From assembly GCA_026874595.1 (NCBI GenBank), contig CM049314.1, forward strand, positions 31,831,229 through 31,895,228: DNA of 64,000 bases. The letters are read 5' to 3'. Made by a program: the position numbers and the translations under genes. Within the stretch, counting starts at the first letter, position 1. Each line of letters begins with the position of its first letter. This document shows, piece by piece, positions 1 through 64,000 of the stretch. The notes under the pieces were generated by a model. The model made no database searches, was not told where the DNA came from, and worked only from the letters and a program-made list of their open reading frames with translations. This stretch comes from Sipunculus nudus (lineage: Eukaryota > Annelida > Sipuncula > Golfingiida > Sipunculidae).

Positions 1-720
1 AAGTTCTGCAAAATTCTTCCAGTGTTTGCAAAAACGTGTGTAAAACAAATGACCTTACAATGAAACAATTTTATCATCCTCATACTGTATCAATTTGACC
101 TCATTTGGATAATCCACCTTATTTCTTTTCTGTCATTTTCTCTTATTACTGCTATGGGTAACTCCAAGAGGCATGTTAAAGGTGAATCCTTATAACTAAC
201 AAGATCAGTTTATATTTCAAATAAATTGTGTTATACAATTCTTATATATTTTAAAGATTGTAAGTTTTGTAACTTTAAAATTGCCCAAATATCAAATTAA
301 GAAAAGAAAGAATTCCTATATTTTGTAGTAATATACATATATATCACCCTGTGCTAAGTACTGTAAAGCACAATATTAAACAAACCACCAAGTATAATGC
401 TATGACCTTAGGATGAAATATTGTCTATGTTGGAAACACTTCATCTTTGACGGAATTATTTGGATCATTATGTTTTGTTGTAGAAGGATTATATCCTTAG
501 AATTTGAAAATTTCCAACACAGTTTTATTGTCTTCTCCATATTTGATTATTGGAAGGCGCTCCCAAAAAGAATGTTTGGAACGTTCGATTTAGGGGACAA
601 TATCATTTATCCAGTGCTTAAAATATTCTTGGAATATCTACATATTTACCCTGATTTGTGATTTTACCAATAAAATTTCATAAACATTTTATCTCGTCAA
701 AACTAATGCAGGTAAAATAT
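1..720. repeat. Interspersed or segmental repeat, left-edge copy
   Basis: This stretch aligns by eye with 21675-22480: both share the 'ttctgcaaaat' opening, 'ttttatcatc', the 'aactaacaagat' block, a 'ttgtagta' block and a 'cgtcaa' block near the end, in the same order and on the same strand. Identity is moderate with many small indels. No convincing coding sequence is present; the short open frames here are not conserved in the other copy. It is probably cut by the window edge. Confidence 0.6.
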
Positions 721-2939
721 ACGAAGCAGTTGCCTAATATTAAGTTGGTAACTATTTCTCAGAGGAACCTGGTAGAGCAAAACATTTATACCTGTTTATG
801 TAAATTCGCCTTGAAATAATTCTTATCAAGTATATTTGAACGAACTATATTAACCTCTTCACCACATTTAAAACTTCAACATCTGTGTAAAAAAGAAGAT
901 AATAAAATGTGGGTATGAGGTAATCAGTATCGCCAACTAACGGCAGAGAGAAGAATTATGTTTTGCTGACATTGAAACATGTCATCAAGTACTTATTACT
1001 TGGGGAACACCAACACCCCCCCCCCCCCCCCCACATTCCTTACCAATATTACAACATATATAGAAATAGCTAGTACTTGTAATGTGGGGGAGACCCCCAT
1101 ACCCACGACCAGACAGCTATACTTTCTGTAGTCCAAACCGTAAGAAACTGTTTACATCAGACCATGGCTATTATTGCCATTTAATTTCTACTCCTGACAT
1201 ACTTTGTAAAAGGAATAGTATGAAAGTACTGATTGTAACGTCGTAAAAGAAAAAGTAATACAAAAATAAAGATACCATACCATTGGTCCGTATTTTATGT
1301 AAATCTCACATAATCTGACGCAGGCCGTAGCCAATCCATTGCAAGTGGCGCTGATAAAAAGTGGTTTCGTCACAAGGGGGCAACACGCTCGGGTTCGAGA
1401 TATATTCAAATAACTTGATGATCACAGGCGTAGGAGAATATCAGGTTTGAATTTATAACAATATGAATAAAGAAATATATGTCATGACCATCTGTGACTG
1501 GATGTATATATTATTTAATGTAAAAGACCATACCGAAAGCGTGTTTTGCAAACTCGGGATCGACTATTCTTCTCGCTCTTACCTGTAATTTCTTGTGTCT
1601 GTGAGGGTTAAAGGATAACATAACGCTGACAAAATGTAAAATAGCTCTTATTCTACCTTTCATATAGCATTAATATCAAGCCGCATTTATCGTTTTATGT
1701 TCTCGTTCAGAGATTACGATTTCAATAAAAATTAACATTGGATATACCCAAAATATATAAATCTGATAATGTTTTTTCACATGAATTTCCAGGGCCTCTC
1801 TATGCCTACAGCCGCCTGTGTTGGGTAGGGTATTTTAGCTTCGACTGCACCTCTAGCCATTATTATCTCCACCTATCCATGGGTGAGATTTTTTGTTTTT
1901 GGTATTCATCTTTTTCTTTTCGCGCTCTTTTTATCCGATATCATTGATAATTGCTCAGGATGTAACTTACCAAGATCAAATTAATATACCGAGATTCAGT
2001 GACCTTTACTCGAAAGGTTTGATTTTTTTTCAGACTTTCTATATTGATTTTCTTCTTATCGATAAGGATAAAGGCAAATGGTAAAAACACATTTACCTTG
2101 ATGAAATTTGATTCAAACATATTTTTATGGCAAGATTTTTTAATTCACTCGTACAGAAAGATGACTCAGCACTTTCAACTAGGCTCCATGTACCATTAGA
2201 CCTATTAAGTTGACACATTTACAAACATGTGTGATTTACAACGTAGAACTGCAGGGGAAAGTTATATCTATAATATTTTTGAATAAAATACAAATTACAA
2301 AAATGTATCTTCAACAATTCCAGGTCATTAGTGAAACTCAAAAAGAAACGGCCAAGTTTCATTACTGTATTGTTCTGCCCACACTATATTTTCTTCCCAA
2401 ACGTTTATATATAGATTTAACTTTTAATCAGTGGGAATCCTCAACAGCGGGGAATGGGATTCGGTTTGGAGAATTGGTGGTTATCATTGACTGTAGTATG
2501 AGAGTTATAAGAGGTTTTATTATCATTATTATTATGATTATTATTATTACTTTATACACACATATATATGCGTGTGTGTATATATAATCATGTGTTTGTG
2601 TATTCTAAAGTGAAGCATGTATCGGTTTCATTGAATAGTATAATGAGGGAAGTGCATAAATTGAGACAAACTTGGTTTAATAAAAATTAGACTTGATTTA
2701 GGAAAAGCATGACTTCTTAAATGTAATTATGTCCCTGCCTTTAGACAGCTTAGTGTCGATCGGAGCTTCCTCCGTTTTGTGAAACCAGTACTACTATCTG
2801 TTTATGGAGATGTTTCTGGAACAAGTGCGTTGATGAATGATGCAAAAGGCAAACGTTTCGTAGAATGTGCATTAAAATAAGTGCAGTCAAATGTTTAAAG
2901 AGAACGTTTTTATCGGTTTATTAAAAGCAAGCTCTCAAA
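721..2939. other. No gene recognised; AT-rich spacer with simple repeats
   Basis: Both strands were read and nothing with protein-family features was found. The stretch holds a C run (1016-1032), an ATT-rich tract near 2516-2550 and short TA/TG tracts near 2560-2585. Open frames are short and low-complexity. Confidence 0.5.
1016..1032. repeat. Poly-C run (17 C)
   Basis: An uninterrupted run of C within AT-rich DNA, flanked by 'caaca' and 'acattcc'. Such runs are prone to length errors in assembly. Confidence 0.9.
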
Positions 2940-3827
2940 TTTCTGAGTTATATTGATATTTTTAATTTCCAAAACCACTTGCTGGTTGACACTTTAAGTG
3001 TCTGGGTATACCATGCTTTTTCCATCAATCTTTTGTATCCAATCTCGGGATACCGGGTAGAATATTCCAAAATTGCCTTTTCGTATTGGTAACAATGGTT
3101 ATCTCGGAATACGCCAAAGAACATGTGGACGGATTTCCTTACATCTGGCCACAAACGATTGACATAATCGTCTACGGCTATTATCCTTCCGTCCATTTTT
3201 GTGTAACTCACCAATATCAGATCCATCAACGGAAAAGGGTTTTGTTATATCTATAAATACAAAAAAAAAAAAAAGAAATGCAGGAAGTCTCATTAAAAAA
3301 AAAAATCAAACTTGCTCAAAAGGACAGAACTGTCCTGTCAGCTACGAATTCGGGTTGATTCATTGACTGAATATAAAGAAAACCATAATTTGTTCATGTT
3401 TTTTTCCCTAGCCTCTTTGTCAAGCTCAGACTGTAGAAAAGCGACCTTCACATACTCCAGTCTCCCCAACGCTTCCGTATATGCCAAATTCCCTCTGGGC
3501 CATAGTAAGATGGTTAACCACATCCGTATCAATCATGGCCACGTATTGATTTCGGATATTTGGCTTTATTGTGTTCCATTTGTTTTAGTTTTTTTAATCA
3601 TATTTGGATTATTGAGAATTTTAAGCAGACATCAATGCGAAAGCTTGAAGGGAAATAGGAAAGGGACAAAGAACAACAGCGCACCAGGGAGTTTACCGAT
3701 ATTCCTCAATGGCTGTTTAAAGTTGTCTTTCTTTCAATGAGGTATCTGCCCAGAAGTAAACTAAACATATTCATGATAACAGAAGTACCAGCTGCCGGAC
3801 ACAGGACCGTTTTATGAACCATGCAAT
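2940..3827 (-). pseudogene. Methyltransferase-family pseudogene (relic 1)
   Basis: Relic of the TylF-like methyltransferase family found at 19097, 27319 and 54344. On the minus strand the N-terminus matches the 27319-28335 gene (AWF-K pattern), but the expected ATG codon reads ATT. The segment before and including motif I (YGSVGE) is recognisable at about 3470. Most of the region between motif I and the NMNK segment is missing. The STRIRS block is followed by a stop and A-rich tracts replace the DGNH motif. The IIAVDDYVN..WPDV motif survives at 3125-3195. At least two frame changes and in-frame stops are visible. The upstream flank (3830-3980) still resembles the promoter side of the 27319-28335 gene, so this is a decayed genomic duplicate and not a processed copy. 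Confidence 0.85.
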
Positions 3828-5335
3828 TATGACCCTAGACATAGATTCGTCACCTTAAATCTCTATATCAAATCTTTGATCTTCTAGAGTTTGAAGCCTT
3901 TGTTTGAGCTGATCCATCCTACTATTCATAAAACTGGCATAGAAAAACCACAAAAAAGTATTGCCTGTTAGTAAGCAACTGTAAGATCACAGTCAGTTGA
4001 TCACAGCGCCTCCCAGCGAATTTCAGATAAATTACTTATTTAAATCATCCAAGTCAAAGCATAAGTTGTGAAGCAGTCGACAATAAATCATTCCAACATC
4101 TCAGTATGGGACAGTTTATACTATACTAAACTTATTATTTTTTCTTATTATTCTTCTTTACTTATTGTACAAGATAAAGCGACTTCAGATTGAATTTTAA
4201 AAAAATGGTCGTTGAAAATTAATATCATTCATAAAAAATTGATAAAGTATGGTTTATAGTTTTAAATGCAGAAATGATTAAAAAAGACTACCTAGCTATA
4301 GTTTTTTTGTGCAATATCAGTTGTGAGATGGCAAGGTTGACATTTTAAACATGCATGCGGCCTTTTTAAGAAGACCTGACGTTTGTGTAAGACAATATAT
4401 AATATATTTGAGATATATCAGATCAGTTTCACACCAGCATGTAATAACATCTCCTTGATTTTGTGTATACTATACATTCAGATAGCATTGTTAACATCAG
4501 GTATGCCATGCATACCATTTGATTTCATTCAATTTATGTTTGTAAGATTTTGAACCCAGATTGCTAGGCGTGGGAAAGCTTATCTAAATAGGCGTCACAT
4601 GATAAAGAATTTTATTTATCAATGCATGGAAACGTTTGGTTTAAAGATTCTACAGATAATGTTAAATTACGAGGCATATAGTGTCCTTAAGTTTGTATTG
4701 TATCTACCAATGTTTCGTTCTGTGTCCGTTTGCTTACTCCCGTGAACGAGAGGAAATAAACATGCACCAGGACGTGGTCAGTGGCGCAAAACATTATTAC
4801 AGTTTTCACGTCACCTGGTTTCCTATCCGCAGCAAATACACAAATAATTTTTTTTGGCTGTAGGCTGGTGTTTTTGCTGTGTTTTTTATTTCACTATTCT
4901 TCTTCTTGGAGTTGTATATAAGAAACAAAAGTGGACCTCTGTCTTGTTATAGTAAACCGAAACACATTGACTGAAACAGGACCATAAAAACGTATAAACC
5001 TCGAGAGTATTTCTCCCGGGATGGTTTAAATGAAAAACATTTTTGAGGGGGAAATTTAGCCAAAATAAGGATATCAGCATGACATAATACAATTCTTATG
5101 TATGAATATATACACTAACTAGAAATTAACATTGTACATGCACTAATGAGCCTTATGAGTGTCACATTTCTCAAATGGCCGTTCAAACCTTTTTTCGAGT
5201 TTTTTTTTTTCCAACACCAAGCGGCTCAAACTTATCATTATTTAGTCGTAAAATAAGCGGCAACAGCATATTTGTTCTACACATGTCTGTGAGTCTGGCA
5301 TATATATATATATATATATTCAACTATTTCCCATA
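3828..5335. other. No gene recognised
   Basis: AT-rich sequence with no recognised family on either strand. The first 150 bases are the upstream flank of relic 1. A short (TA)n tract lies at about 5300-5318, just before the Penelope-like fragment. Confidence 0.5.
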
Positions 5336-5396
5336 CGAGATTATTTACGGTTGGCTGGTTTTTGTGTATGATGCCTGCAAGTGTTAAGGTATTCAC
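5336..5396 (-). repeat. Inverted-repeat arm 1 of Penelope-like fragment
   Basis: About 61 bases that are the reverse complement of 5731-5792 apart from one inserted base. On the minus strand this arm encodes the last residues of the endonuclease ORF and its TAA stop (complement of 5341-5343). Confidence 0.9.
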
Positions 5397-5730
5397 TTCG
5401 TTTATTAAGGAGTGGCGTTCTTTTGTACGTCATGATTTGTAGCTTTTCTTGTTCGCATAGGTTACACCTGTTATTCATTGTTGTTGTAGTTGGCTTAGCT
5501 ATAATAGACCATGTGATACTGTGTGAGGTGCCTTGGCGTTTCAGTTTCCAAATATACTTTGATAGTTCTGTTTCTGTTTCATACTTCTCGTATTTAAACG
5601 ATTTCTTGTGGTTCGCATAGCGGCTTTTAAAAGTATTTCCTGTGTTTCCTATGTATGAGACGGTCCCGATATTTGTAGTTATATCAGCTTTGTAAACAAC
5701 ACTTGTTATTAGGAAGTCGCCGATCAGTGG
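5341..5730 (-). pseudogene. GIY-YIG endonuclease, C-terminus of Penelope-like element ORF (truncated)
   Basis: An open frame of 130 codons including the stop, with no start codon because the element is 5'-truncated. It encodes the single-strand nicking endonuclease domain that Penelope-like elements carry after their reverse transcriptase. Visible features in order: SVVYKADI (the first strand, replacing GIY), SYIGNTG (YIG), FKSRYANHKKSF (conserved Arg and His), ETELSKYIWKLK (conserved Glu), a W-I turn and RCNLCEQEK (the Cys pair typical of the family), ending NKRSEYLNTCRHH. These are the family's expected residues. No frameshift lies within it. The reverse transcriptase part is missing, so this copy cannot be autonomous. 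Confidence 0.85.
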
Positions 5731-5792
5731 GTGAATACCTTAACACTTGCAGGCATCATACAGCAAAAACCAGCCAACCGTAAATAATCTCG
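5731..5792 (+). repeat. Inverted-repeat arm 2 of Penelope-like fragment
   Basis: Reverse complement of 5336-5396. On the plus strand it encodes EYLNTCRHH and ends in TAA at 5781-5783, so it is a second, inverted copy of the end of the endonuclease ORF. It continues into the 3' region that holds the ribozyme. Confidence 0.9.
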
Positions 5793-5835
5793 CACACGCA
5801 CCCATACATGAACAAACACAAACCAACCCCATTTA

Positions 5836-5884
5836 GTCACCTGATGAGTGCCACGCAGTGCGCACGAAACCTGCGGGTAGTGAC
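5836..5884 (+). ncRNA. Type I hammerhead ribozyme (Penelope-like element associated)
   Basis: All conserved core elements are present in order. Stem I 5' strand GTCAC is at 5836-5840 and CTGATGA at 5841-5847. Stem II is GTGC (5848-5851) with GCAC (5862-5865), probably extended by CAC/GTG around a bulged C. GAAA is at 5866-5869. Stem III is A-C-C closed by a TGCG loop with G-G-T (5869-5878), then A5879 as the cleavage-site nucleotide. Stem I 3' strand GTGAC (5880-5884) is fully complementary to the first strand. Predicted self-cleavage is after A5879. The very short stem III matches the minimal hammerheads described for Penelope-like elements. It lies 53 bases after the endonuclease stop on the same strand, as expected for a 3' pseudo-LTR location. 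Activity is untested. Confidence 0.87.
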
Positions 5885-5976
5885 ATTAATGCATTGATGC
5901 ATTTTTATGAACTTATAGCGGCTCTACTTTATGTTTCGAGCACTTTGATCCTGGAATAACAATCAAACCCTTTCTG

Positions 5977-5978
<2 letters not shown>

Positions 5979-6025
<47 letters not shown>
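5979..6025. repeat. (AT)n microsatellite
   Basis: About 47 bases of perfect AT dinucleotide repeat. Confidence 0.95.
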
Positions 6026-6027
<2 letters not shown>

Positions 6028-6074
6028 ACCCCTGCAAGATAAATATCTAGTTCCCTGCAAACTTTTGGCAAACT

Positions 6075-7480
6075 ATCACCAATAAATGTTCATTAGCTTA
6101 GCTGACTGTAAGCCATCTGAGCATAAGAAATCACTCTCTGTCCGTCGCCCATCCGGTCTTCAGGCCGTCCGGTCGTCCGGCTGTCTGTCCCTTAACAGGG
6201 CACAAATCGTAAACACTGGAACTGGATCTTCTAACTTGACAACTAGAGAGGTCCATGAATAATCTCCTTGGAAAACTGAAATTAGCTCTCTGTTACCCAT
6301 ATTCTTTGACCTATGGGGCTCCAGGGTACCCCCCCCCTCCCAGAATTATAAAAAATATGATACAAAAGCTTTATTATCCGAACAGCTAATGCATTGATCA
6401 CCATGATTCTTTGCATCGATATTGACCATGGAGTGTGTTTATCAGTTTCTACAGACCAGTGGGGCAATGTATTTTTTAACGATGTTTTTACCTTCTTGGG
6501 TTCTTTTAAGATGCAGTCATCCATTTACAGGGCACAAATCATAACCACTGGACCCAAAAACTTCTAACTTGACCTCAGGGAGGTTCCTCAAACGTCCTTT
6601 TCAAACACCATGTTTTTACCCTATTAAGACCTTCTAAGATGCAGTCATCCATTAACAAGGCACAAATCATAACCACAGGACCCAAAAACATCTAACTTCA
6701 CCTCAGGGAGGTCCTCAAACGTCCTTTTCAAACACCTGCAATACGTCTCTATTACCCATATTCTCTTAGCTATGTGGCTTAGAACCCCCAAGAATAAGTA
6801 AAAAGTTTGATACACAAGGTCCAGTATCTGAACAACTAATGCATTGATCACCATGATTCTTTATATGTATATTGATCAGGGAATATTTCTTTTTTTCCTG
6901 CAGACTTGTGGCGCCACCTGAATTATTATTTTTCAAATTTGTACACATTTTTTCTTTTTTTCTTTACACCTTTAAGGTTGCGGTTGTCCGTTTAGAGGGT
7001 ACAAATCGTTACCGTTGGTCCTAGAATCTTCTGACGTTTCATCCAGGGAGGTCCATGAAAGTAGGTTTCTGTTACCCATATTCTCTGAGATATGGGGCTT
7101 ATAAGCACCCTCCAGATTAATTGAAAATTCGATACCAAAGTAGGGCACAAATCATAATCATTACACCCGGAATCTTATAACTTGACAACCTGGGAGGACC
7201 TCAAAAGTTCTCCCCCGAAACCTGATAGTGGGTCTTTGTGATATATATTCTTAGAGTTTTTGTGTACCTCAGAAATAATGCAAAATACACACTCATTGCC
7301 AGATTCCTCAGGCAACAATGGTCGGATTGTTATCAAATTTGTTTTGCTTGTGCCTCTTCATGAATTTAGCTAATCTGCATGAAGGATGATAGCACCTACA
7401 TGATCTTAATTGGTTGCCTGTGCAAGGACACATTGTAAACATATCATTCGGCTGAGCCTCATGACCCATTGGTCACTTGT
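6075..7480. repeat. Degenerate tandem repeat block in an interspersed element
   Basis: Repeated units open with 'gggcacaaatc' or 'gggtacaaatc' near 6197, 6530, 6656, 6998 and 7143. They are followed by 'tctaacttga', 'agggaggtcc', 'ttacccatattct' and 'atgcattgatcaccatgattctt' blocks. Units differ in length through deletions. The left end carries a 'cgtc/gtccgt' rich lead (6138-6190) and the right end a conserved tail (7290-7480). I see no coding frame that survives between units. It probably belongs to a dispersed repeat family whose class I cannot name. Confidence 0.6.
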
Positions 7481-8585
7481 TAAGAATAGCATCCGCTCAC
7501 CACTTTCTTCGTTTTTTTTTTCTCTCACAAAACAAATACAAAAAAAAACAACAGATACAACATACATGACATAAACAAAGTACAAAACATATAAACAAAG
7601 AATGTGTTGTTAACATGTGATTTTACAATCACAACATACACTGAGGTCTGTCGGTTCTCTCAGCCTGAGGAGGACAAACGTCAGCAAAGCTGCTCGCCCT
7701 GTCCCTCAGCCCTACAAAATGTCGCTTCGCGAGAACAAGCCACCTTCGTAAACAGCCACGCGAATCACAGGAGGGCTGAATGGAGTAGATTACAAAAATG
7801 TAATACGGATATACAATAAAAATAAACTTAACCTCAGATCCTCTTATATGTTTTTGAATGTACATCAGCAAATTTCCTTTTCGACCGAGCTGGTATTATC
7901 AAGAATAACAAACTAAACACATAGACAAGTCCATACAATGTTCACCCATGGACATGGAATTTTTACTCAATGTGAATTAATTTTCCTCATTTAATAATGC
8001 TTTTAAAAAAATTCATTACTATTTTTGTATTCTTTCTTTCAACGATTTGGATATATTTTAATCTGCTATTAAATATTACAAACAAGGAAGAACAGTTATC
8101 TTCTCTTTGTTTGTATCGGATATATTTATACAATGTTTTAATTCGATTGAGCCGGCTGTTTTTTCTTCAGTATCTGACAAGATAACATATAGTATTAACA
8201 TAAGTGGCGTGGCAAACATAATCCATAATCTTGCTACCATGCCTGTATTTTGAAATAAATGACCATGCATTAAAATGTGAACAATACTTTCTTGATCATT
8301 GAAACAAATGAACATCGGTAATTTCCCTTATTTTCTATTGAACCAGTTGCCTTTTCAGGGAAACAATATCTTGTACTAAAATTCTCTAAGGTATAAATCT
8401 AACGTTGTTTATAAATAGTTTGATATGCGTTTTCTCAAATATCCTTTGGCTGATGCTCTTCCCATATATTTTCTTCAAGTGGATCATCAGGATTTCAGAC
8501 TGTTGAGTATAGCATGTGCAACATTAGTTACGATAAGTTCCATAGTTAAACCAATCTGTTCAACCATAAAATTTAAAATTGTGAG
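7481..8585. other. No gene recognised
   Basis: AT-rich, with A and T runs near 7510-7560. A less AT-rich island at 7640-7800 has a palindromic feel but no recognised family. No gag-like sequence was found ahead of the pol relic at 8586. Confidence 0.4.
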
Positions 8586-9424
8586 GTAAAGTAGCCCGAG
8601 CCATGTGGATGCCTCTTATCGACCAACCTTGGCGTAGAATCGGCATGGGTATGGTCAGACCCACAAGGGCAATCGGTGCATACCTACAACCATGGACTAC
8701 ACTACGAGATACCCGGAGCCAGTGGCCTTAAAGAACATTGCAACCATAGCCGAATCGTTAGTCGACGTCTATGCACGTATAGGAGTAGAAGAAGAACGGA
8801 AGATGTCACAGTAATGGGGAAGTCAGTTCACATCTGACCTCATGAGAGATGTGAGCCGTGTGTTATATGTAAAGCAGAAAACTAGCACAATATATTTCCT
8901 GATGTGTAACGGGATGAACGAAATATTCAACGGTACACTGAAACTGGTGTTAAGGCGTTTGTGCGCAGAGAGACCACGAGATTAGGATCGGTAATTTAGC
9001 GCGGTGCTATTTGCGTACAGAGAGACACCACAAGAGAGCACAGGTTTCTCTCCTTTTGAGTTGCTTTACAGCCGAGATGTGAGAGGTCCCGTGCGCATTC
9101 TACTCGATCTTACGACCAAACGCGATGCGAATGCTAAAACTAAGACAAAGTATCAAAACCTGCTCAATCCCCAGGACAAGTTGAGCAATAAGTCCGCAGT
9201 AGCTGTCAAAGCTTTGAGTAAATTCGTGGATAGATACCAACAATTCTATGACGCAGGTAAACGAATCGCCAAATTTAAGATAGGGAATGAAGTGTTGTTG
9301 ATCATCCAGACGGACAGAAAAGGCTAGTCGAGTGGAAAGTCCCCTACAGCAATAAAGGTGAAGTAGATGACCTAAACTATCGGGTCAAGGTCAACAAAAA
9401 GGCCGAACCTTTTATGTGAACATG
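8586..9424 (+). pseudogene. Retroelement integrase relic
   Basis: Integrase fragments in shifting frames: TRYPEPVALKNI near 8690-8730, VDVYARIGV near 8762, a degraded SD-G-QF-TSDLM block near 8800-8845, CNGMNE-FNGTLK near 8907-8945 (the NG..E block with the third catalytic acid), RRLCAERP, then an open frame (9004-9327) with AYRETPQESTGFSPFELLY, typical of the end of the core. A C-terminal KGEVDDLNYRVK-like segment follows near 9348-9390 in another frame. The zinc-binding N-terminus was not found. Confidence 0.75.
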
Positions 9425-9689
9425 CTAAAACAACATCAGACCAGGGATGGTCCTAAGCAATATTATCGGCGGTTACCTTGAGTATGAACGAATCCGTAAG
9501 AGAACTGGCTAACCCTGGATTGTGAACCGAATCTACTTAATTCAGTCGGAGAACCAAACCTCGAAGAAGTTAAGAAGAAGCGTCGACGTGTCGTTACCGT
9601 CAACGGTGCGCAGCCAAACAGAACGTGAAGTACAGGTTTATACCGAGATAGGCAGGGAACAAGGCGCGAGATATACGATATGTTGAAAA

Positions 9690-10735
9690 GTATGGAGAAA
9701 TATTCACAGATGTCCAAAAACTAACTAATGTCATCGAATGTAATTTTCCAAATCACGTCCGATACACCCGTGAAGTCGAAACCTTCTCTTGTTCCGTTTG
9801 AGTTGAAAGTGATTATGCAAACGGAAATCAACCAGATGTAAGAGTTAGGCATAATCGAGAAGTCGGCGTCTAGTTTTGCGTCACCATGCATTCAGCAGTA
9901 TAAACCAGACGGAAATATCTCCGATTCGTGATCGATTACAGTAAGTTGAAGGAGTCGGTCGTATTCGATTCATGCAGAACCAATGCCAGAGCGGTAAAAC
10001 ACTGTTCACGGAAATAGCCAGAAGCCGACACTTTACCGAGATCAATCTGGCGAAAGGCTACTGGTAGATTCCGATGTCAAAGGAATTTAGAGACGAAATG
10101 GCACTTGGAACGCCTGACGGACATTAGCAGTCCAGGGTGAGGCAGGCGCAGTGTTGACCCGCATGATGCGAAAGGATGTTAAGCGACAGTCGGACGTAAT
10201 CTGCTAAATATCTGCTAAAAAGGATGACATGACAGTACACGCGGAAACATGGAATGAGCAAATATAAGATTACTCAGTGTACTATTAGCTAGACTAAAAC
10301 GAGTCAATCTTGCGGCTAAACCAGCGAAAAGATTTGTAGGTTATCGCAGTTTTAATTTTTTGCCACCCTTTTGGGCACCAGATACCTAACTACAAACCCT
10401 TCGCTGCTTAAGAATGGATGATGCATCCGATAGCTTATGCCAGCAGAAAATTATTGGCTAGAGAGAGACATTACAATCTAGAGAGAGTGGTTGACAATAT
10501 TTTGGTCAGTTCATAAATTTGGAATGTACTTATAATATAGACCGTTCACGATTCAAACAGACCACAAACCTCTCAAGTGTATTAGCAATGCCTGGTGGGT
10601 AAACAAGAGAGTTATGAGATTGGCTTAAATGTTACAGAAGTCTTGAAACTAGATACAGGCTGCCTCTGGCAAGAAATATTATGGGCCAGACTTTTTAAAA
10701 CTGTAATGGAAATTTTGAATATTTGTTAAGACAGG
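9690..10735 (+). pseudogene. Retroelement reverse transcriptase and RNase H relic
   Basis: Reverse transcriptase blocks are recognisable despite stops: an EIFTDV-like start near 9700, SDTPVKSKP and PFELK near 9758-9810, a LGIIEKSASSFASPC block near 9846-9890, YKPDGN and an IDY-like block near 9900-9940, an IDLAKGYW-like block near 10040-10065, and a degraded M-G-VSAG block. The metal-binding YxDD segment is too damaged to identify. RNase H follows as HPIAYASRKL near 10425-10460, an E-HYN-E block, and a TDHKPL-like block near 10555-10580. Many in-frame stops and several indels are present, so it is not functional. Confidence 0.75.
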
Positions 10736-10825
10736 CAGTGTACATAGATATGAGATGCATTATGTTTCACATAACTTGTGATGGATCGATACTGCGTATC
10801 GAGAAGACGCTATGTATTTTCTTTT

Positions 10826-10836
10826 AAAGGGGGCAG
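10826..10836 (+). other. Candidate polypurine tract before a 3' LTR
   Basis: AAAGGGGGCAG lies about 95 bases after the RNase H relic and is followed at once by TG, the usual first bases of an LTR. This is where a plus-strand primer would sit. The matching 5' LTR is not in the window, so the LTR itself cannot be confirmed. Confidence 0.5.
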
Positions 10837-12289
10837 TGATTTTTATATATTATTGTATGTTCAACCAGGGAATATAAGCGTATGATGTGTTCATTAATAT
10901 GGAGAATCATGTTTAAATGTTAGCGTGAGAACTTAGGTTAGAGAGCACAGGCGCCTCTTTTAATTTTTTTTGTTGGTAAAGCTTAATTCAGCGGGTGCCG
11001 TCTCTGTCTAGACGGTCTTTAATAACAACATTGTTTATTGTAGACTTCAAAGACCGAGCACCTGTTTAGTTTGCTTTTTCTCTAGGTTTGATCTTTGGAG
11101 GCTCGTCATATTTAATATTCATGTAATTAGTGACAATCGGCATACAAGAGTGAAATGATCGGCCAGGAGAAGGGCAGGACTTGTGACTCAGCAAGAACAA
11201 GAATAATCCGTGGTTGAGAAGGAAATCGGTTCAATTGGCTGTTCAGCACGCCATTTTGTTGAAGTCTGACGACTGTCTGCTGTCTAGTGGCAAGTCTGCG
11301 TTCATCACAGTCCGGACAGCTGAGAGACGATATATGTAGGCGTAAAAAAATCAGTGTCTGAGGAGGGCCACGTGTTACCTCTATAACTAATTTAAGAGTG
11401 GATATCGCAATATCCGACGGACTGTTTATCCGGCCATTACTCATGTTAGGCTTCCTAGTGCTGGATGAATGCAGGACAAACTAGCTGTGAAAGACATTGA
11501 GTCTAAGTTCATTTAGAATAGGCTATTTGTCATCAGTCAGTGCAGCGTGAACTCTACCTGAGGGGACAACGCGTTCTCCATTGTGGAATAGTAGATCGTT
11601 GCTTACCTGTGTGTAAACAGGAGAACGAACAGACGAAGCAATCGGATTGACATTTCGATTTCACGTGAGCGCGAAGGTCATGTGATAAAAAAACGGATTA
11701 ACAGTGACTTCCCTGTGCAGTGAACATAATGGACTTAGTGATTTTATATTTCTTTAGTAGATGCTTGTGATCATCGGTGTTTATTACTTTGAAGCGCCCC
11801 TTCAAAGAAATATATGGGTATTTTGTAATATATTGTTTTGTTTATTCATTGTTTGGATTGTATGTATGATATTCAACCGGTGTGCCCTATCATTCGAAAG
11901 AACCTGGTCATTATTACCTTTTGGAATGTGACAGGTAGCCAGCTATTTGTTATAAATATTGTTGCTGTATTTACTGAATCATCCTGCATTATACACAGAG
12001 GAAAATGTACAGTGGGTTACCAATGGCAAGAAGGATTTTTTTTTTTATTTTTAATGGTTTCACATTAGACATAACTACCTTTCATAATGTCACATTCTAT
12101 GATGGATTGAATTTAAGAGTAAACGTGAAAAAGTGGTAAGTAGGTGCAATAGAATTTCAGTATAAGTTATGCTTCGTGCAGTTGTTTCTCTCAAAGAATA
12201 TGGTGCACCATAAAGATATAAGATATATAAAACTTATACAGTCAAATAGTTATACTGATCGATCGTCTTTAGTCCTCATTCAGTAAAAA
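10837..12289. other. Candidate 3' LTR of the decayed element, then unassigned spacer
   Basis: It begins with TG after a purine tract. Within it an 8 bp perfect stem CGGTCTTT / AAAGACCG (11013-11020 with 11049-11056) is flanked by a further imperfect GGGTGC/GCACCTG pairing, and may be a structured transcript end. The LTR's right end cannot be set. The rest, 11460-12289, holds no recognised gene. Confidence 0.35.
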
Positions 12290-12327
12290 GTCTCAATCAT
12301 AATTTCAACAACCATTGAATATATATG

Positions 12328-12331
<4 letters not shown>

Positions 12332-12392
<61 letters not shown>
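12332..12392. repeat. (TA)n microsatellite at left edge of copy A
   Basis: About 60 bases of TA repeat. A similar tract sits at the left edge of copy B (40149-40178), so the duplication boundary lies in or near a TA tract in both places. Confidence 0.95.
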
Positions 12393-12395
<3 letters not shown>

Positions 12396-13129
12396 TATAT
12401 ACTGTTTTGTTTATAAACATCCTATTCGTTATTGATTTCACTCTATGTATATCTCTGTATATCTCCATATATAATTGCAGGAAGCACATACTCCATCATG
12501 GACACTACTGCACTTAATAGAATAACTGGTACACCTAGTAGAATCAATATTCACTACAGTATACACCTGCGTCCCTCCAAAAGCAGCTCATATCGGCGGG
12601 GACACAAATGGAGTAAGTTTTATGCGTGATCTATATTGGTTCAGATGATTTAGAAGATCGAAATTAGATCAGTTTAGAAGGTATACGTATCCCTACAGTA
12701 AAAATACTTTCATATTGCAGATGTTCTCCTTTAACTTAATTTGAACGGTCACTTTATTGTATATAAATATATTGTTTGTATAATTGGTTCGTTATATAGT
12801 GCTTTTCGACTAAGACATGTGAGATTGGCTCTATAAATTATCAGAAAATATTAGGGAAAAAAGCACAATATTTTTCATGCATTTACTTTCATCTGTAAAC
12901 AATGTTCCATTAAAATTTTTTTGTCAATTAAAATTCAAGACAGCTGTTTTATTAATACGTGCTTCTAACCGTACGGTAAAATAATACAATCTGCAAATCT
13001 AGGTCAAGGTTGTATATAGTCGGCAGGGATAGAAATCTATACAACAACTACGATGAAACAATTCAAAATGGATAAGAAAACTTATTTAAGTGACTCCAAA
13101 GGCACACATTCAACTATGAATCACGACAT

Positions 13130-13755
13130 AAAACGAAAAAAAATAGTAGAACTTAGTAGAACTGAAAGTTTAGAAGAACATCTCCTGGCCTGTTTGTATG
13201 GAACAAAACACTAAAATAGGTTCGGCAATTACTATCGATAAATACTATACTATCGATAGGTGTCTCGGATCTACCCCCGAGAGCTCTCAAAGCTGAATGT
13301 AAAAAAACAGTCTTGAAAGATATTGTAGATAAAGCCGTAGAGGACAGGCTCAACCAGTATAAATCTAAAATTGAGAATTTGGCTGAGAGGGTGGTTGTTT
13401 TTCTTGTTCAACTGACACATTATCTTCTTGCAGTTACAAAGGATGTTTAAAAAAGAAGACATTTCAACAAATGAACATTAGTAATGTTGACGGTATTCTT
13501 TGTGTATATATATAACACTCCAACTCACTTTCTTACACAATGGCCGAAATGGGGGAAAACTGATATGAAAATGATACACTAGGAATTTTCTGAAAAAAAC
13601 CATCATACTTAAGAAATCAAAGTCAGTATGAGATTCAGTGCTGGTTAGGTGACTCATATTGCCTGTGATATGGATTACTGCATGCATTACTTTTTTAATT
13701 AATTTACCCATTAATGAGATACAGACTTTTTGCAGTGGACAATTACTTACACTGG
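13130..13755. other. Copy-A-specific insert with a coding-like frame
   Basis: This stretch is absent at the matching place in copy B (near 40765). On the plus strand 13258-13449 is open without an ATG, and reads as a lysine- and glutamate-rich, coiled-coil-like peptide (ALKAECKK, VEDRLNQYKSKIENLAER) before turning hydrophobic and ending in TAA. No family was recognised. It may be a transposon fragment or a captured exon; chance is also possible. Confidence 0.35.
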
Positions 13756-15557
13756 ATTCATATTTCTACAACCAAATAATTTAATATTTGTTCCCCAATA
13801 GGGCCCTTGGTAAGTCTTCCCGTATAATCTTAAAATAAATGTTTATCAATCTTATATTTGATTGTGTAATTAGATAATTTGCAAATGCACACCCGCATCG
13901 GTGGCTTATTCCTTAACCAGGCAGGCGCGAGTGTCTGCCCATGTGACGAAGTCCGCATTTGCGATTTAAAATATCAATATAACAGACATGCATCCACCTA
14001 TATATAATAATCATTATATCCTGATTTTTTGCATTGGGCAAAACATTTTCATGGTGCTGAGACCTTGACCTTTGCTTTCAAGATCAGAGAAGACATTGCA
14101 TGCATAGATTGATAGCTAGCGTGACAGGACCAACTTGTTTAATTTGATATCTCTATTGTCAAATATTACTCTCTGACTAATCTTGACTTATATTTTAAGA
14201 ATTTATTGTTTCTTTTAAGAATGCTAATCCATTCTTTTACCAAAGTTACACTATAAGTAATCAGCTAAAGCCATTCCCCTAATTTAAGTCAATAAGACCT
14301 AGTACGGCCGTAAAACTAGGCCAACCAATCTTTATAATTGTTTTTATATCATACTATATTGTTTTTGTAATAACCCATGATCTATTAAAAATGCGTTTAA
14401 AATGTTCTTTTAACTAGTTTTGAATGGTTCCTAAAGTAAGATTTTCTAGGATTGAAAACCTGCTGGCTCGTTTAGACTTTTTGTTTAGGTAAAATTCAAT
14501 ATGGGATATTTGCATAGCTAAATTTCCTTTATTTTTAATGTCCTAAAGGTAATTTCTCCAATTTGACACCAAGTAATGTTGTGGCAAAGTGCCTTCAGCA
14601 TACTTAAACTAGATAATCTGCATATAATTTTGAAATTAAGTATAATGTATGAAGTTAAATTATGTTAAATTGAAATTAAATTATAGTTCATCAAAGAGCT
14701 ATTCGGAATTGGCAGAGGAAACTCTCTTAGATTTGATAACCATAAAACTTGGATTGAGACAAGCTATTTTTTAAAATAAGAAATCTGTGTTAATCAGCAG
14801 CTGTATTATATAAATAAAATATTGCATCAGATACTGTTAATAAATATTTAGTTTCAGACTCTACTATAAATGATGTATTTTTTCCAGAAAACATGGGAGC
14901 CCTTTTTTATTGTTCTATAACCATACTCAAATGTACAGGAAGCAGTCATTCTTGATTCGAATTCAGTTAATATCCCTTTCATTCAAAAATATATTTTTCA
15001 AGTCGGTATGCCTCTTTTCCCAATATATGTTCAAAAATATTTCTGAAATGATGTTCAAGACCAAATATACATTAACAGCACCAATTATAGTTTTGACTGG
15101 CTCCTGTATGTTTTGTCAGGAGCAGTAATTTTAATCAACATTTGTGTTCTAATTCTCAACAAACCGGGAGGTCATATATAATTTTATATGGAAAACTGCA
15201 TGACCAAACTAAAATATACATTAATAGAATCCATATCCCTATGATGTAGAAAGAACCCTGATTAAAGGTCTGACTTTTTGTCTGAATATTGTGTGTATGT
15301 TTAGTGCAGTATCCCTGTTACTCAAGATACATGTGCGAGATCACATAAATAAGAAATGTGTGCACAATGCTGTAACTCAAGTTACAAGGTTTTACAAAAA
15401 GCTGAAATGAAGTTGCATGGTTATTGCACTTAGCTTAAAATAATTAACTAATTAAGTTAATTTTGTTTATATGATAGCTATCAATGTGCTTTTTCAAAAG
15501 GGCATGAAAAGTAAATTTATGAAAAAAAGTGAGTTACAGGTTTACTGTTCTTGGGAT

Positions 15558-15610
<53 letters not shown>

Positions 15611-17389
15611 TATATTTATATGTAGTTTTATACTTTAACCTGCAAGGGTTTTCTAATGAAGGGAGATGACTCAACAGAAGAAGAAATATAACCTGGTTTA
15701 ACCCTACATTCAGTGACAACGTAGCCATCACCATTGTATGCAAATTCTTTACGCTACAAAACAAAATGCTTCCCAGCATGGCTTAAACAAAACACAAACT
15801 CGATAAAAACGCACTGCTAAACTTAGTTACAGCAGCATTCAAATCATTGGCCACATCATATCAGTGCACAACAAGTCTGTATTGTATAAACGTAAACCAC
15901 AGCAAGATGAATAATGCCTGCTGAAGCCTTGTTATGCATGGTTGTATATTGTACACTGCTCGGTGTTTTATTTTGATAAGGTTCTTAGATATATGTGATA
16001 ACAGATACATCGGACATTATAGACACGTATGCATAATTATAGTACATACTTAAATACACATAGGTATATACACACTTCAAAATACTAAGGCTTCCATTTC
16101 AGCAGTTCCACAAATGTGATCAACAAGGTGTCTTGACACAGGTATTGGTTCACATTTTTGTGCTTCATTGTTTTAGCTCAGATGATTTTAAGTCCTCTGA
16201 GCTGTACCGACCACCCACTTCCATAGTCTTGCCCTATAAAAAAAGGATTGTAGCCTTTACTCATATAACTTCCAACCCTTTATCCAGAGAGGTAATAGTA
16301 CGACCTCTGTAGAAATCATACATTAGGTGACTTTCGCCTATAATCTATGTGCTACAGGACAACATTTTAGCACTCCTCTCACGGCTCGAGGGTGATAGAA
16401 AATTACATGTGTTCTATATATTCTAAATATTAAAATATATTACTATCACTTACACCTTTATGAAAAATTACTTTAAATGTTTCAGCAAGATCAGAACAGT
16501 ATTTTAGGGCTGCAGGGCTATTGATATAACTATTTCATGTTATTATTTGTGTGTGTAGACGTGGTGTAAAATGTATACAAATATTTTGAGAATGGCTAAT
16601 TATATCAACTTCAGATTATAATGTAATATTATCCTCACACTTGCACGTGTATTCAAGCGGCAGGTGACCAAGCTGTATTAACCTGTTCCTGCGGGAGATA
16701 GTATTATTTGCCACATTTTCCAAAAAAGTGAAAAAAACATACTTCTTTAGCTGTCATATCATGAATAAATATCCCTCAGAGAGAAGACAATAACCTAAGT
16801 ATAACTTGACTTGACTTTTTTTATTAAAAGTCAGCCATTACAGGTCTAAAATGTTGCTCATTACAAATTTTAAGTGTTTTCATATACGATGTTATGTCTG
16901 TAACCGAGTATCTTAATAACTTCCAAGGCTAAAAGCAAATGTTAACATCCCATTAATCATGTGCCAGTGTAAGCAGCAGTTACGCCACCTATGTTTGCTA
17001 AATTGTTTGAGTAGTTGTTTGGTCTTTTGAACTTCTTAATATGCAAATCAAAATATATAAAAAAAAAATTCTTATGTAAAGATTTCATATTTATTAAAGT
17101 GATTATGATTTATGAGTCTGAATAGAATGAATTTGAATTTGACCTCTCTATGACAGTCTAACTTTAGCTTGTTTCAATGTTAGATGATATTTGTGTTAAA
17201 AATTGTAATATCAGTAATCAATAATGATCATGTGACTTAATGTTAGCCACGGATTTCACCACTTACGTTGTCCTTTTCTTATGCTTGATAACAAGTTGAA
17301 TAGTTTTAAAGTTTCATTGTATTTTACCGCTCTCACTAAATGATGTTTGTCCTTCGTTTACAAAGATGAATATGATGATCAGTGTTTGT
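13756..17389. other. Noncoding part of copy A
   Basis: Collinear with copy B but without any open frame conserved between the copies, which argues against coding function. It contains the uninterrupted (TA)n tract (15561-15606) that corresponds to the insertion site of the gypsy element in copy B. Confidence 0.6.
15561..15606. repeat. (TA)n microsatellite: empty site matching the LTR insertion in copy B
   Basis: Flanks match copy B on both sides: 'tttactgttctt' on the left (compare 42650) and the 'caacct/aacctgcaa..ggttttc' block on the right (compare 51170). In copy B an 8.4 kb element splits this tract. Confidence 0.85.
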
Positions 17390-18345
17390 AACAGATCTAG
17401 GTTTGTGTGTACGGAGATGACTTGTCAGGCTATTCAAGACACAGAGAAATCCCCACATGTTGTCACATGTGCCTGGTGGTTGCTGTTGAGGTAGCTGCTA
17501 TCCTCGCCTTGCGCACGACAGGATTCCTTTGGAATTTCCCCAGTCATGATATTTCAGCGTCTTCTGTATTGTTGTGTATTGCTGTACGCCCCGCTTGACT
17601 TTTCCAAATATCTGTGTTGATGGATAGTGGTTTTTAGCAATGCTTTCGGTAGCGTCTTTGCTGACCTACGATGGATCTTTTACCAGATATCGATTCTACA
17701 AAAGTTGTTTTCGTAGCCTTGTATCTGATATTGGGCAAAAGAGACTTGCCCAATGAACCTGCGATCAATGCAAGATGGTGTAGATTGATCGGAGATTAGT
17801 AGCCTCTGAAACTTCATCCTGCCATCTTGTCTTCATCAATCGACGGAGGCAGACCAGGTGAAAGCGGTTAAGTTGATTGGTATGTCTTGCATAGACAGTA
17901 TACGTCTCACATCCATGCATTGGTTTCAAGATGTATGCCTCTTCACTCTCAGACGTTTGAGCAGAGTTTACAAAATGAAGCGCTTGCTTTTGCCATACCC
18001 AGATATGTGGATGTGTCCAGGTCCTACAGATTTGATCCATGCACCATGATGGAGGATTCATCATATCACTTTTCTAGTCCGGTTTGTACATCATTTCAGT
18101 CTTATTTATACATATGGTAAGCCCGTAGTTGTCACATACATGGAAAAAAACTGGTCATGTTGTGCTTCATTTCTGATTTCGAAGTTGCATTCAGAGCTGA
18201 GTCGTCAAAAAAGACGAGGTCATGGATAGTGGTTGTCCTGACTTTCGTAACGACATTCAGTCTTCTGCTGTTGAGGAGCTTTTCGTCTTATATCCCTCTG
18301 TTATCAAATAACATTCATGTATTTGCACAAAATGAATTCAGGAAG
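17390..18345 (-). mobile_element. LINE (non-LTR retrotransposon) 3' relic in copy A
   Basis: The minus strand encodes the C-terminal half of a non-LTR reverse transcriptase. In order: a LLNSRRL segment, TIHDLVFFDDSALNA (the catalytic FADD box, with A changed to F), CDNYGLTICINKTEMMY, CETYTVYARHTNQLNRFHLVCLRRLMKTRWQDEV (the thumb-like H/W segment), then a decayed C/H tail near 17400-17480. In-frame stops and frame changes make it inactive. The same relic lies at 52565-53620 in copy B, so the LINE inserted before the duplication. Confidence 0.75.
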
Positions 18346-19096
18346 GAGTGTCATGTGATGAATGACTGACTTGAACTATCAGTGTCATGCTTAGCAAGGC
18401 ACATATTCTATAATTACCCTTAGGATTTCAAACATTAAATATGGAGACCTTTGGTAAACGTGTCCGTTAAACAAAAAATTAAATCAGTATGAGCTATCTT
18501 AATTGTCTTAGCAGTATTGCTGGTTCTACTGAGCTTCATGGCCAGTGGACTACATGTTAATCGGTTACAGTTACATATTAGTATATAATCATCATGTAAC
18601 ACATTGCATATGGCAAATCCAAATTAAGATACATTTAAAAAACTGTGATTATTAGAGTATGGCCTATGATAGGTTTTTCAACATCATTAGCTAAATTTTT
18701 TAATAAACATGTTATTATGAACAAATGAATTTGGACCTTTTCTGAGTGTTTTTTTTTCGAATAAAAGCAAAACAAAATGAAGCAAGAAAAATTTTGTAAG
18801 ACTTTGATAGACTCTGTTTAACTCTTTTACGTGAAATGGGCTTTAGAAAATAGATTCCTTAGTGTTAAGATATAATTTGTTTATTATTTTGCTTCCATTA
18901 TAATGTTGTTCCTAATTGTTACAGAAAACCTTAGGGAAGGGCATCACGTGACAAAATCAATTCTAATATCGTTTCTTATTCGCATTTCAGCAAGAATAGA
19001 ATACTAAAAGTTGTCATGAATGTATAAAGAGGATATGAATGCGAATAATTTGGAATAAAATTGAGAGCAATATAAAACAGAAAAAAGAAGAAGAAT

Positions 19097-20107
19097 ATGT
19101 CGCGGCAGCTCTCGGTACTCAATGTAAGACTTATTTCATTGTGTCTAATATTAACTACATCATTCTTATCGATAGAATACATTTTTAATGGAAAAAACGT
19201 AGCCTATTCGATTGGAAAGGCAACAAAAATTCTGGAAGATACTGAGCCAATAATGAAAGGATTACGCACTGGTTGTAGCTCAGGATACCTGCCTAATTAC
19301 CCATCTATCTGCGGTAATGATGGGTGTTTAAAAATACTTATTAAACCACAGACGGTGAAAGATGTCATTCCAATGGACAGAAGTCACGTCGATCATTTGA
19401 AATCAGTTTCAGGATGGATGGCCATGGTTCATATAGATGTGATATACCATCTGACACGTGCTCAGAGAGAATTTGGATTATATGGAAGTGTTGGGGAGAT
19501 AGGAGTTTTTGCGGGTCGCTTTACATCAGTGTTATCATACTGGATAGATGGGGAAGCCGGGGAGAGGTTGTTCGTTTGTGACACTTTTGGAAAAGGCCCT
19601 AAAGCAGGAAAGAAGAGTGAAAATGCGAGTTCTTATATATTCGAGAAAAATATGAATAAATTCGGTTATAGTTTGAACGCAACAGGCGAATTCACCCGGA
19701 TGCGTAGCTGGACTGACAGTTCACTTTTCCTGAGTAAATTTTATTTCATTGAAATGGAACTCCCGGCGTTTCGGTTGTTTAGCATCGATGGAAACCACGA
19801 CAGCCCTTTTCCGTTGCTGGATCTGCTGCTGGTGAGTTGCCTCGTTAGAGAGGGCGCAATAATAATAATCGATGACTTCTTAAATAATGCATGCCCAGAT
19901 GTCAAGAAATTAGTCGGACAGTACTTGAACATTTTCGGAGATACACATTTTTTACCGCTTTTCGTTGTTCGCAACAAACTATACATGGTGTCTAAAAACT
20001 GGCACGGTCGATATATGGAATGGTTTGAGAAGAACGATATTCCAAAACTCCTAAATTTTCACAGACAAAGTGGTTTCGGATTTACTGCCGACTTCTACTT
20101 CTTTTGA
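19097..20107 (+). CDS. Golgi-type membrane-anchored SAM methyltransferase, TylF-like (paralog 1)
   Basis: An intact single-exon gene of 336 residues. Residues about 10-29 form one hydrophobic segment after a short basic tail, giving a type II signal anchor with the rest facing the Golgi lumen. GCSSGYLP and SICGNDGC (59-77, Cys 60, 72, 77) form a conserved linker that could make disulfides. The methyltransferase domain runs from about 115: SAM-binding motif GEIGVFAG (133-140), D162 in VCDTFG after the second strand, DGNHD (231-235), and IIDDF (257-261). The last two resemble the metal-binding Asp positions of TylF/MycE-type sugar O-methyltransferases. Possible N-glycosylation sites are N176 and N194. 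The ATG is supported by the same start in paralog 3. TATAAA lies 69 bases upstream but is mutated in paralog 3. It converges with the minus-strand gene at 27319. About 35 residues differ from paralog 3. The methyltransferase fold is well supported; the substrate is unknown. Confidence 0.9.
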   Translation: MSRQLSVLNVRLISLCLILTTSFLSIEYIFNGKNVAYSIGKATKILEDTEPIMKGLRTGCSSGYLPNYPSICGNDGCLKILIKPQTVKDVIPMDRSHVDHLKSVSGWMAMVHIDVIYHLTRAQREFGLYGSVGEIGVFAGRFTSVLSYWIDGEAGERLFVCDTFGKGPKAGKKSENASSYIFEKNMNKFGYSLNATGEFTRMRSWTDSSLFLSKFYFIEMELPAFRLFSIDGNHDSPFPLLDLLLVSCLVREGAIIIIDDFLNNACPDVKKLVGQYLNIFGDTHFLPLFVVRNKLYMVSKNWHGRYMEWFEKNDIPKLLNFHRQSGFGFTADFYFF

Positions 20108-21640
20108 CAACGTGTAGACAGTTCTTTAAAAAACACTCAACAAGGCACCGTTGGTAAATGTACAACCCTATATACAATAGTGTACATTGAGTCAAGACGA
20201 AATTAATTATTATTTTTGTTTTACTACCACGAGAAAGTATTAGTCAAACATCCCCTCCATTAGTATCTTTAAGAAAAGCATATGATCCGGGAATTGAGTA
20301 ACCCGATATCAACCTAAAAATCCTTTTATGGTACCTGGTCACCAAAATTTGTCAGCCTGTGTATAATGTGTAAATATATATTGTGTTATATTCTTTTTAT
20401 GTGTTATATCTTTTATGCTATATTATGATGTATTTCAATAACTTTAATTACTATTAGTACATAAGACTAGTTAATCGTTTTATCTATATCCGTGTGGGGG
20501 TTTTCTATACATGGGATTTGCATTTGAGTTATGTTTCAGTAATGACTGATTTAATAAAAGTTGTTGGTACTCTTTGGTTTATGAATTTATTAAAAGAAGT
20601 CTGTAAATGTTCGACTATGTGTATCTAAACAATGTGTTTGATTTGTTCGACATTAGCAGCTATGATAGAGTGTGACGACTTTTTTGGAGGGTTAAAAAGA
20701 GTACGATTTGTTTGGTAGGGGGCCAAAAACGCTTATATGATTGACAAGCTTGTATTTGAGAAGATATATTCTTCTTTATACTCACAGAACAGAATAATGT
20801 GCGTGATAACGAAGGGTGCTGCTGCTTCTTCTCTGGACTTCATATTAATGGGGACATTCAGTTATCAGTTAACGAAACAAGACTAGGTAATTTGATAAAG
20901 AGTATTTCTAGAGGATTCACACTTGCCCACATCTTAGTTTGCGTTCATTTACGCATGAGAAAGCATAAAGCGATTGGTTTGGTCTGGGGTCTACGTTATT
21001 TAGAAGCCTTCTATGAGAACAGACAAGTTTTGGTAGATCTTGATTTAAATTATTTATGTTTTCATTGTAATTTTACAATAGCATTTAATTACACAATTGT
21101 TTTTATCAGCATTAACAGTCTTAACATGATACAAATACATTATACATATAAAAAAACACAAATTTTTACATATGTATAAAAAATAACGGACTTTAACCAG
21201 AATCATACCGATGTACCAAGCAGTTATTCGTCTCCTCCGAAGAATTTTACACCTATGACAACATTTTTACATTTTGTTTTGTTTCCCTATAAGGTATACT
21301 CTATTCTGATTTGGGCGTTTTCTCTGAGCGTAAATATACCTAGCGTTGGTTACTTTTTATTTCATTTTATGTGATATACTGTAGATTCAGAAATATGAGG
21401 ATCCAACGTGTAACACCACTTTGAAGATTTGATTATATCTTCTACATTCCTTTTCCGAATAAACTTTACAGGAATAAAATTTACAAGAATACAGAAAACA
21501 AAAAGGTACTTCAGAGCAAGATTCATTCATATAGTGTAAGTTCCCTGCATGTTAACATTTAAAAGACTCTTCATGAGTCACTAAAATATAATTTTCTATG
21601 TTCGAATGTTATATTTAGGAGAATATTTGTTCAAACCAAT
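20108..21640. other. 3' flank of paralog 1, no gene
   Basis: Collinear with copy B 55355-56960. The open frame at 20799-21179 is broken in copy B, so it is not treated as a gene. Confidence 0.5.
20553..20558 (+). terminator. Candidate polyadenylation signal AATAAA for paralog 1
   Basis: AATAAA about 450 bases after the stop, conserved in copy B near 55880. The nearer signal of paralog 3 (55386) is mutated in this copy. Usage is unknown. Confidence 0.35.
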
Positions 21641-22352
21641 CCACAAGTTCACGTTTCTCTAGATAGGTCCTTAATCCTTAAAAATTCTGCAAAATCGACC
21701 AATATATGCAAAAATGTTTGTGCAACCTTGCAATAATACAGTTTTATCATCGTTAAAATGTATCAAGTTTACATCATTTGCACTTCCCTTTAGAGCAATT
21801 TTCTCTTTTTACTGCTATTGGCATAATCAAATGCTGCAAGGAACAAATATTGTAATAGTACACCCCCATAACTAACAAGATTAGTATATAGTTAGATACA
21901 TTTTGTTACATAATTCAAATAGTTTGGAAGATTGAACGTTTTGTATTTAAAAATATAGTCCAAATATAAGATTCAGAAAACAAAGGAATTCGCTTTTTTG
22001 TTGTAGTTTACTAGGGCACCACTTTGTGAAGTGATATTGTAAATCTCAGTATAAAGCAACCAATAAGTAGAATGTCATGACTGTTTGATGACATCTCTTT
22101 TTTGGGGGGGGGGGGTGAAACTCGTAAAGTACCTTTAACAAAATGTTCTGTACGTATGCCGTTCCCCAAAAGAAAAAAAACGATAAATGTTCCACTTCGA
22201 CGGGAATATTCTGGTCATTATGTTTTAATATAGAAGTACGATATACTTCATATTTGAAGTTTTTCGACAGAGTTTTGTTGTCCTTTTCAGGGCTGGTTAT
22301 TGCTGGACACTCCTTCTCTTATTTTGACACTTCATCAAGCCCGAAAGGAATG

Positions 22353-23594
22353 TGTGGAATGTTCGTTTGAGAATTATCTAGTGCTTTGGATTATATGTCG
22401 TTTTACCCTCTAACACTGAATTGTGACTAACAATAACATTATCAGTTCATGAACATATCATCCCGTCAATTACGCAAAATATTGTAATATTAATAAATCT
22501 TCTACACTTTGGGAAGCAGATGAGAGAAAGTATCCTTCATCCGAGCTTTGACTGTCATTAGCAACACGAATGAGAACAATTTAGAGATATAAACTCTCAC
22601 TCTCCAAAACTTACATATTCTTTCTGAAAAAGCTGTTCGAAGTTCCGTGTTTTGAGTTTTTCCTTGTGCCCCCTATTGAGAATATTTACCGTTTTATTAG
22701 TTAATATTTATCCTTCTAAAAAGTTACTGGTAATAAAAACAATGCTGCAAGCAGTTGTCTATTATTAATCAGAAAAGCTATTTTGGAAAAAAAATATCGA
22801 AACGTTTCTGTAATATAAAAATCATGACACAATACTTAAACCCTGGAACAAATTGTCCCTATAAGGAGGGTGAAATACGCGGAAAACACAATATCCAGGT
22901 TACGGTACAGTTAAAAACCTAAATGAAGCTTGAACATGTCACGGATCAACCAAAAATTTAGGAAATGTCCCCTTTTACAAATTACAAACAGTGCGTAGAC
23001 AAAAACCATGATCAAGCATTGATGATTTCTTAAAGACATAGAACCAGGCATGAACTTATCTGTGGGAAGTAGGTGTGTATCAGGCACAGTATACTTGCTG
23101 CAGCATCCTAAGGTAGGTGAAATTAGCTCCTTATCGGTATAAAAAAGAAAGGTGAGGCTTTATAAACTGACATCACCAATGATGTTACTTTCATCGGACT
23201 GTACACTTTGCAGTCCTGGTCTTTCATGCCTGTACATTGCTGTTGCTTTTCTAGGCTCCCCAGGGAGTACCCGACACACGTAGCCATAACAGGAGCTAGA
23301 AGGTGTTTCGGTCTACATCTGCCTGTCGATCATGAGCAGTACCCATTCACTCCTGGGTCGAGTGAGCGCACCCTTTTGGTAAAGTCTTTAGCCAGGAGTC
23401 TTAGCGTAGACGGCGGTCTAAACGGGGCGTGAACCTACAAGTATGCGGTCGGGAGTCCAGGGACTAAGTCACTACGCAACCCAGCTCCTCGTCAGTAGTT
23501 TCTCAATCTGCACTTATAATCCTGGGACAATTGCTTTAAAAGAAAACGAAAATTGTTTGGAAAACGTTTGTGAAGCATATATCCATATTATTCA
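22353..23594. repeat. 1.25 kb direct repeat, unit 1
   Basis: Pairs with 23605-24856 through its length: 'aataaatcttc..cactt..gaagcagatga', 'caacacgaatg.gaacaattta', 'gcatgaacttatctg', 'acgtagccataacagga', and 'tttctcaatctgcacttat'. The part at 23200-23500 is less AT-rich than its surroundings. On the minus strand it has short motifs reminiscent of RNA polymerase III A and B boxes (TGACTTAGT near 23467, GGTTCACGCC near 23430). That is a weak hint of a tRNA-derived SINE. Confidence 0.8.
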
Positions 23595-23604
23595 TGTTAT
23601 ATAT

Positions 23605-24856
23605 GGAGTGTTCGTTTAAGCAGACAATGTTAATTATCTAATCCTTTGGATTTTATCTAGTTTTCCTGAGTTGTGACTGTCACGATAACATGAGAAGTTT
23701 ATGAACATTTCATCCCGTCAAACTACTTAAAATATTGTAACATTAATAAATCTTCAGCACTTCATGAAGCAGATGATCCTTCGTCGGAGCTTTACCTGTC
23801 CTTAGCAACACGAATGGGAACAATTTAAAAATATAAACTCACACTCCAAAACTCACATATTCTATCTGAAGATGTTTCTTACCGAGAAGTTAAAATATCT
23901 GATCGAAATTCTGTATTTTGAGTTTTTCCTAATGCTTCCTATTGAAAATATTTACGTTTTTATTAGTAAATATTTATCCTTCCAAAAAAAAGTTACTGGT
24001 AAAATAAACAATGCTGCAAGCATTTGCCAATTATTAATTATAAAAGCTTTTTTTTAAAAAAACATATCCAAACTTGGTTTCTGTAAAATAAAAATCATGA
24101 AAAAATACTGAAACCCTGGAACAGATTGCCTCTATAAGGAGGATGAAACACACAGAAACACACAATGGCCAGGTCAAAGACAGTTCAAACAACTAAATGA
24201 AGCTTTAACATGGCACTGATCACCCGGAAAGTTAGGAAATACCCCTTTTACAAACTTTAAACAAAGCGTAGACAAAAACAATGATCAAGCATTGATAATT
24301 TCATGAAGGTATGCAACCAGGCATGAACTTATCTGGGGAAGCTAGGTGTGTATCAGGCACAATATACTTGCTGCAGCATCCTAAGGTAGGTGAAATGAGC
24401 TCCATATCAGTATAAAAAGAAAAGGTCCGGCTTTATAATCTGACGTCACCAACGATGTTACTTTCATCGGACTGTATACTTTGCATTCCTGGTCTTTCGT
24501 GCCTGTAAATCGCTGTTGCTTTTCTAGGCCCCCAAGGGAGTACCCGACACACGTAGCCATAACAGGAACTTTTAGGTGTTAAGGTCTACATCTGCCTATC
24601 GATCATGACCAGTACCAAATCGCTCCTGGGTCGAGGGAGGTACACCATTGTGGTAAAGTCTTTAGCTAGGGGTCTTAGCGTAGACGGCCATCTAAACGGG
24701 GCGTGAACCTACAACTATGCGGTCACGATTTAAGGGACTAAGTCGTTAGTCCATGCTTCTCGTTAGCAGTTTCTCAATCTGCACTTATTATCCTGGGAAC
24801 CTTGAAAGGAAAACGAAAATCTTTCGGAAAACATTTGTAAAGCTTTTATCCATGAT
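23605..24856. repeat. 1.25 kb direct repeat, unit 2
   Basis: The second unit, adjacent to and in the same orientation as unit 1, with about 10-15% difference by eye and several small indels. The short open frames in unit 1 do not persist here, so the repeat is treated as noncoding. Confidence 0.8.
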
Positions 24857-24859
24857 ATG

Positions 24860-25180
24860 CAGATTAACGCTAGGGTGATTCGTTCTTGAGCCTTTCAAAT
24901 TGTCGTTGCCCTTCTCCCATGAATGCTGCTTTTCGCCGTGCTCCAACGCTTTGTCCATACATTGTAATACCTGATTAAACAAAATAATCTTATTGTACGA
25001 TAAAACTAAATCATTAAGAAGCACATTCTTAGCCCTTTCGTTAACCTCTAGTACAAATAGGTCGGTGCAGAAAGAATCAGAAGCCTGAAATAACATTTTT
25101 GATGATCCGACCATGAGGTAAGTCCCCTTGCCATGTAAGGAAATTTTCAGGTATACAATTGAATATCAGGATAACATAAT
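24860..25180 (-). pseudogene. Unclassified coding-like stretch
   Basis: The minus strand is open with protein-like composition: KGTYLMVGSSKMLFQASDSF, then CTDLFVLEVNERAKNVLLND, LVLSYNKIILFNQVLQCMDK and ALEHGEKQHSWEKGNDNLKG. Charged and hydrophobic residues are balanced, unlike chance frames in this AT-rich DNA. It may start at ATG 25114 or continue upstream; a stop interrupts the upstream frame near 25165. The frame then runs into the 1.25 kb repeat. I do not recognise the family. It could be a transposon protein or the exon of a lost gene. Confidence 0.35.
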
Positions 25181-25590
25181 GACCAGCGGACCAGACGTCC
25201 AAGATAACATGGGGTTAGACGTTGCCAAATGTACGTTTATATCCAATGACAGACCTCATGTTTTCCCTCATTTGGATCAGGAGTTCGAGGATGAATCCAT
25301 TCTTGTCTAGGTGTGATAAAATTCGTGTGGTTTGGTAAGTTCTGAATTTTGCGTACTGTCATTTCCATTCGCTTGAAAATTTAGTAAATAATAAGGTTTT
25401 TTCTGTATTTAGCCAATGTATATAAATGTCATTTGTGTCCTATGGGAAAAACTAAAAAAAACAGTCACATATGTTTGATACTTAACATTTAGAAATAATA
25501 TATATATATTTTTTTTCTTTTTTTTATAACTAATACTTGCTTCTCTTTTCCTGTTTGTAAGTATTCGGTGGCGAAGCAGCGGTACATACT

Positions 25591-27257
25591 TTTCAAGTAG
25601 CAACTTATCATAATTGAGATCACCTTATCGGAAAAAAAACTGCGTCCTTCTGTTGTTGGAATTTCTTTGGACTATCTTGATTTTTTTCTCTATATTTGCT
25701 CTTATTGGTCCAGTTATAACTTAGCTTTTATGGATTAGAATGCCCCCGAGGATGCTCAAACTGACAAAATAAATTTTGTACACGAACGCCTAGTAGTCCA
25801 AAATAAATTTAACAGTATGGAATAAAATAGCCCTGGGATCCTCAAGAGTCAATCTGTATAACCAATTCAGTAACCTTTCTAAAAGTGCTTCTAATACTCT
25901 ATCAACAACCTTAATTCTCTTCATGATAAACAACAATATAAAGGACAAAAGTTTGCTTGTCGGACCAGACATATCTACAAAACACTACTGCCTTCTTAAT
26001 GCCTCTGTTATTGTTAAAACTAACTAACTAATGTATTTTAAGATTCCAGCGAAGAGTACATTTTATGAAGTATCTCCTCCGAGTAGGCGCCATCAATCGG
26101 CAGTTATACAAATCATGATGGGAGCATAATATTGTCACACATTGTTTTGAATGGTCGCTGTGCCCCTAAAGATGGAAACATACCTTCCACTTTTACGATA
26201 ACCCATACTTCTTACCGTTGGTCAAATAGATTATATAGACGATAGAAGACAGTATTCATAGCCCGTAGCACTTTTATTCTCATTGCCAAATGTGCCCGGC
26301 AGACAAATAATAACTTTAAGTATATTAGACAGTCGGGATTTACAAAGTGCATGAAGCATACGGAATATACATCTATTAATTCTGTGAATCATTTTTTTTT
26401 GCCACTTTCATAGAACGAATTTACTTAACAGATATAGCCAATCACTTCGTCCACATAAACATAATACAATATAGCAAGACTGTTTTACACTCTTTTTTTT
26501 ATCCGCGAGACACTGCGTTGGTCGAATCATGAACATTAGCAGGACTTAGTTTATGATATCTAATCTCAACCCTTTAAGCCATTATAGGAAAAATTCAAGG
26601 TGAGGCTCGCTCATGCTGTTGTGTAGACAATATAAACGAAATAACATTTTATGCTAACATTTTAAAATAATTTTATATACAAATGAAAAGCATATCGCAT
26701 CTCACGTGTCAATGTGCCCACATTAAAATCTCCTCTACCAATACACTGTAAAAAGAATTAAACTTTTAAAGAAAAATATATATATTTTGATTAACCAATG
26801 AAAAATTTGCCACAGAAAATTCAACAGAGATTCATAATTTACAAACGGTGCCCCTTCACAAAAGTGAGCGTTAAAATAAGGGTAAAAATAATTTTCAGAC
26901 TTTGCTTTTATAATGTTTACATATGTTTGCATCTGTTGACAGAACAAAAAAAATACAAGCAAGTGATAAAAAAAGCATTGGGACGTCTGCAGGAGAGTTA
27001 TGACCCTTTATGACTATAAGATAGATACCAATATATGAATCATTCTCTAATTTCAGAGCACAAAACATATGATATGACGTTTTGCAACACTTAATTATTC
27101 ATAATTATAACTATCTTTCAACTAAAATGATTTATATATTTAAAGGATCCTTTCTTTGTTTACATTAAATAATACAAAATATTTTAGTGTGAACATATCA
27201 TAGCGTGAACGAATATTTAATCTAATCCATCTTTCCTTGAAGTCGGAATAAACTACG
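25591..27257. other. Intergenic, shared by both copies
   Basis: Collinear with 56960-58675. No open frame is conserved between the copies. This is the 3' flank of the minus-strand methyltransferase gene. Confidence 0.6.
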
Positions 27258-27263
27258 TTTATT
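27258..27263 (-). terminator. Polyadenylation signal AATAAA for paralog 2
   Basis: AATAAA on the minus strand 55 bases after the stop codon, and conserved at the matching place downstream of the copy B pseudogene (near 58680). Confidence 0.6.
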
Positions 27264-27318
27264 CATTTTTCTCAATACATGGATATTACAAAAAAAAAAA
27301 TGACCGTGCTCAAATAAT

Positions 27319-28335
27319 TTAATATTGGTAAAAGTCGACATTAAAGATGAAACCTCTTTTTCGACGAAGCTTTAGACGTTTCGGAATGTCAAATTTGTCA
27401 ATGTATTCCACATATCGACTATGCCAACGTCGGGGCACCAGATAAAGTTTCCCTTTTATCAAAAAGAGCGGGAGATATTGGTTATTTCCGTATATGCGGA
27501 CGAACAGGTCAACTGATTTCTGTACATCCGGCCACTTTCTATTTAGAAAATCGTCTATAGCTATTATCCCTCCGTCCATTAAGATGCAACTTACCAATTC
27601 AAGATCCATGAACGGAAAAGGACTGACATGGTTTCCGTCGATACTGAACAACCGAAAGGCAGGGAGTTTCAGTTGTAAGAAATGGAACTTACTCAAAAGA
27701 GCAGAACTGTCTCTCCAGCTTCGAATTCGGGTTGGTTCATGAAATGAATGTAAAGAATAACCCATCTTATTCATATTTTCTTCAAAAACATCAAGACTAA
27801 TGTTTGTAGGAGGAAAATCTTTCCCTGGGTCTTTCCCGAAGAGGTCACAAACAAACAATCGCTCCCCAGCCCCTTGGTCTAACCAATAGGATAAGACCGT
27901 TGTGAAACGACCTGCATAAACTCCAATCTCCCCAACACTTCCGTATATGCCAAATTCCCTCTGAGCCCTTGTAAGATGATAAACCACATTCACATTCATC
28001 ATGTCCATCCAACCAGGTATTGAATTCAGATAACGTACTGTACCTTCGTCCATTTGTTTTAATTCTTTAACCTCGAGTGGTTGATTTAGGATTTTCAAAC
28101 AGCCACCACTGCCACAGATTGAAGGGAAATGCGGAAGGTAACCTGAACTACAACCTGTCGCTTCGTCTTCCGGGGATGTTTGTTCAAGGGCGGTGATCGA
28201 CATTTCTTCATGGCTGTGTAATGATGTCTGCCTTTCTAAGAGGTATCTACCCATTAGTAAGCTGAAACATATCCCTGTTAACAGAAGAAACGGCAGTCGG
28301 ACATGGGAATGTTTAGTGAACCATGCCATTTTCAT
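27319..28335 (-). CDS. Golgi-type membrane-anchored SAM methyltransferase, TylF-like (paralog 2)
   Basis: An intact single-exon gene of 338 residues, roughly half identical to paralogs 1 and 3. Membrane segment at about 13-32 after a basic tail, a stem of about 28 residues, then GCSSGYLP and SICGSGGC (61-79), which all relatives share. Methyltransferase motifs: GEIGVYAG (135-142), D164 in VCDLFG, DGNHV (233-237), IDDF (260-263), and a WHSRYVEY block near the C-terminus. N178 (NIS) could be glycosylated. ATG codons lie at codons 1 and 3; the second (MAWF) matches the start region of relic 1, so the true start could be two codons later. It faces paralog 1 tail to tail. The relics at 2940, 34729, 58740 and 62010 belong to this minus-strand subfamily. 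The substrate is unknown; glycan O-methylation is inference. Confidence 0.9.
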   Translation of the reverse strand: MKMAWFTKHSHVRLPFLLLTGICFSLLMGRYLLERQTSLHSHEEMSITALEQTSPEDEATGCSSGYLPHFPSICGSGGCLKILNQPLEVKELKQMDEGTVRYLNSIPGWMDMMNVNVVYHLTRAQREFGIYGSVGEIGVYAGRFTTVLSYWLDQGAGERLFVCDLFGKDPGKDFPPTNISLDVFEENMNKMGYSLHSFHEPTRIRSWRDSSALLSKFHFLQLKLPAFRLFSIDGNHVSPFPFMDLELVSCILMDGGIIAIDDFLNRKWPDVQKSVDLFVRIYGNNQYLPLFLIKGKLYLVPRRWHSRYVEYIDKFDIPKRLKLRRKRGFIFNVDFYQY

Positions 28336-28399
28336 ACTTTACACAGGTTGGTCCCCTTAAATCTCTAGAAGGTATCAGATGTTGTGTCTTCTACAGCTT

Positions 28400-29639
28400 G
28401 ATGTTCGTGTTTAATCCGCTCCCTCTGTTCCTAAAAAATAGCATATAACCAGCATAACACATCTCGACAAATTATTGCCTGTAAATGAAAGATATCTGAG
28501 ATGCAATAAGTTAGTTTCCTGTCAAAACCCATTTCAGTGTATTCTAAAAAAGAAAATGATCCAAGTCACAACAGAAGTTGTAATAATTTTCATCTTTCCA
28601 TCTGTATATCTCATCAGTGGAAAGTTTATTAACTTAAATTGTTATATTTTAAACTTCGTATAAATCAGCTGATATCTGACATATATTGCATATAGTATCA
28701 TTAATAAAATCTGATTAATGAAGCTCAAGAGAGCTGTTACGTGTTAATACCATATTTGAATTTCGGTGAAGTTTCTATACCTACTCAGCCTGCATCCGCT
28801 CAAGACACGACACTGGTAACTGATATGACTTTCAGTCATTGTTTACAATAAACATATATAATTTATTTGCATACATGAACATATAATTACCGCTTCCACA
28901 AGGTGTGCCCGCAGAGTCTAGCATAGGACAATTTTCAATGACATGTCTAGTGCTATTGTAGTTATAAAGGAATTCAGTAGAGGATATCAAGTAGTATAAG
29001 ATGTTTATCTATAACACGAATCAATTTTCTTTGGCATGAAAAGTGTATATATCAAGCATGTCGAGTACACCTTTAGTATACTGTTTTCCCCTTAAAGCAA
29101 GTGGAAATAGACTTGTTCTGCGTAAAAAAAGCGTCGGAAACCAAATATTGAGACTACACGCCAATCGGTATCCCAAAAGTCAACTGTTAACCCTACGTCA
29201 CGTTAAGAGCAAAGGGATATTGCACAATGTCTATTTTATCGAAAATAAAATTAAAATAATAGTCGATGAAGCGGAGGATTTGGTTAATACGATATAGTTT
29301 GAAACTGACCGAACCCCTGAGTTGCAGTGTTTGTAGCTAGTGTTATCGTTCCTTAAGAAATGGTGGCTTATTATGCAGAATTGTTGAAACTAAAAACAGA
29401 AAAATCACCTGCATCATCCTGGTATAAAAATCATGAATACTTTTTTTTCCAATGTTGTGAAATAAACTACAGTACAATCATATACCTGCTTTTCGATGAA
29501 TCTGTTATTCCAAATTGATTGTAATAAGACTTGTTATGGATTTTAACAGGCCAAAATGAAGCAATCTTATAACATATTTTAAAACAGTGTGCATAAAAAA
29601 ATTAGATATTTTCCTTTCATTATACAACATTTAAGATAA
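28400..29639. other. Upstream of paralog 2, no gene recognised
   Basis: The first about 150 bases resemble the flank of relic 1 (3830-3980) and probably include the promoter. A minus-strand 'gagatttaagg' block shared with relic 1 could be a TATA-like element. Nothing further was recognised. Confidence 0.4.
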
Positions 29640-31700
29640 GTATTCAATTTTCCTTCACCGTCGAGATATTCCTTCGCATCGTCCGTGAACGCAATTCTTT
29701 GATCTTTAAATGTGGAATTAATATTTGGCACATTTATACCGCCATTTTCTTTTTTTATACTTACAAGTACCCCATATTTAATCTTTTGTTTTCGTCAAAA
29801 CCATATAAAATCTACCACTATATTTTTTTACCTTTCTTTATAAATTATTTTAATATTTTTCTTTCCATATTACAAAAATCGAGATATGTTCAATTTTTCT
29901 ACACCACCTAGATTTTTTATATACATATTTGGCATGATCATGCATTTTGGATTTGATAACTGTTCCATTCGGGTCATCTTTGCTCATTATTCTTTAACCT
30001 TTTAATGTTGAATTGATATCTGGCATATTAATACCGCCATTTTTTTCATTACCAAGTAACTAATATTTAATCTATGGTTTTTGTCCAAACCATATAAAGC
30101 TACCATTATATTTTTATATTTCTTTATAAATTATTGATTTGGATTAATGATATCCATAACCAAATCCATATGGAATTGCATATATTATCAGAACAAATTA
30201 TCTTATAATAATCCAGTAAATATTTATACAATCATTTTACTCAAACTAAATCCTCGAATTATCTATATGCCTATAATTTCCGAAATCTCCCCCGTAACTA
30301 AACATCCGTATACTATGAAACTTAGTAACTAAGATATTTGATTGTGCCATCATAAATTTTATTCTGATATATTTCTAGATTTCCTGGCATATTTAACAAA
30401 AAAACTGGAAGTTATCGACATTTTCTCACTCTATTTATATATTTTTCCCAACTTACAAAATGTAATTTCCTACCACAAGTCCTTTGAAGCACCAGACATT
30501 ACTGTAGTGAAATTTATATCAACATTAATACCTTTTTGTTTACACCACCTTGCAATATCGGACCATAGTTTTCTAACCTGAAAACAAATCCACAGCAGGT
30601 ACATACATTGTTCGGGCTTTCTTTCAGATAAGCACCTAAATCAGAACCTTTAATATTCCAATTACATAACCGATAGCAAAACAAATATTGAATGATTTAC
30701 GTCCTTGTATATAATATATTACCAACAAAGCACTGACATATTACTTTCGAAGATGATATTAGTATCTGCTCCCCATTCTAAAAAGCAATAGAAAAGAGCT
30801 CTAAACATTTTAAATTCTTAAACTTGAGATTTTTAAACTTTGACATAAGATCATATCATTTTAAAACATGTATTCCTGAAATACCTTTCACAATCCAAAA
30901 TTCCAAAGGCCTTATGTGGCCTATATTATCAAACAAATATAATCCTTGTTAGTTCCTGCATCTGGAAACTGTATCAAATACGATAAAACATTTTCTCTTT
31001 TTAATAATTTATTATTTCAAATAATATGCTGATCAACTGGAACGTTTTCAAAATATATTTTGCGTAACGTTATGTAGCTTCTCAAGAATTCTTTGTATAA
31101 ACGTGGAATATTAAATAATTTTATATCTTTTATTTCTATATGACTGTTAAGCAGCAACTCTACATCTTATTAAGTATCTGTAAACAGTTTTAAATAACAT
31201 ATTCTTTCATATGCAGCTTTCAATATTATTATATTAAATATGAATCCAATTGATAAATATTGATGGAAATTTGTTTTTCTCCAAAACTTATATCATAAAG
31301 TTCCATTCTAAGTAGGAAAGCATTTTCAAAGTCTGATTAATATTCCAAGTAAATTTTAAATTTTTGTATATTCTAAAAGATCTGATAAATTCCTTTTATT
31401 TTCACTATATTACTTCTTTGAATATATTCAGTTTAATTCTCATCAACAATTCCTAGGATAATCATTTTTTAATCTTAATGCTAAAGTTTGTGATAAAATT
31501 TTGTAATCTACATTTAAGAGAAATTTAGGGCTCTTATTAAAAAAGTTAATTTCTTTATGTTATCAGTTTATGTTTATATTGCCTATTTTGAAAAGATGGC
31601 AATTTGTCTTCTTAAAATTATTTGTTAAGTGATGCTACTATAGGGAAACAGAAAAGAAACCAAAACTTTTGAAAAAAAAAATCTCCAGATATGCCAACAT
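29640..31700 (-). mobile_element. Highly decayed LINE-like relic
   Basis: The minus strand carries scattered pieces in the style of the C-terminal region of a non-LTR retrotransposon. Examples are IPRLYKEFLRSYITLRKIYF near 31080-31140, an NNKLL/FPDAGTNKDYICL stretch near 30945-31015, VRKLWSDIARWCKQKGINVD near 30510-30575, and a GGINMPDIN block duplicated near 30030 and 29740. Order and content fit a LINE tail, but stops and frame changes are frequent. A direct duplication of about 290 bases (29698-29850 against 29991-30135) lies at its end. Confidence 0.4.
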
Positions 31701-34700
31701 TTCCTGGCCTTTTTTTTGCGAATGTTTACTTATTTAAATAACATTCATCTTTCGTGAATTATTTACCTAAATACTCTCAATTTAATTTACATGAAACTTT
31801 ATTTCATGTACTCATCCGACTCTTTCTGAGTATTGTTTGCCTGTGATAGATAACACAGCTGAAAAAAATTCTTTTGCATTTCTCAAATTTTATTTTCCTT
31901 GGTTACTGTTTCTCCTGTAGTTGACACTAATTTTCTATGTACATTTATGAACTATTATACTATTATGTTGAGGAAGTATTTATATTTTTTTATTAATGTT
32001 CTAACCATCTAATTTAAGATTTAAGCATACAACCATGTGTTTTATAATTATAAATTGAAGTTATTTCATCTTCTAAAGCTTGACTTGTAAAGCTTTGATA
32101 TAAGCCTGTTAATATTTATCCAGCCTACTTTACCAAAAACATATTTCATATTGAACATGGGTTAGAATAATATTATTAGCAATATACTCTGAAAATACAA
32201 TATTTTTTTTAAGTGTTTTTACATGGGTCGTACAAGCTAATTCTAGACACTCTACACTGCTGAAATGCTTAACAACCTCAAGAGGTAGAGAGCATCCGCA
32301 GAAAAACGCCGACTTTTACGGGCCACAACAACAACAACTCTCATAGCCATTGGTGGGTTAACAGTTTGACACTCTTGTCGCCAGCGGACAGAAAAGAGCT
32401 TGTTGTCGCTCGACTATCCAGGGCCTCTAGGGAGTTATAGAACGTTAAATAAAAAATGTCACGAATAGCCTGTTTATCACTGAGAACACATCATTCAATA
32501 AAGAAAACTACTTAATGTTTAAGGGTTATTACAATTGAGTGTGAAAATATTGCTTAAGTTGCGCATGTATGTGTTATTAAAAAATTGACTTTCAAGGAAT
32601 TATTGATAAAACACGCTGCTAGGGAAAGGAATTGTTACACTGGTGCTCAATTTGTAAAACTGATAGTATAGTTTCATATTGGCTGTTATTATATATGCAT
32701 TCTATATAGACTAGAACTAGCTCAGTTGTGTTTGTTTATCGGATGGAACAATGCAGGACAGATTGTTTCAAGCAAATATTTTTGAAAGCACAGACACCCA
32801 TTTATATGTATATGTATCAGTTGGGAGAACGGTGAAATTTGATAAAGAAAAACACATTGGCTCTTTTTGTTAACGTTGGATGTTATTATAAATTGAACAT
32901 GAGTTTCCTTGGAAAGTGCTCTCCAAGTGCCTCCATCCACGGTCCCGTTTTTGCCCTGTCATTTGACGCAAAAACGGAATAGTCTATTTCGTTTTCCTTT
33001 AACAGAATTGAGTTTGCTGTGTGACAAATGCCAAACAATCGAAAAAAATATTTTAAGAAACATAGTTTAAATAAATCGCTTATAGGTAGGTCCCTCGTAC
33101 CGTAGGTCTCATTTTCATCATTGTAACAGATAACATCTATAAACAACCAGTCCGTCAGCCATGACGCTTAACAGAACCAGACACATTACTCAAGACTAAA
33201 CCGCATAATAATGGGCCACAGAGTTTGCACATACGAAATCAAATGGTTACAATCTGCGTCCTGCAACAAATCAGACTGATAGTCTTCATCTGACATCAGT
33301 GGGGGATCAAGACATTTTTAAAACAGCAGGCGCTCATTCTCGGACATTGTAAAACAGGACATTCTGAGACGCCTTTCACAGAAAAGACTGTCCCCTAATT
33401 ACTAGTAAATGTCTACTCTTAACTGTTTACATTACGTTTTCACAATTGAGGGTGTTGGTGTTCAAGTGTGACCGGATTTAATATCTATATTTCCTTAAAA
33501 AAGGGTATCAAATGAAAAATTTCAACCGTTCAATCATTCAGAACATGCTCATCCTTACCGTTAAAATGAGCATCTTTGTTTAAAACTTGCGTTATATCAT
33601 TGTAAAACTGTAATAATTGATATATTCAAGTCGCATGTTAAACTTTGCATTTTACCAGCTGCTGTGGCCTTGGCAGCGGAACGGACTCAACAGAGCACTG
33701 ATTGTGAGTTCCGAGTATAATTAGAGAAGCCGTGATTTTTTTTTCTAACCAGGCTTAGTGTACTCTAGGCCAATGGGAAAGATGTTACAGCTTAACGAAT
33801 GGAGGATCCGACACTGGTCATTGTCAATAAGATGCCCAAGGTCTTACCTTCACTAGGGGCCAATTTAAATAATATGTTGCTATTATTATCATTGGCCGGG
33901 AAATTTCCTGAGGAATAATTTTAGAATGGAATCAACGTGTACCTTAACAACTCTTTGTGGAATGTTTGTTTATAACTAAGATATTACTATTTTGTCTCTT
34001 TATCTTATTTGTTTTTATACCTAGCTGTAAAGCGCACACAGCTGTGATCGTAATTTATGTTTATAATGCTGGCAATGCTGTAAGAACCATAAGATATAAT
34101 TATTCGTTTGTGTGAGACAGCAGCAAAGTTATACAGAACTACATGCACATGTTATTTCTTTCAATAAACGTGCCTTCCTTGATAAATACTTTGCCATAAT
34201 AGCGCCAGCTGTAAATCTACATAATGTTATCGAAGATTAAAGTCCGAAATGAGGCACCTTTTGATGAACTTGAAGACGGAGATTGTTCCTATTTATGAAA
34301 AAAACACAAAGCGCTACTCGTTTCTGATACCTTCATGACAAGAGTTAAGCAAGCGAGGTACTTTGCACCAACTGACTCTGTATTTTTAGTACATATTCAA
34401 ACAAAGTACAAGTAAAACATGACTTAATTAATTTTTTATTTGAAATCCACCAGTTTTCTCTTCCTCTAGAGACTACAGAACGCAACCATTTGTGCAGTTT
34501 GGAGTGTGCAGAATTAGCATAACTGCAAATACATTTTATGTTAAATAATCATGTTTAGTTTAAACATCTTCATGAGTGATATAGGGATCTAAACATTTGC
34601 AAAACATATGTTAATGTTAAACTTAAATTAGAACCAAAACACATGTAGAGTTGTCCTCTGTTTGCATAAGCTTGTAGCTAAGGTTTAGCTGTTTTAAACA

Positions 34701-34728
34701 CACATTCAGAGTATACAGGCATAGTTAT
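31701..34728. other. No gene recognised
   Basis: AT-rich spacer. A less AT-rich island at 32225-32460 and another at 33655-33900 have the look of dispersed short repeats; the second has weak RNA polymerase III box-like motifs. No coding sequence was recognised. Confidence 0.4.
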
Positions 34729-35175
34729 TTATGCTTGATAGTTAAAGTCAGCATCAAAGTTAAAACTCCCTTTTCGTGGAATTTTGAATAGCTCCGATAT
34801 ATTGTGATATTTACTCCACTCAATGTATCGACTGTGCCAACCACGGGAGACCGGATTGCCAACCACGGGAGACCAGATAGAGTTTCCCACGTAAAAGAAA
34901 TAGGGGTAGATAGTGGAAGATACGTAGAAGAACATGGAAATATCCTTCTCTACATCCATAAATTCATTTACAAAATCGTCTATGGCTATTATACTACTAT
35001 TTATTATGATGCAACTCACAAATATCATGCCCATGAAATGAAAAGGACTTATATGGTTTCCATCGATACTAAACAGTCGAAACACCGGAAGTCCCTTTTG
35101 TAAGAAATAAAATTTACTCAAAGGCACAGAACTGATCCTCTATCTTTGAATTCGGGTTGAAACTTTAACGGAATA
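34729..35175 (-). pseudogene. Methyltransferase-family pseudogene (relic 2, 3' half only)
   Basis: Encodes the C-terminal half of the family: LPVFRLFSIDGNHISPF, a SCIIINSSIIAIDDFVN motif and a GWHSRYIEW block, ending in FNFDADFNYQA. Homology stops abruptly near 35175, just upstream of the S-R-I-R-S equivalent, so the membrane anchor and SAM motif I are missing. A 24-base direct duplication ('ccaaccacgggagacc' twice near 34840-34870) disrupts the region before the WHSRY block. Its DGNH-proximal sequence is closer to relic 3 than to paralog 2. Confidence 0.85.
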
Positions 35176-37845
35176 GTCGCAGAGCACTTCATACAAATTG
35201 ACACAGATATGTTTGGATCAATGAAAATAGGGACCAAGACAGGGGTATCAATGTGGCCCCATTTTTTATGTTAGCATCCCCCAGTTTTACAGGCACTTCG
35301 ATTAAAAAAATGAAGAAATGTATAACATTTTTGGGGCGGATCTTATTATCGTCGGCGGATGTATACCGTCTCTGAGTGCTTTCTATGTTAAATAAATGTG
35401 TAAGCACCGTAAAGTAGTTCATCAGTTAAATTAATATAATGGGGTGTGTCGTTCAAGTGACTGTTTAGGATCCAATCCATTTTGGGAAAAGCCTTTAATT
35501 GAAGTAATTCGGTAATTATGTTCCGAGGAGAGTTACATTTTCATAGATTGAAAGTCTTGTTCAGCATAAAAAAAACTGAAAACATGAAGCGAGAACACTT
35601 TTTTAACCTACATAAGATTGATTTTTGAATTCTCCATATTACTGTAAGACTTTGGTATGCACAAAACATGCCAGGGCTGCTGCGTTTAAGGAGCAGCCCA
35701 GGACTATTTCCAACTCATGAAAGAATACAGTCTTCAAGTAAAAGACTTTGAACAGATTACTTGCAATTTAATCAGTGTTTTAATTTCAGAATGAAACGTA
35801 ATTACCTTAAATGTACAGCAGAAACATAGGGGACACCAGGCCAACATCCGGTGATGTCGATTCACTACGCGCCCTGGAATAAGTGAAAAACGCGCATTTG
35901 ACACACTACATAAATGGCGAAAATCCGCTCTATTATAAGGGATGACTATCTTTATCCTTGGCCTGAATATAAAGATACATGTGAATATCATAAGTACAAA
36001 ATTTGCAATTGGTATTTTGTATGACAGATGTCCATCTTACATTAGTCTGCCTTTCTCATTCTAAACGTTTCACTGAGTAGCCTTTCATAAAATCAGAGCA
36101 GTCTCAACTTTAAATGTTTTAACGTTGTATTGTTCGTGTCCATGAAATGTTGGCGCCATCATTTATAGGGTTGGATATCTCCTGCATGATACGTCGTATA
36201 TTAAACATATAACATAATCAGGTCAAATTAAATACAACAATAAAAGTATTTTAAGATATTTTTCATATGAGAGTAATTTACTGAAATAACTCCGTAAAGT
36301 ACTAACTCATTGTTAAAAAAAAAACTCGAAGGAACTGTTAAACTAATATTTTATTTGAATATGTTTCTCTAAAACTTACATATACATGCCAATTATTAAT
36401 ATGAGCATTCCGGACTGTTTTTTTTTTCTCAGGGATTGATAGTATATTAAATCACTGTTTTACTTTAGCACACGGTTGCTGATATAAAAAAATACTGTAC
36501 CTTTTACCCTTGATCTGCCTGCAATTACCAATAAATGCAAAAATGTAACGATGTAATAGGTCTTCTCTAAAATAGGAAAAAATTTCAGAGGAGAACTGAA
36601 TCAACATCAGGCGCGTGGAAGAAAGCCCATGGACTCTGGTTACCATATGACCTACCGATCCAGGGCAATCTGGCTGGTTTTGTCATCATCGAGACAATAT
36701 CACATGGTTCAACCGCACGCCAAGTAAATGCCCTACGCGATTTTAAATCGCATTTCGAATTAAGCAATCTGCTGCCGCAACCCACATACCGCGAGGCCGG
36801 TAAACGCAGCTTTTATTCTGTTCGACCTTTACCAAAGCTGAAGTTATTTCTTTGTCACGGACTTGCACTGAATGATGTAAACCTGCCGTTTATCTTGGAG
36901 CATCATCAGTTTCCGATCATACTAACGACAATCGACAAAGCTCAGAATATGCTAATATTACTGTAGTATTCTATTTGTCTGAGTCTGTCTTTCCTCTAAG
37001 CAGCTTTTAGTTGCATGTTTGCGTGCAAGAACCTTCAATGACATATATGTTTGTTTTCATCCCATAACTTTTATCAACTGACAATTAAAACATCGTTTAA
37101 CGTGATGTTCTTAGAGCTTCCGTTGATACGAAATCTATGCAATACATGTTTCGTAAACTTTCACTCTTTTTATAAACTGTCAAATAATTTTATCAAATTA
37201 TTTTCACAGTACAGATGACTTATATATACATCGCCATAACTCCGGCAATATTGATGCTGTGCCCATATTGTTTCTCGGATATTCTTTGTTTTATTTCTTG
37301 AATAGCATAACTGCCATTCTTTGCTGACTTATTTAAGGGGAGGGTGTGTCCTGGGTAATCCTAGCAGTAGTGAGCTTTATATAATGAAGAACACAGGATA
37401 AAAAATAAGCGATTTCTGTCCCTACAATGTGATTGTGATTTAAAAAAACTATTTATCACTAATAACCGTGGAATTTCCAAAGTTGCATCTAGAAATAATA
37501 ACAACAGTTTTGACAATAATAAAACGGACTGATATTGCTTGCAAAGCAAGTTCGTTACCTGAATGTCACAGAGCTTGTCATGTCGTCTTTGCAAAAGAGA
37601 TTCACGAGGTTTAAAAATAATTATTATAGTAGGAAAGATTTTCAAAGGACGACTTTATTTCAGTCATGCTTGTATTGTTGTTCATGTTGCTGTCCTCGAG
37701 TTCTCCGGTAGGGGCACCAGAGTCGGTTCCGAGTACAAATGAATTCGTCCTGTTGTTTTCCAAATTTTGTCGCGTTGCCTTATAAAACAGCTTTACGCTA
37801 CGGTTAACATGTTCACTTCCCCCTTGTCAAGGTCAACTCCTTTAG
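35176..37845. other. No gene recognised
   Basis: Unassigned. The stretch 35190-35430 is a compositionally distinct block that replaces the expected 5' half of relic 2 and may be an insertion. The region 36585-36800 is less AT-rich, with a short perfect palindrome (cgattttaaatcg) but no recognised gene. Confidence 0.4.
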
Positions 37846-38694
37846 ATATACCTGTAGAGCTTGCTAATCGATATCGACCGCAGAACATTTGTGATCATAA
37901 CTGAATTCAAGTTCTTGTTAACAACTAAATAAAATAGATAATAACTGCACCTAAACATTTTTATACCATTCATTGCCTGTTTCTTTTATGATATGGACAT
38001 TTTAACATTAAATAGGAAGGCGATGGCGGCAGATGACATCGGCGCCGGTACATCGGTGGTCATAACTGATATCAAATTATTGTAACAATTATATACAAAT
38101 AACTGTTATATCTGAATTTACTGATGGTTAGTAACCAGGTCTTAACCGAGATGTACAACTGCGACGTATACATCACTTCTTCAAATATAGCAACAATGGC
38201 TTCAGAGACCATGTATGTTGATTGACCATCATGACCAATGAGAAAGTAATGGGGCCTAATTGAAATCTGGTGTGAAATAACTAAACCCTTGAACCTTTCA
38301 TAAAAAAAAAATTGTTCAGAAACGCCGAGCATAAAACGCTTTCATTGGGGCGGGGCGCAAACCAATCGAAACAAAATCAACAAGGATATCTGGCGGCAAG
38401 TCAGACAAACCAGAGTTTTGCAAAGGACTTTTTCACGTATATTGACCGTCAACCTCTGTATACTGTTCTGTCGTCATGTTTGCGGAGTTTAAATTTCGTG
38501 GTTTCCAATTATTCAGCGTTTCGCGATTGTTTTATTTAAGTGCGATATTATAAATTAACAAAATTATTATATAGATTATTCATAAGAATAAAATATGTGC
38601 AAAATCTTAATATTTTGACGAGGAGGCAAGCAGGATCTATCAAGTTATTATAATGATTATAATTAAAATAATTATAATAATAATAATAATAATA

Positions 38695-38738
<44 letters not shown>

Positions 38739-38770
38739 TAAATGGCAAATAATTTGAGAGATATCATATC
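37846..38770. repeat. Local direct duplication, unit 1
   Basis: Matches 39140-40010 in order: 'atatcg.ccgcaga', 'taacaactaaa', 'gtaatggggcctaattga', 'gtgaccgtcaacctc'-type block, and 'gtaagtgcgatatta' or 'tttaagtgcgatatta'. Identity is moderate. No open frame is shared between the units. Confidence 0.7.
38673..38736. repeat. (AAT)n-(ATT)n inverted trinucleotide tract
   Basis: About seven AAT units run directly into about fourteen ATT units, making a perfect dyad able to fold into a hairpin. Confidence 0.9.
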
Positions 38771-39139
38771 ATTTTATAGCAATGTTTGCACATGCAAGAT
38801 ATTATTTTTATGTATATCAAATACCTTAATGTTATATTTGATTTCTATGATGGGACCTCTTATGCATGAACGTTTTATTTTCGTGATGGTTTCATTTTTG
38901 AGAACATCGCCAATATGAAACCCTGGCAAACAAAACGGCAACCACAGTATGTCCAATCAGCCTCCGTTTTTCGTTTTTTCATGTTGCGGTGTTTATAACA
39001 GCTTATAAAAAAGCACGTACATCCTCAAGAGAAGTATTTATATATCTTTTACTAACAGGAATTCAATATAGAATTCATTATGTACACAGGAATAGCTATA
39101 TAATTGTTATTAGATGTAATTCTTAGAATTAAATAACCA

Positions 39140-40010
39140 GGATAATGACCCATAATCAATATCGGCCGCAGACCATCGGTAATCATTACTGAATTCAATT
39201 TGTTGGTAACAACTAAACATTAAAGAATATATTAACGTTGACATTATTATATCATTCTATGCATGTTTCTCTGTATGAGCTGATTATTTCAACATATAAA
39301 ACAGAGGGGGCTATGGCCTCAGCTTAATATCAACGCCGGTAATTGGTGACCTTTGAAGTTATTGTAACAATTACATACAAATAACTGTAATATCTGTTTC
39401 CTGTTGACTAGAAGTCAGGTGTTAACAGGTATGTACAAGTATGCAACGTTCACACCACTGGTTTAAGGTCATTCTTCTAATAAAGCTACAATGGCTCCAC
39501 AGACGAGGTATGTTTATAGGCCATCATAAGACAGGAGAAAGTAATGGGGCCTAATTGATATCTGGTAACAATAAACTTATCCCTTCAACCTTCAAACAAA
39601 TTGGCCAGAAAACGTCAATCAAACCGCACACCTGTCTGTAATAAATATGGGGGTGGGGGGGTGGGGGGGGGGGGCAAAGCAATCCAGACAATTCAACAAC
39701 GACATATGCGGCAAGCCAGAAGAACTAGAGTTTGCAAAGGCCGCTTTGCAATTATAGTGACCGTCAACCTCCGTATCCTGTATTGGCTTCATGTTCTCGT
39801 GGTATAAACTTTGTGATTATCTTTTTTTTCAGTTTTTCCTGTAAGTGCGATATTAAAAAGCAACACTATTATCATATGAATTATTTATATGAATATATAT
39901 GTGCAAATTTTTATTTTTTTGTAGGGGACGCAAGCGAAGACCGAACGGAGTGTTATTACTATTATTATAATTGTTCATTAATGGCAAATAAAACTGAAGC
40001 AAGTTTGTAT
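39140..40010. repeat. Local direct duplication, unit 2
   Basis: The second unit of the duplication that starts at 37846. It contains a G-rich run (39649-39674) absent from unit 1 and ends at the left edge of segmental copy B. Confidence 0.7.
39649..39674 (+). repeat. G-rich run, possible quadruplex
   Basis: Three G tracts separated by single T bases, with the last about twelve G long. It could form a G-quadruplex, or be a region of unreliable assembly length. Confidence 0.7.
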
Positions 40011-40136
40011 AGCAATGTATAGCATATATATATGTTAATATACTGTTTGTTTATAAACATCCTTTTCGAAATTGATTTCACTCTATGTATCTCTGTATAT
40101 CTCTATATATAATTGCTGGAAGCACACACTACATTA

Positions 40137-40181
<45 letters not shown>

Positions 40182-40739
40182 TATATACTGGTTTGTTTAT
40201 AAATACCCTATTCGTAATTGATTTCACTCTATGTATATCTCTGTATTTCTCTATATATATAATTGCCGGAAGCACCTTCTCCATCATGTACACTACTGCA
40301 CTTAACAGAATGGCTGGTACAATATTCAATATGGGATCAATATTCACTACAGTTTACACCTGCATCCCTGCAAAAGCATCTCCTATCGGCGGTGGACACA
40401 AATGGAGTAAGTTTTATGCGTGGTCTCAATTGGTTCAGATGATTTAGAAGATCGAAATAAGATCAGTTTAGAAGGTCTACATACAGTATAAAGACCTTCA
40501 TATTGCAGATGTTCTCCTTTAACTTAATTTTAACGGTCACTTTATTTTATATAAATATGTCGTTTGTATAATCTGTTCGTTAAATAGCGCTTTTCGACTA
40601 AGCCATGTGAGATTGGCTCTATAAAGTTAAGGAAAATATTAGTGATTTAAGCATCTCTAACCGTTAGGTAAAATAATACAATCTGCAAACCTAGGCCAAG
40701 GTTGTAAGTAGTCGGCAGGGATAGAAATGTGTGCAACAA

Positions 40740-42670
40740 CCACTCCAAAGGCCCACATTCAGCTGTGAATCTTATTTCTACTCTTAAATAATTTAATTTG
40801 TGGTCCCCAATAGGCCCCTTGGTAAGTCTTCCCGTATAATCTTAAAATAGATGTTTATCAATCTTAGATTGGCATGTGTAATTAGATAATTTGCATATGT
40901 AAACACTCATCAGTGTCTTTTCCCTTACCAGGCAGGCGCCAGTGTTTGCCCATATGATGAAGTCCGCATTTGCAATTTAAAATATCAATATAACAGACAT
41001 GCCTTCCCCAGTTATAATAGCGATTAAATCCGGATGTTTTGCAGTGGTCAAAACATTTTCAAGGTGCTGAGACGTTGACCTTTGCTTTCAAGATCAGAGT
41101 GCACATTGCATGCATAGATTGATCGCTAGCGCGACAGGACCAACATGTATAATTGGATATAACTTTATTTTGTCAAATATTACTCTCTGAATCTGTTTTA
41201 TGTAAGACTGATCTTGACTTGTATTTTAAGCAATTATTTTTTCTTTAAGAACGTTCATCTGTCCTTTTATATTCCACACTATAAGAAACCAGCTAAATCT
41301 ATTTACCTAACTCAGGTCTTTAAGACCTAGTACAGCAGTAAAACTAGGTCAACCAATCTTTATAATTGTTTTTATATCATACTATATTGTTTTTGTCATC
41401 ACCCATGATCTATTGAAACTGCGTGTGAAATTTCTTTTTTTACTAGTTTTAATAGTTCCTACCGTAAGATTTTCTAAGGTTTGTTTAGACATTTGTTTAG
41501 ATAAAATTCAACATGGGAGATTGGCATAACTGAATTTCCTTAATTATTTTTCAAGGAAGCCTTATTTTTAAGTCCTAAAGGTAATTTCTCCCCTTGACGC
41601 CAAATAATATTGTGTAAAGTGCCTTTAAATAAGATAATCTGCATATAATTTTGAAGTTAAGTATAATGTATAAAGTTAAATTTGTTAAATTGAAATTAAT
41701 TTATTCGGAATTGGCAGTGAAAACTCTCTTAGGTTCGTTAACCATAAAATTTGGATTTAGAAAAGCTATTATTTTTATAAGAAACTTGTGTGAGTCAACA
41801 ACTGTAAAATATATAGAAAATATTGCACGATATACTGTTGATAAATTATTAGTTTCAAACTTTCCTATAAATGATGTTTTTTTTATTCTCAGGAAACATG
41901 AGCGCCTTTTTTATTGTTCTATTGCCATACCCAAATATAATATCACAATTTTTAATCTGCATTTTATGAAAATAGAACCATGGTAATCTAATTACCTTTT
42001 CCGCTTCAGAGAGTTTAATAATATTATTTCTTATAATATTCCAGCAGTGCATATTGGCAGTATGCATTCGATCTTGATTCAAATTCAGTTAATATCCCTT
42101 TCATTCAACATATATTTTTCAAATTGTGTATGCCTCTTTATCCCTATATATGTTAAAACATATTTCTTAAATGCTGTTTGAGACCAAATATATATTAACA
42201 ACACCAATAATTACTTTTCACTGGCTTTTGTATGTTTTGTCAGGAACAGAAATTTTAATAAACATTTGTGTTCTAATTCTCAACATACGAGCAGTCATAT
42301 ATAATTTTATATGGGAAAACTGCTTGACCCCACTAAAATATACATTAATCGAATCAATATCCTTATGATGTAGAAAGTACCTGATTAAAAGTCTGACTTT
42401 TTGTCCGTATATTGTGTGTATGTTTGGTGCTGTATCCTGTAAATCAAGATACATGTGCGAGGACACATACCTAGGAAATGTGTGCCCAGTACATAAAACC
42501 TGTAATTCAAGTAACAGGGTTTTACAAAAGCTGAAATGAAGTAACATGGCTTTTGCTGTCAGCTTAAAATAATTAACTAATTAATTAAATTTTGTTTATA
42601 TGATAGCTATCAATGTGCTTTTTTCAAAAGGGTATGAAGAGTAAGGTACAGGGTTACTGTTCTTAGGGTG

Positions 42671-42672
<2 letters not shown>
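40740..42672. other. Noncoding part of copy B before the LTR element
   Basis: Collinear with 13756-15560. The open frame at 41651-41986 is not kept in copy A and is not treated as a gene. Confidence 0.6.
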
Positions 42673-42711
<39 letters not shown>

Positions 42712-43435
42712 TGTAACGGCTCCAATAACACGTATTATATTATCAGGTATAACTGAATTGCCTGGCAGGTATCATATCATCAGCTTGGCCTAACTGGTCA
42801 ATGAATTGCCCCGCAGTTGCCTTGGTTGCCTTGTTTGCTTGGTTCCTCATTACTCAACCGGTTTTCCGTTGTTCCTATTGTTTTCATTCGGACAATGACA
42901 CGGACCGCGACGCGAACCCTGCCAAGCCTCAGTCTCGTGACATAGAGAACTTGTCAGTATTCGTTCTCTGCTTTAGCTAATTCATTACTTTCAGTATATC
43001 ACGTACGTACTATCATGTAAACTGTATATTCCATATTCTAGTTGCACACGTTACTGGTAAATTCATACTTGTTGTACGCATGGATATTTATATTCATGGT
43101 AATATGCAACGATATCTTAAAATGTGGTTCCTAAATATATAGGCTCATTTGTATAATATGTAATGTGTTTTCTTGTGTAATGAATACCAAGAAATGTGCA
43201 AATGTATATTCTGTATATTTCATGCCATTTATTGTATTTTTGCACCATATAGAAATGTTTATATGAAATGTTTAATGTGAGTATTCGTTCTCTGCTTGGC
43301 AGGGACTCCGGCTTGGAGGACTCCAGATTTGTATATATATACGGCTGAATAAACACTTATATATATATAAATCGCCTTGCCTCGCTTTTCACTCACGCCG
43401 GGTGACTTTGGCTCTTGCCGGGAACACCCGTTACA
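42712..43435 (+). repeat. 5' LTR (724 bp)
   Basis: Starts TGTAACGG and ends CCGTTACA, a perfect 8-base terminal inverted repeat. A TATA stretch (43332-43341) and AATAAA (43348-43353) are the likely promoter and polyadenylation elements. Compared with the 3' LTR it lacks 54 bases near 42972. Confidence 0.95.
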
Positions 43436-43438
43436 TTT

Positions 43439-43456
43439 TGGTGCCCCGAGTGAGGA
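43439..43456 (+). other. Primer binding site
   Basis: TGGTGCCCCGAGTGAGGA begins three bases after the 5' LTR. TGG pairs with the CCA end of a primer tRNA. I cannot name the tRNA without a tRNA set from this organism. Confidence 0.75.
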
Positions 43457-44273
43457 CCATCTCTACTGTGGATCGATGTCCGTGTGTGCGTCTCGACCAC
43501 TCGATGTCCGTCTGTGCGTCTCGACGACGATATCACAGGAGATGATTGTTTTCTGAACTTCCATTCCACCGGTGGATATTATTTAATTGGTGTCTGTGCA
43601 CAACACCATAACACAGGGCCAGAGTGGACTTTTCGCGGGCTCGCTTGGACACAGATTTTGCATGCATGTGTGTTCGTCGCTTCGCTTCGCTTCAGTGCCT
43701 TGCACTGTAAACTCTGCTTCGCCATTGTGTTCTTCGCTCGTGCATTCCTGGACTATTGTCACGCTTTTCGCCGTACACGGAGACTTCGTTTAAAGGGCCC
43801 AGACGAACGTCACTCTCTTTGGAGAAGATAAACGGTAATTGTTTGACATTTTCCTTGTACTGCATGAACTTTTCTTTTTATATTTGCTATTGTCAGCATG
43901 GCTATGGACTTTGTGATTTATTGTGTATAATATTGTTGCATGTTTTGTAATTGAAGTGATCATTTCTTTTATATGTTAGCTGTAAATTATTTTTGCAGTT
44001 TATTATGGAGAATTTTATGCATGTAAAGGGTAATAGCTTTGGTCCGGTTTGAGGTTATCGTGATTGGTCACGTGATGTTCCATTTTCTAATGCCAATTGG
44101 TCTTGTGGTCTGTGCAATGTAAACAGTAGCATTGCAACTGAATACTAACATTTGCCCTTAAACCTGCTGGTATTTGACCATTGACAGATGACTTAAGACA
44201 ACCCCATCATTTCTGTATTGTCTTTAAAGATCACATTTTATCTCCTCTATTCATACATTCGCATTAAAGAGAG

Positions 44274-45365
44274 ATGGAGGGTAAACCAGTTGACATAACA
44301 CGGTTCGTCTCCATGCATGGACTCCCTTCTGATGTCAACGAATCTGAGATTATTGAACACTTCTCACAAATTGAAACTCCTACTCATGTTTTGTTTGTTC
44401 GAGAAGCACATACTGGTCGTTGCACTGGCCGCGGTTTTATAGTTTTTGAGACTAAAGACACTGCCAAAAAGGCCATAGATAAGATATCAGGTAGCTCTTT
44501 AGAAAGGGATTCAAGCATCAAAATCTCTCTTGAACATGCAAGGGCTTTCTCCATCACTGAGGTGTCTCATCTGATTTCAAATAAGTTGCTCGATTCGTTA
44601 AATCCTTCTTCCTTTCAGGTACCCGAAGGTAGACGTATCTCAGAGATAGTAACTAAGCTCGATTTTCTTTCAGATCTCGAGGTAAATCAGATGTTTGTGG
44701 AGTTTAAACACCGAAGGGGTGATGTTATACAGGGGCCATCTGGGGCTACTGGTTACAGTGTTATCTCTCCAAAACTGCCCCCATTTTCAGGGAATCAAGA
44801 TAAAACCGGTAGCTACGAACAATGGCGTTCCCATCTCAAATCTATGATAAAAGCTGGCGTAACACCAGAGCCTCAGATTTTGTCAGCGATTCATCAGTCT
44901 GTTAGGGGGACAGCAGGAAATGTTCTTTTACATATGCCCGATGAGTCCACTCCCACAGATATACTGAATAAATTTGACAGACACTTTGGTAATGTGCTCC
45001 CCACAGAGGTTCTTATACAGCAGTTTCACTCATGTAAACAAGATCCTAAAGAGGATATTGTCAACTGGAGCTGCAGGCTTACTAGACAGTTAGACCTCAT
45101 AAACCAGAGAAATCCTACTCCTCATAGGGAATATGAGCGACTTCTTCGGTCTAGATTCTGGAATGGGTTGTATTCTAAGTACATTAAGGAGGCTTTAAGA
45201 CACAGATATGATAATGGGGAAGAACAGGATGAACTCTTTGCAGCAGCACGAGCCTTAGAGTCTGAACTTGTACATCACTCACATATGAGTGACAAGAAAG
45301 TTGCTTCATCCAACCAAATTTCTCAACAAGGGGTTAAACCTTTGTCTCTGTGCTTGAGCATATAA
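44274..45365 (+). CDS. Retrotransposon Gag with N-terminal RRM-like domain
   Basis: Encodes 363 residues of the particle-forming protein. Residues about 10-90 look like an RNA recognition motif: FVSMHGLP (11-18) fits the RNP2 strand and GRGFIVFE (52-59) the RNP1 strand, with helix-like segments after each. The capsid region follows from about 165 (LPPFSGNQ, then YEQWRSHLK at 181-189), in the style of the Gag domain shared by Ty3/gypsy elements and PNMA-type domesticated genes. PNMA proteins also have an RRM-like N-terminus before capsid. The frame closes at 45363-45365, before the zinc knuckle. The next frame (open from 45338) continues with a coiled-coil-like ILENRLSKLE and the knuckle, so a one-base indel near 45340-45360 has probably split an originally single gag. 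Confidence 0.88.
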   Translation: MEGKPVDITRFVSMHGLPSDVNESEIIEHFSQIETPTHVLFVREAHTGRCTGRGFIVFETKDTAKKAIDKISGSSLERDSSIKISLEHARAFSITEVSHLISNKLLDSLNPSSFQVPEGRRISEIVTKLDFLSDLEVNQMFVEFKHRRGDVIQGPSGATGYSVISPKLPPFSGNQDKTGSYEQWRSHLKSMIKAGVTPEPQILSAIHQSVRGTAGNVLLHMPDESTPTDILNKFDRHFGNVLPTEVLIQQFHSCKQDPKEDIVNWSCRLTRQLDLINQRNPTPHREYERLLRSRFWNGLYSKYIKEALRHRYDNGEEQDELFAAARALESELVHHSHMSDKKVASSNQISQQGVKPLSLCLSI

Positions 45366-45577
45366 ATAACAAACTGTCAATCCTAGAGAATCGCTTATCG
45401 AAACTTGAACGATCTCAAATGTCCAAACCAAACAAACCATCACAAACTCAGGCTGAAGTTCGTAACAGTAATACTGTCTCGGACGAAGTCTTTTGCTCTC
45501 GTTGCCTTCGTCACATCCACACTGTTGACAAATGCCATGCCAAACGAGACAAAAACGGGAAAATCCTAAAAAACTAA
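45338..45577 (+). CDS. Gag C-terminal part with CCHC zinc knuckle (frame-displaced)
   Basis: An open frame one base back from the capsid frame, without its own ATG. It encodes a short heptad-like segment (INNKLSILENRLSKLE) and then CSRCLRHIHTVDKC, an exact C-X2-C-X4-H-X4-C nucleocapsid knuckle, ending KILKN and TAA. No canonical slippery site lies in the overlap with the capsid frame, so the offset is best read as a mutation. Its stop directly follows the pol frameshift heptamer. Confidence 0.8.
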   Translation, partial: TFVSVLEHINNKLSILENRLSKLERSQMSKPNKPSQTQAEVRNSNTVSDEVFCSRCLRHIHTVDKCHAKRDKNGKILKN

Positions 45578-45601
45578 GAGTCGCCCGTGATCATTCGTGG
45601 G
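45568..45601 (+). promoter_or_regulatory. -1 ribosomal frameshift signal between gag and pol
   Basis: A-AAA-AAC at 45568-45574 is a canonical slippery heptamer in the correct phase: zero-frame codons AAA and AAC are followed at once by TAA, and a -1 slip enters the pol frame. After a 9-base spacer, CCCGTGA (45584-45590) can pair with TCGTGGG (45595-45601) around a 4-base loop, using two G-U pairs. Heptamer, stop and hairpin spacing fit known retroelement signals. Confidence 0.8.
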
Positions 45602-48108
45602 AGAACACGGGGTCAGGTTATAAAATTCCCACAACAAACGTATGTACTGATAATGTCCCTCTTGTAGGTGAAACACAGGTTGTTGACATGTTTGCAGATG
45701 GTATTAACTGCCAGGGTCTTTTAGATACAGGTTTCCAGGTCTCTACCATTGCTCAATGGTTTTATGAAAAACACCTCAACCCGTCGGACTTAGTCCCTGT
45801 GGAGGAGATGATGGATCTCCGGCAACTGGACGGCCAGCAGGTAGAGTACTGTGGTATCATCGCTGTTGACCTTAAATTTCCTGAAATAAATTCATCTCAG
45901 ACATTCTCTGTGCCAGTATTGGTAATGAAAAACACCCATTTCAATGCCAGTGTTCCATTTTTAATTGGTACGAATGTGCTAAACTCTTGTTTAAATTTTC
46001 TTCAGACAAATGCTGGTCCAAATTTTATTCAAAGTTTACACATGCCCCAACCATGGAACATTGCATTTAAATGTTTGACAAACAGGGAAAAGAAATCAGT
46101 GAATAAAGGAGGTTATGTATTATCCACCAAGTCTACAGTAATACCTGCCCACAGTGATGTTACTATAAATGGTTTAACCAGAGGTTGTACAACAGGCAAG
46201 ACCCTTGTTTTAACTGATGTGAATGTTCTCCACAGGTTACCAACTGGATTGGTTCTACTTCCTTGTGTCCAAGAGCTTGATTTGTCGGTAGGTACAAGTC
46301 ACAGAATTCCAGTACAGGTCAGGAACTTAACATCACATTCCATCATTATTCCATCAAAAATGATACTCTGTAACATACAACAAGCTAGCCTCGTTACCCA
46401 ACTGACACAATCACCTGACCCATCTGATCAACAATTCTTAAACATGTTCAAATTTGGTCAAGATTTGTCACAATCTGAATCTGAACAACTACAACTCCTG
46501 TTGCTTAAATGGAAACACATATTTTCCTTAAGTAATACAGATATTGGTCACACCAGTGTAGAAAAACACCGTATCGTGTTGACTAAAGATGAACCATTTA
46601 GAGAGCGATATCATCGCATCCCTCCACAATTATATGATGAGGTAAAACAACATCTGAAAGAAATGCTAGAGTCAAAAGTAATTAAGGAGAGCAAAAGTCC
46701 GTTTGCTAGTCCAGTAGTCCTTGTCAGAAAACCTGACGGAACTCTTTGTTTCTGTATTGATTATAGAACCCTGAATAGCAGAACTGTTAGAGACGCTCAT
46801 TCCTTGCCAAGAATTGATGAAACCTTAGATTCTTTGATTGGCGCTCGTTACTTTTCCTCTCTAGATTTGAAGTCTGGTTACTGGCAGGTTGAGTTAGCCG
46901 AAGAAGATAAAGATAAAACAGCTTTTACAGTAGGTCCTCTCGGTTTTTATCAATGGGAAACCATGCCATTTGGCTTGGTGAACGCCCCTGCCTGCTTCCA
47001 AAGACTGATGCAGAAGACTATGGGTGATCTCCATTTAAAAGAATGTCTTCTCTATCTTGACGATATAATCGTATTCTCTACCTCCTTTGAAGAACACCTA
47101 AAACGCTTGAATAACATCTTTCAGCGTCTGCATGACGCAGGCCTAAAACTAAAACCTTCAAAGTGCCAGCTGATGCAAGATAAAGTAAAATACCTAGGAC
47201 ATATAGTCTCAAAAGAAGGTATACATACTGACCAGAGTAAAATCAGCGCTCTTAAAGAATGGCCTATACCTAAGTGTGTCAGTGATGTACGCCGTTTCTT
47301 GGGCTTTGCGAGTTTCTATCGTAGATTTGTCCCTGGATTTGCTAAAATCGCAAAACCATTACATGACTTACTGAAAGGCCACCATATTCAGAATCAAACA
47401 AAAACCAGTAATCGTACCAGAAAGAAAGTTCCATCTCAAACAATCTTTAACTGGTCAAATAACCACCAACTAGCATTTGATCAATTAATAGGACTACTAT
47501 CTTCTGCTCCTGTACTATCGTCTGCAGATTTCTCTCGTCCGTTTATTGTTCATACTGATGCAAGTTTTGATGGGATCTCTGGTATTCTGTACCTAGATCA
47601 AGATGGCCAGAAAAGACCAATAGCTTATGCGAGCCGAAGCCTAACACCATCAGAGTCTCGGTACCCTATTCATAAGTTAGAGTTCTTAGCTTTAAAGTGG
47701 TGTGTAACCGATAAATTTAAAGAATATCTGTATGGATCACGGTTCACAGTGTTCACTGATAACAATCCTCTAACTTACATAATGTCCTCCGCAAAATTAG
47801 ATGCAACAGGTCAAAGATGGGTATCTGAATTGGCTAACCACGACTTTAATATTCAATATAAAGCCGGCAAGCATAACATCGACGCCGAGGCACTTTCGAG
47901 AATCCCTCGGCTTCTAGCAGAAAAGAAAAAACACAATCAATGTATTAGCAATGATGTAGTAAAAGCTGTTTGTCAATCAGTGACCATACCATCACCTGTA
48001 ATATGTAGTCTTTCTTGTGACCAATCCAAAGCTCTTCCATCCACGGATCCTGTCAATTTGCTCGGACAAACACGATTAAACGTAGCAAAGGAACAACTTC
48101 TGTATTAG
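45574..48108 (+). CDS. Pol part 1: protease, reverse transcriptase, RNase H
   Basis: Read by -1 frameshift from gag. The frame is open from 45532 (in-frame ATG), and residue numbers here count from it, 858 in all. Protease: LLDTGFQVS with the catalytic DTG at 65-67. Reverse transcriptase: KSPFASPVVLVRKPDG, IDYRTLN, LDLKSGYWQV, MPFGLVNAP and the catalytic YLDD at 508-511, then the thumb KYLGHIVS and RRFLGFASFYRRF. RNase H: HTDASFDG (Asp near 676), YASRSLTPSESRYP-KLEFLA, FTDNNPL and an HNIDAEALSR end. Spacing is normal for Ty3/gypsy. It ends at TAG (48106-48108), after which the same frame continues into integrase, so the TAG is probably a nonsense mutation. Confidence 0.93.
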   Translation, partial: LRVARDHSWENTGSGYKIPTTNVCTDNVPLVGETQVVDMFADGINCQGLLDTGFQVSTIAQWFYEKHLNPSDLVPVEEMMDLRQLDGQQVEYCGIIAVDLKFPEINSSQTFSVPVLVMKNTHFNASVPFLIGTNVLNSCLNFLQTNAGPNFIQSLHMPQPWNIAFKCLTNREKKSVNKGGYVLSTKSTVIPAHSDVTINGLTRGCTTGKTLVLTDVNVLHRLPTGLVLLPCVQELDLSVGTSHRIPVQVRNLTSHSIIIPSKMILCNIQQASLVTQLTQSPDPSDQQFLNMFKFGQDLSQSESEQLQLLLLKWKHIFSLSNTDIGHTSVEKHRIVLTKDEPFRERYHRIPPQLYDEVKQHLKEMLESKVIKESKSPFASPVVLVRKPDGTLCFCIDYRTLNSRTVRDAHSLPRIDETLDSLIGARYFSSLDLKSGYWQVELAEEDKDKTAFTVGPLGFYQWETMPFGLVNAPACFQRLMQKTMGDLHLKECLLYLDDIIVFSTSFEEHLKRLNNIFQRLHDAGLKLKPSKCQLMQDKVKYLGHIVSKEGIHTDQSKISALKEWPIPKCVSDVRRFLGFASFYRRFVPGFAKIAKPLHDLLKGHHIQNQTKTSNRTRKKVPSQTIFNWSNNHQLAFDQLIGLLSSAPVLSSADFSRPFIVHTDASFDGISGILYLDQDGQKRPIAYASRSLTPSESRYPIHKLEFLALKWCVTDKFKEYLYGSRFTVFTDNNPLTYIMSSAKLDATGQRWVSELANHDFNIQYKAGKHNIDAEALSRIPRLLAEKKKHNQCISNDVVKAVCQSVTIPSPVICSLSCDQSKALPSTDPVNLLGQTRLNVAKEQLLY

Positions 48109-49116
48109 AATCTGAACCCATTCATTGTCCATTTCAGAGACGGTAAGGTCATAAACAAGAAAGACTTGACTCATCCTGATCAAATAATTCTTTTCAGATG
48201 TATAGATAGCCTTGTGCTGCGGGATGACATACTCTATCGTAAACGAACACTGAACGGCAAAATTCAGTATCAAATAGTAATACCTAGCAGGTTGCGACAA
48301 GTCGCTTTATCTGGTATTCATGACGATGTAGGGCATCTAGGTCGTAATCGGTCTGTCCATCTAGCCCATGACCAATTTTACTGGCCAAAAATGTCTAAAG
48401 ACATAGATTCATACATTAAGAATTGTCCACGCTGTATAAGGCGGAAGTCCCCTCCAGCAAAAGCTCCTTTAGTACCTATAACATCCACACAACCAATGGA
48501 GCTCCTATGTGTCGATTATCTTAGCCTTGAGCCATCTACAGGTGGAATTGAAAATATTCTGGTCATGACCGATAATTTCACACGCTACGCTATGGCAGTT
48601 CCTTGTCGCAATACTACGGCAAAGACTACAGCTAAAATACTATTTGACACATTTGTCCAACATAATGGCTTTCCAGCCCGCATCCACAGTGATCAGGGCA
48701 GACAATTTGAATCTAAAATCATCAAAGAACTATGCAGACTAGCTTGTATCCATAAATCACGATGTACACCGTACCATCCAATGGGGAATGGGCAAACCGA
48801 AAGGTTTAACCGTAGTTTAATCAGTATGTTGGGTACTCTTGAGGAAGAGAAAAAGAAAAACTGGAAAGAATACGTCAGTGCTTTAACTCATGCCTATAAT
48901 TGTACGAAAAATGATGCAACCGGTTATACACCTTTCTATTTAATGTTCGGTCGACATCCACGCCTCCCTATTGATCTAGTACTTGGGACCAACAACAATC
49001 CTAACCATCAAAATTACAACACATATGTTTCCGATCTAAAAGACCAACTTTCTTCTGCCTATGATATTGCTCAACGTCTCTTTATCATCCAGGTATCACC
49101 ACAAACGATTGTATGA
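48109..49116 (+). CDS. Pol part 2: integrase (DD35E)
   Basis: In the same frame as pol part 1, separated only by one TAG. A zinc-binding HHCC domain (H..H in GIHDDVGHLG to NCPRCIRRK) is followed by the catalytic core. Core acids are Asp in CVDYL (48514), Asp in SDQGRQFE (48691) and Glu in GQTERF (48799), with 35 residues between the second Asp and Glu, the DD35E signature. AYNCTKNDATGYTPFYLMFGR marks the end of the core. The frame closes at 49114-49116 after a one-base indel near 49080; the true continuation (YHHKRLYDKR, then a GDHVLVRK block) is in another frame. Confidence 0.92.
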   Translation, partial: NLNPFIVHFRDGKVINKKDLTHPDQIILFRCIDSLVLRDDILYRKRTLNGKIQYQIVIPSRLRQVALSGIHDDVGHLGRNRSVHLAHDQFYWPKMSKDIDSYIKNCPRCIRRKSPPAKAPLVPITSTQPMELLCVDYLSLEPSTGGIENILVMTDNFTRYAMAVPCRNTTAKTTAKILFDTFVQHNGFPARIHSDQGRQFESKIIKELCRLACIHKSRCTPYHPMGNGQTERFNRSLISMLGTLEEEKKKNWKEYVSALTHAYNCTKNDATGYTPFYLMFGRHPRLPIDLVLGTNNNPNHQNYNTYVSDLKDQLSSAYDIAQRLFIIQVSPQTIV

Positions 49117-49868
49117 TAAACGTGCTTGCAATGCGGTGCTGGGTATTGGTGATCACGTCTTAGTACGAAAGGTAGGGATCATTGGGAAACAGAAACTGGT
49201 CGATAAATGGGAAAAGTAGGTGTATGAGGTATTGGAACAACCCAATAAGGATATTCCAGTATATGTTGTTTGCCCCTTGGGTGATAAAAAGCGTACTCGC
49301 ACTCTGCATCGCAATCTGATCCTTCCATATACAGGATTGCCCGTCGACCCTACACAAAAACCAGTTTCCACAACACACAAACCAATTATTACATCATCAG
49401 TGTCAGGGTCAGAAGACTCATCAACAGATGACGACCCCATTTTCACTATAACTCCAAATAATCGTCCCAACATGAGTAGTTCTGAGGATGTGAGCGAGTT
49501 GCATTTAGAACTTGAATTATCGGATGATACAGATGATGATGCAATTGCGTCTGATCACTCTAATACATTCCTGATAAATGGTTCTACTGATGATTGCGAT
49601 GCAAATGTTGATACCGTAAATACTACAGGTCTTGATGATGACGTCACTGGTGTGTTAAACGATGACGCCAAAGGTGATAATGACAATATATCACAACTAC
49701 ACGATGACCATGACGTCATCTCAAGTCATGATCATAATAATGATGGAAATAGCGCCCCAATATCTGATCAGAGTGGGGATCCGGATGTTAATCCAGTACG
49801 TAGATCTACCCGTACGTAGAGAACGACGTATGCCAGAACGTTTTGGGGACTATGTACTTAACGGGTGA
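49085..49868 (+). pseudogene. Pol C-terminus: integrase tail and acidic extension, broken
   Basis: Continues integrase in the frame displaced by one base: a YDKRACNAVLGIGDHVLVRK segment, a TAG near 49217, then VYEVLEQPNKDIPVYVV and a TRTLHRNLILPY block that together resemble the GPY/F-type integrase end. A long Asp/Ser-rich low-complexity stretch follows (49400-49790). It ends in an RRSTR then RRMPERFGDYV motif typical of gypsy pol termini, reached only through a second indel near 49815. Confidence 0.75.
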
Positions 49869-50300
49869 TAATATTTTTAAACAAGTGCATGTGTCAACAT
49901 AAGTATGTTTAGGATAAGTTCCTTGCGTAAGCTACATGACTCGTTCTGAGATTTGACGAGTCAGTGATATCATTATACGATTTTTTTTTTTTGCGTATGC
50001 TGACTTTCTCCACTGCCACCAGTTTCTGGGTTTTTCACTTTCATATATGTATACATCATGTGAACATAATGTTCCGATATAAACATCTATCCGAAATCCT
50101 ACTAGAGGCAGTCCACTGCTAATGCTGTCATGCGCGACCTATCGTTCTTTGCAGTTAGTGTCGGGACGCCACTTCTCTACTGGGGGGAGCGTTTGGTATA
50201 TGGTGTGGATGATGTGCTGTTGGTATGGTGTGGTGGATCTGATATAATTTTTACTAACTTTTCTCGTACATTAATGTCGGTTCGACATTTTTTTTCAAGT

Positions 50301-50310
50301 AGGGGGAGGA
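50301..50310 (+). other. Polypurine tract
   Basis: AGGGGGAGGA directly abuts the first base of the 3' LTR, the expected site of plus-strand priming. Confidence 0.9.
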
Positions 50311-51084
50311 TGTAACGCCTCCGATAACACGTATTATATTATCAGGTATAACTGAATTGCCTGGCAGGTATCATATCATCAGCTTGGCCTAACTGGTCAA
50401 TGAATTGCCCCGCAGTTGCCTTGGTTGCCTTGTTTGCTTGGTTCCTCATTACTCAACCGGTTTTCCGTTGTTCCTATTGTTTTCATTCGGACAATGACAC
50501 GGACCGCGACGCGAACCCTGCCAAGCCTCAGTCTCGTGACATAGAGAACTTGTCAGTATTCGTTCTCTGCTTGGCAGGTAAGGACCGTTTTTACTAAACT
50601 CTTAAACTGCGATAAACTCTATCATTTAGCCAATTCATTACTTTCAGTATATCACGTACGTACTATCATGTAAACTGTATATTCCATATTCTAATTGCAC
50701 ACGTTACTGGTAAATTCATACTTGTTGTACGCATGGATATTTGTATTCATGGTAATATGCAACGATATCTTAAAATGTGGTTCCTAAATATATAGGCTCA
50801 TTTGTATAATATGTAATGTGTTTTCTTGTGTAATGAATACCAAGAAATGTGCAAATGTATATTCTGTATATTTCATGCCATTTATTGTATTTTTGCACCA
50901 TATAGAAAAGTTTATATGAAATGTTTAATGTGAGTATTCGTTCTCTGCTTGGCAGGGACTCCGGCTTGGAGGACTCCAGATTTGTATATATATACGGCTG
51001 AATAAACACTTATATATATATAAATCGCCTTGCCTCGCTTTTCACTCACGCCGGGTGACTTTGGCTCTTGCCGGGAACACCCGT

Positions 51085-51088
<4 letters not shown>
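50311..51088 (+). repeat. 3' LTR (778 bp)
   Basis: Nearly identical to the 5' LTR but 54 bases longer. It holds two copies of a 23-base direct repeat (50555-50577 and 50933-50955), both ending in TTGGCAG. The first is followed by GTAAGG and the second has a pyrimidine-rich lead, so the pair looks like a splice donor and acceptor inside the LTR. The donor side is lost in the 5' LTR. Confidence 0.95.

Positions 51089-51132
<44 letters not shown>
51089..51132. repeat. (TA)n microsatellite, right flank of LTR element
   Basis: The continuation of the TA tract that the element split; the left part is 42673-42709. Confidence 0.9.
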
Positions 51133-51143
<11 letters not shown>

Positions 51144-52564
51144 GCATTTATATATAGTTTAAGACTTCAACCTACAATGGTTTTACAGTGAAGGCAGATG
51201 ACTCAGCAGACAGAGAAATATAACTTGGTTTAACCACCATTCAGTGACAACTAGCCACCACCAATGTACGCAAATTCTTTACGCTACTAAACAAATGATC
51301 CAAAGCTTGGCATAAACTAAACAAGTTACTGAACAAAAGCACTCTTAAACTAAGTAACAGCAGCATGCAGAACATTTGCCATATCATTTCAGCGCACAAC
51401 AAGTCTGTATTGTATAAACGTAAACCACAGCAAGATGAATAGTGCCTGCCGAAGCCTTGGTATGCATTGTCGTATATTGTACACTGTTCGGTGTTTTATA
51501 CTGTTAAGGTTCTTACATATATGTGATACAGGTACATCGGCCATCATTGACACGTATGCATAATTCCTGTACACACTTCAAAATACATATATGCATATAC
51601 ACACTTCAAAATACTAAGGCTTCCATTTCAGCAGTTCCATACATGTGATCAACAAGGTGACGTGACAGGTTTTTGTTTACATTTTGTGCTTCATTTTTTT
51701 AGCTCAGATGATTCTAGGTCTTCTAAGCTGGACCGACCACCTACTTCCATAGTCTTGCCCTTTAAAAAAGTATTGTAGCATTTACTCATATAAATTCCAA
51801 CCATTTATCCAGAGAGGTAATGGTGAGATTTCTGTAAAACCATACATTAGGTGTCTTTGGCTTATAATCTATGAGCCACAGGAGAAAAAATTATCAGTTA
51901 TCTTACTGCTCGAGGGTGATAGGAAACTACATATATTCTATATATTCTATTTTTAAATTATTTACTATCGTTTACTCATTTGTGAAAGTACTTTTAAATG
52001 TTTCAACAAGATCAGACCAGTTTTTTTAGGGCTGCAGGGCTATTGATATCACTATTTCATGTTATTATTTATGTGTATAGACGTGGTGTAAAATTTATTA
52101 AAATCAAGAATCGCTGATTATATCAACTCTATATTATAATATAATATTATCCTCAGACTTGTACGTGTATTAAAGCTGCAGGTGAATTGACCTATACCTG
52201 CGAGAGAGTATAATATTCCACCTTTTCCAACAAAGTGAAAAAAAACATACTACTTCAGCTGCCTTATCATGATATATATCCCTCAGAGAGAAGACAATAA
52301 CCTAAGTATAAATTGACTTGATATTTTTAATTCAGCCATGACAGGCCTCAAATGTTGCTCGTTTCAAATTTAAAGTGCATTTAGTTTGCAAATACGATGT
52401 TATGTCTTTTACCGAGTATCTTAATAAAGTCTAAGGCTAAAAGCAAATGTTAACATCGCGTTAATCATGTGACAGCTTGTTGCAATGTTTGATGATATTT
52501 GTGTTAAAAATTGTAATATCAGTAATAAAATAATGATCATGTGACTTAATGGTAGCCACGGGTT
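51133..52564. other. Noncoding part of copy B after the LTR element
   Basis: Collinear with 15606-16965, then a gap of about 200 bases relative to copy A. No conserved open frame. Confidence 0.6.
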
Positions 52565-53620
52565 TCACCACTTACGTTGTCCTTTTCTAATGCTTGATAA
52601 CAAATTTTTGCAAAGATGATTATGATGATCAGTGTTTGTAGCTGATCTAGGTTTGTTTGTACGAAGATGACCTGTCAGGCTTATCCAGACACGGCAGAAT
52701 CCCCACATGTATGGCACATGTGTTGATTGGTAGCTGTAGAGGTAGTTGCCATCCTCGCATTGCGCACCACATGATTCCTTTGGAATTCCCCCAGTCATGA
52801 TATTTCAGCGTCTTCTGCATTTTTCCACGTATCTATGTTGATAGATAGGGATTTTTAGCAATGATTCCGGACTGTCCTGGTAGCGCCTAAGCTCAACTAC
52901 GATGGATCTTTACTAAATATCGATTCTCCATACAAATTATTTTGGGGCGTCTTGAATCTGATATTGGGCAAACGTGCCTTGCCCAGTGAACGTGCGATCG
53001 ATGCGAGATGGTGTAGATTGATCGGAGATTAGTAGCCTTGCCATCTTGTGTTCATCAATCGACGGAGGCAGACCAGGTGAAATAGGTTAAGTTGTTTGGT
53101 ATGTCTTCCAAAGACAGTCTAAGTCTCGCATCCATGTATTGGTTTCAAGATGGATACCTCTTCACTATCAGACGTTGGAGCAGAGTTAACGAAATGCAGC
53201 GCTGGCCTTTGCCACTCTGCTCGTCATCTATGTTTACTGTCTTTTAAAAATGTGCTGCCTAGGTATGTGGATGTGTCCAGGTCCTTCAGATTTGATCCAT
53301 GCACCATGGTGGCGGATTCATCATATCACTTTCCTGGTACTAGTTTGTTAATCATTTATTATTTATGCATATGGTAAGCCCGTAGTTGTCACATACATTG
53401 AAGAGAAACTGGTCCATGTTGTGCTTCATTTCTGATTCCGTAGTTGCATTCATAGCTCAGTTGTCAGCAAAGACTAGGTCATGGATAGTGGTTGTTCTGA
53501 CTTTCGTAACTGAATTCAGTCTTCTGCTGTTGAGGAGCTTTTTGTCTTACATCCCCCTGTTATCAAATAGCATGCATGTATTTGCACAGAATGAATTCAG
53601 TAAAAGGAGTGTCAAGTGGT
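52565..53620 (-). mobile_element. LINE 3' relic in copy B
   Basis: The copy B counterpart of 17390-18345. The minus strand keeps HDLVFADN (catalytic box, with the second D changed to N and a stop next to it), a NATTESEM segment, and a C-terminal tail WGFCRVWISLTGHLRTN that matches the GL..HLRTH zinc-finger-like end of this LINE type better than copy A does. Several stops and deletions. Confidence 0.75.
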
Positions 53621-54343
53621 GAATGACTGACTGCAACTATCAGTGTCATGCTTAGCAAGGCACATATTCTATAATTACCCTTAGGATTTCGAATATTATA
53701 TATGGAGACCTTTTGTTAATGTGTCCGTTAAACAAAAAATTAAATCCCCGTGAGCTATTCTTGGCAGTATTGCTGGTTCTCCTGAGCTTCATGGCCAGTG
53801 GAATACTTGTTAATCGGTTACAGTTACATATTTTAATATAATTATCATGTAACACATTGCATATGGCAATTTCAAATAAAGATATATTTTAAAAGCTGTG
53901 ATTTATAAAGTATTGCCTGTGTTTGCAGATAGAATTTTTACCTCATAAACTGAATTTTTTATATAAATAATGTATTTATGAACAAATAATTTTAAACCTT
54001 GTCTGAGGATTATTTTTAAATGAAGCGAGAACAAGTTTGAAGACTTTGATCGACTTTGTTTAAATCTTTTACGTGGAATGGGCTTTAGAAAATAGATTCC
54101 TTAGTGTTAAGATATAATTGGTTTATTATGTTGCTTTCATTATAATACTGTTCCTAATCGTTACAGAAAACCTACGGGAAGGGCATCACGTGACAAAAAC
54201 TCGATTCTAAAATCGTTCCCAATTCGTATTTCAGCAAGAATAGAATACTGAAAGTTGTCATGAATGTATTTAGAGGATATGAATGCGAATAATTTGGAAT
54301 AAAGTTGAGAGTAATATAAAACATTTCCAGTAAAAAGGAGAAT

Positions 54344-55354
54344 ATGTCACGGCAGCTCTCGGTACTCCATGTAAGAATGATTTCTTTGTGTCTAATATTA
54401 ACTATAGCATTCATATCTATAGAATACATTTTTAATGGAAAAAACGTAGCCTACTACACTGGAAAGGCAACAAAAAATCTGGATGATACTGAGCCATTAA
54501 TGAAAGGATTAAGCATTGGTTGTAGCTCAGGATACCTGCCTAATTATCCATCTATCTGCGGTAATGATGGGTGTTTGAAAATACTTAGCAAACCACGGAG
54601 GGTTAAAGATGTAATACCAATGGACAAAAGCCACGTTGGTCATTTAAAATCGGTTTCGGGATGGATGGACACGGTGCATATAGATGTGGTATACCATCTG
54701 ACACGTGCTCAGAGAGAATTTGGATTATATGGAAGTGTTGGGGAGATAGGAGTGTTTGCGGGTCGCTTTACATCCGTGTTATCTTACTGGATAGATGTGG
54801 AAGCTGGGGAGAGGTTGTTCGTTTGTGACACTTTTGGAAAAGGGCCAAAAACAGGAAAGAAGAGTGAAAATGCGAGTTCTTATATATTCGAGAAAAATAT
54901 GAATAAATTCGGTTATAGTTTGAACGCAACAGATGATTTCACCCGGATTCGTAGCTGGACCGACAGTTCACTTTTTCTGAGTAAATTTTACTTCATTGAA
55001 ATGAAACTCCCGTCGTTTCGGCTGTTTAGCATCGATGGAAACCACGACAGCCCTTTCCCGTTGTTGGATCTGCTGCTGGTGAGTTGCCTCGTTAGAGAGG
55101 GTGCAATAATAATAATCGATGATTTCTTAAATAATGCATGCCCGGATGTCAGGAAATTAGTCGGACAGTACTTGCACCTGTTCGGAGATACTCATTTTCT
55201 TCCGATTTTCATCGTTCGCAGTAAACTGTATATGGTACCTAAAAACTGGCACGGTCGATACATGGAATGGTTTGAGAAGAACGATATTCCAAAACTCCTA
55301 AATGTTCACAGACAAAGTGGTTTCGGATTTACTGCCGACTTCTACTTCTTTTGA
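54344..55354 (+). CDS. Golgi-type membrane-anchored SAM methyltransferase, TylF-like (paralog 3)
   Basis: An intact single-exon gene of 336 residues and the copy B counterpart of paralog 1, with no gaps between them. By eye 35 residues differ, 12 of them in the first 58 (tail, membrane segment, stem), while GEIGVFAG, VCDTFG, DGNHDSPF, and IIDDF are unchanged. That distribution suggests selection to keep the catalytic domain. One membrane segment at about 10-29, conserved Cys 60, 72 and 77, possible N-glycosylation at N176 and N194. Upstream, 'tgtataaaga' of copy A reads 'tgtatttaga', so the distal TATA candidate is lost. AATAAA follows 32 bases after the stop. Both neighbours in copy B are damaged: the minus-strand partner is a pseudogene and the LTR element lies 3.3 kb upstream. 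Confidence 0.9.
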   Translation: MSRQLSVLHVRMISLCLILTIAFISIEYIFNGKNVAYYTGKATKNLDDTEPLMKGLSIGCSSGYLPNYPSICGNDGCLKILSKPRRVKDVIPMDKSHVGHLKSVSGWMDTVHIDVVYHLTRAQREFGLYGSVGEIGVFAGRFTSVLSYWIDVEAGERLFVCDTFGKGPKTGKKSENASSYIFEKNMNKFGYSLNATDDFTRIRSWTDSSLFLSKFYFIEMKLPSFRLFSIDGNHDSPFPLLDLLLVSCLVREGAIIIIDDFLNNACPDVRKLVGQYLHLFGDTHFLPIFIVRSKLYMVPKNWHGRYMEWFEKNDIPKLLNVHRQSGFGFTADFYFF

Positions 55355-55385
55355 TAACGTGTAGACAGTTCTTCATAAAACACTC

Positions 55386-55391
55386 AATAAA
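55386..55391 (+). terminator. Polyadenylation signal AATAAA for paralog 3
   Basis: AATAAA 32 bases after the stop. In copy A the same place reads AACAAG, so the two paralogs may end their transcripts at different sites. Confidence 0.5.
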
Positions 55392-58300
55392 GCACCGTTG
55401 GTGATGTACAACCCTATATAAAATAGTGTACATTGAGTCAAGTCGAAAGTAGAGAAATACGTCCATAATAATTATCGTTTTACTACCACGAAATAGATTT
55501 AGTCAAACATCCCCTCCACTAGTATATTTAAGAAAAGTATATGGTCCGGGAATTGATTAACCCGAAATCATCCTAATAATCCTCACGCCATTTTTTACGG
55601 TCAATGGCGAGATGAACAAGATGACAGTATCAAATTTTAGAGTTAAAATTAAGTTTTTATAGCACCTGGTCACCAAAATTTTTCCGTCTGTTTATAGTGG
55701 GCAAATATATGTTGTCTTATATTCTTATTATGTGTTATATCTTTCATGCTATATTATTATGTATTTCAATAACTTTTATTACTATTATTACATAAGACTA
55801 GTAAATCGTTTTATCTATATCGGTGTGGGGGTTTTCTATACAAGGGATTTGCGTTTGCGTTATGTTGCAGTAAAGACTAATTTAATAAAAGTTGTTGGTA
55901 CTCTTTGGTTTATGAAGTTACTGAAAGAAGTATGTAAATGTGCGACTATGTGTATCTAAACAATGTGCTTGGTATGTACGACATTAGCAGCTATGATAGT
56001 GTGTGACGCCTTTTTGGAGAGAATAAAAGAGTATGATTTGTTTGGTAAGGTGCCAAATACTCATATAGGATTAACAAGCTTGTATTTGAGAAGATACATT
56101 CTTCTTTAAACTCACAAAGGAGAATATTGTGCGTGACAACTATGGGTGCTACTGCTTTTTTTGTGGACTACTTATTCATTGGGACATTCAGTAATCAGTT
56201 AACGAAACAGATCTAGGTCATTTGATAAAGAGTATTTTTAAAGAATTCACACTTGCCCACATCTTAATTTGCGTTCATTCACGCATGAGGAACCATGAAG
56301 CGACTTATTGGGTCTGAGTTCTACGTTAATTTGAAAACTTGCGTGAGAACAGCCAAATTACGCCTGACACGTTTTAGTAGATCTTGATTTAAATTAGTTT
56401 CTGTTTTCATTGTAATATTACAACAGCATTTAATTACACAATTGTTGTTATCAGCATTATCAGTCTTAACATAATGCATATACATTATACATATAAAAAC
56501 ACAAATCACACATATGTATCATAAGAAATCGTCTTTAACAAGAATCATACAGATGAACCTAGCAGTTATTCTTCTTCTCATAAGAATGTCTCACCTATCA
56601 CAACGATTTTACATTTTGTTTTCTTTCCCTGTAAAGTATATTCTATTATTATTTGGATGTTTACTTTGAGAGTAAATATATATAGGGTTGGTTACTTCTT
56701 GCTTAATTTTATGTGTAGATTTAGAAATATGAGGATCCAGTGTATAACACCTGTTTGAAGATTTGATTATATCTTCCACATTCCTGTACGTAATAAACTT
56801 TACAGGCATTTAATTAACAGGAATACAGAAAACCCAAAGGTTCTTCCGAGCAAGATTCTTTCAAAAAGTGTAAGTTCCCTGCCTGTTCACATTTAAAAGA
56901 TTTGCTTGAATTTTAGGTTCTTCATGAGGCACTAACATATATTGTTATATGTTCCAATGTTACATCCTTTCCAAGGAGCATCTTATCATAATTGAGATCA
57001 TTTTAACGGAATATTGTCAGGTGTGTTTAGATAAAAACTGCGTGCTTCTGTTGTTGAAATTTCTTGGACTATCTTTATTTGTCCTCTATGTTTGCTCTTA
57101 TTGGTGCAGTTATAACTTTGCTTTTATGGATTAGAATACCCCCGGAACATATATAGAATGCTTAAACTAACAAATAAAATTTTGTACACGAAGGCCTAGT
57201 AGTACTGAATATATTTAACAGAATGGAATAAAATAGGGCTTGGGATCCTCAAGAAGCAATCTGAATAACCAATTCAGTAACATTTTTAAAGATGCTTCTA
57301 ATACTCCATTAACAACCTTAAAACTCCTCATAATAAACGACAATATAAAGGACAAAATGTTTGCCTTGTCGGTCAAGACATGTCTACAAACACTACAGCC
57401 TTGTTGATGCCTTTTTTATTGCCAAGACTTACTAATGTATTTCAAGATTCGAGAGAAGAGTACATTTTATAAAGTATCTTCTCCATGTAGGCGTCATCAA
57501 TCGGCAGATACACAAATCATAATGGGAGCATAATATTCTCACACGTTGTTTTGAATGGTCGCTAAACCCCAAAAGATGGAAACATACCTTCCACTTTTTA
57601 CGCTAACCTATACTTCTTACCGATGGTCAAATAGATTATATAGATGATATAATACAGCATTCTTAGCCCGTGAGTGCACTTTTATTCTCATTTCCACCTG
57701 TGCCAGGCAGACAAAATAACAACTTTAGGTGTATTAGACAGTCGCGATTTACCAAGTGCATGGAGCATACGGAATATACATCTATTAATTCTGTGAATCA
57801 TTTTTATATGTCACTTTCATTGAACAAATTTCAATTAACTGATATAACCTATCACTTCGTCCACCTAAACATTACACAATATAGCAAGACTGTATTACAC
57901 TTTGTTTTTTATCAGTGAGACATTGCATTGATCGAATCATGAACATAAGCAGGATCTAATTTATGATCTCTAACCTTAACCCTTTAAGCTATGAAATGGA
58001 TAAATTTCAGGTGAGGCTCGCTCATGTTGCTGTGTAGACAATATAAACGAAATAACATTTTATGCTTACATTTTTAAATATTTCTTATATATAAATAAAA
58101 GCATATCGCATTTCAGGAATAAATGTGCCTACATTTAAAATCTCCTTTACCGATACACTGTAACTAGAATTAAACTTTTAAAGAAAATATATTAATTTTG
58201 ATGATCCGTTTTAAAATGTGCCACAGAAAATTCAACAGAGATTCATAATTTGTAAACGGTGCCTCCTTCACAAAAGTGAGCGTTAAGATAAGGGTACAAT

Positions 58301-58739
58301 GAATTTTAAGACTTTGTTTTTATAATGTTTACATATATTTGCATCTGTTGACAGAACGAAAAAATAAATACGGACACAAACAAGTTATAACAAAAGAGCA
58401 GTGGGACGTCTGCAGGAAAGTTATGACACTTTATGACTTTAAGACAGATACCAATATACGAATCATTCTCTAATTTCAGAGCACAAAAATGTGATATGAC
58501 GTTTTGCAACACTTAGTTATTCTTGATTATAACTATTATTAAACTTAAATGATTTATATATTTAAAGGATCATTTCTATGTTTTCATTGAAGTATACATA
58601 ACATATTTCAGTTTGAACATATGATAGCGTGAACGAATATTTAATCTAATCCATCTCCACCTAAAGTCAGAATAAACTAAGTTTATTCATTTTTCTCAAT
58701 GCATGGATATTTTAAAAAAATAGGACCGTGCAAAACAAT
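55392..58739. other. Intergenic of copy B, no gene
   Basis: 55392-56960 matches 20108-21640 and 56960-58739 matches 25590-27318. It passes directly across the place where copy A has about 4 kb extra. No open frame is shared with copy A. Confidence 0.6.
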
Positions 58740-59687
58740 TCAATATTGGTAAAAGTTTACATTAAAGCTGAGACCGCTTTTTTCGACGAAGCTTTAGAAG
58801 TTCCGGAATGTCAAAGTTTTCAGTATATTCCACATATCGACTATGCCAACCTCGGGGCACAAGATTAAGTTTTCCTTGTATCAATAAGAGCGGGGAATAT
58901 TGGTTATTACCATACATGCGGACGAACAGGTCAACTGATTTCTGTACATCCGGCTACTTCCTACTTAGAAAATCGTCTATTGTTATTATCCCTCAGTCAA
59001 TTATGATGCAACTTACCAATTCCAGATCCACGACATGGTTCCCATCTATACTAAACAGTCCAAACACCGGAAGTCCCATTTGTCGGAAATAAAATTTACT
59101 CGAAGGCAAAGAACTGATCCTCCAACTTCCAATTCGGGTTGAAACTTTAAAGGAATATAATGAATAGCCTAATGTGTTCATATTTCCTTTAAAATATCGA
59201 CACTCGCATTCTTGTCCCAAACGAACAATCGTCCCCAGCCCCCTTGTCAAGTCAATACCCTAAATCTGTTGAAAAAGCGACCTGCATAAATTCCTATCTC
59301 CCCAACGCTTCCGTATATGCAAAATGCCTTTGAGCCCTTGTATGGTGGTATGCTACATCCACGTTCAGCATGTTCATTTAACCAGGTATTTATTTAAGGT
59401 CCCGGACTCGATGTTCTTCCATTGCATTTACTGCCTTAACCTCCTCTGGTTTACTAAGGATTTTCAAACAGCCACTATAGGCACAGACTGATGGAAATTT
59501 CGGAAGGTAATCTGAATTACAGCCTGTCAGTTTGTCCCCGGTTGGTGCTTCGTCAGCGATATTCATTTCCTGTCCGGAGGGGACCTAATCCAGCGAAATC
59601 CATTAAAAAATATCTATCACAAAATACAAATGTTCCTATTGATACTAGAGTTTGCAATCGGCCGTGTGGGATATGGATCCGTGCCAT
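58740..59687 (-). pseudogene. Methyltransferase-family pseudogene (relic 3), chimeric
   Basis: Nearly full length. It starts at ATG 59685-59687 (MARI-), keeps SDYLPKFPS- and C-LKIL segments, and ends at the same place as paralog 2. Lesions: TGA in the GGI segment before IDDF (near 58990), TAG replacing the Trp of the WPDV block (58954-58956), loss of the SPFPFM codons right after DGNHV (near 59031), and frame changes in the N-terminal half. The 3' 290 bases and the 3' flank follow paralog 2 closely. The rest follows relic 2 (LPVF-LFSIDGNH) and relic 1/4-type sequence, and the 5' flank (59690-59860) matches that of relic 4. It therefore looks like a fusion of two paralogs at about 59031. Confidence 0.85.
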
Positions 59688-60037
59688 TTTTTTTTTATTT
59701 TTGTGAAGACCCGTCCATTTTTTTTTTTACTATAAGGTTTGGAAGGTTGAGGTTCTTGCTAAAAGACTTTGGCAAAGTACCTCCTGTTAATGTGATATTA
59801 AAGAAGATTTAAACATTTTTGATTACAGCAGTTACAATTTTTTTTACGTGTACCGGTTGATGTGCTTTTCTTAAATCATTATATTGAAACTCCAGTCCAG
59901 ATATCAACCTGCCCATAACTCATTTTGTATAATTGAAATCGTATATAATGAATATAAAAAATAAGATATATAATGAATTACAAGTTTTACATTTAGAACA
60001 TGATTATCGCAGAGCATTTGCATTAATGACAAAAACA
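59688..60037. other. Upstream flank of relic 3
   Basis: Matches 62410-62570 upstream of relic 4 ('ttggaaggtt', 'ggcaaag.a.ctcct', 'gcagcagttacaat'-type blocks). No gene. Confidence 0.5.
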
Positions 60038-60804
60038 TACTGTGGAAGTGGATTTGTTGCGGGGTTTTTATTTTCGCGGGGAGCGTGATTTGCGCTTAAT
60101 AAAGAACCCGGACACCCCAGACTTGTGCGAGTTGTTTATTTTTTTACCGTCAGGTGCCGACAATATTGTTAGATATTGTAAGAGAATTGGCGAATTGAAT
60201 AAACAATTATCGATAATGTTTAATGGGGCACTTAGAAATTGAACAATACTTTTTATACACAGAATTTATTTTGTATAAACAAAAGTCTAGTGTTTTCATC
60301 CTAATTTTGGTATTTACCCAAGCGGCGCTCGGCCGGGTGTGATGTCTCTAGCTGATCGATGCGATCGGTAGTCTGGAATACCTCCTCGCGGGGTCGCTTG
60401 TCTTTAACCAGGGTGTTGGAATAGTCATGTTGCTTGTAATAAGATTTAATAGCAAGTGATATCTCAACAAGTGTTAACTCTTCCATTTCGGAGGAATAAA
60501 AGACAACCGCATCATCAAACGTAATAAGTCCTGGTAATTACGTATTGTTTACCCCGTGGACTTACGATAGTCACTAGCCGGTAGCCAGGTGGCATGTACG
60601 CAGTTACCCCTAGCTTGAAAGGTGGAAGGTAGGTTGCGTCACAAATCTATCTTTCATGTAATCGTTTAAATATTTTGATAATTTTTTACAAGTTGGAAAT
60701 CCCATGCATACTGATTTGCACGAAAATTCGAACTGCGCTATTGCTGTAAAATGAAAGAAAAAGCCCAACAATTCAGAGGCGCCAGATTAACCACTTCCAC
60801 AGTA
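60038..60804. mobile_element. MITE-like DNA element with TA target duplication
   Basis: The ends are inverted: CTGTGGAAGTGG at 60040-60051 and CCACTTCCACAG at 60791-60802, each flanked by TA (60038-60039 and 60803-60804), as in Tc1/mariner-type insertion. The interior (763 bp with ends) is less AT-rich than its surroundings. It carries an open frame on each strand: 60042-60242 plus, starting inside the inverted repeat, and 60301-60486 minus, a charged peptide. Neither resembles a transposase, so it appears non-autonomous. Confidence 0.65.
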
Positions 60805-62009
60805 TACTATTTAAGTGAAGTCAATGAACAAAATATAACAAAAAGATAGGTTAACATTTAATACATATATTTCATATTTTAAAGTAATGTAAAATATGTA
60901 CGTGTTCAGTGGCGGTACCACACTGGTTACGTTGACCCGGTGGCGGATAGGGATGTATTTCTGTCAAGGAGGCACAATGTTTACATCGATATATTAAATC
61001 ATGTGTGCATAATATACAGGGCTGTTAAATAGTTCCCCAGGAAATTTACAACTTAACACAAATGCCATCTATGTACTTTTGTCGTGAAGAAGGATTCAAT
61101 AGGGAAATGAAGACTCACGTGAATAAGTAAATAAGAAATTATCATTAGTCATAACGTTTACTGTAAACCAATAACAGGCAGTGCTTAACATGCAGTTAAT
61201 TCGTATATAAAATTTACTAGCCTTCACAAATATAACAAGTGTTTTTGACATGAATATCCATAGGTAAGTGAACGGAAATGCAAAGAACTAAATAAGATAT
61301 AAAATTACATGCTCTTTTCTTTTTTTTCTGGTAAAGAATATGGAACTCATATATTCTAATCTTAGATTCGAAAGGATATAAAAATTAACAATTTAAAGAG
61401 TTCTTAAAACACATGAAGATCAACATTTACTTTAAAATACGCGTAGACTCTCATTTAAATAACAATAGAGTGCGATTATGAGGGCATTGATGTTAAGCCT
61501 ATCAATTATCTTTCTGAAGTTGGACATTAAATTACCGGTGCGAAGAAAGAGATTTGTTAACTATTGCGGAATATGTAAATGAGATTTTTACTATAATTTC
61601 CGTCATAACCTTAACAAAGGGTAGTATGGACATATGTGATACGTGCGGCTCATTTATATGTGTGTGTGTGTATCCGAGCAATAACTGCGTTAGTTCATGG
61701 TTAATTTTGACATTATTTTGTGGATGTATGGCTTCGTTTGTAGTATGGTTTCGTTGTTATTGCGAACTTAGACATCATGAAAGTTAATTTATATCCACGT
61801 CTCCAATATGAACGGCACATTTAAGTCTCATGGTCGTGACAAAGGTTCTCGACTTTCTTAACATGGTAGCTAACGTTTTTTTTATGCAGATCCTGCAACA
61901 GCCACTTTATATGACCTTCATAAATACTAACTCCCTAGCAGGGTTTCCTTATCTCACACACATGATACACAAACCTTCTTGCACCGCCTCGTATTTGTCG
62001 TTGGTCTTC
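60805..62009. other. No gene recognised
   Basis: AT-rich spacer. The short open frames at 61554-61787 and 61830-62063 are unsupported; the second overlaps relic 4. Confidence 0.4.
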
Positions 62010-62409
62010 TTCCTATCTCCCCGACGCTTCCGTATATGGCAAAATGCCTTTGAGCCCTTGTAAGGTGGTATACCACATCCAAGTTCAGCAAGTTCATCAA
62101 ATTAGGTATTGATTAAAGGTCCCGGACTTTATGTTCTTCCATTGCTTTTAATTCTTTAACCTCCCCTGGTTTACGGAGGATTTTCAAACAGCCACCATTC
62201 CAACAGATTGATGGAAAACGAGGAAGGTAACCTGAACTACAGCCCGTCAGTTTGTCCCCGGTTGGTGCTTGGTCAACGATATTCATCAATTGTCCGACGG
62301 AAACCTTAATAACAGACATCAATTTCAAAATACATATCACCAACAATATACATGTCGCTGTTAACACAAGTATCAGCAGTCGGCCGTGTGGGAAATTGTT
62401 CCGTGCAGT
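62010..62409 (-). pseudogene. Methyltransferase-family pseudogene (relic 4, 5' half only)
   Basis: Encodes the N-terminal half: a hydrophobic anchor (LLILVLTATCILLVICIL), GCSSGYLPRFPSICWNGGCLKIL, then LDVVYHLTRAQRHFAIYGSVGEIG, where homology stops abruptly inside SAM motif I near 62015. The start codon position reads ACT, and a TAA follows the RDL segment near 62112. Stem and flank are closest to relic 3. Together with relic 2 (3' half only) this suggests that family members have been cut and reassorted within coding sequence. Confidence 0.85.
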
Positions 62410-62890
62410 GTGTGATTTGTATGTTGACCCGTCTTCTTTGTTTGAATATAAAGCTTGGAAGGTTGGCTTCTAGCTGAAGGAACTTGTGGCAAAGGATCTC
62501 CTTTTTATGAGAGATTCATGAAGATAAAATTTATTCTTGACTGCACTGCAGCAGTTACAATGAATTAAAAAAATAACAAAGATACCGTGTATTATATTGT
62601 CTCTTTCTTGATCTATGATATTTTATAAACAAATGCTATAAATTGAATGAATTGAACCAAAATATTAAAATATTTATGTATACATTTCGTTACAGCTAAT
62701 AAGGGCCCTACAATTCATTCCATATCGTTTAACTGGTCTCCTAATAAATTGAGGACAAGATGCGGATCATGATGACAACTGTATTGAAGATCTATCCAAT
62801 TCCTACCAGAAACGATGATATAAGCACGATGAAACTGCTTGACAATTGGTTACGTCGTGTTGCGGAAGGTAATATAGAATGATGCAATGA
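62410..62890. other. Upstream flank of relic 4, no gene confirmed
   Basis: The first 160 bases match the upstream flank of relic 3. A 40-codon frame opening at ATG 62760 (MRIMMTTVLKIYPIP) closes at TGA 62880-62882 and may be the first part of the coding-like stretch that follows. Confidence 0.35.
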
Positions 62891-63133
62891 CATTTTAGAA
62901 GGAAAACGATTCAAGAGAAAGGGTATCCCCATTTCATCTTCAAAGTCACAGATAATTCACAATGGAGTTATGGCAAGTGTTTCAGTCGAGTATGTGTGCA
63001 TAATCTAGAGGAAGACAGGTCGTCTGTGAAAGCAGGGATGCTACCGTGGTTTGGTAACGAGTCTTGCGGGAAGGTCATTGGTGGCTACAATTTCTGTAGT
63101 GTAATGGATGGTGAAATGGTAGACGAATACTAA
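62891..63133 (+). pseudogene. Unclassified coding-like stretch
   Basis: Open for 80 codons to TAA, bounded on the left by TGA, with no ATG at its start. Composition is protein-like: GYPHFIFKVTDNSQWSYGKC, FSRVCVHNLEEDRSSVKAGM and LPWFGNESCGKVIGG, ending FCSVMDGEMVDEY. Four Cys and balanced charge are unlike chance frames nearby. I do not recognise the family. It could be a decayed exon or transposon piece. Confidence 0.35.
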
Positions 63134-64000
63134 GAATTATTGTTAAGGTTCCATGACAAACAGGTCTGGTCAAAATGAAACGTTAATATATTAAAAAACT
63201 GAGCTGTCAAGCCGGCTGCTGAGGCTGTCATTATTACGTATCACATGTAAAATTCCGTATGTACCTACTATATGTTTGTAAAGGAAATGCATTTTAGAAT
63301 TCATAGTCAACATGATAACAAGAATTCCATTTTTTGCAAAGCTCAAGCTCAACTCATGTACTTTTGTTCTAGAACGATTTTGTATCTGATTTACCGTGAA
63401 AAGACAGCATATACAACTAGCAACCGTTATCGCCACCTCTCAAGCATATTCACAGAAACACATATACAAATCAAACTTTCATCTTTTTCCCTTGTCCCAA
63501 GTATAATAGTTGAGAGAGTCACGTAGTAACAAGCTCGGCTTTCTCTGCTGAAGGTCAGAGTTTGGTCGTCGGCGTGGCAATGAATGGGGTGAAAGTGAGT
63601 CACCCTTGATCGTTGGTTTCTCCTACAGTTTCCTCCGCATCTAGCGGCTACCGTGCCATGCAGAAAATCCAGCACCAGTTAATGAAGTACTTTTATAATA
63701 CATTCTAAACAAACACGTTTCATTTGATATATTTATATAGAATAACGCTCATTATATAAAAAAGACATCTATCATATGTAGCTTTTTTACCTGTAGGTAT
63801 AAGATCTTCTTAGTTAAACTTCAGGAGGACAGACATTCCAAACTAACTATGTTAGTGTCCAACGCGGGCATGAAAAACATTTTCAAAAGATGGTGAAGAT
63901 ACTGTAGTAATGTTATAAACATTTTATTTCCATTAAATCTATACATATGCATATGTAATGTTTCCTCCAAAGGAAATCAGTGATTTTTATTTTGGAATGA
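63134..64000. other. No gene recognised
   Basis: AT-rich spacer with a less AT-rich island at 63530-63680 that has overlapping short open frames on both strands but no recognisable family. Confidence 0.4.

Follow-up and report, generated by a model that had tools for sequence, protein, structure and literature searches.

The glycans of invertebrates carry 3-O-methylmannose, 3- and 4-O-methylgalactose, and O-methylated fucose and GalNAc, according to the portions of two sources consulted here (PMC8699351, PMC10301044), and in oysters, the methyl positions on fucose and GalNAc are species-specific (PMC10301044). The activities, which have been inferred from the sugars, call for sugar O-methyltransferases in the lumen, and probably for several that act at differing positions (PMC8699351, PMC10301044). 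A starfish sialate 8-O-methyltransferase has been known since its biochemical isolation in 1998 (cited in PMC6994554), while the glycan-methylating enzymes of C. elegans are described as still to be identified (PMC7614267). A term search of the available text of a mollusc N-glycan review (PMC8699351) did not find the word methyltransferase, and in the portions of the literature covered, including PMC8699351 and PMC10301044, no gene is assigned to the invertebrate glycan O-methyltransferase activities.

By sequence profile, the solved protein nearest to those described here is the mannoside O-methyltransferase MeT1 of Mycobacterium hassiacum (methylmannose polysaccharide 1-O-methyltransferase; PDB 6g7d, 6g80, 6h40), with about 16% identity in the structural alignment. 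MeT1 is bacterial and, unlike the animal proteins, has neither a membrane anchor nor a cysteine segment. MycE and ThnM1 are enzymes of bacterial natural-product pathways, and MycE is a larger protein. Bacterial Methyltransf_24 proteins, from Azospirillum, Nostoc, and relatives, have the catalytic domain in common with the animal proteins, and some of them are encoded in exopolysaccharide gene clusters.

The window analyzed is a 64 kb stretch of Sipunculus nudus DNA. It contains three intact methyltransferase genes: A (19097..20107, + strand, 336 aa), B (27319..28335, − strand, 338 aa, 55% identical to A), and C (54344..55354, + strand, 336 aa, 90% identical to A). These lengths are far above chance, since the longest ATG-initiated open reading frame in 100 simulated 64 kb windows with the dinucleotide content of this one was only 180 aa (median 118 aa). 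Four relics were also located, all on the − strand and damaged by frame changes, stops, or truncation: 3095..3827 and 58777..59578 have broken frames, and 34744..35157 (only the C-terminal part) and 62011..62388 (only the N-terminal part) each have one in-frame stop. The initial annotation, which gave three intronless genes and four relics, is upheld in these counts, although three of the relics (3095–3827, 58777–59578, and 62011–62388) lie outside the 19097–55354 span to which it assigned the cluster. The coding part of each gene has no intron; A is a single coding exon. AG acceptor-like sites are seen upstream of the coding part, and there may be an intron in the 5′ UTR.

Self-comparison shows a segmental duplication in which 12351..28167, with A and B, corresponds to 40024..59536, with C and a B-type relic. 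The two copies are 79–87% identical in seven blocks of more than 500 bases, A pairing with C and B with the relic at 58777–59578, and the second copy carries an inserted LTR retroelement. The cluster had been described as expanding, and this duplication explains part of the expansion in the window. Across the host genome, the family is dispersed, with 35 matches spread over 31 places; 17 have an intact open reading frame with all motifs. In the host genome, a search for molluscan haemocyanin domains gave no match, but neither did its control, and the result thus speaks neither for nor against a mollusc; a COX1 search gave bacterial-looking copies and a single weak fragment on chromosome 5.

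The Pfam profile Methyltransf_24 (PF13578) matches A, B, and C with scores of 34.5–37.4 bits, above the curated cut-off of 26.3 (E = 3.1e-8, 5.1e-9, and 3.9e-8, respectively), and at E up to 0.1 it matches all 15 copies scanned, out of 17 intact in total. By contrast, the Pfam TylF profile (PF05711), also named in the initial annotation for checking its proposal, matches none of the 15 at E up to 0.1. NCBIfam gave one stray match and no methyltransferase model at the same threshold, and PDB searches by phmmer with one window protein and the chromosome-1 copy, and by hmmsearch with an animal-only profile, gave nothing significant. The PHROGs phage DNA methyltransferase family, matched by 14 of the 15 copies (E = 0.0027 for A, best 8.2e-8), was set aside as fold background.

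The predicted models of A and B both have the seven-strand Rossmann-type fold, which supports the class I methyltransferase assignment. The top-ranked folds for both are the sugar O-methyltransferases SpnH, MycF, NovP, and MeT1, some of them tied with other enzymes when rows no more than 1 Z apart are counted as tied: for A, MeT1 and a MycF entry (Z = 15.8–15.9) are tied with SafC (Z = 15.8), and for B, MeT1 (Z = 16.9) is tied with other O-methyltransferases (Z = 16.5). MycE and ThnM1 are absent among the matches listed in the sequence and fold searches, and the absence of MycE from the fold matches listed does not count against a relation. The description of these proteins as TylF-like is correct for the fold, which TylF, MycF, SpnH, and NovP have in common with the animal models, but not for the Pfam family or the motif.

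A, B, and C each carry the motifs GCSSGYLP..SICG..GCL, GEIGVF/YAGRF, IDGNH, and IDDF, matching those reported initially. In A, the predicted SAM-binding loop GSVGEIGVFAG, residues 130–140, is encoded at 19484..19516 (+ strand), and residues 231–260, encoded at 19787..19876 (+ strand), include D231-x2-H234 and D259-D260, the proposed metal and catalytic residues. The arrangement of an Asp, then His at +3 and a further Asp at +29, is found in 17/17 intact animal copies and in all 51 homologues checked. In the alignment, MeT1 has the same D-x2-H and, at +29, the other Asp, whereas SpnH, of the TylF type, has no His in its DG motif. The signature is classed from sequence as MycE/MeT1-type rather than TylF-type. 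Enzymes of the COMT type are not known to have the D-x2-H signature. In the part of PMC9275233 consulted, the MycE-type residues are D275, H278, and D304, which correspond in order and spacing to animal D231, H234, and D260.

What is the acceptor? A lumenal or secreted methyltransferase could act on something other than a glycan, such as a small metabolite, a lipid, or a peptide, its likeness to sugar enzymes being that of the shared metal-dependent O-methyltransferase fold. We consider this possible but rather unlikely, since both the nearest solved sequence and the top-ranked folds are those of sugar enzymes, the COMT type differs in the signature, and some of the bacterial relatives are encoded within exopolysaccharide clusters. 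The nearest bacterial proteins, from Nostoc and from an exopolysaccharide cluster on Azospirillum plasmids, are 33–37% identical to the chromosome-1 copy, with E down to 1e-30, and the remaining plasmid matches are 22–34% identical to it. Scans of GTDB and IMG/VR with an animal-only alignment gave no relatives; these were found after bacterial sequences from a plasmid tblastn search were added to the alignment. A neighboring polysaccharide or glycosyltransferase gene is present in four of the six annotated plasmid and phage contexts, the two Azospirillum p3 regions being treated as a single context. With few open reading frames scanned per locus, such a neighbor is clear at 3/15 individually scanned GTDB loci (L093, L106, and L110), and because no clear polysaccharide gene was seen beside the other 12, the bacterial context is mixed. 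Furthermore, a control region of the TSH58 plasmid is itself rich in polysaccharide and glycosyltransferase genes, so we do not accept gene context as sufficient proof of a sugar function.

The alignments with bacterial proteins cover the catalytic domain, and nothing in them corresponds to the anchor and cysteine segment. In gene A, the predicted anchor is the best N-terminal 19-mer, residues 12–30 (19130..19186, + strand), with net positive charge before it, and the cysteine segment, C-x2-G...C-G-x3-C-L-x2-L, spans residues 60–81 (19274..19339, + strand). The latter has three invariant cysteines, C60, C72, and C77, out of five that are invariant in the protein, an odd number that does not point to any one disulfide pattern; the segment is mostly below pLDDT 50 in the predicted models. 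Among the sequences compared, it is found in animal copies only, in agreement with the suggestion that it is family-specific. Judged by hydropathy and charge alone, the type II Golgi layout of short tail, one anchor, stem, and C-terminal catalytic domain is predicted for all 17 intact copies, each with an N-terminal 19-mer of mean hydropathy 1.5–2.9 and a net positive N-flank. Typical type II Golgi enzymes have a fast-changing stem and a constrained catalytic core, and between A and C, the stem likewise diverges fast while the cysteine segment and core are constrained.

A sugar O-methyltransferase could instead face the cytosol, or be secreted after signal-peptide cleavage, and its acceptor would therefore not be a Golgi glycan. 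An N-terminal hydrophobic stretch alone may be either a signal peptide or an anchor, and in four of the 17 copies, it is the catalytic core that contains the 19-mer with the highest hydropathy of the whole protein. Nevertheless, the charged flank and hydropathy common to all copies, the Golgi-like divergence pattern, and the animal-only cysteines, which fit an oxidizing lumen, make this arrangement quite unlikely.

Close duplicates are under purifying selection: nonsynonymous changes are below expectation in 8/8 close pairs (p = 6e-11 to 0.017, uncorrected, some pairs having a member in common). Thus, although 12 of the 31 places are broken or partial and two open copies lack the DxxH...DD residues (L023) or the N-terminus (L022), it is most improbable that the intact genes, with every active-site residue kept in all 17, are dead or decaying chance survivors in a duplicating region.

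We favor, with a probability of about 0.6, metal-dependent lumenal sugar O-methyltransferases with a bacterial-type catalytic domain and a single-pass type II anchor, most likely in the Golgi. The top folds and the nearest solved sequence are consistent with the initial sugar O-methyltransferase assignment, whereas Pfam and the motif do not bear out its TylF affiliation. We infer the acceptor, metal, catalytic roles, lumenal orientation, Golgi location, and division of labor among the copies as follows. The C-terminal domain would be lumenal, in the secretory pathway and most likely the Golgi, and would transfer a methyl group from SAM, held by the GEIG loop and D162, to a sugar hydroxyl of glycans. 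A divalent metal held by D231, D259, and D260 would bind neighboring sugar hydroxyls, with H234 or an adjacent Asp as the base. The bacterial-type domain, linked to exopolysaccharide genes in part of the bacteria, would have acquired a signal anchor, a variable stem, and the cysteine segment. The gene would then have multiplied, and acceptor or position may therefore vary from copy to copy.

In the tree, the animal copies form one group with 100/100 support, in which the chromosome-1 copy branches first and is the most bacteria-like. More speculatively, and with considerable doubt, an animal lineage might have taken up an exopolysaccharide O-methyltransferase gene from bacteria, to which a Golgi anchor and a new cysteine module were added by fusion, with later expansion into position-specific methyltransferases that make the methylated glycans of invertebrates. 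This history would account for the lack of introns in the coding regions, the branching order within the single animal group, and why the enzymes have so far escaped identification.

New here are the homology of the catalytic domain to bacterial proteins whose alignments show no anchor or cysteine segment, the closeness to MeT1 by sequence profile, the sugar O-methyltransferases at the top of both fold rankings, and the MycE-type residue spacing. The animal genes are candidates for the invertebrate glycan-methylating enzymes, and with 17 intact, anchored sugar-methyltransferase candidates, the question of these enzymes becomes approachable by expression and knockout.

ORF scanning of the window (31,831,229-31,895,228 of contig C9) found three intact genes, A (19097-20107, plus strand), B (27319-28335, minus strand) and C (54344-55354, plus strand), and four relics on the minus strand. 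The longest ATG ORF in 100 simulated windows with matched dinucleotide content was only 180 aa, so ORFs of 336-338 aa are not due to chance, and the three intact copies and four relics of the initial annotation are borne out. A and C are 90% identical, while B is 55% identical to A and 54% to C. The regions 12351-28167 and 40024-59536 share matching blocks, with 79-87% identity in the seven blocks longer than 500 bases; A is the duplication partner of C, and B that of a relic at 58777-59578, which is now broken. The second duplication copy is split by a Ty3/gypsy-type LTR retroelement (42710-51089), which looks young, since its two LTRs show 6 mismatches, besides gaps, in 781 aligned columns. 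Its gag ORF (44274-45365) has an RRM domain fused to a PNMA-type gag. A pyrimidine-AG acceptor-like site lies about 100 nt 5' of the ATG at both 19097 and 54344, with short upstream ORFs after it; these two genes may have an intron in the 5'UTR.

The cluster extends past the window, with 13 family places (5 intact and 8 broken) at 31.828-31.960 Mb of contig C9. A protein search of the whole 1.43 Gb host assembly gave at least 35 matches, merged into at least 31 places on C1, C4, C6, C9 and C16, both counts being lower bounds. An intact ORF with all motifs is present at 17 of the 31, including L020, which has a shortened C-terminus; 12 are broken or partial, and L022 is open but N-truncated. 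L023 (C4, 520-1926) is an open 468-aa paralogue in which the cysteine segment and GEIG motif are retained. Since it has DGSA and LQDH where the others have DGNH and DD, with loss of active-site residues, it may be inactive or altered in its chemistry. A second single-exon Methyltransf_24 group on C5 (L039, 783-1661; L040, 391-1287) has an N-terminal hydrophobic stretch and an IDGGH/VDGSH motif, without the cysteine segment.

All 17 intact copies have a hydrophobic N-terminal stretch, whose best 19-mer averages 1.5-2.9 in hydropathy; it is preceded by a net charge of +1 to +3, as in a signal anchor, a prediction from hydropathy and charge; in four (L001, L003, L004 and L005) a stretch in the core scores higher. 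An alignment of 15 of them, excluding two close copies, shows the anchor-like stretch, a variable stem, a segment with invariant C60, C72 and C77 (gene A numbering), and then the methyltransferase domain, which carries the motifs GSVGEIG, CD, DG(N/S)H and DD. Between A and C, dN/dS is 0.22 overall. The segment values, from few changes each, are 0.09 (cysteine segment), 0.11 (methyltransferase core), 0.46 (anchor-bearing N-terminus) and 1.5 (stem, 23 codons). The L006/L007 pair is under weaker constraint (0.54 overall, 0.48 in the core). Nonsynonymous changes were below expectation in all eight close pairs, some sharing a member (Fisher tests, uncorrected p 6e-11 to 0.017).

Of the two Pfam models named in the initial annotation, Methyltransf_24 matched 15 of 15 copies scanned and TylF none of them, with E values up to 0.1 allowed. 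Relatives of B and of the chromosome-1 copy L015 were found in plasmid and phage records. L015 is 33-37% identical to plasmid-encoded proteins of Nostoc and of Azospirillum exopolysaccharide clusters (E down to 1e-30) and 22-34% identical to other plasmid matches; it alone of 17 animal copies keeps the SGKGD stretch common in bacterial relatives. Scans gave 24 loci in bacterial genomes, 18 of them alphaproteobacterial by record title, and 39 in viral contigs. No counterpart of the anchor and cysteine segment was seen in the bacterial and viral rows of the alignments, six of which had been trimmed N-terminally beforehand. C161 and C248 are also invariant among the 15 aligned animal copies. Since none of 32 bacterial and viral rows has Cys at the columns of C72, C77, C161 or C248, the five-cysteine set is, within this sequence comparison, an animal feature; column 60 is Cys in two such rows (L110 and L111), within an otherwise unaligned stretch. 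In the tree, rooted by midpoint only, the 17 animal copies form a single group (100/100), in which the other 16 cluster apart from L015 (99/97), and the group has no well-defined nearest bacterial branch.

The assembly also contains bacterial-looking contigs (C60-C89, C97 and C123; loci L041 and L117-L121). Contigs C62 (2.0 Mb) and C89 (3.3 Mb) encode identical 209-aa O-methyltransferase proteins, and COX1-type oxidase genes with near-identical scores occur on eight such contigs, with two on C89, 2.04 Mb apart; the C123 oxidase looks cbb3-type. These contigs may derive from a single symbiont or contaminant, or from more than one, assembled in several copies.

The Azospirillum p3 homologue adjoins genes for polysaccharide export, a CpsF-type glycosyltransferase and a polyprenyl glycosylphosphotransferase. 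Several glycosyltransferases, an ABC transporter and galE lie near the Azospirillum TSH58 p06 homologue, two glycosyltransferases near the Methylosinus homologue, and one about 4.4 kb from that of phage C48C1. Among annotated neighbours of the Nostoc and Kitasatospora homologues, no glycan genes were seen, and two more plasmid regions carry no annotation. Of 15 GTDB loci examined individually (40 ORFs in total), three (L093, L106 and L110) have clear polysaccharide or glycosyltransferase neighbours, and the remainder show no clear ones; an FkbM methyltransferase lies beside L102 and L110. Glycan-named genes numbered 0/48 and 0/50 in 50-kb control regions elsewhere on two plasmids; a third plasmid was rich in them in its control region as well.

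Our best reading, with a probability of about 60%, is that the family consists of membrane-anchored, probably lumenal, metal-dependent sugar O-methyltransferases. Their catalytic kind is already known. The animal proteins represent a variant of it, expanded in copy number, in which a bacterial-type domain is combined with an anchor and the cysteines, and we found no description of this variant in the literature searched. We infer a directly checkable link, in which this family would supply the unassigned glycan methyltransferases of invertebrates.
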